A DNA stretch of 64,000 nucleotides, from contig NW_026570221.1 of assembly GCF_019649055.1 (NCBI RefSeq), positions 806,001 through 870,000 on the forward strand. The letters are read 5' to 3'. Of this stretch, positions 1 to 64,000 are shown piece after piece. How positions within the stretch are numbered: the stretch's first letter is position 1; every line of letters starts with the position of its first letter. The translations under genes and the position numbers were made by a program. The notes beneath the pieces were generated by a model. The model was not told the DNA's origin, searched no databases, and saw only the letters and a program-made list of their open reading frames with translations. The stretch is from Paramacrobiotus metropolitanus. Its lineage: Eukaryota; Tardigrada; Eutardigrada; Parachela; Macrobiotidae.

Positions 1-3000
1 TTTTGGGTAAAATTATATTCATCCTTTCCTGGAAACAAAATTTTGCTGACTGCGTTCTCCGGACAGCTACAGGTTTCTGTGTGGATGATTTGTACAAACC
101 ATCCACTCCAGTTACCCTTGATTAGAATAAAACTCGTGGTTCGATTGGGAAGCAGTTAGAGATTCATAACGGTGCAATTCGCACAATAACTGTGCAACAA
201 TTCGCTGCTTTCCAAAGCAAAGAAATAAGCATCAATTCGTAATAAAATGCGGCTGCACTGTTCAAACGATTTCAAAACCTTTGCCTAAAAGACGCAGTGA
301 CACAGCCTGATGCTCCCGGTTGTTATCCCAATAAATTAAATAGATCCATATGAGCTGCGGCTGATAATTATTTATTCGGAAATGTAAGACCAGTGAAATC
401 AAAGATTCAGTGGTGCAGTGCGGTATGAAGCTTGCGATCGACTGAAATATCAAGTTTGAGTTTGCATCGCGCTGACAACTTTTGCCGCGCAATGGAACTT
501 TACATATGGCGCATTGAGCCGTTGCGACGCGACTCCGTGTGAAATCCTGATAACTTGTGATAAGAGATTTTTTGATACCAGTAATATTATCACGGACGCG
601 TCCGTGCGCGTCTGCTATGGGAGTTATTAACTGTTTAATGTCTTCTGTTAATTAATCATATGGTTAATGAACGGAAACAGGAAAAATGAAATGAAAAACG
701 TTTTACAGTACTTTCGTGGTGTTCGTTATATACCGTAAGCACGGTACAAAATAATCTGGGTACAAAATAATCTGTGTATTAATACAGTAATCTGTGTATG
801 CACGTACACAGATTATATTGTACCGTGCCGTAAGTATACATATACAGTAATATAAGTAAGCATATAGCGATAACATGGGTACATATGTTGTGTGTAAGTA
901 TGTGTATCGAGCTAAATTTAGCTAGATTAGTTGCTTTACCGCCGGTATACCAGGTATTTTGGCTTTTGACGTAATTTATTGCCATATATCACAAGATCAT
1001 AAGAGCCGTTATTTTAAAATTTAGCAGTAAGTGCTATGGAAAAAAGCGGACCGTTTCGGTTTTGTGCTTACCGATTAGGAATCGGTTTAATTTACAGTCA
1101 CAAGGCGATTATGTTTTTAATGTATTTAAGTAATCACCGTTATCGGTTAGTATTTCATGGCGCATGTGAAAAATTACATATGCGGATATGCCGACTTTCA
1201 TTCACAGTGTCTAATTATTTTTAGCTGCTCCCAAAATTCAGAAGTCCATAGGTCATACTATCTCTGTTATTGTGCGTATCAGTCTGCGTAGATCTCTCTC
1301 CAGATTTGTGAAGTGATATTTATAAAGTGATATTATATGAAGTATTTTAGATGTTTATACGAAGTGCTGTTCTACACCTCATTATATAAGTACGTATATG
1401 CAGATGCATAATGATGCATACTGCGCCTTATACATAATTACTGATCAGAGGCAGATTTTATAACCAACTATCAAGAACAAAATATGAAGAAAAAACCTAA
1501 TATTTTAAGGTACTTGTACACCAAGATTCATAGAGGTTTTTCCGTGTATACTACTCGTATTTTATGGAGGTTTATCAATATTATAATAGCGTTTTTTTAA
1601 TAATGCGGTCGAAAGTCCCGTTACGCATTATAATTATTATACCACGTAGGTGCGCGACAAAAAACGCAAAATGGGTGACTGGAAAGTGCGGCTGATCACC
1701 CTATTTTCCCAGTTTTTCACAATGACGATGCATGAGAGCGTATCCCTTTTTAAAAATTAAAAAAAGGAAAAAATTTTAATGTAAAACATAACAAAAAATC
1801 AAGTATATAAAAATACACAAAGTGTATGCAACTGAGCTTTTGTCGATAAAATACAGGATTACTAGTAGGTATGTGTATAAGATAGCTGCCGATAGGTGCT
1901 TGGCATCTGAAGTCAGTCTTTGTATTTTCGTACAAAATCTGCCAAGCCACGACAATACTCGTGCGAAACGAGATAAAATTATAACTGCTAAGGCGTTATC
2001 AGTCAGCGCTGAAAGCGATTTGCATGAACCGACATGCAGACCTGTGTACCATATGCGTTTTTTTGTGAATCACTCATCCGAAACATATAAAACTGTCTTT
2101 CCATATAGATGTTATTAATAGGGCTCCTGGGCACAATTTCCCTTCATAAAATACACCCAGGTATAAAATAAAAACTGATGGAACCGTGTCTGTATTTTAT
2201 AAAGCGATTTTACTGTATAATTAAGGGTAGTGACCAATTTGGTGCATGGTTTCAACTGTGGGTACGAGTACATCTCCGGGAAGTTTCACTTTGCTTCGCT
2301 TTGAAAACCTCCAACAGGTTTCTGCATTGTTTTAGAACATTATTCAAAAATATTCTACAGGGCGACGGTGTTAAAATTGATAGTATTGTGTTTCCACAGA
2401 ATCTCTGCCTCAAGGTAACAATCTGACCAGCTCGGCCAGCAAAGAGTTTGCACGCTCCATACGGGTACAACGACTACGGCAACTGCAACAGCGTTCGGCG
2501 CCCATCCAAGCCGCATCGCCACTGCATCGATAACGGCGAAGAACGTCGCACACACGTAACGGGACCGTGGGTGGCTGACCGGGCACAGGCGACAGTATCA
2601 ACCCTTTCACCTCATATCAGTCTGCATAACGTTCCCGCCAACGACACCAGCGAAGTACTGTAATGGTGGTTACAGTATTACAGCAGCAGTATTCCACCTG
2701 CAAATTTGCAATCAAGGCTCAAAGACTGCCATTGACGAGTGGATATTACACTCGACTGTTCCTGTACTACAGACTAGACCCTATGTGGTGTGGTTGTGGA
2801 TAAATGGTGAGAGTTAATCTGTTAATTTACCTTACGACTTTAGTGCGTGGACTGTGATGTCGCGTTATCCATCCAAGTTGGTCAACCAAGGTGGATCCTT
2901 CTCTGTTGTGGAGAGTCATCGCATAATCGAGTCACTGCGTTTTATTAATATACTTATATATAATCGCACTACAGCAGCCAGAGTTTTTTATAGTATGAAT

Positions 3001-3656
3001 ACCTTTAACGGTGATCGATACGTACTGAACAAAGTAATGCATGAGTATCAGTGAACAAAAATTCTTAAACTTCATTTCCGTTCGGCTAACTGAAAGGCAA
3101 AGTACACATCTTCCTTCGCTACCATGTCGCAAAATGTACCGAGAACAGAAACAAAGAAGCAGAATTTCCTCGCTGAATCTCGGTTCCAATTTTTTGGCGT
3201 AAATACTCTTCTGAGCGAGGGTTGCCTGTGCTGTCAGTAATCTTATTGTTAGCCAGACTTATATTGAATGAATGAACACAATGTCACAATGATCCACGAT
3301 GTCAGATTAAATCAACACATTTTCCGATTCCGTCGCATCTTAGTGAAATGCACTGAGCAATATCTGTACATACGGAAACCACATTCAAATTCTAACACCT
3401 GGCGAAGAAATTAGGCCGTTTTAACATCTGGTGAGCAAACCATGAAAACCTAAACTTAAAGTGAGCAAAATCTGAGAAACACCGAATTATTACCGAAACA
3501 TATCCTTTTCTTAATTTTTCGACTCGAAAAAGCAACGCAGAAATCATGAACAATGACGTTGATAAAGATGCAATCGGATGGTCAGTGCGATTCTGCGCAA
3601 CGCAACTATTAAATGTAATTTTCCCCATTCCTCGAGTGCCGACTGTCTCCGTCACT
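1..3656. other. Intergenic DNA, no gene recognised
   Basis: AT-rich DNA with only short open frames. None shows a recognisable domain, signal peptide or convincing splice structure. The only structure I can support is the small inverted repeat at 740-827. No tRNA A/B-box pair was seen. Confidence 0.5.
740..827. repeat. Short inverted repeat (hairpin)
   Basis: The 24-bp arms at 740-763 and 804-827 are inverted copies with two mismatches, starting CACGGTAC and ending GTACCGTG. The 40-bp spacer repeats variants of AATCTGTGTA. It could be a tiny MITE or a simple hairpin. No target duplication is evident. Confidence 0.6.
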
Positions 3657-3928
3657 TCAGCATCCTCTCATTCGCAGAACGAAATTGATGGTCACCCCGG
3701 TGCGGACGCCGCAGTCCACCAGAGCAACGTTGTCGTTCAGCTCGCGGCCGGCAAATACCAGTCGCTGCTGATCCATGGAAATTTGTTTGACCTCCTGAAT
3801 CCGGCATTTCAGCTGGTTCACCCAATAGGCCAAATTCACCTGCACACTATGATGGTTTTCCCCGTCAAGCTCATCACAAACACGCTGCTGTCGCGCACCA
3901 AGCGCGTCGCTGGATTACGCTCTTCCAT
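3657..3928 (-). pseudogene. Ubiquitin-like pseudogene with 2-nt frameshift
   Basis: Read on the minus strand, an ATG at 3928 opens a short extension followed by VFVMSLTGKTIIV, matching the first ubiquitin strand. The reading then jumps frame at about 3843-3848, where TG is duplicated, and continues as QVNLAYWVNQLKCRIQEV, MDQQRLVFAGRELND and NFVLRMRGC before a stop at 3657. The whole covers one ubiquitin fold of about 76 residues plus a 15-residue extension. The position equivalent to Lys48 is Arg (FAGRE), and the C-terminal Gly-Gly is Gly-Cys, so conjugation would not be expected even if the frame were intact. Family assignment is firm. A retrocopy is likely because no intron interrupts it. 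A sequencing indel is the alternative to a true frameshift. A 3' splice site at 3840 (TGTGCAG) could in principle rescue only the downstream part. Confidence 0.75.
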
Positions 3929-4334
3929 AATGCCGGCTTCCCTGCAGTTAGATTACAATCATGCCATCCAGAACTGTTACATTTGTTCATTACTTCAAAA
4001 ATTATTCCAGTACCATATTAATGAATAATCACATTATCACAAACTACTACAGTAATTTATTACGTGATCCTTGCGTTTGGAACGAGCGGTTTGAGAAGAA
4101 AACAAATAACGTTAAAGGAAGTTAATTTACATTAAACTTATGGCATGCAAGGAAGAATTACAATTATAAAACCATTGCTCAAGTTCAAAGGAGAAGATTA
4201 GCAAATAAACGAAATGTTCGAGAACGTAACAGCAAATAATGCAAATTATAATTCGTAATTTCTCTTATAAAAACCCAGAACAAAGTTCACAAAAGTAAGA
4301 ACTTTTATAAATTTCTTTCAAGTTCAAAATCATT
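3929..4334. other. Intergenic gap
   Basis: About 400 bp of AT-rich sequence between two minus-strand units. No coding potential or repeat was recognised. Confidence 0.5.
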
Positions 4335-6263
4335 TTAAAAACAGCCCAATTCAGTTAGAATTTCCACCTCACCGGCAATCCACTCCATGAGTTCATCCAG
4401 CGTCCAGCACAGCGTCGGTGAATGCAGGATGCGCAGCAGACCGACCAGTCCGCACACGGTCATCCGGCTACCCGCCGGCTGCGATTCGGCATGGACTCGG
4501 ATCATCCGCACAGCCTCCGGGAAAGGGATCTGCGCCAGATGGGCCACCGGATGACACAAGCGCTCCACAAACGCCACTTGCGTCCACAGCTGCAGTTGCG
4601 GAATCTCCCAACTCAGCGACAACTTCATGAGCTCGTACACGAGCATGGGAGCCGCTCGGCGGGGATCGATGGGCAGCGATTCCCGTTGCGTCATGGCCGC
4701 GCCTACCACCGCCACCACGGCGGCCTTGCTGTAGTCCACCTGGAAGACGCTGACGCGTCCCAGCTCTCCCGCTGCGAAGACGGAACGCGTTTTCGACGAT
4801 ATATGAACCTAGAGCGGAAATCCAACTTCAAAACTGTGAATTCCAAATCAACATTGCAGCATGAGTAAGTCAAAGTAACCGGATCGTCGAGAGTTCGAAA
4901 TACTTTGCGGCCAAACAATTTTATACAATGGCCATGACAAACGATGACCCAAATATTTTTAAAAAGATAGCAAAAAAAGTAAATCAAAAAAGAAATTTTG
5001 AAATGAAATTAGAAAAAGTCAGAAAATCAACAACTTAAAAAATCACCCAGATCTGGTTTATTTCAGCCATTGTAACGCCCGAAACCAAAACGCTCATTCA
5101 TTAATACAAAAATAGTTATTCTTAAAAATAGTTATTCTTTCTTAAATTTGAAAGCGCATCAAAAACAACAAAAAAGTTGATTTTAACGGTTAACTCTACA
5201 CGAACCAGGACTTGGCGATCCACTTCGATCCCACCCTGTCGCGTCTGAAACTCCACATTATCCGTTCCTTTCAACTGATCCCCGTTCGGGAGCGCCGGAC
5301 AGTCGGGTATGATCCGGCGGAAGGCGGTGAGTAGGTCCAGCCGGTGATGTTCTGCAGGGCGCTGTTAATGCAGTCCATATTTTTGGTACCGGTCGGTGGC
5401 GGGTCCATGTAGACGGTGGGGCTGCCGTGGTGGTCGGGATTAATGAAAGCCAGCTGCACCGCGTGCAGAAAGCAGTTGTCCGGCAGCCGCTCCACTTGTA
5501 TCCTGGCCCGCCACGGAACCTCGAAACCGCGAGAAAAGAACGCGTGCCTCGACTTGCTCTTTCCCTCGACTGCAAAGCATGGGTGAAATTACACGAACCC
5601 TTACGCAAAAAAAACTGCGCTATAAATCTGCATTTTTGTCCGACTAAAAATAGTATCGGAGCGATACTATTTTTAGTCGGACAAAAGTGCAGATTTTTAG
5701 CGCGGCGTTCGATGATTATGCCAGCCATAAGGAGTTAGTAGCGTAATGCAAGCGCAAAACCGTTCTTCGCAGTACGGTTGAATTTTGAACAGGACACATC
5801 AGAAGTAAGAACTTACAGAACACTTGCAGTCCAACGCCGTTCTCCAGCCACCTAGGCAGGGGAGAAATCTCGTGGCCATTGTCGGCCACACGAACGCGCA
5901 TCAGTTTCCACTGTCCGTAATCATTCCACGCCTGGAATGCAGATCCTGTAGGTCCATCCGGAAAGTATACAAAGCGCGACACGTCACGAAACCGTCCTCC
6001 GTCGCGCCCGTTTCCAGTGTGGCCATTTGGTAGTGGTTCAGCAGGTTCAAGACACCGGTTTCGAGTTGCTCCTGTTCCATCAGACGCTGCGAATGAGAGG
6101 GGGCGCTGGATGTTGGTATGGTCGGGGCTGCGTTCAATCGCCAGCAACCAGGGCAGTATCCCCGGGCCGTATCCCACTCTGACGAATGCTGGATCGTGAA
6201 GCCATTCGCTCCAGCATCGGATGGCGCCTTCGCCCCGTTTACATTGCCGTTGCCTTCTTCCAT
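4335..6263 (-). CDS. Uncharacterised multi-exon gene, frame unresolved, possibly degraded
   Basis: Several protein-like stretches lie in order on the minus strand but in changing frames. (i) From an ATG at 6263: MEEGNGNVNG, then LMEQEQLETGVLNLLNHYQ. (ii) About 5970-5818: FQAWNDYGQWKLMRVRVADN and ISPLPRWLENG, ending at a good donor (T|GTAAGT, 5816). (iii) 5502-5360: RLPDNCFLHAVQLAFINPD. (iv) About 5350-5190: LTAFRRIIPDCPALPNGDQ and GIEVDRQVLVRVELTV. (v) About 4790-4335: GRVSVFQVDYSKAAVVAVVG to a stop at 4335. I do not recognise the family. The order suggests one gene read through introns, but exon phases do not join cleanly, and islands i/ii and iii/iv change frame without a convincing intron. 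It is either a gene with introns I could not resolve or a decaying copy. The intron between ii and iii holds the hairpin at 5617-5703. Confidence 0.4.
5617..5703. repeat. Near-perfect 42-bp-arm inverted repeat
   Basis: Arms 5617-5658 and 5662-5703 match inverted at 40 of 42 positions around a 3-bp centre, with termini GCGCTA/TAGCGC. This is the form of a miniature foldback element or a long RNA hairpin. It lies in a putative intron of the minus-strand gene. Confidence 0.8.
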
Positions 6264-6959
6264 TTCTGCAGCACGCACCCACTTGACAAGCAACCGAAGA
6301 AAGAACCGGGCATACTCACAGTTTATACTAAAACAGCTGCTGCAGGGATATAAACTGTATGTACATTTGACAAACACTCGCGATGGTTCTCCACTCACGC
6401 GACACGCTCTCGTGGTCTGTCGATACTCAGCAATGGCTTGTCCGAAACAATATGCTAACCAGGGAGGAACATAGGGAGGGTCCAGATTCAGAAAAACTGC
6501 TTCTTTTGTATAGGTAGTACAACTGTACAAGCAATCATCCAGCTGCAGGATGATTACTGTAATTTTCTCTTTCTGTCTGATGTCAAGCACTCTTTCACTT
6601 CGCAAGGCAGTTACGTGCGCACTGCGCAGCATGCATAAACCCGTACGCCTCAAAATAATGGCTGACGCCGTAAAATCGAATCGTGTGTGGTAGTTACTCG
6701 TATTAAACCTAGGGTAGAGTTCGTAGTCACACATTGTACTTCGTAGTCTGCCACTTTTGTAACTCCTTTTTATTGCTGGTTTTCAATATTATTTATTTTT
6801 CAGCATAAAGCGTACTGAAATTTTATCATTATTTCGTTATTGGCTCCAGTTAGCTGTGGGTGTTCCACGTTGCTGGCAGTTTTACGGAATACGTACGTCT
6901 TTGCTGTCATAAATTACACCTTTTTTAACTTTACTCTACAGTGTCAAGCAAGCAATAGA
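6264..6959. other. Intergenic or divergent upstream region
   Basis: About 700 bp between the minus-strand gene and plus-strand F-box gene A. It could hold divergent promoters and 5' exons. No TATA box or other clear signal was identified. Confidence 0.35.
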
Positions 6960-9900
6960 ATGTTTTTGTTCGAGACTGATGGACGAAAGATCAACGCCAG
7001 AAACGCCGTAGATGTTAAAATTGACGGCCTGCTCCAACATGGCTTTCTTCTTGGGAGGGAGGAAAAGCCAGGGGACGACAGCACTCCGCCGCGTTTGATC
7101 GTCGATTTCGGATGCACGTCTCAGCGGTCGGTGTTGGTGGAATCCGGGACGGTGTCGGCGGGCTACATGGATAGATACTGCCATTCGGACGTGGGAACCG
7201 TTGTGCAGGTGCTCCTGCGCGAAGGCCCCGATCGCCCATGGAGATGGTACCCCGGGAAACTGCTGCTGCGCCGCTTTAAACGGCTTAAACATGTGGCGCT
7301 TGTTGAGGTGATGGTGGGCGGGCAGTGTCGTCGGGAATTGATCCCCAACCGCCAGATCTGGGATCGTGCAGCAACTTTGAGCACAACCCACAAGCCCGTC
7401 ATGGGCATTCCAAGGTCCGTATTATATTACTGTATACTCTAATCCTTTTCGTTCACGCTGAATAATCTAATTAAATTCTTATGGTACTAGTACGTTTTCT
7501 GATAATTTTGAAATCAGGGGACATAAATACGTGACGTGAGGCGTACCAAAATACTAAATAGCCACTTACCTTTTGAGCCTATAACAGCGAAAAAGATACT
7601 TTTCCACAAAAAGCGGTATTTTGTCACGGTTACTCGAATAAAATTGATGGCAGTAACTGTAGGAACTGGAAATTACTGTTGTACAGATTCCTGAAAGGCG
7701 AATTGCAGTAACCAAAGGCTATCTTTATTTGTAAAAATAACGTTGTGAATAAAAGGCAGCATGCCAAGAACTATGTCTAAGACAAGTCATGTTCAGGAAC
7801 TATAAAATCATGTTCACTGAGAACAGTTTTTGCAGTAAATCTACCGCAAACAAGGTGAGTACGAATGTGACGGGATGTCCACAAAGGAAAGTGGCAAAGC
7901 GCAAACCTGCCAAGGCGATTGATGAGCCGAAGCGAAAAAGGCCGCTGCGTGTCGACCAGTGCCGTTTGGCGTTGCCGTTTGAAGTTCTGAAGGAGATCTT
8001 CCACTCACTGGACACCGTAGACCGTCTCCGATGTCGCCGCACCTGTCAACTATGGGAGACCCTGCTGACTTCGGCCGAGCTGTGCCAGGTTATGCGTGTA
8101 TCACGGCGAGGGGAGAGTTCTTCCCTACCCGTGGTGTGGGACTGCAATTACGCCATGTATGGCTGCATCCTCAAACACATCACCGCCGCCACGCGCATCA
8201 TCTGTATTCGCGACACCCAGAGGTTTTGCGCTGCCAGCCCGAGCGATGCCGATGAGGTCGTGGATCTTATCAAAGAGGTCTTGGACGACGCTGGCCTCCG
8301 CATCGACAGCGTGATTGTGCACCAGCGATCGATTCGGCTGAGCTTATCAACATATGCTCGATGGAAAATGGGCGTGTTTTCCATGGAGATGGCCGCGCAG
8401 AAGGCCAGGCTGGGGTCGTGTTGTGGGCGTTTGATCTTCAAAAATTACGGCGTGACCATGGAGAGTGAGTACGGCACCGGCTGCGTTCACTTTCGGATTC
8501 CTGCTGCCATCTCCAACGCAGGACTCGTCGATGAGGCGCAGACTGTAGAGCTGTTTGAGCGACATCTGGTTTCGGAAGGGCTGCCGCTGGATGTGGAGCG
8601 CATTAGTATTTGCATGTCAGATCTCATCGGCATCAAGGAAAACGCCAAGGAAGTCATTAAGGTAAGTTGTTAAAACATTAGAGAACTGCTTCGCTGATGC
8701 GGGGCATGATGGCATCGTTTTGACGAACCAACTCGCGCTTTGTGAACGCAGTTTCATCTCACTGGATTGTGCGTTCAACAGGAATTTCATCATTTTCAGT
8801 TCTAATACATTTCAGAATTGAGTTCCATATTTAAAAGCCGATAACAGTGACGATTTTAGTGAAACCGCTGTTAGTCCTTCCGCAAAAAAAGACGCAAAAA
8901 TTTGACGAAAATGGTTTTCTTTATTTTCCGATATGTTCTTATTCTTTCTCAACTTTTCTGAAGTTTTCCTAGATTTCTTATGTTTTCTCCGTTAGCAAAT
9001 TAGCTTACCAGCAAACTTGCCGCTCGCACTGCGGCAGCGTAGTCTGTGGCTAATAAGCCGCATTGTGCGGGAAAATGCAGTAGTTAACCAGCCATAGCGC
9101 CGCATATTGGTTTTATACCGCAAAATAGTCGCGGCCAAATCAGGCCTTATCTTTAAGTGATTTGGCCCGATACATAGTACCAAATTCGGGTACATACACG
9201 GGACCTTTCGCTGTCAGGCAACATCCGGTTCGGGAGTTATTAAGGACAAAAAATCCCAAAAGTTTAAACGCGCGGAGGTGCATAAAAAGTCTCATTATGA
9301 ACCGATCCTTATGATTTTGCACGAAAGCACCCATTATTATGAAGATTGTTTTGGTACCGAACCAGCTTTCTACCATTTTTTTCAAATTTTAAAATGAATT
9401 TCAAAGTAGTGTGTGCTTTCGTGCAAAATTCGAAGAGCATCGGTTCATAATGAGACTTTTGGTACACCTCCGCGCGTTTAAACCTTTGGAATTATATTTC
9501 ACTAATAACTCCTGAACCGGATGTTGCACGGACAAACGGTGTTTGCCCCTATGTATACGAATCCTTTGGTTACAAAATATCATAAAGCAATGCAAAAAAG
9601 TGTTTGGGAGAGCGGTGATGGCGAAAGTTGCCGTGGAAGTATCCGTATTTGGTGCTATGTACCGGGCCAAATCCCTTAAAAGCTTTCCCTGTTGTTTTAA
9701 ATGCCATTTGCAATAACAGGTAAATCACTTAAAGATAATGCCTGTTTTACCTGTTGTTGTAAGTGCCATTTACAACCAAATGTAAAGGGTGTTTACAACA
9801 ACAACAGGTAAAGAAAGCACTTAAAGATAACGCCTGTTTTACCTGTTGTTGTAAATTGCAGTGTGTGTTACCTGTTGGTTAATTCTGTAGATTCTTCATG

Positions 9901-10118
9901 ACTACCAGTCCTGCGATCCGCGTCCGTCGGCTCATTATCGGGGACGCCAGTGGAGAATGGACGATGTAGCCGATGTCGAGTTGGCCAAATTGAATCGCTT
10001 CTCCTTGTACGCCTTGTCGCGCTTCTTGGAATACCCGAGTGAAGCGTCCGAGGAAGACACTTCACAGTCCGGTGTCTCCAACAGTGAATCCAGCAGTGAC
10101 TACGATACCCAAGAATGA
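6960..10118 (+). CDS. F-box-like family protein, paralogue A
   Basis: Predicted exons are 6960-7414, 7782-8661 and 9891-10118, which join in phase to about 520 residues. The first two junctions use AAG|GTCCGT and the weak acceptor CTAAG at 7781; the last intron is ATTAAG|GTAAGT to CTGTAG|ATTCTT. Exon 1 carries the N-terminal domain (NAVDVKIDGLLQHG, RLIVDFGC, VVQVLLREGPDRPWRW). Exon 2 carries the F-box-like helices (LALPFEVLKEIFHSL, VDRLRCRRTCQLWE) and a long C-terminal region. Exon 3 begins ILHDYQSCDPRPSAHYRGR and ends in an acidic, serine-rich tail. F-box proteins normally recruit substrates to SCF ubiquitin ligases through Skp1; that role is inferred from the motif only. Compared with paralogue B, the end of exon 1 lacks about 75 residues (the part with QFVIRTCRVPSGYWIMD). 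Intron 2 contains a foldback element. Confidence 0.7.
7415..7781 (+). other. Intron 1 of F-box gene A
   Basis: AT-rich, no coding potential, no recognised repeat. In paralogue B the region homologous to its left edge is coding, so an exon segment has been lost or replaced here. Confidence 0.5.
9155..9690. mobile_element. Foldback MITE-like element, TTAA type (copy 1)
   Basis: Two long imperfect inverted arms, about 9155-9385 and 9410-9690. Their termini read AAGTGATTTGGCCC and GGGCCAAATCCCTTAA. Shared internal words include CGCGCGGAGGTG/CACCTCCGCGCG and CGGTTCATAATGAGAC. A longer, better preserved copy lies at 27829-28546. The element is non-coding. The terminal TTAA suggests a piggyBac-like target preference, by inference. 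It sits in intron 2 of F-box gene A. Confidence 0.7.
9695..9870. repeat. Local direct repeats
   Basis: A unit containing CTTAAAGATAA, then GCCTGTTTTACCTGTTG, occurs twice (about 9727 and 9820), with related CAACAACAGGTAAA words between. This is a simple non-coding repeat just upstream of the last exon of gene A. Confidence 0.6.
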
Positions 10119-11881
10119 GATGGTTTAGGAAGGCCGATACGTTCTGATTTGGAATGGTACTACTCTTAACTCTGCTTGCGGAACTTTATCACTCTTGTTG
10201 CGATGGAATAATAATCTTTAACCTCTTTGTTTTGTAGTTTCTGTTCATGTTACTGCAGTATGTTGCTTATTGAAACACGGAAAAGTCGCTTGATTTGCGC
10301 TTTGCTCATGCGCTTGATCCGAGAAAATATGGGCCGGATGCGTGTTGAGCATTTTTGCTTACGCATTTTTTCACTTATCGTCTACAATGATTCTTCGTTT
10401 ACAGTCTGTTGGCACAACGACTGCTGCTATCTGGGAATCGTGTTGAAGTGCCTTCTGATTGCAGGTTATGAAAACCTTCTTAATCAGTAATTTGCGACAG
10501 AAACAAACTCATTACCAGCCGTTTATGTGAAACTGATTACATACGAATATTTTTGTTCAAGTGTAACTGAATCTTGATATTGTTATTGCTGTATTGGAAA
10601 TTAAAGAATAACGATATACGAGTGTACATTATTAGACACTTCGTAAATAAAACAATAGTACACGAGAAATGAAATAAACCGCAATTGGCCAATTGGTATT
10701 CCCCATTTTTTTCAGTTCAACTTCTCTACTTATTGCTACGAGAAACAGTCTCGGCTTTGTCAATGTCGCGTTGCTTGTGGTCGATGGCCGGTCTGTTCCA
10801 CGGTCGGCCGGCCAGTTTGTTATTCTAAACTAAACATTCGCAGAACGTTTGCACTGGACAGGAAAGGAATTTTGGTCCCTCACTTCCACTCTTTGGTTAC
10901 AGGACAGTCGTCGTCGTCGGTAACTCGCGGACCTAACAGGTTCCGTTAACAGGGACGTAGTGGTAGTTCGGCACTCCCTGACCTAGTGGGCTTTAATAAC
11001 TGGGCAGCAAATCTCTAATCGACCTAGCGGGGCCCATACGAATTTTTCGCCTCCGCTACGATACCGTTATGACAATTATGAATATGTATTATGTGCCAGT
11101 TTAGTTCGGGTAAAGCGTAGGAAAATCATTATGTACAAGTATTTGTCACTGGCAGCGAAACCAAACTACAGATGCACTGACACAGTAAGGACGACTGTTC
11201 TTGCCGCAGACTTCGCTTATTAGTTATTATTACTTTTTATTGTTGTAATCGGGCGTGAGTTTTTGATTATTGAATTTTACAAACCATCATAAATTTATTC
11301 AAGCAGTTTGCGCGCGCTTGATTGACTGGTTCCTTTATATTCGTAACAGTGGCCCGGTGTTTATGGCGCCTTGCAGTTTGTCTGCTAGGTTTGACGAGGC
11401 AGAAAACGCTGAAAGAAACTGCAACAGGAGCATTTGCAGAAACACTTCAATGTGGAAATTCGTAAAGTTTGCCACTTGAAAATTCTTCCTGAGAAACAGA
11501 TCCGTTCTAAACATAGCTGTCATGATTTACTGTATTCGATCAGACTAAAGTCTTCTATTCCAGTAATATTGCGATCACTGCAGCCACGTCTGGCCACTTG
11601 AAAATGCTTTTTCCAAAAAACTGTTCGGTTGCAATGCATGAGTTCGGCAGAAGTCGATGTCAGCATTACCGGTACGGCGGTACCAACAGTTATCGAACGA
11701 AGAAAGGAGAAAAGCGCATGCTGGCAAATTCCAAGGGAACACCTCAAATATAAGCGAGATAATTTTTCATTTGAGCTCGTTATTCCGATCAGTTTATTGT
11801 TTCACATGTGGTGTAGTTCGGTTTAATAAAACGAGCGCTCTGAGTCGATTGTTAACTGTTGTACTGTTTGTCCCAGTTAAA
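10119..11881. other. Intergenic region
   Basis: About 1.76 kb with possible polyadenylation signals (AATAAA near 10,647) after gene A. The rest shows no supported gene. One short frame at 10,227 is cysteine- and leucine-rich but has no recognisable feature. Confidence 0.45.
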
Positions 11882-13346
11882 ATGGCTGTGCGTTTATCCG
11901 TTTTGGGCACCTTTGGACTGCTGGTGCTGGTGACCTTTACAGCGGCTTCGCCCTTCGGTTCTTTCTTATCTAAAATATCGAAAAAGGGGAAGCTGGCGTC
12001 TCCGTATGAATATTTGTTCGTTATTGCTTCGGGTAAGTGGTACATCCGCATTTCAATCTAAAAAAATTAGGTACGAGTATTACAAACTCGACGGTGAAAA
12101 TAAACTTTTATGAGATAATTGCTGGTTTAAGAACGGACGTAGCGAAGGCTAACTTTGTGTAGTAAAGACAGTGATGATAGACTAAGACTGCTGATATTTT
12201 GGTCGCTTTAACTACGTACTGGTAGACGTTATACCGTGCTCGTGGTCTGAGCGGCTAAATCAGTCACCGGCACCATCAGCCACAGGGCGCGCTGCATTTT
12301 ATTACTACTGCAAGTGCTGCTATATGCTGCAGCCTGCAACTGCTGTACGCACAACCGGCTTTTTGAATTATGTGGTTTATCGTTTTAATGATAAAAACTT
12401 TGTTATGAAAAACTGACACCTTTTGATAGCAGAGGGGAAACGTACACGAGTCTTTGAATTTATCAAAATCTGAGACAATCGAGAAATCACTCTATCATGC
12501 AAAGGCGGCTCCAGTTAGGTGATAATAATTAAAATGATTATATAACCTCGATGAATTCTCTTTAAATTTATACGAAAATGCGTTCCAAAGCAACAGTAAA
12601 GAAAAAATTAAATGGCAAAAGGCCAGGATAGATTGTAGCTGCTGCGCATGTGGACATCTACATCTGATAGTTTACGCTTACTGATTTTTTATAATACGGA
12701 GTTTATGCAGTATGTCGTACTCGGTAAATGCAAAATTCTCCTGAAGAAATTTTCTATTACAGCTAATGGACCTTCGATGAACGAGCGGTTCAGAGACAAG
12801 GATGGATTTCGGTTCGCCCATGTTTACCAGATGGAGTTTGGCACGGACATTCGGTTTTATTACAATGGTTTCGTGTTCAGGTCACCCAAAGATAAGCTTG
12901 ATAAGCTTGTCAAAACCGCAAAGACAGATTTACCCGCCCGGTCAGTGAGATGAATTAATTATGCCTTCCTTAGATATTGTATCCGCATGGTCCAGCTGTA
13001 CCAAATTTATTAAACCAACGACACTATTGAGAAAATATTTTTTTCCAGCTATCGTCATTTGGAGAACAGTCCGCTCGCCAACTATTATATTCACACAAAA
13101 TTGTTGGATGTGCGTGAGGATTTGGTTCCAGATCTGCATTACATGATCGATCATGCGGAGGAGTTGTGGGACCGTGGTAATCAGCACATCAATTATACGG
13201 TTTTTTCCAAAACACTGCCCAAAAGCAAACAACATGGCCCTCTCACATGGGATCAGCTCCCCAAACAAGTGTTCGATGGGCTGTTGGAGCCGGATTCCTT
13301 TCCAAAGACATCCCTGTCGAAAGGAGCAAAGGAAGCTCCATGGTGA
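11882..13346 (+). CDS. Small secreted protein, three exons
   Basis: Exons 11882-12032, 12763-12940 and 13049-13346 join in phase (1, then 2) with standard sites G|GTAAGT, TTACAG|CT, CG|GTCAGT and TTCCAG|C, giving 208 residues. The start is the ATG after TTAAA. The N-terminus MAVRLSVLGTFGLLVLVTF followed by TAASP is a classic signal peptide with cleavage near residue 22. The mature part is basic then mixed, including KISKKGKLASPYEY, FRDKDGFRFAHVYQMEFG and YYIHTKLLDVREDLVPDL, and ends KEAPW. No transmembrane segment and no cysteine pattern were seen. I do not recognise the family. It is probably extracellular. An AATAAA signal lies at 13570-13575. Confidence 0.75.
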
Positions 13347-14030
13347 ACCGGAAGCACGACGACGAAATTGCCCCGAAACTGTGCTTGTGCAATCGGTTCC
13401 ATACATCATATAATTAACCCATCCTGCAGCTTTGCATAATCGTCTATTATTCCTTCATGTCTCTGATTGTCAAGTAACGTAAGAATATGTATATCTACCT
13501 ACTAATTTGGTTTGTGCGCGGCTTTCATTAGCATGGTTTCGGTTTCCATGTTTCGGTGTACCGTTCTAAAATAAATTGAATTGTGAAATAACTGATATAT
13601 TGCATGAAATTTGATTCAATAACGGCCCGGATCCGGGTGACGAACACTAAACACAACACTTTTCCCAAGGCTGTATGGATGGTATGGTTATCGTCCACTT
13701 ACTACTCATTAACATGTCCAAGAAACTGAATGTTATTTCGCGCACGGTTTGCTTCATCAATAAGCAAATACATAATGTTTTCTGATGAAGGTATAGTGTA
13801 ATTCTAGAGTAGTCAATGTTACTGTTAGTGGTACGGTGGTACCAACTTTAATAGGCGATTGAATCACATGTAAATAATGTTCATACAATATTTTCTTGAT
13901 TTCTTTGATTCTACTTAGTTTCTTAAGAGAACTGATTCGGTCGCACCCGGACAACTGGGAGTGTGACATTTCGCCGCACTGAAACTCGACGCGCGACTTT
14001 TCGTCGCGAAGACATTTCGCCGCCGGACAT
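13347..14030. other. Intergenic, 3' flank and degenerate minisatellite
   Basis: Contains the polyadenylation signal of the secreted-protein gene. From about 13,940 there is a degenerate tandem run of words such as GACATTTCGCCG, GACATTCGG and GACACTTCGG. No gene was seen. Confidence 0.5.
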
Positions 14031-14350
14031 TCGGACGCTTGGACACTTCGGCTTGGTGAAACAGTGAAACTTGACACTTCAACTGATCGTAAGCAGCCAT
14101 CAATAGCACGGCTGGGCTGTAGCAACAGATGCAGCTGCCTATGTACACTTTATCGACAACAGCTTAATTAATGTCAGCTTAATTGTTGCCAGTTAGGTGG
14201 GTTTGCTATTTTTGAATGCAGCAGCGGACAACCGGCATCAATCATGATCATTGCAAGACGTAATCAGTTACTTGAATGTCGTTACAAGTTAATATTGTTC
14301 GCAATTTCATTTTCTGTTTAACTCACAGACTATGTATGCTTTTGGCTATC
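14031..14350. repeat. Interspersed repeat, left arm of a large inverted pair
   Basis: This segment reappears inverted at about 18280-18560. Shared words include GTGAAACTTGACACTTCAAC, TGATCATTGCAAGACG, ACTTGAATGTCGTTACAAG and CGCAATTTCATTTTC. It is non-coding. Further diverged copies lie at about 17340-17470 and 18160-18270. It is probably part of a non-autonomous element family, with the two arms either a foldback or two opposed insertions. Confidence 0.65.
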
Positions 14351-14459
14351 TTTTAAAATTTTTGTTTAAAATTCTGGTATGATATAAAAATTAATATTGG
14401 GTTTTTGCAAGGCCGAAATTAAACCCTCAAGACTTCAAAGTGTTTTCGGAAACAACTTT

Positions 14460-15070
14460 GCCAACAATAGATCGGCCGAACTGCGCAGTAGTCCTGAGAC
14501 CCGACAATACACATTGTCTTTGGGAACTCCAGTGGATCTGCCAAAGGAGAACACCAATCAAACTTGATAATTATTACAGTCGTGCGCAAGCCGGTATACC
14601 AGTCACTGCTGAACGATCCTATTCGTTTTTGTCAGATAGTGCAATAAACTTATTGTAGGATTTAAGCATGGGCACTTGTCCAAGACTGCGTATTAATTAA
14701 TATCTATAGATTGCATCAATCAAGGGCGTATGCAGCACATAGGCATTATAAAAAGTCGCCGCAAATGACTTGATTAAGTATATTTATACTATATTGGTAG
14801 CTCATGATCACGTTTTTATCCTGATACGTTCAACAAAAGTATAGTAAACCGGGCTCGCCAACAGTCCTGTTGACCTGTTGGCGAGCTTGGCGGAAAAGTG
14901 GTTATCCTCCCATAGATCTGCCGAACTGCACCCACACTTCTGCCGACCCGACCCTATGCATTGCTTATGGGAACTCCAATAGATCAGCCGAAGAGGCACA
15001 ACAGTGAAACTTGATATCTCTGTTGAGCGCAAGCCGGCAGTAGCACGGCCGGGCTGCAGCAGAGATGCAG
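14460..15070. repeat. Dispersed GATCTGCCGAACTG repeat copies
   Basis: The module GATCTGCCGAACTG, then GGGAACTCCAATAGATC, then AACAGTGAAACTTG recurs at about 14468-14570, 14910-15030 and 15745-15855 in direct orientation, and at 17161-17260 and 18530-18650 inverted. It is non-coding with about 100-150 bp per copy. I do not recognise the family. Confidence 0.6.
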
Positions 15071-15071
15071 C

Positions 15072-15413
15072 TACAATCTGACTAAATGAGGAGGCTACGG
15101 TCTATGTTAAAATGCCAGCGAACAGCCTTTTTTGCCCGCTGAGGCTGGTTGATCAATGCAGCCTCTCTGCTGTGACTATAAATAGACTGAAGACAGCGCA
15201 TTCCGGTGCTGCCAAAAAGCGCAAGCGGAGTGCTGCCTTGCTGTATCGATCGATCGCGCACATGTGTGTGTGAGTGGGTAAATCCGCTCGCATTCACTTA
15301 CACACGTATGAGTGTGGCTGTCTGTGCGCGTACTAGCTGTACAAACCGGTTTTCGCTGTCTTCGCTACAACGCATACCCTAAACCCGTAGCTTCCTTTCT
15401 TGCTCGCATTGTA
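15072..15413. repeat. 342-bp direct repeat, copy 1
   Basis: Matches 16199-16540 without gaps and with one mismatch seen. It begins TACAATCTGACT and ends CTCGCATTGTA, so its ends form a short inverted TACAAT. A TATA-box-like TATAAATAGAC lies about 105 bp in, followed by a GTGTGTGTG run. The pair could be LTRs of a small non-autonomous element (785 bp between them), but I see no primer-binding site. Confidence 0.75.
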
Positions 15414-16198
15414 CCTATAGCTAACCATATTACACTGGTACTAAACAGAGAGAAGCACGCGCTGTTCATTGCGCTATGTCTCAACCTTGCAGACGAGCGT
15501 TTCTGTGGAGTGTACGGTAGACTGAGGCCCCCTGCATCATTGCAAGACGTAATTAATTATTTTAAATATGGTCACATGTTATTACTATTTGCAATTATTA
15601 ATTTATGTTCCATTATTTTATTCTACTATACTGTATACTTCTGCGATCTTATAAGAATTTTTTTAATTTTAATTAATATGACAGGGCTCCATTTATTGCT
15701 AAAATTAGAGTTTTGAAAATTAATAAGCGTTTTCGAAAACAATATTACGAGTCATAGATTTGCCGAACTGCGCCAATAGTCCTGACGACCCGGCCCTTTG
15801 TATTGTCTATGGGAACTCCAATAGATCTGCCGAACCAGAGCAACAATGAAACTTACCGATCGCTAGCCGGCGTGCTAATATCTGCTGAGTGAGTTCTGCG
15901 TTTTTTTTTCTCGGAAACGACAGCAGTTAATACGAGCGCGTGAACTTGCACGAGAATGCATATTCTCTTAAACTGCACCTCTCAGCTGCATATGCAGCAC
16001 ATTCACAATTACAAAAATCACCGCAGTTGGCTTTATTTATTACAAATAAGTATTTTGGTAGTGGTAATCACTGCTAAACTTTGCACACGTGAAAGACACC
16101 CAGTTCTTCTGCAGTACACCCGGTCCATTTCCAGTTGTTCTCTTTGTTTTCTATGAAAATTTATTGCTGTTTATTCTCCGAAGGCTATAAGTACAATG
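15414..16198. other. Spacer between the 342-bp repeats
   Basis: AT-rich 785 bp with one copy of the GATCTGCCGAAC repeat. No coding potential. No TGG-type primer site or polypurine run next to either repeat. Confidence 0.5.
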
Positions 16199-16540
16199 TA
16201 CAATCTGACTAAATGAGGAGGCTACGGTCTATGTTAAAAAGCCAGCGAACAGCCTTTTTTGCCCGCTGAGGCTGGTTGATCAATGCAGCCTCTCTGCTGT
16301 GACTATAAATAGACTGAAGACAGCGCATTCCGGTGCTGCCAAAAAGCGCAAGCGGAGTGCTGCCTTGCTGTATCGATCGATCGCGCACATGTGTGTGTGA
16401 GTGGGTAAATCCGCTCGCATTCACTTACACACGTATGAGTGTGGCTGTCTGTGCGCGTACTAGCTGTACAAACCGGTTTTCGCTGTCTTCGCTACAACGC
16501 ATACCCTAAACCCGTAGCTTCCTTTCTTGCTCGCATTGTA
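16199..16540. repeat. 342-bp direct repeat, copy 2
   Basis: Near-identical to 15072-15413. Its 3' end abuts directly on the MITE at 16541. A third, diverged and inverted copy is found at about 21829-22363. Confidence 0.75.
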
Positions 16541-16716
16541 GGACTAAATGGTCGCATAGCCCCATACCCAGCATTCTGTACGCAAGCGGTGCAGTGCACT
16601 TGTACGAAACGGATATTTTCAACTCAATCGTACAGACGGTACAGTGCATTGCGCTGCATTCGTACTGAATGTGGAGATGTTGGGTATGCGACCATTTTGT
16701 CCTAAGCTGTAAGTTT
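16541..16716. mobile_element. MITE of the GTCCTAAGCTGTA family, copy 1
   Basis: The left end GGACTAAATGGTCGCATA pairs with the right end TATGCGACCATTTTGTCC, followed by TAAGCTGTA. The internal arms are imperfect inverted repeats. The outermost left TACAGCTTA is missing, consistent with truncation or insertion at the junction with the 342-bp repeat. It is non-coding. Confidence 0.7.
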
Positions 16717-16769
16717 TACTATGAAAAGTTATCAATCTGAAACCTTATTTTCTTAGAAAATCTTAAGAG

Positions 16770-16860
16770 TAAATACAAACTATACGAACTATTAACTATA
16801 CGAGCTATATACAAAACTAACTATACGAACTATTAACTATACGAACTATACGTATTTATT
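16770..16860. repeat. Tandem CTATACGAACTATTAA repeat
   Basis: A short tandem array of about 16-bp units containing ACTATACGAACTATT, with small variations. Confidence 0.7.
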
Positions 16861-17643
16861 GCAATTGGAACGGGAACGGGTCAATGCTGTATGTAAATAT
16901 TTATTGCAACGCAAACAAAGTTCATTGTCAACCATCATTACTACCATTAATATACTTATTCATGCTTATTCAAGGTATTTGCAGCGATCTTCCTAACTGT
17001 CAATTGCTGCACATGCTATTAATACAGTAGATGCAATTACATATAGATGACGCAGCAGGGTGAGCAGACGCGCTAGTAAAATCTATTGTCATGTTCGACA
17101 AGAACGCACACGCTCGTTCAGCTGCCACAAGTATACGGCGGCTAGCGCACGACGGTGATATCAAGTTTCACTGTATTTCTCGTTCGGCAGATCTACTGGA
17201 GTTCCCATATTGTCGGGTCGGCAGGGCTATTGACGCAGTTCGTCAGACCTATTACTGATAAAGTTGTTTTCAAAAGTACTTTAAAGTCTTAAGGGCTAAA
17301 TTTTAGCCTGACAAAGCCCGGTGTTAACTTTAATATCATATAAAATTTTAAGCGAAGTTCTCAAAGAGAAAGGGTACACAAGTAACATATGTACATAGTC
17401 CATGAGACTCAATAGAAAATAAAATTGCGGATATTAATAACTTGTAGCTAGGATTGTCATCACGTCATCACACGCTATCACAATCACGCCGTTTACCTGT
17501 TCACAATCCCATCATGCCGAAGAATTTTGGCCGTGATAACGTGATGGGATGAGTGATGGGATTGGGAAGCGATGGGATGATTTCCCAGGGCCCAGAAGTT
17601 TGTGTTTTAGCGGCACATTTTACTGTGCGTCAGTTATGCCGCA
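16861..17643. other. Repeat-derived intergenic DNA
   Basis: Holds an inverted copy of the GATCTGCCGAACTG module (17161-17260) and a diverged copy of the 14-kb repeat (17340-17470). No gene was seen. Confidence 0.5.
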
Positions 17644-17822
17644 TACAGCTTAGGACAAAAAAGACGCATAACCCCACACCCAAATATCCGTACGCATGTG
17701 GCAAGTGCACTTGTACGACAACCGGATATTTTAGCTGAGCCGTTCAGCGCACTGCGCTGCATGCGTTCGGAATGCTGTGGGTGGGATAATGGGATTATGC
17801 GTCTTTTTTGTCCTAAGCTGTA
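17644..17822. mobile_element. MITE of the GTCCTAAGCTGTA family, copy 2
   Basis: A complete 179-bp element. The terminal inverted repeats at 17644-17671 and 17795-17822 are perfect over 28 bp, starting TACAGCTTAGGAC. It has no coding capacity. Superfamily not assigned. Confidence 0.85.
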
Positions 17823-19324
17823 AGTTTTGCGCGCTCCAAAATCTTTTTCGTATTTATATCAGGCGAACCCCGTACGGGAAAAAGTTATAAGCAAGGCCAT
17901 GAGCATTCTGGCCATTACGGTACGCTTCGCCGCTTCCACAACAGTGCATTTGGCTGGATGACAATGCATTTCTCACTTGTGATAGCTGTTTTTATAACGC
18001 TCATATTTTATGAAAACATTAAAAAAAGTTTTGTAAAAATGTTTGTTTTAAAAAAAATCCATTAAAATTCATTTTATTTTCGTCCCACCGATCCCGCCAA
18101 TCCCATCACATCCCACTTCAAAAATCAGGGTAGGATGACAACCCTACTTGTAGCTACATTCAAATATTTGATTACGTCTTGCAGTGGTCATGAATGATGT
18201 CGGTTGTCCGGTGCCTGCATTACCATTTAGGATACTCAGCTACATGGCAAGAATTAAGACAAAAACGTACATAATCTTTGAGATAAACTGAAAATGAAAT
18301 TGCGAATAATATTAACTTGTAACGACATTCAAGTAACTGATTCGTCTTGCAATGATCATGATCGATGCCGGTTGTCCGCTGCTGCATTCAAAAATAGCAT
18401 ACCCACCTAATTGGCAAGAATTAAGCTGACATTAATTAATCTGTTGTCGATAAAGTGTACATAGGCAGCTGCATCTGTTACTACAGCCCAGCCGTGCTAT
18501 TGATGGCTGCTTAGTGCTTACGATCAGTTGAAGTGTCAAGTTTCACTGTTGAGCCGCTTCGGCTGATCTATTGGAGTTCCCATAGACAATGCATAGGGCC
18601 GGGTCGGCAGAGGTGTGGGTGCAGTTCGGCAGATCTATGGGAGAAAAACCACTTTCCTGCCGGGCTCGCCAACAGTCAACAGGCCAACAAGTTTGCCGGC
18701 TACACGTATACAATCTGGGCTTAACTCAATCCGGGGCAGCAGACACGTCATAAAGAACGAAAAAGAACAAGCGTACAACAGCAGCAAGCTAACAATTTTC
18801 ACAAGTATTCACATTTTCAACAGGGACACATGTTCAGGGTGGTAAAACTTTTTTAAACACACAACGGTTTTCCAGTCAACGCGATTTAAGGCTTCAGTAA
18901 ATCTACAATGCTAATATTAATAAATACTTCTATATAATTACGATGCAGAACATGTACTTCATTATTATCCGGAAATTCATTTTGGTTTTTGGGGCATTAT
19001 TTATTGCCACTGGCCCACTACCGTGCAGTTTATGAAAATATAACACTGAATTCACTATAATCAGTTCTACGAACGCTGTAAACTGCACAGCACTGAGGAT
19101 CAATATCCGCGCCGATGCACATTCTCCATAAAGTTAGCGATATCAGGATAGACAGCAGATGATGGTGAATTATCGATCCAACCTCCAGGAGCCCTTGAAG
19201 GCTGGATCAACATCGCACCCTGTCTCCCGCTCATACTTACGATGGAATTAAAAGCGATTGACGAACGGCAGCACTATCCGCAGAGAACATGTTAATAGTT
19301 TTTCTTTTAAATCTTCATTGAATC
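17823..19324. repeat. Repeat-rich region with the inverted arm
   Basis: About 18160-18270 and 18320-18430 are tandem copies of the 14-kb repeat in reverse orientation. 18430-18700 is the inverse of 14031-14160 followed by the GATCTGCCGAACTG module. The remainder up to 19324 shows nothing recognisable. Confidence 0.55.
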
Positions 19325-22300
19325 ATGCGATTAAACACGGTGAAGATTGCGCTGGATCATTTATACTACTCGCAACCGTACGGCAAGTCGTTCGCAGTGG
19401 ATGTGGTGCGAGGTAACGTGATTCAGCGGGGATATGTTACGGATACAACTCAGACTGGGCTTATCATCGACTTCCATCACGATGGCTTGTCAGCAACGGA
19501 ACTGATCGACTTCTCCTGTATCCGCGCTTTACCAGCCAAAAAACACTCCGCTCTCCGTTACCTTAAGCCACCGGAAAAGAACTCCGAGGTTGAAGTACTG
19601 ATTCGGAGCGCAGTGTAAGTGCCTGAAAGTTATTATGGTCTGTGATTAACAGCGAGTCTAAGAAGTCTGTCTAATTGGGCAGTCGGAGAAATTCGTAAGA
19701 GGGAGGAACAGCCGAACTATTCAATTTTTTTTAAAGTTCATCATATCTGGTTACTTCCTAACTGGTCCAAGCGGTTATGACATATCAAGGAAATAACTAT
19801 TGACGGAATTTATTAAGTGTTAGAGAGTGCGCAGCGTAAAAGTTTTCGTACACGTACACGTACACAAACTTGGTACCATATAGCGGGTACCAATAACAGC
19901 CATTTTGTGCTGACTATTAGGACTGTCAAATATCAGCAGCCCGCGTGTATCGGCGGCACGACTGCTGCGCACGTATCGGTTACTCATTTTTCCGCTATGA
20001 CTAAGAGAAAAAAAGTGAAACATGTTCCCACCACTGATAACGGATACACTCGTATAAATAAACACCAAATCTGACAACACCGTGAATTCTGCAATAATTC
20101 TACCTTCAGTGCCATTCCCTACCATGGATAACGCAACACAACAAGCGCAAACTTGTTAAGAAAAATAATCCCACATAGCTTAATGACATGTAATCAATTT
20201 TTTTTCATGTGTAATAAATTTGCTAATTAGGTGCTAAAAAAACCAGGTGCGAAATTACTAATTCGGGGCAGATTCGCTAACTAATTAGCTGCTAATTGTG
20301 CTAGTTAGGCGTGAATGACTCTAGTTAGTTCATCAAATTTTCGCCAAGTTACTAATTTTAAGGTTAATTAATTAAACCTTATTATCTTAAAACTTAATGA
20401 CGAACTACAGTAAGTAAAGCGTAATTACATGCAGTTTAATGCAGTCTGGATCACTACGAACGTTTATCAGCAGCGCAAGATAATTTTAAAGAGTTGACAA
20501 GCGGTCATGAATGTGAGCGCGAATTATAAAACCGAGCTCAACAGCTCGGTCTTCTAATTCAGCAATTGATTCTCCATCTGACCAATGCGCGCGGCGTTAT
20601 CAGTGAATCTGTCTGACTCACAAATCAGTGCGTGAGTTGTTGCGCACTCGAGAGTTTTGACCTAGATACAATTCGCATCAGAGTCCCAATACGTAGCATA
20701 TTTGACAGCAACTATAAGTTGCTGCATATTTGACAGCAACTTATGACTGTATGAAGAATCGCAGTTCCAAATGCTAGGGACCAACCGCTGACCTGGGAAA
20801 AGGCCGTTTTTATAGCAACAGTACCTGATTATGGCTTTGGCAACAAGTCGGCCTCCATTGAAGGTGAACAGTTTGCCTTGGTCCGACTCCGTTCCCGAAA
20901 TCCGTTTTCCTTGGCCGCCGTAATCAATCTGTATTACCCACAAGCCGCCAGCGACATACGTATCCGTCAGAAGCGACTCTGGCAAACCGTCACGCCGGAG
21001 ACCTTTTACAAAGTGATAGTGCCGCACGCGTCCTGCCAGAAGGCCGATTGTCCGTTCCCACGGTCTCAACTGCTTTATTATATGAAACAGCCAGACACGG
21101 GATTCAAGTTGATCTGGCTCGTAATGACCGGAACGCTTATTGTGGCTGCGGACGATATGAATGTCACTGTGGTGTGCCGCCAGAAGGCTAAACGACTGTC
21201 CAATAAAATCCATCGATTGGTGTTTCATCTATACGACAGCTTTGTCGAGCGATATTGTGGAAGCTACGCTATGGCTTTGCGTACGCAAAAACTGTACCAG
21301 CGAAGAAGTATTGCTTTAGGCCAAAACAGTTCAACAGGTAACCTTCAAACTAATTAACCAACGACTTCCAATAACTTTCTATTTTTTCGTCGACCGACGC
21401 GAAGCGAAGGTCCTCTACGTTCAAGAAAACAGGAATTCTGTCGGTCACGTCGGTCACATCAGTCATGTCGGTCACGCTTAAATAATTTTGCCGTATACTG
21501 CCGCAACATCATATGATAATAACAAATACAGAAGAGATTGTTCAGCTCTGCCTTTGTTAGCCTCTATCTATATATATGCAATTCCTTCCATTTTATTTAT
21601 GTACTGTAATAGGAGACTCCACACGTCTGGAGACATGGTTTACAAAGACCAATCAAAAACTGTGGCACTACGACGACTGGCTGAATACGAAACCCAAGGA
21701 CATTGGTATGTACAGTATAATGTAAAATTAATCCGTGACATGCCCTACGCCCTTAAATACGACCAACCTGACCGCATTCAGCAGTCAAAGATACTCGGGA
21801 GATCCCTTCTCTGCTAACTACTTAACTACAATGCGAGCAAGAAAGGAAGCTACGGGTTTAGGGTATGCGTTTAGCGAAGACAGCGAAAACCGGTTTGTAC
21901 AGATAGTACGCGCACAGACAGCCACACTCATACGTGTGATAAGTGTATGCGAGCGGATTTACCCACTCACACACACATCTGCCGATCGGTTGCGGGTTGT
22001 TTTACGTCCGTTCGCGACGTTAGCAGCTGTAACCTAGCGTCGTGCGGTGACGCGTAAAAACTATCTGCCTTACGCGGATGCTTGCAACGGCTCAGACACA
22101 TGAATGAATGGCAGGCCAGCGTATGCTACCCGTGGATCTTTTTTGAGCACCCAGACCGCCGACCGTTAGCAGGGTGGTCACGTCCTCGCGCGCACTCGAC
22201 TCAATTAATTTTTTCGTTGCTGTACGTGACCAAAGTGTAACCGCACAAAGATCTGAAGCAGTTCTCATCCTGCCAACGTACTGCTTATCCGACGCCGTGC

Positions 22301-24313
22301 GATTCTATGTACGGAGCCTCTACCGTATGCAATCTGAAATAGGCTATTTAGTCAGATTGTACGGTTAAGCGTTAACTGCTAGAAAAGTACGCTCGCTTTT
22401 TGTGGGCACTGCGTGACCGAATCGCAGCAGAATTACACGATAAACGAAGACTATGGGGAGCGCAACTGGTCTTTATTCGCAGTATTTAAAGAAACGAGCA
22501 CCACTCACAAAAAAATCATATGCCTCACATCACTTACTCCTAAAGCAGTGCATGAATGAAATCCTTTCATTATTCTGCTTAAGGCTTAAGCAATCTCTAC
22601 AAAATACCGAATAGCTTACTGCTGAAAATTTTGGCTGTTCGTCTGTGGAGCAGTGCCTAGCGTTTATACGTTAGCAGTGCCTAGCGTTTGCCTCGTATGT
22701 TAAAAATGCAACGGTCACTGGGCTGAACACTATTGCACTCATTTCACTCATTAGTGTAAGCTCTGCAATAAAAATATTATGGGTGTTGTCAGGTGGTGTA
22801 CGGAGTAGAGTAGTTAGCAAAATACCTGTAAGAGCCAGAACAAGTATCGTTGCTGCAATAGAAAACGTACGAGTAAGCTGGAGACATTAGTATTCTTCTT
22901 TTTGTAGGCATAGTTGAGCCTCACGAGGCGTTTCCAACACAGATACAGACTCTTCCGAATATCGTATTGCTGGAGGTGCTAACAAATTTGGACAGATTAA
23001 CCCAGAGAGATCTCCAACGGTAAACGTCAAGCCATCAGAAGCTGCCCATAGTTCGATGATCTCAAAGATACTTCAAGTGCGAAATTTGATGTTGCAGTTG
23101 CTGGTTTTGTGTGACATCTTATGCGCTAAGATGTGTTAAACGTCTTTTGCACTAAGATCTGCAGTAAGATGTGTTGACCAGCAGTTGTGCGTTACAGCGT
23201 TTGCCGGAAATGGTTTAACCTTCAGTCAAGCCCCATGACAGACAAGTTATTGATCCTGGATGATCCGGGCAGCTTTGTCCAAGATCACAATCACCTAGTG
23301 TACTTGGCTAATGGATTTCTGAACTACACCGCAGTTTCAACACGAAGTGTGCTGGTGAAACACCTTGCCGCCAGCCAAAGCTACACGATCATGCTGTTAA
23401 CCACAGAAATGCAGCTGCACTTAGATCATTACCTGTCCTATCGCAGTGATGTGCCCTATCGCAGCCATACCGGCTACCTGGAGGCTGAACTAGCGCTGTA
23501 CCCCGAAGTCAACAATTTGCACCTGTACTGCACCATGGACTTGGAGAACTCCCAGCGACTAACATTAGGTACGTGCAAGAAACGGTACACGCAACTGACG
23601 CAAGAAACTTCATAGTTCCGACTATGCTGTCATCTCTATGACACTCTCCTCTACTCGAACAGGAATAATCACACGCTACTGATGTTAATGTAATAATGAC
23701 GTTTGATCGAAAAAAAGGAACTGTAAAACTGATTTCGGTTTTTGAGTGGAATTCGTCGTTATCACAAATGCTTATCGTAGAAATAATTCTGGCAACACCG
23801 GACGAAATAAAACGGCTGATAAGTAATCCGGACGGTGGCTGGACTTACTGCTGCACCACGGGAACCATGACTGACACCGTTAAGGGAGTTTCGCTGGTGC
23901 TAGACGCGCTAAACCTCCGCTGCTACAAGCACGGCAAGTTACCCGAAGCCGTCAACTGCGGCAACTTTTGGCGGTGGAACGATGGTAAAAAATTAAAAGA
24001 GGGTTTGCAGTGTTGGCCCCTCAGTCCAGCCGTGCTGGATGCCTTAGCGAAGGGATTTGGGGATTACAGTCCGCAAAACGAAGTACGGACATGTTGTTGG
24101 GTAACAGGATTTCAGCCAGACATTTTGAAAGTGCTCATCCGGAAACCCCGAACGGTGGGAGCAGATCACTTTAGTTTATGCGGCGTGGAGAGTTGGTTTC
24201 GATTTACCCTCAGTGGAACGGCCGATAAGAAGCAAGCACTTGAGCAACGGACTGAAACGCCTGAATGTATTGATTGGGAGTTTAGTTTTCGCACAAACTG
24301 CTGCATCATTTGA
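19325..24313 (+). CDS. Divergent multi-exon gene, distant relative of the F-box family N-domain
   Basis: Predicted exons are 19325-19614, about 20816-21337, about 23185-23566 and about 23782-24313 (stop TGA). Junctions 2/3 and 3/4 agree in phase (G|TT and G|AA); junction 1/2 does not resolve, so an exon or splice site is missing from my model. Exon 1 (SFAVDVVRGNVIQRGYV, GLIIDF, VEVLIRSA) follows the pattern of the N-terminal domain of F-box paralogues A, B and C. Later exons include TVTPETFYKVIVPHASCQK, LLILDDPGSFVQDHNHLVY and GGWTYCCTTGTMTDTVKG, and have no family I recognise. No F-box motif was seen. It might instead be two genes: exon 1 alone, and exons 2-4. Confidence 0.5.
19860..20815. 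other. Intron or intergenic sequence inside the divergent gene
   Basis: AT-rich. About 20215-20345 is dense in CTAATTAG and TAGTTAG words. A CGTACA repeat lies near 19850. No coding potential. Confidence 0.4.
21440..21480. repeat. Short GTCGGTCAC tandem repeat
   Basis: Four imperfect copies of GTCGGTCAC / ATCAGTCAT units. Confidence 0.6.
21829..22363. repeat. Inverted, diverged copy of the 342-bp repeat
   Basis: Begins CTACAATGCGAGCAAG and ends CAGATTGTA, the reverse complement of the repeats at 15072 and 16199. The first 180 bp are well conserved (AACCGGTTTGTACAG, CGAGCGGATTTACCCAC); the rest is diverged and longer. It lies in the large intron between exons 2 and 3 of the divergent gene. 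Confidence 0.65.
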
Positions 24314-25251
24314 ATACTGCTGTTGTGATTCACATGCGATATGCTTTCTAGCTACTGATTCTTAAGGACGCTATATACCATCATTAATATTTCTATCTGA
24401 TATGCTTAAATGCCTGTTATTTACAAATGATACTGATGCTTTTCGCTTTTTTTGCACACATTCGATCGCTCAGTCCGATTCCTCTTCTAGTAATAATTCC
24501 CTGGGCTTTGCCTTTCCGTTCGTTTACATCAACGTATTGTACACATCATTACACCTTGTAAAAAACAGCATTAGCATACTTGACCGAGGAGTCTAGCGGA
24601 TGCTATAGCCTTTTGTGTTAATTCGTCCTGCCAAAGTCACGTAAGATGTACGTGTAGTGCCAATTTCAGGATTACAGCAGCCCCGCGAGAGGCAAGGAGG
24701 CATCAACGCCCCTCCAGGTATCACTTTTAAATCCTGAACATCACTGCAAAGCATATCAAGCAGCCCGGTACCGAGGGTGGTAACTGTTAAGACTCGAGAG
24801 GAGGTTCCACAGTAATTCGTCACCTTTATATATCCATGTACTCTATTTGGCCGTAAATATCGGTTTCCTTCAGCGCTACACTACTTAGTCTGAACGCCTG
24901 CAGTTTATTATTTTCAGAAACGCAAGGCGGTTCATTCTGCAATATGTGAAAAGGGAAGACGGGTCATAGAAATGAAGGATGGTATCTTTTGTGATCCCAT
25001 GTCAGCCAAATTTATCGCAGCGCGAAAAACACGGCTATCCGCGATATTAAATCTGTTCCTTTTAGATTACATCATCGTAGTTATTTGTGAGAGTTTTCGG
25101 CAAGTCTTCTGTAATTTTCAAATAATGATTATTCCTCCCCGTTGTAGGTTTTATGTAACAGCCTTTCCAAATATTATTAAGTGCAGTGTATTGAAGGGTT
25201 TTTACATCCGTAGAACATGATGCGTCGTCTATGGAATAAGTTTCGTCACCC
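24314..25251. other. Intergenic region
   Basis: About 0.9 kb, AT-rich. No coding potential that I can support. Confidence 0.45.
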
Positions 25252-26188
25252 GTGGCGACCGATCTGGATTTACTCGACGGATTGGCCGGCACTGGGCCCT
25301 ATTCGCAGGATGCCAACGCGATGTTCACCTCCACCACCACACTGGATCTGCTGGGCGACACGGAAGAAATGGGCCCCACCGCCGAACAACTGCTCGAAGA
25401 AGTCGCCAGTGCCGAGGGCAACGAGCAGCTGGTCTTCTTCGACGACTACGCCGGAGACGACGAATTGGCCGGTCTGCACACGCATTCCCGCAACACCGGC
25501 ATCAAGGTAACCTTCCAACACAACATCGACGGCGCTCTTATTTCAAAAACTCGTTCAATTCCGGCGGGGATCAGCCCGGCACGCAACGCCGGCATCATCA
25601 TCAAGGTCAACGACAATCTGACCTCGGGGACCAAATCGTGCGCCCTGTCTGTTCTCCAGCGGGCACGTGCCAGAGCAGTCGAGCACGACCATCTGGCTGC
25701 TGCTCTTCGGCGGCCTGGGCGTCTCCGTCCGCCTGTGCGTCCTGGGCCGAAAGGTCATCGAGACAGTGGGCAGCAGTCTGGCCGTCATCATTCCCAGCAG
25801 GTACGTGCATTATCTTAAGTATACTGCATCTAAGATTGGTGCATGAGTGTGTGCGTGTACTACAGTGGTTTCTGCATCGGCCTGATTTTTAGCAAAATTC
25901 TGCCAGTGCTTTCTCGTATGTAATTATTTATTTTTAATTTATTTAACAATAAAATTTCTCTAAAAAATGTCGATTTTCTTAAAATGTTTTAGTGTTAAAA
26001 AACTGCTTTTGATGACCTTTTTAATAACTATTTTTTTTGGCTTCCAATGCAATTTGTACTGCATCTGCAGTTCCCGCGCCGTTAACTGGAAGGTCTTCGG
26101 CAACATTATGGGGTACGCGCTGATCACGGTGCCCGTGGCGGGCGCCCTAGCCGCTGGCAGTATGGCCCTGCTGGGACTCTTGCCGTAA
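25252..26188 (+). pseudogene. Fragment of SLC20/PiT sodium-phosphate transporter
   Basis: Coding islands are about 25252-25508 (acidic loop-like, ATDLDLLDGLAG to HSRNTGIK), 25669-25800 (TTIWLLLFGGLGVSVRL, GRKVIETVGSSLAVIIPS), 25868-25926 (GFCIGLIFSKILPVLS) and 26071-26188 (AVNWKVFGNIMGYALITVPV to a TAA). Islands 2-4 join in phase using TCTCCAG|C, AG|GTACGT, CTACAG|T, AT|GTAATT and CTGCAG|T. They match the C-terminal half of PiT transporters: the PIWLLLYGG helix, the P-S-S/T-GF turn, and the last (V)-W-(N)-(TVP) helix. The N-terminal PHO4 repeat, the GGNDVSNA signature and the GLPISTTHC-like segment are all absent. It is therefore a truncated remnant, or a short paralogue that could not transport phosphate as a canonical PiT does. 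The identity of island 1 is inferred from position only. Confidence 0.7.
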
Positions 26189-27828
26189 CCGGTTAAGTTG
26201 CCCACCACGAGATAGCCAGCATGGACGGTTCGTACGATTACACTGGGATATCGTAATGTGGGTTTTTGTTAATTCGTTTGAATGCTTGCTTGGTGCATCA
26301 TGCGTTGAGACTATTCGATTGAGTAATAAAAAAAATGCCCCAGAACGCATAGCGCAGTACCGATCACTGCAATCGACATTGATAACCTTCCGGAACACAA
26401 GGACTTTTGGGTTAAGTATTTCATTCATAATTACTACCATAAAGTCTTCCTTCATAAACACGAAGTCAAAATTTATGAAATTTGTACATAGAATAGACAT
26501 AAAACATCAATTAACGTGAAAATTAGAGCGATACCTAACCGATTATCGCATTAATAAAGCGGAATGTTTGACTTCACGTTCGGCTGTACAGAGTCTGTAT
26601 ACGGATACCATCCTATATCCTATATAATAAAAGATTAAGAAGAGGTGTGGTCATCGTGTCTGCGCATCCATCCCGCTCGATACATTGGATCAGTCTTTAA
26701 GCTCTATATATTATTCGATAGCCCTAATTTAGCAGGTTTTTACAAAATCAGTTTGATTTGAGAAAACGGATACGTTTTAAAGAAAACTCTGGGAAACTTT
26801 ACTATACAAAGTCTACGGAACAATGCAACAGCCAATCAGGGAAATCGGAAACAACTCCAAAACCAGTTGGTGGTTAAGTACCTGTCTTCGCAAGCGGTAT
26901 GCTTAATTTAACGTATCAGCCCGTCCATGGGGTAGGACTAACTGTAGGACAATATTCACCGTTGAATTGCAAGTACGAGTACTGTTTTCAGTGTATTGGC
27001 TGCTGCATGAAAAAGCGTGAGCGCGAACGAAGTTCTGCCTCTGCCACTTTGCACTCTTATCGTTTATTAAAATTTATTGACTTTATTAATTTTAGTTTTA
27101 GTAACAGTTAAAGATTTAGAAAGTACAGTTGAGAAATCCTTCACTATTAACCGAAGGCGGAGCCGCAGGCGACGCCGAGCTGCGGCGCGAGCGGAGCTCG
27201 CGGAGCAGCAAGCGAGACACCCAATTTCGGGGGGAGAAATTACGAATAAGACAATTCCCAGTGCCCGGCGTGTTCCGAACTTGCGGATCTTAAGATCTAC
27301 AATCTATGTGCTCGCAAAAAATAGTTAAAATATGAAAATATGAACTGGATACCACTTAAATTATCTCTTACCATGATATTCGTTATAAACTTTAAGTAAA
27401 GTCTGAAGTCTGAAGCCTAGAGGGGCAACTGCTCCGTTGCAAGGACAATAAACTTTCATTCAGTAGTTTCAAGATAATTTTCTGTAGCAGAAAAATTAGT
27501 ATACCGATTACCAATTTACGTTCTTCGGTACCTGACCGTCATTAACTGTGATGATGGTACGATCACTATAAAATTGACTGTCTCGGGCATATGTAAAATG
27601 GAATTTCTTCTTTGATTACACCAAAGGCATTCAAAACGCATGTCTTTTGAGGTCTAACCAAAAAACGTTTGCTGTATAACGGGTAACTTTAAATATTATT
27701 TGCAATTTGAAAAGGCAGTTTACGTAAAACTGGGATTGAGGCTGTTTCCGGTATGCGCGTAGCCGGTATTCAAGTTTACGTAGCAGGAAAGGGTGGGAGC
27801 GATTAATTTTTTGTTATTCGACGAAGCT
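26189..27828. other. Intergenic region
   Basis: About 1.6 kb. A GC-rich island at 27160-27235 reads as an Arg/Ala-rich stretch, but no complete gene is evident. Confidence 0.45.
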
Positions 27829-28546
27829 TAAGGGATTTGGCCCGGTACATTGCACCAAATTTGTATATATCCACGGCAACTTTCGCTGTCGCGCACTCCC
27901 AAACACTTTTTTGCATTGTTTTATGATATTTTGTAGCCAAAGGATTCGTAAACATAGGCGAAAAAACCGTTTGTGCGCGCAACATCTGGTTCGGGAGTTA
28001 TTAGTGAAATAAAATTCCAAAAGTTTAAACGCGCGGAGGTGTACCAAAAGTCTCATCATGAACCGATGATTTTCAAATTTTGCACGAAAACACACATGAC
28101 TACGAAGATCGTTTTGGTACCGAACCAGCTTTCTACCATTTTTTTAAAATTTTAAAATAACTTTTTAAATTTTTGAAATTCATTTTAAAATTTTTGAAAT
28201 TTTTGAAATTTTTGAGATTTTTAAAATTTTTGAAATTCATTTTAAAATTTGAAAAAGATGGTAGAAAGCTGGTTCGGTACCAAAACGATCTTCATAGTAA
28301 TGTGTGTTTTCGTGCAAAATTTGAAAATCATCGGTTCATAATGAGACTTTTGGTACACCTCCGCGCGTTTAAACTTTTGGAATTTTATTTCACTAATAAC
28401 TCCTGAACCGGATGTTGCGCGCGCAAACGGATTTCACGCCTACATATATAAATCCTTTGGCTACAAAATGTCATAATGCAATGCAAAAAAGGGTTTAGGA
28501 GCGACAACCAATTTGGTGCTATGTACCGGGCCAAATCCCTTAATTA
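27829..28546. mobile_element. Foldback MITE-like element, TTAA type (copy 2)
   Basis: Arms 27829-28150 and about 28255-28546 are long inverted repeats bounded by TTAAGGGATTTGGCCC and GGGCCAAATCCCTTAA. The centre (28163-28255) is an AT-rich microsatellite of TTTTTGAAATT units. Shared words with copy 1 include GTTTAAACGCGCGGAGGTG and TTCGGGAGTTATTA. No transposase frame is present. The terminal TTAA fits a piggyBac-type target; the autonomous partner is not in this window. Confidence 0.8.
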
Positions 28547-28779
28547 CAAGGGATGGAGGGGTCGGGAGTGTTTTCTTGCGTGGCAGGCCGTCACTATAAA
28601 AAACAATGAAAATATTAATATGTTTAAATTTAGTTATATAAGGAGTGGTTCGGCTTCTGCTACGTATGCGGTAATAATTTTGTCGCACAAAGGTTACATG
28701 TTACAACAAGGGGCTAGGGGTGATAAATCGTATAAAAAGAACCTACGTAAACGTGAATTGCGCTGTAGTGCATCTAACA

Positions 28780-28975
28780 TTATGTACCGTTATAAGTCTG
28801 CAACCCGAAGGTGCGCGCGAAAGCGAACCTTACGCCAATGCTTACAAATCTTTTGACTACCCAATGTTAACAGCAATTCAAAAAAGTGTTTGGAAGTGCG
28901 CGAACGCGAAAGTTCCCGCGGATGTGCACGAATTCAGAGCTATGTACCGTGCTACTTCCATTAAGCCGAACTAGA
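28780..28975. mobile_element. Degenerate partial copy of the TTAA foldback arm
   Basis: Resembles the right arm of the elements at 9155 and 27829: AAAAAAGTGTTTGGAAG, GCGAAAGTTCCCGCGG and GCTATGTACCGTGCTAC. The left arm is missing. Confidence 0.55.
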
Positions 28976-29234
28976 CGTCACATTTATCGTAAAAATTAAG
29001 CTTACTCATTCCAAGAATATTCATATTCCGGAATACACTAAGAAATAACCCAGAAGAAAGTCTTTGAGAAGTTTTTAATTACGTAAGTGAGGTAATTTAT
29101 TTGTAATTCGTTTAATTTCTTCCGCGCAATTTGAGCGGGGTCTACTAGTCCTTCATAAGCCTGTTTACCTTTACGTACTAAATAAAACCCTAACCTAATT
29201 TTCGACGTAACGTTCCAACTGATATACATTAATT

Positions 29235-29415
29235 ACGAGGACATTTGGGTGCTGTGAACATACCCTGCACGATTAGGCTGCGATGAACAGCCGGCTAAAT
29301 TTCTAGCCGTTTGCGTTCAGACTGTGAAATCAGTAGCGTTGCGAGCTACGGCTAACCAGCTGTTCATCGCAGCCTAATCGTGCAGGGTATGTTCACAGCA
29401 CCCAAATGTCCTCGT
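29235..29415. repeat. Perfect 57-bp inverted repeat
   Basis: Arms 29235-29291 and 29359-29415 are exact reverse complements (ACGAGGACATTTGGGTGC and onward) around a 67-bp spacer. This could be a recent MITE or hairpin. Because no mismatch was seen, it is either young or kept by gene conversion. Confidence 0.85.
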
Positions 29416-30355
29416 ACATTTTATGATCGCGCTTTTCCACAGCCGCAGCATTACATAACACTGACTCAGTGCTGGTCCAGAAACGGTCAGCATACTGTAC
29501 ATGTGTACAACGACAATGCGCATCAACGCGCAGCATTCAAACAGGTGCCGTACAGATACATAATCGACAATACACAGTGCAACGGAACACAATCACCTGC
29601 CCTACAAAGGTGTCCCAATTCATCAGTCACTGGCACGGTGTGGTACATTCGCATTCTATGCAGATTAATAACGACACAGTATGCACAATAATATTGTAGG
29701 AAAAGTTGCTACGCAATCTGTAACTCGCAATCACAAACTCGCAATCTGTACGCTACAACCGGGCTCGGAGAACAAGCACGAGTTTTATACAGGTGTACAG
29801 ATACATGTTTTCTACAAGTGTTCAGTTATTTCCATGTAAACTGATCGGACTTTCTACGATAATCCACACTGCTTGTTTACATGCATACCATTATCCGCCG
29901 CGATAAATCACTTGATATCTTGCAATGTCCACTTGACATGAAGTGTGTACGTTGTTTTATCAGCTCTCAGGAAAAATTGGCTAACCTGCGAAATGCCGGT
30001 CTAGGTTAAGCAGCGTCGTTTATTTACAGCGGAAAAGCAGCTACAGTTGCCGACCAGCGTGTTGACAGGTCGCTGCGACGATTAGCCGGTACTGGGTTCA
30101 AGTACGCCTGTCAACACTGCGCCGTATGGTTTTCCATTTGGAGAGACCATTAAGGAAGCCCTGATAGCGGTCTAAGTGTATGCACGTCGAGAGGCGGTAA
30201 TATAGTGCAGTCTGATGATGGACAAGATAATTAAATAAAGACACGCGTCACTCCGCAACAATCGCCGGCGTTCATTACAGTTTTATTACCCGTGGTTTAT
30301 ATTTACCTTAACATTCGTTTGGAACGACAACAACGGAGTATCTTATTTGAGTAAA
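29416..30355. other. Upstream region of the SMYD-like gene
   Basis: About 0.9 kb without supported genes. The coding start follows GTTTATATTTACC-type AT-rich sequence. No firm promoter element. Confidence 0.4.
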
Positions 30356-33300
30356 ATGGCAACACAGACGCATGTGCATGCGACGGCGGTGAATGCGGGA
30401 GATGCGCTGGCCAAGACGGCGCAACCGTGCTGGACGGCGTCGTTTCCGGTCCGCGCCGGGGACGTGCTGATGCGCAACGAGCCCTGGTTGTATTCACTGC
30501 ATCCGGAGAATTTCCAGAATTACTGCTATCGATGCTTCGTCCCGTTCTCCAACGAATTCGCACTGGATTTTGATGAGCTTCATAAGGTTAACTTTTGTCA
30601 ATGGTTTACATTTTTTTCTGTCTGCGATTAACTAATGGCCCATTGCAGAATGGGGAATCTAATGGAGGCGACAAGACTCAGTTTATTCAGAATATTGTGT
30701 GCCCCGGATGTGGAATTGTACGATACTGTTCCACAGACTGCCAGGTAAAATTCAAAATTGATTAATTTTTGTTTGAATAATAATTAAGAGTTTAGTTCAG
30801 CGCTGTAGATTTATTTTACATATATTTGATGATGATATCATTATGCGTTGAACGTGTTTGACATACTGCAGTTTTTGTTTTTTACTACTTGTGCCAAAAA
30901 GGCAGCGCTTATGGAGCAGAATCTAAATAAAGAACTTTTATTGCTGTTCCATAGACTGCGGACAAATCCCAGCAATGGCGCCACGGAAGCGAATGCGCTT
31001 TACTCAAAGCTCTCCGCGCCAAAGCCATCGCGCCGCAGCATGATTTACTGCTCATGCTAAAACTTATCGCGCGCTTACAAAACTCCAACTCCGATAACAA
31101 ACTGAAATCACCAATGCTTTCGGTAAGAAGTTATAAAGCTTAATAGATTCACTAGTTTGACCATCAAATTCACGGTTCAGTATTGTGCGCAATTGTCGCC
31201 TCAATTTCTACAATTTTTGTCGCTACTTGCGCTTTGCGCAGTTTGCTTGTCAACACAGTTTGTAGTATTTAAGACGGGCAGACGGTATGTTAACATGTTG
31301 AAATATTCTAAATTAGAACCGGAAGTTGTCGATGGCCCGCTGCGAGCGTCGAGGGGGCGTGCCGGCTGCGTCCAACCACGCGACCGAACGGGATTACGCT
31401 CGGCTGGTGTCGCACGCGGAGGACATTCTCGGCAGTGAAGTGTGGATGAAGGATGTGCAACAGTTGCGGCAGTTGTTGGCCATGCTGCTCTGGGAAGCCG
31501 ATGTGCCGGACTTACGCAAGTAAATAAATAAAGATTATGTTTTCCCTACAAAATTACGTTAAAGTATTCCAACAAACATAATAAAATGTAACCAAAAAGG
31601 TCAGCTCATAACAAAACTATGCAAGTGTTATAATTACTGTCACTCCAAGGTACATATACAGCAGTAGTAACCTTTATAGATGAATCTTAATAAAAAAATT
31701 ATTGGCAGTTTGGCGGAAATGTACGGGAAACTGAAGATCAACTCCTTCGACATCAGTGACAAGCACCAGCGCCGCCTGGGCGAGGGCGTGTACCTGGAGG
31801 GATCGCAGTTCGACCACGCCTGCCAGCGCAACGCGGTGACCTACTTCGACGGCCTGACACTGGTCGTCAAGGCCATCGACGACATCGGCGACCTCTCGCA
31901 GGTACGCAAGTGGCCGCTTCACTGGAAGGCCAGCAGATTGATCCGGAAGGGTGTTTGCATTCAGGTTCGGCTGGCCTATACGGAAATCTTCACGACTACG
32001 GCCATTCGGCAGCAGCATCTCCAGAAGTGGTACTTCTTCCAGTGCACTTGTGCGTTATGTGCCGATCCACACAAGGTAAGTAGGCCAGCTACATAAACCT
32101 TATAGAGTATCAATGAAGTTAGTATCAAACAGAATTATAACAGATTTAAAATAGAAAATATACGCCTTTAGTTGTTCAAACTCATTTATTGCACATACTA
32201 ATATTGTAACAGGATGTTTTAAAGCAGTTTCTGAAATTTTGGCTACTTTTGCACATATTACACAGCAAGCGGAACTGGAATGCATCCTGTGCTGTACACC
32301 GGCCTGTCAACGCGCCATTCCGTTAAGCTTCGACTTCGACCACCGCGAGGAAGACGCCTGTGCGGACTGCGTCAACTTTGTGGACAGTCAGCTGTCCCTT
32401 CTCGAAGTCAACAACGACGCAACCGCCGATTCCGGTCCTTCCTGGAGCGATTTCAGTTGGCATGACGAGATTGCGCAGCGCATGCGCTTAACGCGCCGCT
32501 TGTTGACCATTGACCAGCGACAGCACGAGAAGATGCACCGCTTCTTGAATGACGACTCGCGGACGGAACCGGGCGAACGGGAGAAAGTGTTGGAGGAGGT
32601 GGAGCATCGCTGTCGGCGGATGCTGGAGACGGCAGAGTTGCTGCTGCATCCCGCCAACTGGACGCGCTGTCTCACGCACAACGTCTTAGGCAAAGTGCTG
32701 CTGGCTACTGGAAGCGAGGACAAGCGGAAAGATGCCGCTGAGCAGTTCTCTTTATCGCTGCCCGGATTGCGGTAAGTGACGAAAAAGCACTTTCGCTAAA
32801 TAAAGCGTAAAGCTATATGTCGCAGACATACAGCGCTAATAAATAAAAACTGTTATTAAACGGCTGATATCTGATTGACAAGATTGGTACGGATAACATG
32901 ATTTAATAATCTATCTGAATAATTTAAAGGAATATGATTTAATAATAATAATATATGACTTAAAAATAATCTATCCATTTGTTTTGTTAAAGAAAATAAC
33001 ATTACGTAGAGGCCGCTGACCTTTACATGGTTTTACAGACAAGGCGTATGCGCTAATGATCCGCGTTTAGGACTGCAGCTGCTGCTGGCGGCTGTTCTGC
33101 CGTTAACCGTTTCTGAGGTAAATTTTTAAACCAAGCACACAACCCAGTTACCAGTGAGTAAAAACTGGAGTGTAATTTGGTTAGTGGAAAGGGACTGAGC
33201 CATCCGGGGGACTGTCGCCGGTGCGAACCTACGCCTACGAAGCCAAGGAGATCTTTGCGACATGCGCTGCGAATGATGACCTTCTCTATCGCATCGCGGA

Positions 33301-33448
33301 GAGCCTGTGCCGGTTATGCGAAAAACGGCATTTGCACGCCAGCGGCCACGGAAGTGCATTGACAACGGAGAGCCAGGAATCGCTGCGCAAGACGTTGAAA
33401 TTGCTGGCTGGAGTCGTTTGTCGTTCGTTGTTCCCGGTTATTTATTAA
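30356..33448 (+). CDS. SMYD-type SET and MYND domain protein
   Basis: Nine exons join in phase to 616 residues: 30356-30586, 30649-30744, 30955-31122, 31317-31519, 31709-31901, 31965-32075, 32266-32771, 33039-33117, 33185-33448, all GT-AG. The start is the first ATG in frame (AAAATGGC). SMYD proteins are lysine methyltransferases or methyl-lysine-related regulators. The split SET domain begins with FPVRAGDVLMRNEPW. The MYND zinc finger is NYCYRC, then CPGCGIVRYCSTDCQ, then WRHGSEC. The SET core follows (GEGVYLEGSQFDHACQRNA, AIDDIGDLSQVRLAY), then the post-SET cysteines FQCTCALC and a helical C-terminal region (VEHRCRRMLETAEL, YAYEAKEIFATCAAN). The usual NHSC-PN cofactor motif reads DHACQRN, so catalysis may be weakened. 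Exact subfamily not assigned; the insect SmydA/SMYD4 type is likely. An AATAAA lies at 33513. Confidence 0.9.
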
Positions 33449-35046
33449 ATAACGGGCTCTTCCTACTGATTTCACGTTGTCACGGTTGTTTTACTTATTT
33501 ATATGTACACAGAATAAACTTCTAGTTCTGTCTTTTGAACTAGACTCTGGCTATTGCTAAATACAGGTTTACTGTGCAGTAATCAGCGGTGATTGTAAAC
33601 CACATTTTGCACGAGCGCGAACTACAGTATAACTGGAAAATGGTATTGAATTTGCGGAATCGCATAACTGATATTGGGCAAGTGCTTTTAAGAAAAGAAT
33701 ACATAAGTAACAACACTGAAAAACAGGTGGATTAATAGAAATTAATGGAACTGGAAAAGGCTTCGTGAAGCACCTCGTAGACACCTCGTGAGACAAATTT
33801 GTGCTCTTGACGAAGGCTTAACAGCAGCATCTCGCTGCGCTCGGTGCAAATTACCACGATCATAGACATGTGGCTACAACTGCTAAAAGTCAACTGCTAA
33901 AAGTAAGTAACACCCTTGACCCTTTGCCCGTTTCGCCGCGCACTTTAAATGCGCTCTGTAAGTTAAAGTGCCGGAAGTTCTATAGAACTGAATGTACGAA
34001 TGGTGCAGCGCTGAACCTTACAGAGGGCTACAGAGCAACGAGACCAAAACCTTCAAACTTTCCGAAAGAGTATTTATTTGCAGAATCTTTCGGAAAAAAA
34101 TTGAATTTAAACTGGAATAAAAACTGGGTGGCACAGTTCCATTGCGCCGGATGTTATCAGTTTCAGTGCATTAAACATTTTCGGCTTGTTTGTTTCCGCA
34201 TAACATTCCGTTTCCGGTTGCGAAAATATGCATGATATGTGGTGACATAATTATGTTGTGATGTGGTACAGCGAAGTATGTGGTGACATATCGACCGCTA
34301 ACTAAGTACGAATGTTCCGGATTTCACTGCACAGTAAAATAAGAAGTTGCCACTGAGCATAATCCCAGTTGCGCTACGAACGATTGCCAATACGCGCTAC
34401 GTTTACCACCACGACAAATTCATTCCTCTCAAGATTTAAGATAGTTCACAAAAAGAGAAGAGTAAATATTATTTTTATAACTTATATCGCCTATAATATC
34501 GGTATATGCTAACGAATACGAAATTTAGTCGATATCTGCCCGGCGTACTGCATAAGCCATTCCGAACGCATGGAGGCAGGCAGAACCTGAGAATTCTGAT
34601 GAACCCTTTGGCGGGATGATTGTCTACCTATTTGGAGACATTTATTAGCTACCTGTACAGTTAGTTTCAATTTGGCGCTACCTGTATGGCTGTATCTGTG
34701 TAGTATCTGTAGAGTCTGCCAGCTGAAGCTGGCAGTGACGTAACGTAGCCGCTGCTGAAGGGCGCATATCCGTTACACTGCAGTGTAACGCAGTGCGCAC
34801 TCTAGCAGCGGCTACGTTTAACATTTGTTGCCAGCCGTTGAGGTTGAACTTAGCTGGAGTTGCTCAGCCCACAACTCCACATACAGAACTACTCTTGGTG
34901 CTTCATAGTTCATACTTTGTAACTGTTTGTACTTTATTGCTCCTTGTTGTTGTTGGCGTTTTTTTCAAGAAAGATTACTCATAGTTGCTCATTTCTTACG
35001 GAACACATCAGACATCTGATGAATACGCACAGGTTCTTCGAACAGA
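33449..35046. other. Intergenic region with small hairpins
   Basis: About 1.6 kb. It contains the SMYD polyadenylation signal and, near 34738-34822, an inverted pair GTAGCCGCTGCT / AGCAGCGGCTAC separated by about 50 bp. No gene was seen. Confidence 0.45.
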
Positions 35047-36974
35047 ATGTATCTTTACGAGAATCCTGAACGATCAGTGTACGCCTGGAACGCAGTGGAT
35101 GTGGAGATTGACGGTCAGCTGCAGCACGGCTACGTGGTCGGCCTGAAGGAGGAGGACAGCACTCCTCCGCGTTTGATCGTCGATTTCGGGTGCCCGCAAC
35201 AGCAGGCCGTGCTGGTTCCCTACGGGAAGATCTTTGACTGCTCAAACGATCGCTACTGTCACGCTGGCAAGGGAACGGCTGTGGAGGTTCTTCTGCACGA
35301 CGGCCCACAGCGACCCTGGAGATGGTTTCCCGGGACGATGCTGGTTCCAGACTTCCAACACCTGTACCAAGTAGTGCTGGTGGAGGTGGCACTGGCTGGG
35401 CAGAGTCGTCGCGAACTCGTTCCCCGTCAGCAGATTCGCGATGCTCCCGGAGAAGCCGCCCAGCGAACGCCTCTGACAGCGGACCAGTTCGTCATACGGA
35501 CCTGTCGAGTGCCCAGCGGGTACTGGATTATGGACCGCAGTCGGGCGGCATGGTTGCTGCGTCACCTTGAGAAGACGCTGAAACTGCGACTTGTCACGAT
35601 TCTTAGCCAAAAGATGCACTCTGTGCGACGGCGCCCCGACCCGTCTTTGTGGAGGGGCCATGAGTTTGACGAGCATCCCGTAAGTTGGTGTCAGCGCTTG
35701 TTGTTGAAGTCGACGGTTTAGTTGTATGTACTAGTTGTACTTTGGTGCAGTTTTTGTTCTCGCCTCATAGGCGGATGTTTTCGAGAGTGATTGGAGCAAA
35801 GAGGCTCTTGACAGCAAATTCCATAAGGTGACCGAAGACCCCGATGCTTCACCGAAACGGAAAAGACCCTTGACGTTCGGGGAGCGTAAATTGGCGGTGC
35901 CACTGGAACTGCTGAAGGAAGTCTTCCACTCGCTGGACACCGTCGACCGCCTGCGCTGTCGCCGCACCTGTCAGCTATGGGAAGCCATTCTCACCTCGGC
36001 GGAGCTGTGCCAGGTTCTGCTTGTATCCCGGCAGCAGTTCTTCCCTTCTTTGAAAGTGGGTGGGAATGGCAATTACGTCATGTACAGCTGCATCTTCAAG
36101 CAGATCACGCCGGCCACCCGTACTATCTGCATCCGGGAAACCGTGGCATTCCATCTTAGCCGCTGGAACATGCAGAAAGAGACCGCGGAAGCGCTGGCGC
36201 TAATTAAAACGACCTTAGACGACGCCGACATCCGCATCGTCCGCTTGATTCTGTACCGGCGCTCGATACGGCTGAACGAGTCCACCTTTGACCGATGGGC
36301 ATGGACCTCGCCCCTGGGCCTGCTGTCCAGCGAGACTGCCGCGCTGCAGTCCCATTTGGGGGCGCGTTGTGAGCGTTTGGTTTTGAAAGATTATCTCCTC
36401 ACCGTGGCCAGTAAGAAGAGTGTGGTCTTGATGGAGTCGCGCATTCCGCTGGCCGTCTTCGTCCAGGGACAGGCCGGTGCGGCGCACATTGTGGATCTGT
36501 GGGAGCAGAATCTGCACTGCCAGGGGCGGCCGTTGAATCTACAACATATCACCGACGGCCTGGCCAATCTGATCACCAGCCGAGAGAAGGCCAAGAAAGT
36601 GATGAAGGTACGTGTGAACGAGCTTGTCCCGTAATTTCTATCGCATTCGCACAGCTACAGGAAATGCGGCAGCAGTGTCAGGCACACTGCATGCACGCCC
36701 GAAGATCACGAATGATGATGACTTTGGCTCTGTTTCTAACCTTTGAAATTTATTTATTTACTTATGTCTTAAAACTGGAGAGGGAAAGAATTTGGCATAG
36801 TGGTAGACGTAGTTTTATCGGGTGTTATAACGCGTTGCACGAAGTGCTGTTTCCGCAGATTCTCCGCGACTACCAAGCCAACGATCCGCGTCCATCAGCA
36901 CAGTATCGCGGACGCCGATGGTGTGTGTACAACGTGGCCACCGTGGATGTGGCCAAGCTGAATCGCTTCTGCCT
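35047..36974 (+). pseudogene. F-box-like family protein, paralogue B, interrupted by the retroelement
   Basis: Exons 35047-35679, 35771-36607 and 36859-36974 carry the gene up to the insertion. The last exon resumes at 61642-61777 (TAG). Without the insert the three exons are in phase and total about 573 residues, with exon 3 exactly 84 codons. Exon 1 holds the N-domain (WNAVDVEIDGQLQHGYV, RLIVDFGC, AVEVLLHDGPQRPWRW). Exon 2 holds the F-box-like region (VPLELLKEVFHSLDTV). Exon 3 begins ILRDYQANDPRPSAQYRGR. In the present allele the frame meets TAA inside the LTR at 36976-36978, one codon after the insertion point, so the protein would lose its last 44-45 residues (a Ser/Asp/Glu-rich tail). 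The truncated product might still fold. Splice sites are CCC|GTAAGT, CATAG|GCG, AAG|GTACGT and CGCAG|ATT. Confidence 0.85.
36970..36974. other. Target-site duplication, left copy
   Basis: TGCCT here and at 61637-61641 flank the element; one copy is needed to restore the exon frame. The same five bases also follow the left LTR internally (37333-37337), so the duplication cannot be separated with certainty from LTR-adjacent homology. Confidence 0.75.
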
Positions 36975-37332
36975 CTAAAGCTAGATCCAGAATAGATCCA
37001 GGAACAGAGACAGAAACAGAATCTATCCTGCGGAGTGAGCTATGCAGTATGGGTAGCGAACTACGCGGAAACACGAAACGTCGCACTGCTAATAGCTGAC
37101 TTTTAATATCGAAAGTCTGGAGAACAGAAAATCAATCAACTGATCGGCGCAGCTCGATCGTAAAACGTAGAGCCAATTCAACAGCGTGCAGCGCTGTGCA
37201 GCACGTGCCATGCCGCGCCCACTATCAGAACGCAAGCCAATCACAAGAGACACAACACAGACACGTAGTCCAAAGGCGTAGCGCCACAGGCGTAGCGCCA
37301 CTGACGTGAACGCTAGTGATCCCGGTCTCACA
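36975..37332 (-). repeat. 3' LTR of the giant retroelement
   Basis: 358 bp, no difference seen against 61279-61636. In sense it starts TGTGAGACC and ends CTAGCTTTAG, so the 3' terminus is AG rather than the usual CA. It contains two copies of GGCGTAGCGCCAC in tandem (37274-37302), an inverted CCAAT box (ATTGG in sense) and a TATTAAAAG at 37100-37108 that may serve as TATA element. No AATAAA was noticed. Confidence 0.95.
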
Positions 37333-38776
37333 TGCCTCTGGGGGGATGCCGAGCTCCTGTGAGGCTGGACACACTCCCGGATCCACGAGAAGACGACGGT
37401 CGCCGGTGTCTGTGTGCGCTCAAAAACATCAAATTCTCTTATTCCATTTATCACATAATTCCAAATGCACAATGTGAAATAAAGAGATCTGTATTAAAAT
37501 ACTATTCCATATCAATTCTAATACAAAAACAGATCAACAGTTATAAGATCAACAAAAGTATTAATCAAATGTAGACTAGGATCCTCCGTTTCTGACTCGT
37601 AAAGGTCACAGGTCCTGTCCACCGTTTTCCGCACTTTGGCCCATTCCGCTCGGTTGAGCAATTCTGCGCATCCGTAGTGCGACTTACATCACAATCCGCT
37701 TTAAGAATCAGGTGCGTATCAAGTACGACTTAGAAATACTGCTTCATCTTTGGAATATGGTGCGTATCAATTGTACGACTTAAAATGAGATCCGTTAAAG
37801 GTCATGGAGGGACGTCGTGTAGACAAGCGTAATTCGCTTCCTCCCTGATAAAGGTCATCCTTTATTGAGATGATCCGTTGAGATGTGCGACTCGTTATGG
37901 GTTAATGGTCCCAAAAGGTCATGCGACTGGAATTCCGGTACGGTGACTCTCTTGGGCGGTAATGATCCCAAGGGTCATCCAACTTTTCTTCAAACTTCCA
38001 TTAAAGGTCATGGAGGAACTTAGCCGATTTTTGCCGACTTTCAAGCATTTCTTCGCTTGCCCCCCTGGTAAAACTTTTAAGTTGACCTTTCCGTCGCACA
38101 TCCCACTTCAATATGCCTCGAGCGGCCAGAGTGCCGGCAGAGTTTACCGTAACATCTCTGATGGGGCCGGCTAACTACCGCATTAAATTTACCCCATGAC
38201 GCTTCCACATTAAATCTTTTACTCTTGTTCGCCGCTTGTGGCCCAGCTTCCGTACGAGAGATCCGGCTTGATTACCGTTATTTCTCTCGTTAAGTTTTGA
38301 CACTGAATCGCTTAAGGAGAGTGGCCGGCATAGTACACCGTAGCGTCTCTGATGGGGCCGGCTAATAGACCGAATCAAATTTAACCCCATTAATATTTCC
38401 ACCTGTTGTCTTTCTCTTTTTCGCCGCTTATGGCCCATCTTCGTCTTCAAGAGATCCGGCTTGATTACCGTAGTTTCTCTTGCTAATTTATAACACTGAG
38501 TCGCTTAAGGAGGAGAGCCGGCTGACTGCCGTAGCAACTCCTTTGGGGCCGGCGTAATAGACCGGATCAATTTAAACCCCAATCGCTGCTCCACATGATT
38601 TCTTTATCCTTTGCGATTCTGTGCTATAAACGCTGAAAACAACAATTACACAAATGCAGTTAATGTTAATATGTCACGTCGCCTTTATACAACACCATTT
38701 CTCATTTCTCATTCTTGTGACGTACCGACGATTGCCGTAGACGCCCCTTTTAATAGTGTGATCCTAACGATCAGCA
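37333..38776 (-). other. 3' untranslated region of the retroelement
   Basis: About 1.44 kb between ORF5 and the 3' LTR. At 37600-38010 it holds five AAAGGTCA octamers on the plus strand (37601, 37798, 37850, about 37914, about 38003), orientation opposite to most coding copies. At 38128-38640 there is a tandem repeat. Next to the LTR only a weak purine run (AGAGG) stands where a polypurine tract is expected. Confidence 0.7.
38128..38640 (-). repeat. About 190-bp tandem repeat in the 3' untranslated region
   Basis: Units start at 38128, 38318 and 38514 (the third partial). Each has a GCCGG...GGGGCCGGC block, a CGCCGCTT.TGGCCCA block, GATCCGGCTTGATTACCG and ends with CGCTTAAGG. Two blocks recur in the 5' leader: a 22-bp match between 38517-38538 and 60829-60850, and a 16-bp match between 38230-38245 and 60920-60935. 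Confidence 0.8.
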
Positions 38777-41515
38777 CTATTCCATTTCATTTGAGTCGCC
38801 CTCCTCGCCGTCTCTCGGCTGGCGCTTCTTAGAACTTTCTGGTTGATTGCGGTCAGACGTTCGGTCAACTGGTTCCGTGGAATCAACTGCTATGACCTTT
38901 TCCGGGTCAACTTCTCGCTGACCGCGACCTTTCCCTTGGCGACTGCGTTTAACCGCCTCTACCCGGTGGCGTGCGTCATTTTCTTCCAGTCGCAGTCTTC
39001 GGTTATTAGGGTCGTCCGCCAGTCGCCGTTGCACATCAGCGAGGTTATCGCGGAGTCGCTGGTTTCTTAGGCCGCGTCGTCCTATCTGGTTAGGGGCGCG
39101 TTCTGGGCGTCGGTCGCCTTTATTCACCAGAAATTCGTTGATGTAGACGTCTACTCCGTCCACTGGTTCAATATAATCGCTTCCCATAGTATCTTTGATC
39201 TTATTAATCCGCTCTTCGACCTGGGAGGCATGGCGCTGTGTAAGGTTTCCCTTTTCCCTTCGTGTCCTACACTTTTTCAACGCCTTCCGAGCCGTGTGGG
39301 CTATTCCAACATGTTCCATAGGCTCTCCCAACTTAACCACGTGAGGTCGGAAAAGTGGCGGGATGTCATCCTTCATTGTGTTAGAAACCAACTGGTTCTG
39401 TGTTTTATAGTGTGCCAATCTCGCAGCGAAGACCTTCTGCCCCATCCTTTTTGCGGCATGGTCTGTGGGATCCACCTGTAATCCGATCGATGCTCTAGCT
39501 GCAAGTAACTTGAAGGCCGGATTCACATGTCGTAGAACGAATTGAGCCACATATTCTTGTCGTTCATCATAGTCTGTGTAATAAAATTGTGTCATCCCGA
39601 CTGGGTCAGTCGTGTCCAATGGCACGTCCAATAGGCTCAAATCCAGCAAACTGTGTAATCCATTTCGTCGGATGGGGAGATAACAATCTCGCGCAGAGTC
39701 ACGAGGAATGTATAGTCGACGAAAAGTTCCTTCTTCCACTCCCCTCTTAATCTCTCTCGCGTACCCAGAATCGAGTAGGAATTGGCTCAACTGTCTCAGA
39801 ATTGTGCCAATTTTGTTGGCTTCAACCGAATCCGGCTCAAGTCCAAAGTATCGGCAAATTTCGACCGTTTGCTCATCAATATCGGTCGTCTTGTATTCCA
39901 TATCGATACTTTCAGGACGTCGGTTGTCAAATCTGGAGTTCTGTCGCTGATCAGCCCGGCGATGATTATCCGGTTCTCGTTGACCTTCTGGTTCACGTTG
40001 TTCTCCTGACTCAGGCTGCAACGGTTCGTTACTCGCCGGTTGTTCCGGTCGGAGGTCACTATCCAGAATTACATTTCGTCGATGGGTCACGTTCTCTTGA
40101 GACGTTTCCGCAATCGAGCTGGTCCCTTCCATCGCATCGTCTTCTTGTACGACGCTCACAATTGGTTCCACGACGTGAACCATTGACTCTACCCGCTGAT
40201 ACTTTGGAGGTGAATCTTCCCGTTCAGTGCTTGATGACCTTTTGCTTGCGCCCGAGTCAAAGGTCGCATAAAATGCGGCTCTCTGTTGCCATCTTTTATC
40301 TTGTGGGTCAGGCGTTCGATTTCGCGTATGTTCACGTCTTTTATCCCATGACCTTTCGGGTGTTGACATCCTGACGTTACGATTCCGGAATGCGACTCCC
40401 ATCGGCACCTGATGCCCTTGCTTTTCAGGCTCTGTACGGAATGTCTCCGCACGCCGTTTTTCTTCACGTCCTCTCGTCGCCGCCAAAATCTTTGCCGTAT
40501 CGATTTTCCTTTGAATACTCATTTCTGTAACTTCGTCTCCATGGCGCACCCATCCTCTTCCGCCACGGTAATCTCTGTCATGAGAGCGTTCGCGTGACCT
40601 TTCGCTACGATAATCCCGTGTCCTTTCGCGGGAGTGTTCACGTGACCTTTCGCTTCGTCTTTCTGAAGTCCGCTCGTGTTCACGTGAATGTCCGCGTGAC
40701 CTTTCTCTATGCGGCGGTGAACGGGGTCGTGTAAACACGTCATCTCGTCTAAATCCTCTGAGCGCCTGTAGAACATTGCTCTCGTTCTGGCGGGATTTGC
40801 GCAGGTCTTCCATACGCTCTTCAATTGCCTTCTTTATGTACGGTGCTGGGGCGAAACCCTTCTGCAGTCTCAATTTCTCCCGCAACAGCGCATCAAATAG
40901 TTCCTGTTGCATAGCGGCCGGATCACTCGTCAGAGTGTCAATCTGAATGATAAGAGACTGACGTGTAAGTTGCGCTTCTTCTTCGTTGAGGCTGGCTGTC
41001 GGTACAGTTGAACTCGACGGATTTGGCAGCGCCTCTCTTGCGGCCTGTTCGCTCGCCTTTTGATTCGCCGCATTGATCTTTGCCCGGAGTTCGTCCTCCA
41101 GCTGTTGCCGTCGCATTTTCTCCTGGTCCTCCTCGAACTTCTTACGGTATGCATCCGTTTGCGGGCATTTCAATGGCTCCAAAGTCTCATCCCAGCCACT
41201 TTCATGATTCTGGATCGCTTCCCGGTAACGATCCTCAAGTAGCATCCGCTCTTCAACTGGAATGCAGCCATAGTTCCTCGCGCTGATGAGGTTTCGAAAA
41301 ACGTCCATGTTCCCCCGTTTAGCTTCCATAAGTCCCACGAGTGAAACGATGTGTGGGTCACCCAACTTGTGAATACAAGTGTAGCAAGGGAATTTCTTGT
41401 CAACCTTTTTGTTGTTCCTTAGACAGTCCGGACACTTTGGATTATAGCCCGTAAACTGATCGATGTCTGCCGCCGTTCCCGTACGTTTAGGAGTGGCTTG
41501 ACCTTTCTGTGCCAT
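38777..41515 (-). CDS. Retroelement ORF5, 912 aa, unknown function with zinc motif and RS region
   Basis: ATG start at 41515, stop at 38777. Near the N-terminus, CPDC-X12-CYTC (codons at 41434-41423 and 41386-41375) forms a CX2C-X12-CX2C pattern typical of a zinc-binding fold. A charged helical part follows, then an Arg/Ser-rich stretch (RERSRGHSREHERTSERRSE) that partly arises from in-frame AAAGGTCA copies. A globular-looking region follows (TVEICRYFGLEPDSVEANK, FVLRHVNPAFKLLAARASI) and a basic C-terminus (RNQRLRDNLADVQRRL). No signal peptide or membrane helix, so not an envelope. A good 3' splice site (TTTTATAATTACAG, exon start 41529) lies 14 nt before the ATG, suggesting expression from a spliced RNA. 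I do not recognise a homologue. Confidence 0.8.
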   Translation of the reverse strand: MAQKGQATPKRTGTAADIDQFTGYNPKCPDCLRNNKKVDKKFPCYTCIHKLGDPHIVSLVGLMEAKRGNMDVFRNLISARNYGCIPVEERMLLEDRYREAIQNHESGWDETLEPLKCPQTDAYRKKFEEDQEKMRRQQLEDELRAKINAANQKASEQAAREALPNPSSSTVPTASLNEEEAQLTRQSLIIQIDTLTSDPAAMQQELFDALLREKLRLQKGFAPAPYIKKAIEERMEDLRKSRQNESNVLQALRGFRRDDVFTRPRSPPHRERSRGHSREHERTSERRSERSREHSRERTRDYRSERSRERSHDRDYRGGRGWVRHGDEVTEMSIQRKIDTAKILAATRGREEKRRAETFRTEPEKQGHQVPMGVAFRNRNVRMSTPERSWDKRREHTRNRTPDPQDKRWQQRAAFYATFDSGASKRSSSTEREDSPPKYQRVESMVHVVEPIVSVVQEDDAMEGTSSIAETSQENVTHRRNVILDSDLRPEQPASNEPLQPESGEQREPEGQREPDNHRRADQRQNSRFDNRRPESIDMEYKTTDIDEQTVEICRYFGLEPDSVEANKIGTILRQLSQFLLDSGYAREIKRGVEEGTFRRLYIPRDSARDCYLPIRRNGLHSLLDLSLLDVPLDTTDPVGMTQFYYTDYDERQEYVAQFVLRHVNPAFKLLAARASIGLQVDPTDHAAKRMGQKVFAARLAHYKTQNQLVSNTMKDDIPPLFRPHVVKLGEPMEHVGIAHTARKALKKCRTRREKGNLTQRHASQVEERINKIKDTMGSDYIEPVDGVDVYINEFLVNKGDRRPERAPNQIGRRGLRNQRLRDNLADVQRRLADDPNNRRLRLEENDARHRVEAVKRSRQGKGRGQREVDPEKVIAVDSTEPVDRTSDRNQPESSKKRQPRDGEEGDSNEME

Positions 41516-41855
41516 TTTTCCGCTTCAATCTGTAATTATAAAACAATCCGTCATATTAACTTCTCCACGTTAATCCTTTCCATTTCCTATCCATATCAAG
41601 GCTTTTCTATCATTTTTACGCCTATTCCGTTACTGAGCTGAGACTTTCCTAGCTCCTGCTGCCTTTTCTATCACTGTAACGTGGTAACCTTTCTCACGTT
41701 ATCAGCACTTTCTGACTACTGTGACCTTTTCTATTAGTCCTAGTACTGCTTTCAGTTGACCTTTCGTAACATTTTTCGCTTTCGTTTTAAACTGTTTTAT
41801 GCTTTTTCTGTAATATGCAGGGTTCATTACTCGCTGCATATTACACTATATTAGT
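41516..41855 (-). other. Spacer between ORF4 and ORF5
   Basis: 340 bp, pyrimidine-rich on the plus strand. It contains two TGACCTTT copies (41719-41770 area) and the splice acceptor that precedes ORF5. Confidence 0.6.
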
Positions 41856-44012
41856 TCACTCGGATTCTTTCATCGATGGTTTATACGGCTTGAAATCGAT
41901 TCGACCATCTGGCTTAATATGAAGCACTTCGTCCGCGATCAAGGCTTCAACGGCATTCTTAATCCACTCTTTATCGCTTTCAATATTCAAATCTCCCAAT
42001 TCGTAATTGACGGCCATGAAGTTTGAAAGGTCATTCCATGACGCTCCATTGGTACCGCCAATGGCGTCCAAAGCTACATCTGTGATGGCTATCTTCCAGG
42101 CCTCCAGTTCCATTTTCAGTCTGGGCGTTCGTTCCGTGCCCTGTTTCGGAAGGTAGTAGACGACTTTGTTGTCCTTGTTGTATTTACATCCCAACTTTCC
42201 TTCCTTATATGCTCGTTTCAGAGCTCGTTCAGTCATATTAAGTGACGACCTTCCGTTCGTATTTATCGCCACTTGTCTTTTCAGGTCTGTCCCAAGCATT
42301 TCTTTCTCCCGAATAATCTGGAGTGCGTTCTGGACTTCGTTCCATGTACGATTATTCACGTCCAATGCCGGCCCTAACATGTAATCTGTAGCCTCCTTTG
42401 CCGGTGTACCGCTACTTTTCTGGGAGGATGTCGAGTCCGTTGGGTCAGCCGTCGCTGTCTCGTCGATCCTCAGCTTTGCCAGTGATCCTGATGATGACCC
42501 CGCCGATTTTGGTTCGGCTGTCTTCTTCTCCTCTTGTGGCGTAGTCTCTTGACCTTTTAAATCGCCGACCGACTTCGATCGTTCCTTCTCAAAGACGTCC
42601 TTTAATGGTATGAACAGTGATTTGTGAAACACCTGGCGCGCCGAATCCGCTTCAGCTTCTGCCGCTGCTTTATCCATCGGGAGCATGACCTTTTCTTTCT
42701 CCCGTTTATCTGACGTCTCATGACCTCTCGGTTGATCTTCTGCGGTAGTTCCAGATGTTTCTTGACCTTTCGACTGTTCACCTTTTTCTGTCGCAGGTCT
42801 AGAAGGAGCCGTTGTTGTAGTATCGTCGTCACTTCCCGATTCCGAGTCCATTGGGCCTTTTGTCTTCGATGAAACTGTGACCTTTTCCATATCCTGACTG
42901 TCGGACATATTACAGTGGATCTGTCTTTCCGGTGGTATTAGACCAACTCTCGTGTATCGGATCGGGTGTCCTTTATGTGCGTTTGTCGTGGCAAGGACGT
43001 TCTGTTTAATCAACTTTGGCAATACGCGTTCGGTTGCCGTGTCGATCTCCTTTATCATTCCATTTCCGTCGTTCCAAACTGCGTTGATGTATTGGCTAAT
43101 CCGGTGACTCGTTGATCCTAATGGGCTTGTCATTCCCGCGATTGCCCTTTCCACTCGCATTGGGACCGCTTCATTCGGAGTTGTCAGCGCCTTATCCGAA
43201 CTGGCTGGTCTGAACAACTTGGCCTCATACGAGAAACTCGGGTGCTTCTGGATAAGTTTTCCTGCGTTCCGTGCGAATTCCAATACGACGTCAAACTTCT
43301 GTTTAGTAAAGCTACGACGCTGTCTCTTCAAATACGTCTTCAGGCCTGATTTAAATTTGGATGTCACCGATGCTGTTCTTATTCGTGTGAAATTCTTCTC
43401 CGCTCCGTTATACGCTTTGATTATTTCATCGACCGTGTTCAAATTATCATCATCTGGACCGTCAAATTCTTCATCCTCTGTAAAGTCCAATTCGCTCTCT
43501 CCATCTGGTTCAGCGTAATTGATCATTGCCATTGCATCAACTTTCATGGCCTTTCCCTTCGTCTTAACGGGCTCGCTCTTTGCTTTTTGCCCTTTATCCA
43601 AGGCCTCCGCTAAGCTTCTTGGCTCAGTAGTCCTTGATCGTGTCGTTTTCGAATCTGTATGTGACCTTGCACTGACCGTCGAAGTGCTTGGAAGGCTCAC
43701 TTCCGATGCCTCCGATTCACGCGACGTCTCCCGTTTCGCTTTTTCGCGAGTCTGTTTATCCTTGCGCTCCTTTGGCGTGGATGCGGAGATGACAATGGGG
43801 ACAGCTTGTTTCACCGCTATGACCTTTCCTTTGAGTTTTGATGGCTCTGCTGTAGCCGATTGAATAACTTTCTTTGACTTCGTAGGTGTCGATGACCTTT
43901 CTTCAACTTCGCCAACTGACTCGTCCAATATCTCGACATCATGCGACGCTGGTTCATCTCTTTTCTTCTTCCCGGTGCTTATGCTATCGCTTTCGTCACC
44001 GCTCTTCTTTTC
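41856..44012 (-). CDS. Retroelement ORF4b, about 718 codons, winged-helix-like domains
   Basis: The frame opens at 44012 after a stop and closes at 41856. There is no ATG in its first 150 or so codons, so it is probably a continuation of ORF4a in another frame, or starts at a non-ATG codon such as the TTG at 43928. The N-terminal third is charged and disordered (TREKAKRETSRESEASEVS). The middle holds FTKQKFDVVLEFARNAGKL. Three segments look like winged helices: HRISQYINAVWNDGNGMI to HPIRYTRVG, RTWNEVQNALQIIREKEM to NKVVYYLP, and ITDVALDAIGGTNGASWND to DGRIDFKP. The last resembles a linker-histone globular domain. A nucleic-acid-binding role is inference. Confidence 0.7.
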   Translation of the reverse strand, partial: EKKSGDESDSISTGKKKRDEPASHDVEILDESVGEVEERSSTPTKSKKVIQSATAEPSKLKGKVIAVKQAVPIVISASTPKERKDKQTREKAKRETSRESEASEVSLPSTSTVSARSHTDSKTTRSRTTEPRSLAEALDKGQKAKSEPVKTKGKAMKVDAMAMINYAEPDGESELDFTEDEEFDGPDDDNLNTVDEIIKAYNGAEKNFTRIRTASVTSKFKSGLKTYLKRQRRSFTKQKFDVVLEFARNAGKLIQKHPSFSYEAKLFRPASSDKALTTPNEAVPMRVERAIAGMTSPLGSTSHRISQYINAVWNDGNGMIKEIDTATERVLPKLIKQNVLATTNAHKGHPIRYTRVGLIPPERQIHCNMSDSQDMEKVTVSSKTKGPMDSESGSDDDTTTTAPSRPATEKGEQSKGQETSGTTAEDQPRGHETSDKREKEKVMLPMDKAAAEAEADSARQVFHKSLFIPLKDVFEKERSKSVGDLKGQETTPQEEKKTAEPKSAGSSSGSLAKLRIDETATADPTDSTSSQKSSGTPAKEATDYMLGPALDVNNRTWNEVQNALQIIREKEMLGTDLKRQVAINTNGRSSLNMTERALKRAYKEGKLGCKYNKDNKVVYYLPKQGTERTPRLKMELEAWKIAITDVALDAIGGTNGASWNDLSNFMAVNYELGDLNIESDKEWIKNAVEALIADEVLHIKPDGRIDFKPYKPSMKESE

Positions 44013-44485
44013 TTATCTTCTTCCTCCTGTCGTTTCTTCTTATCTTCTTCCTCCCGTCGTTTCTTGAGGAAATCGCCTTTCTTAACCTTGTCGCGGTTCA
44101 TGGCCTCTTCCAATCTGGGCGCTTTTCTCGGTTTGACTTTTGAGGGCTTGACCTTTAAGGGCTTTTTATGCTTGTCGGCCGTTTCTTCGTCTGAGCCTTC
44201 TTCCTCGGGTGGGTCTTCGTCTTCCGACTCTGGTTCGTCGTCACCAGGTGGATTACAATAGCCACAGTTTGGTTCATCACACTGAAGGTGCTCATGACTT
44301 CCCTGGGCAATCTCTAACACTCTTTGTAGAGAACGTCTTGCCCCTCCGGTTTCAGTTAGATTTGCCGACGTGCCCGGCGCCTCTTCCGTCTCTCCGGCTC
44401 CGCCTTCTTGTGCCGGGGATGAATTTCCAAGTGTCTTGTCTCTTTCGGAGATCCCTGTGAGGCGACCTCCCACAAAGGGTTCTTC
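43979..44485 (-). CDS. Retroelement ORF4a, acidic/basic linker frame overlapping ORF3
   Basis: Open from 44485 (after TAA) to a stop at 43979, about 168 codons, without an ATG in its first two thirds. It overlaps the end of ORF3 by about 130 nt in the -1 frame. It reads through an acidic stretch (DDEPESEDEDPPEEEGSDEE), then Lys-rich repeats (EEEDKKKRQEEEDKKRRA). CX6CX2C-type cysteines (CDEPNCGYC) are present. A candidate slippery heptamer CCCTTTG lies at the start of the overlap (44479-44473), in the ORF3 frame. The next junction, to ORF4b, has no canonical slippery site. Confidence 0.55.
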   Translation of the reverse strand, partial: EEPFVGGRLTGISERDKTLGNSSPAQEGGAGETEEAPGTSANLTETGGARRSLQRVLEIAQGSHEHLQCDEPNCGYCNPPGDDEPESEDEDPPEEEGSDEETADKHKKPLKVKPSKVKPRKAPRLEEAMNRDKVKKGDFLKKRREEEDKKKRQEEEDKKRRAVTKAIA

Positions 44486-46716
44486 TTAGCGTCGTAAAAT
44501 ACCGTTTTGTACGATCCGTCTTCCATTCGTCTTGTGAGTCGGAAATGTGCTCCATCGATTTCCGCCCGATGCCGCATCATGCTGATCAGTGTACTCGCTT
44601 GAACCACAGCGTCTGTTCGGTCGCTCTCAGGTATCAGATCCCATAACTGCTCAATCGCTGCCTGATTCGCGTTTCGGGCGCTCTCTTCTGACACATCCCA
44701 TGGGGCATATGGAACCGGGTCTCCTGTTATTGGATCGACTATCACTGCAGTTATGGTTTCCACAGCTTCTCCATTACCACCGAAAAGTCTGAGGGTGACC
44801 TTTCTGCTTGTCGCATCTGTATATCTCAGGACCGACTCATAATCATCTGACGATCGTTTCTTCGGGTCTGGATCCGCCGTCGGTTTTGAGCGAGTTCTCT
44901 CTTTGATCAACAGTTTGCCATCCGTTGTATATGTATATGCCAAGTGGTCATCATCTGTGCCCACTTTGATACGGATCCATGCATCCTCTTCGGTTGCGAC
45001 TTTAGATACCACGTGCTTCATCATCTGAACGATAACTCTTGGGTTATGACGTTCTTCTGGAGGAATAAACTGTAGCGCCTCATTGACTATCGTTTTTGAC
45101 TCTTTTCCAATGGCATCCTTGACTGACCTATCCGCGAGGGGATTATACGAGTCAATCTCTTTGTTCGTTTTCTTATCGACTATTCGTGCAGTGACCTTTC
45201 GTTCTCTATGATCTTCCCCAGTGTACTTGGCCGTGAAACTTCTACACCTCGGGAATCGAATCTGACCTTCCGTTCCTTTCGGCGTGGGTGGTACACTCTT
45301 TCTACCCACTGGAATCGGGGCCTGTGGCTTTACCGGCTCAGCTGGCGTTGCTTTACTTTCTGTGGGCTTCTTTGTTCGCTGCCCTTTCTTATCAGTTTCT
45401 TTTGGGCTTGTCGTCGGTGATCTTGCTCTTTTTCCGCTCTTCGTGGCTCCGCTAGATGGTTCTGTAACCGAACTAGTGCGTCCACGTACTGATCCTGCGG
45501 TCGAGCTGGCCCGTGACCTTTCTGCTCGTTCAGTTAATTCAGCTTCTATCTTTCTCTTTGTTGCCAAAAGGTCCTCGTCTGTCATTTCGTCGACTGGGGC
45601 GTCTTTTTCAACCATGGATTTAGATGGTCCCTCGGCGCTGGTAGTCGGCATCTGTCTCGCTTCCGGGAACACTTTAAGGTACCTAAGAATCTTTTCGATA
45701 GTCGAAGGCCATGGTCTACCGTTTAGCGACGGATGGTATTGCCACATCGACGCAACTTTTATCGCGTATTCCCTGCGCTCTTTTTCGATCAGTTTCGTCT
45801 TTTCCTTCAGCGCGATATGACATGGTTTGATGACAGCTTCCAGGCTAATCAGCTTTCCATACCATGCGTGTTCATCTTCAACTCGCATATGAATTCGGTA
45901 AAGTTCACGACACTTTCGGTTTAATTCCCGGATAGCTTCTAAATCCTTTTCTGTCAGTTCGTCGTTCTTATCCGGAATGATATTTAAGCGTGCATCGTCC
46001 TCTCTCAGATCCAAAGGAAGCTTCGGTGCGTATGCATGTATCGACGGTTCACCTGGGGGCGTAAGCCGTAATCCGTCTGGTCCAATCTCGTCCAAGTTAG
46101 GCCCCAGTGACGGTAAAATTCCTCTCGGTCGCCTATTTCCTCTGTTTGGCGAATTGCGATGTAGACGCTGCACACCCAGTTGCTGCGGTGTCCTCATACG
46201 AGGCGCTCCTATGTCCGATAGTGCCAAGCCTCCGGTCTCCGGAAAAGGCGGTAGTATCGGAGATGACCTTTGTGATCGCGGTGGAGTTCCGCTGAATCCA
46301 CCATGTCCCGTAAATCGACTCGGTGTGGTCTGTTGCGGTGGCGGCATCAACATTCTGGCCGGTCCCATCGGTGAAGTATATGATCCTGGATACGGTTGAT
46401 AAGGGGCGGCGACCGTTGCTTGTCCCGAATACTGGGTTCCGGCAGGTGAGCCGTGGTGCACCCAGTTAACCGTATCCTGGTAGCTCGTCTGCTGTCCTGG
46501 ATCGTGATACACATAATACCCTGGACTGCCGTAGTAACCTCCTTGAACTGTTCCGGGTTCATTCTGGGCCGTTCCCGCTGATGACGTCGATCCTTCACCA
46601 TATGAAGTGTCATAGCCATATTCACCTTCCATTCTTATAGGTGTTGATGCTTTTAGTGGGTTTCCAATACTTTCCAAGTCTGAATTATCCGAGTTTTGCC
46701 GTTCCAATCTTTCCAT
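44356..46716 (-). CDS. Retroelement ORF3, 786 aa, unknown, internally duplicated
   Basis: ATG start at 46716, 126 nt after the pol stop; ends TAA at 44356. Residues about 20-170 are Gly/Tyr/Pro/Gln-rich (GYYGSPGYYVYHDPGQQ), a low-complexity type prone to condensate formation. About 250-360 is helical (EAIRELNRKCRELYRIHM). About 370-480 is basic and Ser/Pro-rich. The C-terminal 300 residues hold two copies of a roughly 115-residue module: one with VTARIVDKKTNKEIDSY and EALQFIPPEERHNPRVIVQ, the other with ITAVIVDPITGDPVPY and QLWDLIPESDRTDAVVQ. No signal peptide or membrane helix. A possible 3' splice site (TTTTATAG, and CACAG just before TTAATGG) precedes it. No homologue recognised. Confidence 0.8.
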   Translation of the reverse strand: MERLERQNSDNSDLESIGNPLKASTPIRMEGEYGYDTSYGEGSTSSAGTAQNEPGTVQGGYYGSPGYYVYHDPGQQTSYQDTVNWVHHGSPAGTQYSGQATVAAPYQPYPGSYTSPMGPARMLMPPPQQTTPSRFTGHGGFSGTPPRSQRSSPILPPFPETGGLALSDIGAPRMRTPQQLGVQRLHRNSPNRGNRRPRGILPSLGPNLDEIGPDGLRLTPPGEPSIHAYAPKLPLDLREDDARLNIIPDKNDELTEKDLEAIRELNRKCRELYRIHMRVEDEHAWYGKLISLEAVIKPCHIALKEKTKLIEKERREYAIKVASMWQYHPSLNGRPWPSTIEKILRYLKVFPEARQMPTTSAEGPSKSMVEKDAPVDEMTDEDLLATKRKIEAELTERAERSRASSTAGSVRGRTSSVTEPSSGATKSGKRARSPTTSPKETDKKGQRTKKPTESKATPAEPVKPQAPIPVGRKSVPPTPKGTEGQIRFPRCRSFTAKYTGEDHRERKVTARIVDKKTNKEIDSYNPLADRSVKDAIGKESKTIVNEALQFIPPEERHNPRVIVQMMKHVVSKVATEEDAWIRIKVGTDDDHLAYTYTTDGKLLIKERTRSKPTADPDPKKRSSDDYESVLRYTDATSRKVTLRLFGGNGEAVETITAVIVDPITGDPVPYAPWDVSEESARNANQAAIEQLWDLIPESDRTDAVVQASTLISMMRHRAEIDGAHFRLTRRMEDGSYKTVFYDAKKNPLWEVASQGSPKETRHLEIHPRHKKAEPERRKRRRARRQI

Positions 46717-46842
46717 TAACTGTGCTTACCTTCTATAAAATGAAACAATTAAGGTTAACTTTTTTGCACAGTGTTGACCTTTCTTTTTCCTTTTCAACTC
46801 CTATTTTTAAATTATTGTGACCCCTTATTTATGTCTATGTGG

Positions 46843-49800
46843 TTATTTGTTCTCTCGTCCTTTAGTTATCCGATCAAGGAGTTCTTTCTCGGCTGCGTCC
46901 TCAGGTTCGCCTTTCTGGGTCAATAAGTCCGTAGGAGTTGGTTTCTTCTTCTTCTGTTTAACCTTCCGCTCGTTAATCGCTTTCGCTATATCGCGGCCCA
47001 ATTGTTCAGCTTTTGATTTGACCGCTTCTATCTCCTCTTCTCTCTTTTTTATGAGGTCATTCTCAGTACCGGTAACAGTGCGTGGTTCGAAAAAATTCGG
47101 GTCACGCTCTGACATCTCAGCGTCCGTACGCTGTTTCGAAAGGTCATCCTTATCTTCGGTGGCAGTGTGTGGTTCGAAAAAGGATTGTTGCAAGTCCTTT
47201 TTGGAGGAACGCTCTGGTACTTTGGTGCTAGTTTCGGTATCTTTTTCCAGTGACCTCTCTGCCAAATTACCAGCCTCCGCGTTCAACTTAATTGTGACTG
47301 CGGTTTCGAAGTCCTTATCTTCTTTCCTTTTTCTTCCTCTCTTCTTATTTGGATTCTGTCCGTCTTGGTGACTTTTGGTCTCTTCATTAACTTCATGTAG
47401 CAGAGGTGGTTCGAAAAATGGTTTCTGTTGCGTGACTGAGTCATTTTTCGGACTCCGCTCTGGTTCGTCTTCTTTTCCACTAACATTCTCCATTTCAGGT
47501 AGCAGAGGTGGTTCGAAAAATTGATTGGTACCATTTTTCGAAGCATGCTCGGCTTCTTTCGTTCCTTTTTCGTTCAACGTTCGTTGCGAATTTTTCTCGT
47601 CGGGTAATGGCGGATGCCATGGTTTCAAGCGATCAATGGAAACTACTTTTAGGTCTGCTTCTTTCTTCGGGTTCTGTTCAATGACCTCGGCTTCATTTGG
47701 TCGTGGGAAACTGAGAATCTTCCAAACTTTATCGTACTTCGATTTAAAGTCCGATTGGTTTTCTTTCTTTCCTTGTTTCGTATCCTTTGGTAGCCGTATC
47801 AATACGAAGTCTCCCACTTTGAAGTTCGGCTCAGACTTCTTCTTATTGTAAATCTCCGCATTCTTCTCATAAGCGTCTTTAATATTACACCGTGCCACTT
47901 CTTCTGCAAAGGTCAAGTTCTTCTTCATGGTCTCCACCCATTCGTCTGGAGTCCCATAATCATCGGGTATATTCGTTTTTGTAACCACATCTTCCGGCAT
48001 TGTCATTTCTCTGCCGTGTAGCATATAGTATGCTGAATATCCGGTTGTGGCGTGTACGACTCTGTTCATCGCCGAAATAACATATGGGAGGTACTTGTTA
48101 AATTTTCTTTCATTTCCCGCTTTCAGGTATTGTGCCAAGCCATCAGCAATCGTCTGCATCTGTCTTTCAACTTGGCCTTGACCTTCTGGGTGATATGCGG
48201 TTCCAAATGTGTGTTTAATCTTAAACACGTTGGTGACCTTTGCTAATACTTCAGCTGTAAAGTGTCGTCCGCGATCCGTATGTAGGATGTGCGGTGCTCC
48301 GTGTACCAATATCACGTGCTTCACGAACACTTTAGCGAATTCCTTGGCCGTCGCCGTTTTCATCGGTACTGCAATCACGTATTTCGTCAGTTGATCGATG
48401 AATACCGCTATGTATTTGTATCCGCGTTTCTTCGTTGGGAGCAACGGTCCTTTCAGATCAGCGTACACTCGGAAGAACGGATGTCCAACCTTAATCTCTT
48501 GCAATTTTCCAGGTGGACATTTCCTCGGTGTTTTACGGAACTGACATCCTTGACAGGCGAGTATGTAATTCTTTACGTCTGTACTCATCCTGTCCCAGTA
48601 ATATCGGAGTCTTATTGCTGACAATGTTTTCTCAAATCCCAGATGTCCCGCTGCTTTCTCGTCGTGCAATGCGTGGATTATTGCTCTTCGCATTGACAAC
48701 GGAACAACATATGACCTTTCAAGTTTTCCATTTTTATCCTTTACTCGGTATAATATACCATTCCATAACTGGTAATGCACTTCAAATTTCGATCTTGTTT
48801 CCGCATCTGGTAGGTGTTCCAATTCGTCTATGATCATTGCCAGATGGGGATCTTTCAACTGTTTATTCCGCAATTGCAAGTTTGAGTCATCAACCTCTTC
48901 TTCGTCACCTTGCAGGTTGACAATGCGAACTGTCGCTGTACTGAGTTCATTCCAATCCTTGATGACCTTGCATCGTGGTAACGGTTTGTACCGCTTTTTC
49001 GCCTGTTTTGGGAATCTCAACAGTTTGATTGGGCATTCGTTCAACGCTTGTGCCACTTTGTCCGTTTCCCAAAGGTCTTCTCTATTCTCCGCTCTATCAT
49101 CAAGTCCCGTGACCTTTCCATTCTGCATTTGAGATTCCGCGTCAAGTCCGGTGACCTTTAAGTCACTAACGGCGGGCAACCAGCTTCTCACTCGGTTCAC
49201 TTTTGCTTCGTTTTCAGCCGACTCGTTCGCCGTAGCTGAAGTGACCTTTAATCGTTTCTCCCTCTGTTCCACCATCTGCAGGAACAGCTGTCCAACTTCA
49301 ATTGCCGGTTCCTTCGTATCAAACTCCTTCTTGTAATCCTCGAAATTCGGAATCTCGTCAAATTCTTCTTCGTGACACGTCGGACCTTCAATTGGCGCTC
49401 TTGATAACGCGTCCGCGTTGTCACAATATTTTCCCGGTTTGTATTCGATTTTAAATTGGTGGCCTTGTAATGCCATTGCCCATCTTGTCAAGCGTGGATT
49501 CATTCCAACTTTATTCGTTTCTGACCTTAGCAAGTTGGTCAGCGCCTGATGGTCCGTCCTTACGGTGAATTCTGCGTAATCAATGTACGGCTTAAATTTC
49601 CTGACAGCGAACACTACTGCCAGGCATTCCCATTCTGTTACACCGTAATTCTTCTCCGCTCCATGTAGGACACGACTGGCGTACGCGATCGGATGTCCAT
49701 CTTGTGACAGCACGGCTCCGATTCCTTCTTTGCTCGCGTCGCATTCAATAACGGTCGGTTTCGCGGGGTCAAACTTTGCCAGTACTGGACCTTCACACAA

Positions 49801-52800
49801 CAACTTCTTCAAACTATTGAACTCTTCTTCATGCACTGTGGTCCAGTCCTTTTTCACGTGTTTATCTTGTCTCAGCAACTCGTACAAGTGGCAAGTCTTC
49901 TGTGCGTATCCCATTATGAATTTGCGATAATAATTCGCCAGTCCGAGAAATGACCTTAACTGCCTTGCTGTTTGAGGCCGTTTGAATTCTGAGACCGCGG
50001 TGACCTTTTCCGGATCCATTCTGATTCCATCTTCGCTGAGTATATGACCCAGGAATCCCATTTGTCTCATTCCAAATTCGCATTTCGTTGGCTTAATCGT
50101 GAATCCCGCTTCCACCAGACTCATTAAAACATTTCGCAGATTCTGCATGAAAATTTCCCAAGTTTTTCCGGCGAAGATCACGTCGTCGATATACCCGAAA
50201 ACGCAACCTTTTCTTTTCGCTTTCGAAAGTACTTTATCCATACACAATTGAAACGTTGCTGGTCCGTTGCATACGCCAAATGGCATTCTTTTAAATCGGT
50301 ACATTCCATCTTGTGTTACAAAGGTCGTCTTGTTGATTGACGCTGGATCCATTGGGATCTGCCAGAATCCACTTTGTAAGTCCATTTTTCCGTAATATTT
50401 GTTGCCTGCGCACGCGTCGAGCAACTCATCCGGATTTGGTAACGGGTAATTATTCTTTCTCGTTAGCTTGTTAAGCATGATGTAATTGACGCAAAATCTT
50501 GTTCCCATTGTTCCGTCGCCATTTTTCTTTACTGCCAATACGACTGGGAAACTCCACTCGGCGTCTGACGGTTCAATTACATCTTGTGCCAACATCTCTT
50601 CGATATGCTTTGTTATAAACTCGCGGCCTGTCCAACTCGTTCTGGCCGGGTTACATTTTACTGGTTTCGCATCTCCCGTATCAATTACGTGGGTGACCCC
50701 TTTCACATCTCCATACGGTTTCCTTGATGTGGGTAAGACTTTCCAGAATTCCCAAAACGCGTTGTACACGTCGTTTTTCTGCTCTTGGGTAAGGTCAGGT
50801 CCCAATTTCAGGTTTTCGATTATCTTTTTAAGTTCAGCTTTCGTTGTCTCATCCACCTCAGGGTCTTCGAGTACGTTCTTTACTGTCCCTGCGTTGACCT
50901 TTACATTCTCCATATGTTCATACGGCTCAACGTAGCCGAGAAGCTGATTTTTCTTCACGATTCGGTATTTGCTACTATGATTTGCGATGACGATTTCGAA
51001 GTATTTTCCCCTGTGGTCCGTCACTCCTGCCAGCGGTTGCACTTCAGTTTCCACTTGTGGGACCGGTGTAAACATCAGCTTGTTTTGAGCCGGTGCATAT
51101 TTTCCCATCTTGACCTTTACGCGTGTGCAATTTGACGGTTTCAGTTTAATTCGTTGGTCACTGTAGACTTTGATCACGTCTTTGGACATTCTGGCTTTTT
51201 CCACTTTCAACCTTCTGACTTTGATATCCTTTTCTTTGAGCTCGTCTACTTCGTCATCTTCATCCAAGTCCATCAAATCTTCTTGCTCCGAAAGGTCACT
51301 TACACCTGAATCTTCCGAAGTTGTTGAATTGTCACTTGAGCTCGTCCACTCTGAATCCGAATTACTGCTCTCATATTCTTGTGCAGTGGCTTGACCTTTG
51401 TCAGTCTTTTCGAGTGGGCGCTCATCAACTCCTTCGTCTTCCGATGAGAGGTCACTTTCACTTTCCCGCGAATCGCTAAGTTTTTTCGCTTTCGAATTTT
51501 TGAGCAGAGGTTTGTCCCCTTCTTTTGCCTTTCGCCCGTTTCGTGCGGCGACTCTTGGGTGACTCCTTGCTACCCGAATTCTCGTTGGTGACCTTTCTGA
51601 TTGGTCGGAGTTTGACCTTTCTTCGTCCGATTTTGACTTTTCCAGTTCATTTATTTCTTCGCGGCTCGTTAATGGCTTTTCGGTCCACTCGACCGGCGGA
51701 CATTCCTCACCGTCATCGAGTGACCTTTCCCCGTTTTTTGCCTCAGTTACTGGGTTTTGCTGTTCATTCGATATTCGTTCAACTTCTTCTTTAAACTTCT
51801 TCCACATTTCGCCTCTGTCCGTTAACATCTGCGCAATGTCGAAAGCCGACTTTGAACTTTCTTCTGTTTCGTTCGATTGTCCTTCGGCTATCTCTTGAGC
51901 TGGTTCCTCTTTCTCTGCTTCTTTGACAGTCCCTTTATCGGCTTCATCCTGTTGAACTGTTTCGTAACCTTTAGGTCGTTTAGGACCAACAAAGATGCAG
52001 TTTGCCATCAGCTCTTCGGTGACCCATTCATCATTTGGAATCGTTTCATACATGCACCATGTATCGCCACCTCGTTCTGGGTAGTCCACTCCGTCTGGAT
52101 CTGGTGCAAAGGTCACCTTTTTCTTTTGCATCAAACCCGGTAACCTTCTTTTCCGAGTTACCTGTAGTTCTCGCATTTCTTTTACGTCAAATTTGGGGAT
52201 TTCTTCCTCGAATTTCTTCCAATATTTCTCGAATGCTTTTTCGTTTCCTTCTTTTAACGCGTTGTAGTACACTTCAAGTGATTCGTAGACAGGTGTACCG
52301 AGTCCTGCTGGGAAGATGATCGTTCTCCCCTCGCCTTTATACATGTGGTTCACACGGAAGTCCCAGAAAAGGTCAACTCTCGCTTCTTCCCACATTTCTC
52401 CTTCCTCGGTCATTTCTTCTATCTCTCGTTCAAATCTCTTTTCTGTTGCTACCGGATCGAGAGGATCTTGGATTCCTTTCTCGACACGTTGCAACCAATG
52501 GTTTAGCCATCTGCCTCTTCCAATTATAAAACTTTCCACACATGACAGCCACGTTCGATATCTATTCCAGTGATACCGTTCGATGTGTGGTTTCCACATT
52601 TCGTTTGTCCGCATGATGCTTTTCGCTTTCTTTTGGGCATGACCTTTAAGGTCTGCTAATGCGGCATTACATCTTGGCCATTCTGAAGGGTCATCTTGAG
52701 AGGCATTTTCAAAACATTCCGCGCATTCCCATTGTGGTTGCACCCTGCACGGATCCTCAAAGTAACCGTGGTGACAACTCCCGGCTCGTTCTTCTGGAGT

Positions 52801-55800
52801 TAATGTCCTTTGACTCGCTTCAGGTTTAACCTGTTCCTGTACTGTGGTATCTTCCTCACATTCGATTGGAGTCACGCTTTTATCCTCAGAGGATATTTCA
52901 ATGACCTCTGGTTCTTTTTCTGTTCGGTGACCTTTTTCTGTTCGGTGACCTGCTTTCAATTGTTCGAGTGCCTTGTCGCGGATTTCGCCTGTAAACATCT
53001 GTTCCTCTTCAACTATTCGTTTCAAAACTCGTAACCTTTCACTCTTTTTATCCTTCCCCACTTTAGCCGTCTTTATTTCCAGTGCCTCTGGTACTGGGAT
53101 AGGCTTTGCCCACTCCATGTCTGGCACAAGAGATTGTTTTGCTGCAACTGCCGCTTCTTTCTGTGTGGCAATTATCTCTTCAATCGTTGGTGACCTTTCG
53201 GTAGCAGGTCGTGGTTCGAAAAAGGGTTCCTTTTGAGATTCACGTTCTGTTACTTCCTCTTTGGTTTTATCTGAAAGCCTTTCATTTTGGGTAGCAGATC
53301 GTGGTTCGAAAAGGTTCGAATTACGCTCTCGTTCCAAGTTCTCAGTTGCTGATGACCTTTCGTCTTCCTTTCCCAGTGTCTCTGGTACTGGGATAACTTT
53401 TCCGACTTTTCCATTTTCATTTTTCGTTTCCAGTGCCTCTGGTACTGGGATAATTTCTTCCTGCTGCACTTTTGTCATTCCCGGTGCCTCTGGTACTGGG
53501 ATGACCTTTTCTCTTCCCTTTGGTGCCAGCAAGGTCCGATTTAATGTCTTTTCGATCTCCTGCTGAATCATTTGCAACTGCTCAAATGGTGACAATTCTT
53601 TTCGCGTCATCTTTTTCTTTTCGTTTCCCGGTGCCTCTGGTACTGGGATTAGCGTTTTATTAACCATTTGAGCATTTCCCGTCTGTTTTACAAGTTCGGT
53701 GACCTTTCCGACTTGAACTTTGGCGACTGGTTTGGGGTCATCCTCTTTTTCTTCTTCACCTTCATTGTCCATCAGTACGAATTTCTTTTCCAAGAAGTCA
53801 AATCCCAATAGCACCTGTACGTCGTCACACTTCGGTCGGACGTAGAAGGAATGTTCGCTTGTCTTCTTTCGTAAGGTCACTGGCGCTACACAGTAGTGCG
53901 TCACCAGGAATCCTGACGTTCCGCTAATTCCGTTTATTTTCACCAGTCTATCTGGTGGCAATGGGAGCATGTGGAGTCCATTCTTTTCGCAGAACGGTTT
54001 GCTGATCAGCGACGTCTCAGCGCCGGTGTCCAACATTGCGTTGACCTTTATGTCTCCCACTTTCACTTCGTGAGTGTATGCTTCAATTCTTTTAGGCAAT
54101 TTTCCGTTTTGAATCTTCAATGTGTGAATCTTACATTTCACAGGGATGAGCGATACTGGTCCTGGATCCATATCGGGAAGCACTTGTCCTTTTGCTGGAG
54201 TGCTATGACCTTTCAATATCTCGCTCAACTTATCAATCCTATGTGGAACGTTAGTCCGAACATCGTAATATTTTCGCGGCTTTTCTTTATTTATTTGCTT
54301 CTCTGTACCACTGGTAACCTTTTCCACATTCTGCACTTGCTCATTTGCTTTTGTGCTATCCATGTGACCTTTAGTCACTTCACTTATCGTCTGATGGATC
54401 AATTCCTCTTTACGATTTCCATTTCGTTTATCTCTCAGCTTCTCAATGACTTCACTTGTTATTTGGTCAGCTCGCTTCAATTCGTCTTCTTCGCTATCTT
54501 TCATCTCATCTGGTGACCTTTCATATGTAACCATGTCATATCCTTTTTCGGTCATCCATTCGATCACCTTCGCGGAGATTTCATTGTTCGTTTTTGTCTG
54601 ATCAATTTGTGAAGACATTCCGTCTGTTCGGGCTGGTGACTTGTCATTGGCATCCTTTTTCAGCGCCTCCGATAAGTCCCGTGACCTTTCAACTGCGTTA
54701 CTCTGTTTCGTTTGCGCCATTTCATTTGACCGTCCTTTTTGTTCATTTTGCGCTAAGTCCTGTGACCTTTCGTTGCGCTTCATGACAAATCCGCCACCTG
54801 TCAGCTTTTGTATGGGGACTTTTTCTCCATAATTCGGCGGTTTATCCTGTGGTGGAGCATTACGTGAATGATTCCAGTCAGCGAATGTCTTCTTATATTC
54901 TTCTGGATTGAATACTGGGACTGGGTTCGATGACCCTTGCGCTGGTTTCCCGGTAACCAACTCTTCCAGTCGCTTTCTTTCACATTGCGTTCGCAACTGT
55001 TGCATGTCCCAGTAGTCCTCTTGTGACATTCTCGCTTTCTGCTTTGCTTTCGGCGTTACGGGTATCCACATCCCGTGATTGCCATTCGGTCTGTAGGCCA
55101 CTTTTTGCCACTTTTCCTTCTGTTGCAGCGTTATTGCATCTACAAGTGAGTCATCGGAGTTCTGTCGTGCCAATTCGCCATTCTTTTGCTGCGCTGTTCG
55201 CAGTGTCAAGTCTGTTTCTTGACCTTTTAACACGACGCTGTCGCCGTGACCTTTGGCGTTCACACCTGCTCCGTGACCTTTCGCTTGAACTTTTCCAACA
55301 GAAGGTGACCTTTCATCTTTACTAATGACGGTGATATTCTGCTTAATCCATTCTTGCCTTATTCGCTTCTCTTCTTCGTCTTCTGAACCATTCCAAAACT
55401 TTGGCTTTGGTTCCCCGTAACAATCGCACCTTGGCTCATTCGCCTTGTCGTTTTCATTTATCTGTTTCCGGAACCATTCGTGGTGCATTTCCACTTCTTC
55501 TGCGGTATCAGTTTGCGGTTTCTTTTGGTTTAACAGCGCTTGTCGAATCTTGGCATTACGTTGTGCACGTCGTTGCGCTAACACTTCTTCGCTGCAGTAC
55601 GGTGACCTTTCATTTTGCTGCACTTTTTGCAGTGTCGCGCTACCGTCACGACAATTCCCACTCGCAGTACCATTCTGCGGTGACCTTTGGTCCCGTTGCG
55701 CGCTTCCACTCGCAGTACCATTCTGCGGTGACCTTTGATTCTGCGACGGTGTCCTTATAACCGTTCCATTTCCTTTTTGCGATGACGGCATCCATATAGC

Positions 55801-56025
55801 CGTTTCTCTTTGCTGTGGCGGCGTCCATCTAGCCGTTTCTTGTGGTTGCGGCATCCATATAGCCGGTCCACTTTGCTTTTTCGCTGACGGCATCCATATA
55901 GCCGTTGCAGTGGTCACGTTCACTGCAGTACCATTCTGCAGTGGTGACCTTTCCCTTTTATCCGGTGGTTTAGGGTCGGGTCGATCAGTAGGCTCACCGG
56001 TGCCTACTGATCTTGCCCGTTTCCC
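46843..56025 (-). CDS. pol: Pol polyprotein (PR-RT-RNase H-integrase), expressed by -1 frameshift
   Basis: Open through the gag overlap to a stop at 46843, about 3,050 codons; there is no ATG at its beginning. Order in sense: about 600 residues of Gln/Ser-rich leader with AIWMP repeats; aspartic protease (LDTGAETSLISKPF; DTG at 54030-54022); about 1,000 residues of charged linker with acidic runs; reverse transcriptase (FCVNYIMLNKL, GYIDDVIFAG; YIDD at 50193-50182); RNase H (ECDASKEGIGAVLS; Asp at 49740-49738); integrase with an HHCC finger (CQGC at 48555-48544) and a DD35E triad (48459, 48276 and 48168). After the integrase, a C-terminal module (FKVGDFVLIRLPKD) and about 400 residues of tail with FFEP repeats follow. 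All catalytic residues are present. The length is two to three times that of usual Ty3/gypsy pols, mainly from the leader, linker and tail. Confidence 0.95.
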   Translation of the reverse strand, partial: GKRARSVGTGEPTDRPDPKPPDKRERSPLQNGTAVNVTTATAIWMPSAKKQSGPAIWMPQPQETARWTPPQQRETAIWMPSSQKGNGTVIRTPSQNQRSPQNGTASGSAQRDQRSPQNGTASGNCRDGSATLQKVQQNERSPYCSEEVLAQRRAQRNAKIRQALLNQKKPQTDTAEEVEMHHEWFRKQINENDKANEPRCDCYGEPKPKFWNGSEDEEEKRIRQEWIKQNITVISKDERSPSVGKVQAKGHGAGVNAKGHGDSVVLKGQETDLTLRTAQQKNGELARQNSDDSLVDAITLQQKEKWQKVAYRPNGNHGMWIPVTPKAKQKARMSQEDYWDMQQLRTQCERKRLEELVTGKPAQGSSNPVPVFNPEEYKKTFADWNHSRNAPPQDKPPNYGEKVPIQKLTGGGFVMKRNERSQDLAQNEQKGRSNEMAQTKQSNAVERSRDLSEALKKDANDKSPARTDGMSSQIDQTKTNNEISAKVIEWMTEKGYDMVTYERSPDEMKDSEEDELKRADQITSEVIEKLRDKRNGNRKEELIHQTISEVTKGHMDSTKANEQVQNVEKVTSGTEKQINKEKPRKYYDVRTNVPHRIDKLSEILKGHSTPAKGQVLPDMDPGPVSLIPVKCKIHTLKIQNGKLPKRIEAYTHEVKVGDIKVNAMLDTGAETSLISKPFCEKNGLHMLPLPPDRLVKINGISGTSGFLVTHYCVAPVTLRKKTSEHSFYVRPKCDDVQVLLGFDFLEKKFVLMDNEGEEEKEDDPKPVAKVQVGKVTELVKQTGNAQMVNKTLIPVPEAPGNEKKKMTRKELSPFEQLQMIQQEIEKTLNRTLLAPKGREKVIPVPEAPGMTKVQQEEIIPVPEALETKNENGKVGKVIPVPETLGKEDERSSATENLERERNSNLFEPRSATQNERLSDKTKEEVTERESQKEPFFEPRPATERSPTIEEIIATQKEAAVAAKQSLVPDMEWAKPIPVPEALEIKTAKVGKDKKSERLRVLKRIVEEEQMFTGEIRDKALEQLKAGHRTEKGHRTEKEPEVIEISSEDKSVTPIECEEDTTVQEQVKPEASQRTLTPEERAGSCHHGYFEDPCRVQPQWECAECFENASQDDPSEWPRCNAALADLKGHAQKKAKSIMRTNEMWKPHIERYHWNRYRTWLSCVESFIIGRGRWLNHWLQRVEKGIQDPLDPVATEKRFEREIEEMTEEGEMWEEARVDLFWDFRVNHMYKGEGRTIIFPAGLGTPVYESLEVYYNALKEGNEKAFEKYWKKFEEEIPKFDVKEMRELQVTRKRRLPGLMQKKKVTFAPDPDGVDYPERGGDTWCMYETIPNDEWVTEELMANCIFVGPKRPKGYETVQQDEADKGTVKEAEKEEPAQEIAEGQSNETEESSKSAFDIAQMLTDRGEMWKKFKEEVERISNEQQNPVTEAKNGERSLDDGEECPPVEWTEKPLTSREEINELEKSKSDEERSNSDQSERSPTRIRVARSHPRVAARNGRKAKEGDKPLLKNSKAKKLSDSRESESDLSSEDEGVDERPLEKTDKGQATAQEYESSNSDSEWTSSSDNSTTSEDSGVSDLSEQEDLMDLDEDDEVDELKEKDIKVRRLKVEKARMSKDVIKVYSDQRIKLKPSNCTRVKVKMGKYAPAQNKLMFTPVPQVETEVQPLAGVTDHRGKYFEIVIANHSSKYRIVKKNQLLGYVEPYEHMENVKVNAGTVKNVLEDPEVDETTKAELKKIIENLKLGPDLTQEQKNDVYNAFWEFWKVLPTSRKPYGDVKGVTHVIDTGDAKPVKCNPARTSWTGREFITKHIEEMLAQDVIEPSDAEWSFPVVLAVKKNGDGTMGTRFCVNYIMLNKLTRKNNYPLPNPDELLDACAGNKYYGKMDLQSGFWQIPMDPASINKTTFVTQDGMYRFKRMPFGVCNGPATFQLCMDKVLSKAKRKGCVFGYIDDVIFAGKTWEIFMQNLRNVLMSLVEAGFTIKPTKCEFGMRQMGFLGHILSEDGIRMDPEKVTAVSEFKRPQTARQLRSFLGLANYYRKFIMGYAQKTCHLYELLRQDKHVKKDWTTVHEEEFNSLKKLLCEGPVLAKFDPAKPTVIECDASKEGIGAVLSQDGHPIAYASRVLHGAEKNYGVTEWECLAVVFAVRKFKPYIDYAEFTVRTDHQALTNLLRSETNKVGMNPRLTRWAMALQGHQFKIEYKPGKYCDNADALSRAPIEGPTCHEEEFDEIPNFEDYKKEFDTKEPAIEVGQLFLQMVEQREKRLKVTSATANESAENEAKVNRVRSWLPAVSDLKVTGLDAESQMQNGKVTGLDDRAENREDLWETDKVAQALNECPIKLLRFPKQAKKRYKPLPRCKVIKDWNELSTATVRIVNLQGDEEEVDDSNLQLRNKQLKDPHLAMIIDELEHLPDAETRSKFEVHYQLWNGILYRVKDKNGKLERSYVVPLSMRRAIIHALHDEKAAGHLGFEKTLSAIRLRYYWDRMSTDVKNYILACQGCQFRKTPRKCPPGKLQEIKVGHPFFRVYADLKGPLLPTKKRGYKYIAVFIDQLTKYVIAVPMKTATAKEFAKVFVKHVILVHGAPHILHTDRGRHFTAEVLAKVTNVFKIKHTFGTAYHPEGQGQVERQMQTIADGLAQYLKAGNERKFNKYLPYVISAMNRVVHATTGYSAYYMLHGREMTMPEDVVTKTNIPDDYGTPDEWVETMKKNLTFAEEVARCNIKDAYEKNAEIYNKKKSEPNFKVGDFVLIRLPKDTKQGKKENQSDFKSKYDKVWKILSFPRPNEAEVIEQNPKKEADLKVVSIDRLKPWHPPLPDEKNSQRTLNEKGTKEAEHASKNGTNQFFEPPLLPEMENVSGKEDEPERSPKNDSVTQQKPFFEPPLLHEVNEETKSHQDGQNPNKKRGRKRKEDKDFETAVTIKLNAEAGNLAERSLEKDTETSTKVPERSSKKDLQQSFFEPHTATEDKDDLSKQRTDAEMSERDPNFFEPRTVTGTENDLIKKREEEIEAVKSKAEQLGRDIAKAINERKVKQKKKKPTPTDLLTQKGEPEDAAEKELLDRITKGRENK
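47080..47530 (-). repeat. FFEP repeats in the pol tail
   Basis: Four copies of a motif starting FFEP lie at about 47080, 47172, 47408 and 47508, and two more before the protease at about 53212 and 53298. In sense the best copies read TTCGAACCACCTCTGCTACC, which resembles the 3' end of initiator tRNA-Met and is partly complementary to the element's own primer-binding site. Confidence 0.6.
53080..53660 (-). repeat. IPVPEA repeats before the protease
   Basis: Five copies of IPVPEA(P/L) or IPVPETL, at about 53088, 53380, 53440, 53490 and 53635, share the sense words ATCCCAGTACCAGAGGC. They are spaced by variable charged linkers. Confidence 0.8.
55962..56025 (-). promoter_or_regulatory. Programmed -1 ribosomal frameshift signal, gag-pol
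   Basis: Slippery heptamer G GGA AAC in gag frame at 56025-56019, six-nucleotide spacer, then an 11-bp perfect stem (56012-56002 with 55993-55983). The 8-nt loop pairs through CCGGTG (56000-55995) with CACCGG at 55967-55962, giving an H-type pseudoknot of 11 and 6 bp. The gag stop (TAG, 56006-56004) lies within stem 1. A -1 shift moves gag (Gln-Gly-Asn) directly into the open pol frame. Confidence 0.9.
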
Positions 56026-59000
56026 TGAACCGGCGCCCCTCCTTGTTGCGCGCCCTGCACATTTCCCTGCTGTTGATCATTCACCGGGCCGCCTCCGTTT
56101 GGCTGGCCACCACCCTGTTGGTAGTTTCCGCCTCCATTTCCACCGCCTCTGTAATTTCCGCGGCCATAACCTCTGTTCCTTCCTCTGAAGCCGCCGCGAC
56201 CGAAGCCACCGCCGCGATAGCCGCCGCCTTGGCCGCCCCCATTTCCATTTCCATAGTTTCCGTTACCTTGCTGATTCTGGAAGTTCGCTTTCGCCTGGTA
56301 CCATTGCGTAATCAGGTCATATCCATTTGCGACCGCTTGGCGCCAACCACCGAGCCCGCGCAGTCGTTGCCACTCGTTGAAGGCAAACAGGTTTGGGTTC
56401 TGTTCCGGTGGTGTGTTGGCGAATTTGCATCCCTGGGTCTGGTGGTTGCCATACATACAGTATTGGCACATCTGAACGTTGTTCGCCACCCATCCGTCAA
56501 TCATTTGGAACTTGAATTCTGTCCGTGACCCTTGATTCTGCTGGTAGTTCTGGTTTCCTCTATTTGGCTGAAAGTTGCCTTGACCTTGACCTTGATTCTG
56601 AAAGTTTCCTTGGCCTCCATTCCAGTTTCCATTCCCATATCCATTTCCGCCAAAGTTACCGTTACCCCCTCCTTGTTGTGGTAACCCGACATTCATGGGG
56701 ACCATATTCTGTGGTGCAGGTGGGGCCACATTCTGTGGAGCCACATTCTGGGCTACTGGTCTCACTTGAGCTGCTGCCTGTATCGCCGCCACCATCGCGT
56801 ATGTTATCGGTTGCCCCGTCTGACTGTCGATAAAGGTCACCTTTTCCGTGACCTCTCTGACCGGAGTCTCTGCGCGGTATTCAACCGGCTGCTGGGCTGG
56901 CGCAGCTGCCATTCTTTGTTGCGGCACGTTTTCAACTTGACCTTGGCGGATGGTCACGTATTCCTGATTACGTTGACCTTTCGGCGCCTTATACTTTTCC
57001 TCTCCCGTTGCCCAATGTCGAAAGAAATCTTTCACGTCCGTCGGCGTCTTGCACTTCTGTATGCGCAATGCTTTGTAGAGTTCGTTATCCCCTCTACATC
57101 CTTCAATTAGGAAACCCACTGCTTGTTTCTCTGTGATGATCCGTTTTGCTTTGAATCGCATCATCGCCTGGTAATACTGATCAAGCGATTCCTTTCCGAG
57201 TTCGAATTTCCTTGCATAGGCCTCACGTAAGCCTAAGACTTCTTCGTCTCTATCGCCATATTCATCTTTGAATTTCTCCATCCATTCAGTTATTGAATAT
57301 TCAATTCTGTCTTCTGCTGCGATGTCTTTTTCGCCTTCGAACCAAGTTTTAGCAGGACCTTTCACCGCACTAGCAATCTCAATCATAATTTGGTCGTCCG
57401 TCAGCTGGTACGTCCTTTGAGTTTCTTTTACCAACCGTGTCCATCCACTCACAGTGTCGCGGCTGCCGTCAAAGGTCATGAGGGGTGTTTTCCGAGCCAT
57501 CGAATTGAGTGCCTTTGTTAATTGTACCGCTGTGTTGGCTGCTCTCTGGTCCTCGTCTTCTTCGCTACTCTCATCATCATCGTGAGTTCGTTGCGCCTTC
57601 CCATAACGAGACTTCCTTGGACGTTCCTGCCGGCTGGGGGGTCTGTCTCGTCGTCCTTCGTCGATAAACACATTCGTTTCGATGTGCGGGGGAAATTGTG
57701 AAGGTTCACCTCGACTCATATGCGGGTAACTTTCCGAAGGTGGCTCTTTGTCGTCTTTGACCTTTTCGCCATCTCTTTCATTTTTAACACTCCCCTTACC
57801 GGTGCCGGTTCGTAGCGGCATCTCAAAGTGGAAGCTTTTGCCCGTGCCCGTTTCATGCGCCTTGCTGTAACTGGGCGGAGGGGACTCCACTGTTGCCGTT
57901 TTAACTCCGTATTGTAGGAGTTGTTCATCTTTGTGCTTGTTAGACGTCTGGAGCGCCTTGTTCTCATCTTCCAATCGTTTAGTTCTCAGTTGAAGTTCTT
58001 CTCTTTCCCTCTTTAGATCAGAATTTTCCAGGTTGACCTTTCGTAAGTGTTCCTGCAGTTTAAAAGACTCCTGCTGGGTGACCTTTTCTTTTTCCCGTTC
58101 CATTTTTTTGATGTGCTCGACCAGCTCACTCGTTTCTTTTTCGAGTTGCTGATACTGCCCAGCGGCTGATCTCAGCTGATCCTTGATTGCGATCAACTCA
58201 TCATCTTTTGCCAATGCTGTGGTGGTCATCTCGACGAGGTCAGTGTTCAACCTTGCAATTTCCTGACTCTTTTGAGCGACCTGTTGTTGCCACTCTTTGT
58301 CCTCCAACTCCAATGTTGTGACCATCGTGTCCAGTCGCCGTGCTTCCTTCTGCCATTTGAGTCCTTCCTTAGTGACCTTTTCAATGTCTTCTATGACCTT
58401 TTCATTCTCCTGGTTGACCTTTTTGATTTCTTCTTTCAGGCGTTCTCCTTCAGTAGCTGTGATGTCTCTTGCCTCTCGCATCGCTTTGATTGCATCATTG
58501 CGCAACTTCTCAGCTTCGTCCGCCCGTTCCTGATGACCTTTTGATTCTAGTTGTAGAGTACTGACTGCTTCCTCCCGTAGCTTCAGGTCATTCCTTAGTT
58601 TGAACGTCTCCGTCGCCAATGTTGTCAACCGTTGTGTGACCTCTGCGAATTTGGTCGCGTACTCGTCCCGTTTAGTTTCAGCTTCAGTGACCTTTTGACG
58701 CAACTGGTCACATTCGTCCTTCAATTCGGCTAAGTGCCGTGACCTTTCCGCCGACTCTTCCGACATACTCTCGTTCAACTCGCTAACCGCGAGATGACCT
58801 TCCATTTCTCTGTCATCTACCATTTTGAGGTACTCTTCAGCGAGTTCTTTTTGACGCTCGTATTTAATCTTCCATTCATCCGCTGCGCTTTCCAAGTCGG
58901 CCTGTTGTTGCTCCAGTTCATAGATACGAGCATCCAGAGTTCCTATCCGATTTTGATATTCCTGTTTCCTTTTCGTCACCAGGCCTTCCTTGGCTTCGAG

Positions 59001-59750
59001 TTCCTCTTCCAACTCCTTTACGCGTCTCTTCAGAGTTGACGTGGGACTGTTCGGTGATGGCGATCTAACATTGATGACCTTTCCCATTTGTGTCCGTTCA
59101 ATAAGGTGCTCGGGTATGTCCTTGAATGGTGTCATCCCTTCAACACGGTCAGCTTCCTTCATCGCAGTCTGGAAGGACATATTCATCGTCGCTTCATCAT
59201 CCGTGAAGTATGATTCATTCGATTCATCTGAGACCATTGGAGTTGCCCAAAGGTCATCGCCTGCGGTTTTATCGATCAGTGAAAGGTCATCCAGTCCCAG
59301 TTCAACGAGTTCTTCTTCGGTGACCTTTGTGTTTCTCCCGTCCACTTGAGCCAGGTTCACATTTTTATCCTGCTCATTCGTTCCACTAATGGTAGCATCA
59401 AGCTGTGATGCTCCAACTGGTTCCGCTCCTCTTACTGTGGGTTTATCCTCCCCGGTGACCTTTGTCTGGTTCATCGGATTGCCTCCCGCCGTAGACGCGG
59501 GAGTTTCCTTTCCGTCACCGCTGGAGCTCTCTTCGTTCTGTATAGCTCCAAGCGCCACTTGGTATGTGTTATCACTGCCTTTGCTGTCCTTTCTTGCAAA
59601 GGTCACAGCCGCTCGGGTCTGTCTGTCATGTCCGACTGGACGCGCGAGCGACTTGTATTCCTTCTTATAAGGATCAACTGTGCCTTGTTGTGATCCCCGG
59701 GAGCTCCTGCTTCCCTGACTGCTAGTGGATGTCGGTTCCTCTTTGTCCAT
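56004..59750 (-). CDS. gag: Gag polyprotein, 1,248 aa
   Basis: The ATG at 59750 is the first Met in frame; stop TAG at 56004. Residues about 1-240 are acidic and Ser/Thr-rich. About 240-640 is a long coiled coil (RVKELEEELEAKEGLVTKR, ELEQQQADLESAADEWKIK). About 750-930 matches a Ty3/gypsy capsid (MTFDGSRDTVSGWTRLVK, AKTWFEGEKD, LDQYYQAMMRFKAKRI). A Gly/Asn/Gln-rich nucleocapsid follows, with a CCHC knuckle C-X2-C-X4-H-X4-C (CQYCMYGNHQTQGC, 56468-56427) and a GGYRGGGFGRGGFRGR-type RGG region. Capsid assembly and RNA binding are the known roles of these parts. Usual Ty3/gypsy Gags are 300-500 residues, so the coiled-coil N-half is an addition. Confidence 0.92.
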   Translation of the reverse strand: MDKEEPTSTSSQGSRSSRGSQQGTVDPYKKEYKSLARPVGHDRQTRAAVTFARKDSKGSDNTYQVALGAIQNEESSSGDGKETPASTAGGNPMNQTKVTGEDKPTVRGAEPVGASQLDATISGTNEQDKNVNLAQVDGRNTKVTEEELVELGLDDLSLIDKTAGDDLWATPMVSDESNESYFTDDEATMNMSFQTAMKEADRVEGMTPFKDIPEHLIERTQMGKVINVRSPSPNSPTSTLKRRVKELEEELEAKEGLVTKRKQEYQNRIGTLDARIYELEQQQADLESAADEWKIKYERQKELAEEYLKMVDDREMEGHLAVSELNESMSEESAERSRHLAELKDECDQLRQKVTEAETKRDEYATKFAEVTQRLTTLATETFKLRNDLKLREEAVSTLQLESKGHQERADEAEKLRNDAIKAMREARDITATEGERLKEEIKKVNQENEKVIEDIEKVTKEGLKWQKEARRLDTMVTTLELEDKEWQQQVAQKSQEIARLNTDLVEMTTTALAKDDELIAIKDQLRSAAGQYQQLEKETSELVEHIKKMEREKEKVTQQESFKLQEHLRKVNLENSDLKREREELQLRTKRLEDENKALQTSNKHKDEQLLQYGVKTATVESPPPSYSKAHETGTGKSFHFEMPLRTGTGKGSVKNERDGEKVKDDKEPPSESYPHMSRGEPSQFPPHIETNVFIDEGRRDRPPSRQERPRKSRYGKAQRTHDDDESSEEDEDQRAANTAVQLTKALNSMARKTPLMTFDGSRDTVSGWTRLVKETQRTYQLTDDQIMIEIASAVKGPAKTWFEGEKDIAAEDRIEYSITEWMEKFKDEYGDRDEEVLGLREAYARKFELGKESLDQYYQAMMRFKAKRIITEKQAVGFLIEGCRGDNELYKALRIQKCKTPTDVKDFFRHWATGEEKYKAPKGQRNQEYVTIRQGQVENVPQQRMAAAPAQQPVEYRAETPVREVTEKVTFIDSQTGQPITYAMVAAIQAAAQVRPVAQNVAPQNVAPPAPQNMVPMNVGLPQQGGGNGNFGGNGYGNGNWNGGQGNFQNQGQGQGNFQPNRGNQNYQQNQGSRTEFKFQMIDGWVANNVQMCQYCMYGNHQTQGCKFANTPPEQNPNLFAFNEWQRLRGLGGWRQAVANGYDLITQWYQAKANFQNQQGNGNYGNGNGGGQGGGYRGGGFGRGGFRGRNRGYGRGNYRGGGNGGGNYQQGGGQPNGGGPVNDQQQGNVQGAQQGGAPVQGNGQDQ

Positions 59751-59825
59751 GTTGATCGGATAACTTGGACGCTCCTGCCAATTGTTCTCACACACACGTT
59801 ATTGTATGGTTTATTCAGTTGTCCT

Positions 59826-60370
59826 AAAGGTCACTTCGTACTTCGAAATTTTTCTAAGTCCTTTGTAAAGGTCACTTTTCGATTGAAAAAATTTCAACTA
59901 AGTCCCTTATAAAGGTCACTTTTTCGGTAAAAAGTTCGAGAGATTTGCCCTAAAAGGTCACTTTCGGACAAAACTTCGAGACGGCTTCTACGGTTCCAAA
60001 CACGTTAGTGAATGAAATCTTACAGCTGCTGATATCGCTGTACCACTATTCAGTTCAATTTCGCTTCGATAAAGGTCACCGTTCGTCAGTTTCAGATCAT
60101 AAAGGTCACTTAAATTGGTCAATTTGGTCAATTCCAACTTTTTGGTAAAGGTCACTTTTCAAAGTCAAAAGTCAACTTCTGGTCTCAAGGGTCACTTTCT
60201 GACTCAACTCAACTCGAAAGATCACCTTCCAGTTCAATTTCTGTTAAAAGGTCACTTTCCCGCTCAATTCAAGTTAAAGGTTACTTTTAAGCTCAATTCG
60301 ATCAAAGGTCACTTTTCCTTTGTCTCAACTCAAAAGGTCACTTCTCAACTCAATTCAAGTCTAAAGGTCA
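59826..60370 (-). repeat. AAAGGTCAC octamer array in the leader
   Basis: Eleven exact AAAGGTCA on the plus strand start at 59826, 59867, 59911, 59953, 60071, 60101, 60147, 60247, 60304, 60333 and 60363, and at least three one-base variants (near 60186, 60217, 60276) lie between. Most extend to AAAGGTCACTTT. In sense they read TGACCTTT, opposite to most copies in the ORFs. Confidence 0.9.
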
Positions 60371-60942
60371 CTTTCCCGCTCAGTTATCTCATCTTAAATC
60401 AAATTTCCCATTACGACTCTAGTTCAACGGAAAATCCCCATTCGGGTTGTTTACTTCGTTCTGATTGGTCCGCTAGCTCAAAATATTCAGTTCAAATGTC
60501 GACCAATCACAGCTCAGATAACTGACCAATCACGTTAATCCGTTAAGAATTTTTATCTGCCTGACGTCACGGTCAACGGCCAGACATGCGCGCCGCGTGC
60601 AAAACTCCGCCTACTTTTACACTCAGCTCAGTACGGACCAATAAAAATTGCCAATTTTACCAACTAGCCAATCTCGTAATTATTAACGGTTTTCTACCTG
60701 TTAACCGTCCGTCCGTTCCGCGTTCCACGGGGAAATGATCCAAATGATCCAGATTCTTCTCCACAATCCGCTCCCGCGCTGCCGCTTTTCCGTAGCGGTT
60801 GTGCCGCACGCTTTTAGTGTGCTACTGTGCCGGCTGACTGCCGTAGCAACAGTAGTAGTGCTCTACTCCAATTTGGAGGAGTCTGATCTGGTCTCTTCCG
60901 TGCGCCCCTTTTGGCGCTTCGCCGCTTGTGGCCCACGGCTTA

Positions 60943-61084
60943 GGATTCGCTGAATCCTTGCCGAGTACCAGTGACACCAGTGTAGGTCTTCGCTGAAGAC
61001 TCTACACCGAGGAACACTGGCGACTGAACTCTTGCACTCTTGCACAGCTAAGGAAACAGCACGGTTCTTCGCTGAAGATACCGT
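60943..61084 (-). promoter_or_regulatory. Stem-loop cluster with common apical sequence
   Basis: Three hairpins, at 60943-60957, about 60981-61006 (inside a longer stem from 60968 to 61020) and 61061-61084, share the sense apex TTCAGCGAA. Their outer stem bases differ but stay paired (GGA/TCC; TGTAG/CTACA; ACGGT/ACCGT). The position 200-340 nt after the primer-binding site suits a dimerisation or packaging signal, which is inference. Confidence 0.65.
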
Positions 61085-61266
61085 ACCGAAAACCGAAGCT
61101 GGAAATCCGCGTCCGTTGGAGGAAATTGCACCGCTTGTGGTGTGCGCTTTGCTGTCACACAGACCTGCGCCTTGCTGGTCGCGGGTAACACGTCAAATAA
61201 CAGGCCAATTTTGCCTGACACAATTCAAATCAGATCAGATCAATTCAATCAGAGAACCGCTGTCGG

Positions 61267-61277
61267 CTCTGCTACCA
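61267..61277 (-). promoter_or_regulatory. Primer-binding site, initiator tRNA-Met type
   Basis: In sense TGGTAGCAGAG begins one base after the 5' LTR. It is complementary to CUCUGCUACCA, the 3' end of many animal initiator tRNA-Met molecules, over 11 bases, then diverges. Confidence 0.85.
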
Positions 61278-61278
61278 T

Positions 61279-61636
61279 CTAAAGCTAGATCCAGAATAGA
61301 TCCAGGAACAGAGACAGAAACAGAATCTATCCTGCGGAGTGAGCTATGCAGTATGGGTAGCGAACTACGCGGAAACACGAAACGTCGCACTGCTAATAGC
61401 TGACTTTTAATATCGAAAGTCTGGAGAACAGAAAATCAATCAACTGATCGGCGCAGCTCGATCGTAAAACGTAGAGCCAATTCAACAGCGTGCAGCGCTG
61501 TGCAGCACGTGCCATGCCGCGCCCACTATCAGAACGCAAGCCAATCACAAGAGACACAACACAGACACGTAGTCCAAAGGCGTAGCGCCACAGGCGTAGC
61601 GCCACTGACGTGAACGCTAGTGATCCCGGTCTCACA
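61279..61636 (-). repeat. 5' LTR of the giant retroelement
   Basis: 358 bp, no difference seen against 36975-37332, with the same TATTAAAAG (61404-61412) and inverted CCAAT box. It would drive transcription leftward, antisense to host gene B. Confidence 0.95.
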
Positions 61637-61641
61637 TGCCT
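61637..61641. other. Target-site duplication, right copy
   Basis: TGCCT, matching 36970-36974. Confidence 0.75.
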
Positions 61642-61777
61642 GTACGCCTTAGCACACCACATGCAGAACTGGTGCGAAGCGCCCGCGGATGCTGCACTGT
61701 CGGGGGAATCCAGCTGCCAATCCAGCGACGAATCCGCTGATGAATCCGGCCAATCCAGCAATTATAATTCGGAATAG
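61642..61777 (+). pseudogene. 3' remainder of F-box paralogue B last exon
   Basis: Continues the split exon in frame: with one TGCCT it reads Cys-Leu-YALAHHMQNWCEAPADA and a Ser/Glu/Asp-rich tail to TAG at 61775-61777. The equivalent tail of paralogue A (LNRFSLYALSRFLEYP) aligns across the insertion point. It is cut off from its promoter by 24.7 kb. Confidence 0.85.
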
Positions 61778-62319
61778 TGGTAAACAATCGGCAGATTTTC
61801 TTAGGTTGCTGATTTTAAGCGCTGGAAATATGTAGTTCCATTTTGTTGCGGATCTGAGATGTCGAGATACTATTCGCAGTTATTCTGTGGATGTCGTGTC
61901 GAAAGCGCGTGTACAGATAGTGTTGTGCTACTTAAAAACTCGAATTAAATCCTAGAAAAAAATTCGCTAACCGGATTTTTCCACACAAGCTATTTTCACG
62001 GCAAACTGTATAAACCATTTGGCTTTGGATGGTCATAAATATAAAGCAAGGCAAAAAGACATTTGAGAGTGGATGAAAGTGCAGTATAAACAGTAAGTAC
62101 CTGAATTCGGTACCATGCACCGGATCACTTCTTCTAACGCAAACTGTCCGGTATCGATCCTGATCTTCAAGCAATCGGCCCCACTACACTCAAATCGTCA
62201 CACTAGCAACCCTTTCGACTGGGACTGGGAGTTTAGAGGTCACTCATTTCCACGATCCACAGCAAATTGGACCCACTAAATCGTATAGCTGATCGCTAGT
62301 TTCACAGTAATAAGTAGCT

Positions 62320-62760
62320 AAACGGGCAAACCGACAACTCACTGACGACTATCCTGCTGACCGACAACTTGCTGGCGACTTTTTGCTGAGCGTCGCAATC
62401 ATGACCCGACAGCTTGTTGAAACGACAACTCGGAACGACATCTCGCTGAACGACCTTTTGTGAACACCGAAAACTTGCTGACGACAATCTGCTGCCGTGA
62501 CAAAGCCAAGAAACCTAAGAAAACCAAAAACCTAAGAAACCAAGAAAAAAAACGAAAAGTTAGGAAAACTCAAAAATTTGCACATCGAAGCGAAAAGCAA
62601 GTTGTCAGTCAGAAGAAATGTTTCAGCAAAACGTCGGTCAACAATTCAGGAGAAATGCAAATTGTTCGTCAAGAATTTGTCGGTCTGCGAGTTGTGTAAG
62701 TCAGCAGCATGTCGGTCAGCAAATTGTCGGGTAGCGAGTTGTGGGTCGGCGAATTGACGT
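62320..62760. repeat. Degenerate foldback of CGACAACTTGCTG units
   Basis: 62327-62480 is a run of variants of CGACAACTTGCTGA. 62600-62760 is a run of the inverse (GTCGGTCAGCAAATTGTCGG). An A-rich centre (AAACCTAAGAAA units) lies between them. Confidence 0.55.
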
Positions 62761-63319
62761 GCTACCAACTAGGGATAATCGAGGATTGGGTCGATAAGCA
62801 GTTTCCAGCTTGAATACTCCCGTTGAACAGCTTTCTTAGCAAAGTGCAAGCAGCAAATATGAAATACCACCACACATTCTAGTCTATTCACCATAATATA
62901 CTTGCCAACCTCGTATAGTCAACTAACGAGGATGACAATATCGAGCTTGCCAATAGGCATGAAACACACCTCTTTCAAGAGGCGTGCCCAGGCGAGAATG
63001 AGCGGCAGTGGTGAGTTTAGACGGAATAAATTATTTAAGAGACTGTCTGGACTTAAGAAACGTGAAATCAAAAATTTAATAACTTTTGAGAATCGTGAAT
63101 GACCTTTAGTGCTTTCAGTGCCGGCAACCGTAAACGTGCCTGTACTGATAGCACCGGACCCTTGCGGTTAGGTTCCTTTTTGTGTCCCTACTTATTGATA
63201 TTCGTATTTTCGCGGAATAATCAAATGCAGCCGTACGTCGCAAAAGTGATTATAATAACCGACTTAACCGTAATGTGCGAAATGCCAGGAAATGCCAGCC
63301 CATTCGCACGCCATTGTAT

Positions 63320-63344
63320 GCCATCCGGCCTAGACTCATAAATG
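63320..63344. repeat. Inverted copy of the start of gene C
   Basis: 25 bp exactly inverse to 63660-63684, which encodes the first residues of F-box paralogue C. Possibly the edge of an older inverted duplication. Confidence 0.75.
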
Positions 63345-63654
63345 CTGCTTACCAGTCAATTTTACGGACCGCTTGCCGATTAAGCACAGTATAAGGCGAC
63401 TTTTGCGGCAGATTGGACATAAGATGATTGCTGCATATTATAAAACACCAAGCACAAGCCCGTTCAACACAAGCCCGTTCAACAAGCCCGTTCAACAGTA
63501 GGAACAATCCGACGTACGTACTGGTGTGATAAGAACTTAATAACAACATTGGTGTTGCACGATAAGATAGCCACCTTTAAGCATTCCCTTCTGTTTGATG
63601 GCTGTTTCTCGTTCACGGCAGAATTTCACCGATTGCACCGCGTGTTTAACCATC

Positions 63655-64000
63655 ATGTACATTTATGAGTCTAGGCCGGATGGCTGGCATCCTTTCTGGC
63701 AACCGTCCAAGCGGTTACTGAACGCTTGGAACGCGGTGAACGTGGACGTGGACGGAGTGCTGCAAGTGGGCCACGTCATCGGGCTGGATGACACTACAGG
63801 GGCACTGCCGCGACTGATCATCGATTTTGGATACGCAACGCAGCACTCCTTACTGGTCGAGTACGGAAGAGTGTTTAACTTGTGCGACGCGCATCGTACG
63901 ACAGAGGAAGGGAAGAATGCGTACTGCAGCATCCCGGCCGGGGACGATTATGAAGATGTGCAGGTGCTGTTGCGCAGCCATCCCGATCAGCCCTGGAAAT
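63655..64000 (+). CDS. F-box-like family protein, paralogue C (5' part)
   Basis: ATG at 63655; open to the window end (115 codons), so partial. The N-domain is clear: LLNAWNAVNVDVDGVLQVG, LPRLIIDFGYATQHSLLVEY and VQVLLRSHPDQPWK align with paralogues A and B (for example AVEVLLHDGPQRPWRW). The F-box part would lie beyond the window. The start codon is the only Met ahead of the domain and matches the MYLYE start of B (MYIYE). Confidence 0.8.
   Translation, partial: MYIYESRPDGWHPFWQPSKRLLNAWNAVNVDVDGVLQVGHVIGLDDTTGALPRLIIDFGYATQHSLLVEYGRVFNLCDAHRTTEEGKNAYCSIPAGDDYEDVQVLLRSHPDQPWK

What the first reader, a model, noticed from the sequence alone, without database searches (positions are those of the whole stretch)
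37600..60370. AAAGGTCA octamer dispersed through the whole retroelement in all codon frames
Seen: by eye I find some 60 TGACCTTT and about 30 AAAGGTCA on the plus strand between 37.6 and 60.4 kb. About 0.75 is expected for one octamer on both strands in 24.7 kb at equal base use, and only about three were noticed in the other 39 kb. In the ORFs it is read in all three frames, giving recurrent ERS, KGH and KVT tripeptides in every large protein, so selection or spread acts on the nucleic acid, not the peptide. Established: AAAGGTCA is the NBRE, the extended half-site of NR4A/NGFI-B-type nuclear receptors, and close to FTZ-F1/ERR sites. Inference: the element may be tagged for a host nuclear receptor, for its own protein, or for packaging, comparable in logic to DNA-uptake sequences.
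Basis: partly seen in the sequence, partly recalled or inferred. Interest (0 to 1): 0.92.

Follow-up and report, generated by a model that had tools for sequence, protein, structure and literature searches.

The report
Giant retroelement tagged with one octamer
A giant jumping gene in a water bear carries about 94 copies of one exact eight-letter DNA word, mostly inside its protein-coding genes, and evolution preserves that word even where the proteins do not need it, as if the element must be read along its whole length by a DNA-binding protein.

Summary
The window is from the tardigrade Paramacrobiotus metropolitanus. A 24.7-kb Ty3/Gypsy element with identical LTRs (36974-61636, minus strand) holds 94 AAAGGTCA, against 6 in the other 39 kb. 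In its five main ORFs 72 are seen against 6.2 under synonymous-codon shuffling, in all frames and both orientations. A second copy, 90% identical, keeps 79 of 87 aligned sites (49% of other octamers survive). Four-fold synonymous positions inside the word match in 75 of 76 cases, against 1869 of 2349 outside. A third copy (10 kb, 82%) keeps 21 of 27. Selection therefore acts on the nucleic acid. A sister family with an 83% identical integrase region almost lacks the word and has a weaker word of its own. AAAGGTCA is also among the most over-represented octamers in 247 kb of host DNA (32 against 7.2), with similar flank preferences, which favours a host nuclear-receptor-type (NBRE) reader. The most likely role is recruiting that factor along the whole body to keep it active or unsilenced. 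Reader and role are inferred; no binding was tested. Closest analogue: Arabidopsis VANDAL/VANC, whose motifs lie in non-coding repeats.

The parts
36974..37332 (-). 3' LTR (359 bp), identical to the 5' LTR; no AAAGGTCA
   Evidence: 364-bp identical match, including 5 bases judged chance; end set with the C387 copy and motif counted
61278..61636 (-). 5' LTR (359 bp); no AAAGGTCA
36970..36973 (.). probable target-site duplication TGCC, left copy (right copy 61637-61640)
   Evidence: flanks printed
61266..61277 (-). probable primer-binding site TGGTAGCAGAGC directly after the 5' LTR (tRNA not identified)
59826..60370 (-). 5' UTR array: 11 octamers, all sense TGACCTTT, often within AAAAGTGACCTTT, partly from local duplication
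   Evidence: (D8)
56004..59795 (-). Gag-like ORF, 1263 aa, with a CX2CX4HX4C zinc knuckle near the C end; 18 octamers
46843..55923 (-). Pol ORF, 3026 aa, PR-RT-RNase H-integrase; 36 octamers, sparser in the catalytic domains (1.61/kb) than elsewhere (4.57/kb)
44356..46716 (-). accessory ORF o3, 786 aa, no Pfam match; 4 octamers
41856..43928 (-). accessory ORF o4, 690 aa; C-terminal linker-histone-like stretch (PF00538 E 7e-4, below its cut-off); 7 octamers
38777..41515 (-). accessory ORF o5, 912 aa, N-terminal CX2C-X12-CX2C; 7 octamers
37601..38090 (-). 3' UTR cluster: 5 sense TGACCTTT and 1 sense AAAGGTCA

Best explanation
The octamer (extended form GAAAGGTCAC, ninth base not G) is a double-stranded DNA protein-binding site that the element keeps at about one per 250 bp over its whole body between the LTRs, coding or not. 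SHOWN: enrichment, exactness, both orientations, purifying selection at synonymous sites, turnover at roughly constant number, near-absence from the sister family, and over-representation of the same word in host DNA. The 5' UTR array would be the oldest part and may act as enhancer or insulator. Rough odds: nucleic-acid-level selection 0.97; double-stranded DNA recognition 0.85; host nuclear-receptor-type reader 0.55; chromatin or anti-silencing role, given such a reader, 0.6.
For: Codon-aware enrichment. Both orientations enriched and conserved: ORF sense A-form 50 of 55, ORF T-form 10 of 11, non-ORF T-form 14 of 16, non-ORF A-form 5 of 5 intact in the C387 copy (7 further sites unaligned). 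C387 copy: 79 of 87 aligned sites intact against 48.7% of 23522 other octamers (one of the 8 losses, 37914, is an alignment-gap artefact), 51.6% of 5569 offset octamers and 59% of 59 one-mismatch octamers; the eight motif columns are 95-99% identical, flanking columns 87.6% on average (range 77-95%). Third positions of synonymous codons inside the word: four-fold 75/76 against 1869/2349, two- or three-fold 98/100 against 2461/3064. Third copy (10 kb of C167): 21 of 27 intact against 29.8% of 9526; 6 lost, 7 gained. Host: 32 against 7.2 expected in 247,298 bases without tblastn similarity to element ORFs, rank 2 of 32277 octamers under Markov orders 2, 3 and 4, in 17 of 24 pieces; enrichment by ninth base C 7.6x, T 5.0x, A 3.9x, G 2.1x, the element's order C>T>A>G; preceding base G highest and C lowest in both.
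Against: No binding, chromatin or expression data. Under stricter background models the host excess shrinks: order 5, 32 against 16.8, rank 23 of 32277; order 6, 32 against 26.1, rank 2127 (such models absorb most of an 8-mer). Family B in the same host has 1 octamer in 10 kb (L084) and 7 in about 11 kb (C17), so this factor is not generally needed by the clade. The 5' UTR copies are all in one orientation although base skew would favour the other; local duplication may explain it, but a single-strand function cannot be excluded. The LTRs carry no site. The host sample is about 0.15% of the genome. I could not test whether an NR4A orthologue exists or is active in the germ line. Other nuclear receptors also read AGGTCA (recalled).
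Confidence: 0.5

Rival explanations
1. VANC-like self-recognition: an element-encoded protein (o4, o5 or o3) binds the word along the element's own copies and counters silencing or helps the DNA in another way; each family has its own protein-word pair.
For: The sister family has homologous but far diverged accessory proteins (o3 35%, o4 37%, o5 42% aa) beside an 83% identical integrase region, and almost lacks AAAGGTCA. It has its own excess of SAGATSR: in C167 ORFs 55 against synonymous null 23.0 (max 31 of 200), while the window family has 23 against 29.3. Six component 6-mers of that word are not enriched in the host. o4 has a weak linker-histone-like stretch.
Against: AAAGGTCA itself is over-represented in host DNA without element similarity, with similar flank preferences. 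No domain above its Pfam cut-off was found in o3-o5 and no useful PDB match. The B word is degenerate, only 2.4-fold enriched, and its final form was trimmed after C167 had been seen; the earlier-fixed GAGATSG gives 11 against 4.5 (max 11 of 200). A coordinated base-5 shift between families is not exceptional (rank 16 of 201).
Confidence: 0.25
2. An RNA-level signal: the word or its complement in the genomic RNA is bound by Gag or a host RNA-binding protein, or AAAGGUCA in ORFs pairs with UGACCUUU in the UTRs to compact or circularise the RNA.
For: Sense RNA holds 67 AAAGGUCA and 27 UGACCUUU; orientation is split by region, with 16 of 17 in the two UTRs UGACCUUU, and in the 5' UTR this goes against base skew.
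Against: A single-strand binder does not explain enrichment and conservation of both forms inside ORFs (T-form 11 against 0.41; 10 of 11 intact). Neither version explains the same word in host DNA or the missing G at position 9.
Confidence: 0.12
3. No present function: repeats spread by duplication, a mutational bias or peptide preference.
For: Some sites lie in local repeats (D6, D8, D10).
Against: Codon-aware nulls, random spacing, gains largely by point changes, and selection at synonymous sites.
Confidence: 0.03

Closest known systems
VANDAL21 / VANC21 anti-silencing system, Arabidopsis (PMC5735166; passages seen)
   Same: A mobile element packed with one short nine-base motif (YAGTATTAY) that marks its own copies; related VANC proteins use other motifs; fast motif turnover; an element-encoded protein binds it and removes DNA methylation along the element.
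   Different: Motifs there lie in non-coding regions, often as tandem repeats; here most lie in ORFs in all frames, spaced at random. VANDALs are DNA transposons (recalled); this is a Ty3/Gypsy retroelement. Here the word is also frequent in host DNA, and no reader is known.
gypsy 5' UTR insulator with repeated Su(Hw) sites, Drosophila (recalled)
   Same: A dense array of short sites in the 5' UTR of a Ty3/Gypsy element.
   Different: Different motif, and confined to the 5' UTR, whereas here the ORFs and 3' UTR are covered too. That a host protein reads the array is inferred here.
NBRE (AAAGGTCA), monomer site of NR4A/NGFI-B receptors (search listing; details recalled)
   Same: Identical octamer.
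   Different: NBREs regulate genes from promoters and enhancers (recalled); a retroelement tiled with about 94 of them was not found in the listings.
DNA uptake sequences of bacteria (recalled)
   Same: A short exact word dispersed through coding DNA.
   Different: Bacterial, genome-wide, serves transformation; here the high density is confined to one element family.
Burro giant Gypsy-like elements of planarians and Ogre of plants (PMC6431247; passages seen)
   Same: Very large Gypsy-type elements with extra ORFs.
   Different: No dispersed word is mentioned in the passages seen; this element's length comes from long Gag/Pol and extra ORFs beside short LTRs.

Membership tests
Ty3/Gypsy LTR retrotransposon | Two LTRs, PBS, target-site duplication | tested here: met
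   TSD TGCC (4 bp); PBS judged by position and TGG start only
Ty3/Gypsy LTR retrotransposon | PR-RT-RNase H-integrase order in Pol | tested here: met
   protease 619-712, RT 1800-1962, RNase H 2027-2153, integrase 2407-2579, each above cut-off for at least one model
VANDAL/VANC-type anti-silencing | Short motif dense in own copies and sparse elsewhere | tested here: met
   about 3.9 per kb against 0.13 per kb
VANDAL/VANC-type anti-silencing | Motifs in non-coding tandem repeats | tested here: not met
   72 of 94 sites lie in the five main ORFs; random spacing; only the 5' UTR array partly fits
VANDAL/VANC-type anti-silencing | Element-encoded protein binds the motif and relieves silencing | not testable with these tools
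NBRE / NR4A target | Sequence AAAGGTCA with an exact extension | tested here: met
   CAAGGTCA and TAAGGTCA have 5 and 4 copies in ORFs
NBRE / NR4A target | Occupied by an NR4A receptor of the host | not testable with these tools
   42 C4 zinc-finger proteins are reported for this species (PMC12941274 passage); no orthologue was examined
Su(Hw)-type 5' UTR insulator | Dense protein-site array in the 5' UTR | tested here: met
   11 sites in 545 bp; motif differs from Su(Hw)'s (recalled)
Su(Hw)-type 5' UTR insulator | Enhancer-blocking activity | not testable with these tools
   needs a reporter assay

The most novel reading that the evidence does not exclude
A retroelement that rewrites its own coding sequence in all frames to tile its body with a host transcription-factor site, so that its proviral DNA is recognised along its whole length as active host chromatin. 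Sister families carry different words, so words and readers switch in an arms race inside one animal genome.
Probability: 0.4. Interest if true: 0.95.

Novelty: new variant of a known kind. Interest (0 to 1): 0.86.

Why it matters
Binding-site tags in mobile elements are known from LTRs, UTRs and plant non-coding repeats. Here about 90 exact copies are maintained, mostly within protein genes and against codon and peptide expectation, in an animal retroelement. It offers a clean system (long open ORFs, several copies, two sister families with different words) for asking how an element defends or marks its own DNA, and it suggests a simple assay for such tags elsewhere: look for octamers conserved at synonymous sites between copies. 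It also points to a frequent regulatory-like word in a tardigrade genome.

Tried and rejected
Chance, codon usage, peptide selection: rejected. Periodicity: no helical phase (resultant 0.05 at 10.5 bp); best period 14.7 (0.193) and period 3 (0.189) are weak and uncorrected. Coordinated word shift between families: of 34 gapless comparisons of window sites with family B loci (some sites counted in two loci), 7 are intact and 11 have A at position 5, but AGATC to AGGTC ranks only 16 of 201 and the reverse 15 of 173, so not claimed. E-box-like CAGMTGA in family B: strong on C17, not replicated on C167 (10 against 5.3, max 14 of 200), dropped. Family B word: in the EM run on C17 the SAGATSR-like motif was second by a hair (82.2 against 82.8 for another motif). 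Orientation as a pure skew effect: fits ORFs but not the 5' UTR. PDB matches for o3, o4, o5: none of note. In one search the row for AAAGGTCAH is zero because my script lacked the code H; ignored. In one search my peptide signature missed KVK/KVN/KVM, so retention counts (for example 17 of 22 for P0002) are slightly low. Peptide signature over relatives (a chosen 23 of 143 proteins): clear in 11 of 14 P. metropolitanus proteins (weak in P0133, P0136, P0137), absent in 9 of 9 from other organisms or unnamed sources; of four family B pieces three show none, but the L022 Pol piece does (8 against 2.3, 1 of 300 shuffles).

Full report
SETTING. Pol of the element matches annotated proteins of the tardigrade Paramacrobiotus metropolitanus at 97% and 94% identity; the genome holding the window has 169.8 Mb in 533 contigs. 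The element lies on the minus strand between two identical LTRs. The LTR end was fixed with the second copy, whose LTR ends in CTCACA on the plus strand, giving 359-bp LTRs at 36974-37332 and 61278-61636 and a TGCC target-site duplication. Pol has protease, RT, RNase H and integrase. Three extra ORFs follow Pol. The relatives found for o4 and o5 were all from this species (13 of 13 for o4; 9 of 9 for o5 besides the query itself; in each only the 8000 candidates sharing most words were scored). o3 was not searched that way.

THE WORD. 94 of the window's 100 AAAGGTCA lie in the element. In five ORFs 72 are found against 6.16 (synonymous shuffle, max 13 of 200) and 1.05 (codon-order shuffle, max 6 of 200). 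Density per kb: 5' UTR 7.4, Gag 4.75, Pol 3.96, o3 1.7, o4 3.4, o5 2.6, 3' UTR 4.2, LTRs 0. It is sparser in the catalytic domains of Pol (3 sites in 1866 bp, 1.61 against 4.57 per kb; for the wider RT-integrase block 6 of 36, binomial P 0.057), as expected if it accumulates where the protein tolerates it. One-mismatch octamers are few (0-6 copies each).

SELECTION. A second copy with both LTRs on contig C387 has 95 copies in about 24.1 kb (32+40+23). At 90.0% nucleotide identity, 79 of 87 aligned window sites are intact, against 48.7% of 23522 other octamers; 14 sites were listed only in C387, most of them one change away. One listed loss and one listed gain (37914) are the same intact site split by an alignment gap, so 80 of 87 and 13 are nearer the truth. 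Identity is 95-99% in the eight motif columns and 87.6% on average in the flanks (single columns 77-95%). At third codon positions with the first two bases conserved, four-fold sites match 75/76 inside and 1869/2349 outside the word (Fisher p 1.3e-6), two- or three-fold 98/100 and 2461/3064 (p 2.1e-7). A third copy (10 kb of C167, 82% identity) keeps 21 of 27 against 29.8% of 9526 (p 3.9e-7), loses 6, gains 7; its synonymous sites agree (17/19 against 539/863, p 0.015; 28/32 against 695/1024, p 0.019). Number is held while places turn over.

STRANDS. Both orientations are enriched over the synonymous null (61 against 5.49; 11 against 0.41) and both are conserved. This fits recognition of double-stranded DNA. 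In ORFs the preference for sense AAAGGTCA follows the A-rich coding strand; in the 5' UTR all 11 are sense TGACCTTT although skew would favour the opposite. Their shared AAAAGTGACCTTT context suggests local duplication.

SISTER FAMILY. A related family was met by luck in a host sample (C17, L018 and L022) and again on C167 (L084); the two share 82-90% of bases where they overlap. Its integrase region is 83% identical to the window's in protein, but Gag is 54-66%, N-terminal Pol 40-60%, o3 35%, o4 37%, o5 42%. AAAGGTCA: 1 in 10 kb of L084 and 7 in about 11.3 kb of C17, of which 3 lie in the 5' UTR in the same orientation as here. The C17 copy lacks RT and most accessory sequence. Of 34 gapless comparisons of window sites with family B, 7 are intact, against 8-14% of other octamers. 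Family B carries a degenerate word SAGATSR: 6.5-9.5 per kb against 1.2-2.1 in family A and 0.8 in host. A close form was read from C17 by EM. Tested on C167 ORFs it gives 55 against 23.0 (max 31 of 200); family A 23 against 29.3. This test is not fully blind: the word was trimmed to SAGATSR after the commonest words of L084 had been seen, and L084 shares about 2 kb with L022. GAGATSG, fixed before L084 was fetched, gives 11 against 4.5 (max 11 of 200). A third, more distant Gypsy piece beside the C387 copy has 0 AAAGGTCA in 5.9 kb.

HOST. In 20 10-kb samples (500001-510000 of contigs C1-C20) the word occurs 28 times against 5.8 expected; five of these fell in the C17 element. In 247,298 bases (24 pieces) with no tblastn similarity to element ORFs it occurs 32 times against 7.2, rank 2 of 32277 octamers under Markov orders 2, 3 and 4, behind TACGAGTA. 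With order 5 it is 32 against 16.8, rank 23, and with order 6 it is 32 against 26.1, rank 2127; in a slightly different set order 5 gave rank 10 of 12393. Ninth-base enrichment runs C 7.6x, T 5.0x, A 3.9x, G 2.1x and the preceding base G highest, C lowest (32 sites, small counts), as in the element. This points to one factor reading both.

MECHANISM. Demonstrated: a nucleotide-level tag, kept by selection, in one element family. Inferred: a host factor of nuclear-receptor type reads it on double-stranded DNA; 42 C4 zinc-finger proteins are reported for this species (PMC12941274, passages). Because sites cover the whole 24-kb body and not the LTRs, a role in keeping the body open or unsilenced is more likely than a classical LTR enhancer.

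LITERATURE. Listings only: AAAGGTCA with retrotransposon gave 2 papers judged unrelated by title and abstract start; tardigrade with AAAGGTCA none; two broader searches on motifs in retroelements showed no precedent in the titles and abstract starts listed (10 of 77 and 10 of 13 listed). Passages of PMC5735166, PMC12941274 and PMC6431247 were seen; no paper was read whole. Subscription journals are mostly missing from the library.

LIMITS. One species; three copies compared, one in full; about 0.15% of the genome as host background; no whole-genome scan because the search tool did not complete; no protein structures.

Noticed in passing
L001 (C41:21430-24448), positions 559-1575: Six AAAGGTCAC in 3 kb with no similarity to the element, two pairs as direct repeats 11 bp apart (a DR5-like arrangement of AGGTCA).
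   Followed up: partly
host samples L002-L021 and window flanks: TACGAGTA is the most over-represented octamer of the host sample (34 against about 6) and is absent from the element.
   Followed up: no
window 53076-53675: A 51-bp unit with five copies (61-76% identity to the first) in Pol (peptide IPVPEA); related words are also enriched in the C17 copy of family B.
   Followed up: no
window 38133-38522: Direct repeats about 191-193 bp apart in the 3' UTR (D5, D9).
   Followed up: no
window 7753-8673 and 35771-36634; 6819-7442 and 35023-35721: Two pairs of ORFs that look paralogous by eye lie upstream of the element; one pair looks F-box-like (EVLKEIFHSLDTVDRLRCRRTCQLWE).
   Followed up: no
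C17:503308-515341 (L018, L022): A family B copy with 99.7% identical LTRs that has lost RT and most accessory sequence, probably a recent non-autonomous derivative.
   Followed up: partly
L066:5610-6429 and L024: Further Gypsy-like integrase pieces (43-47% and 60% identical) lie on C387 and at the start of C52.
   Followed up: no
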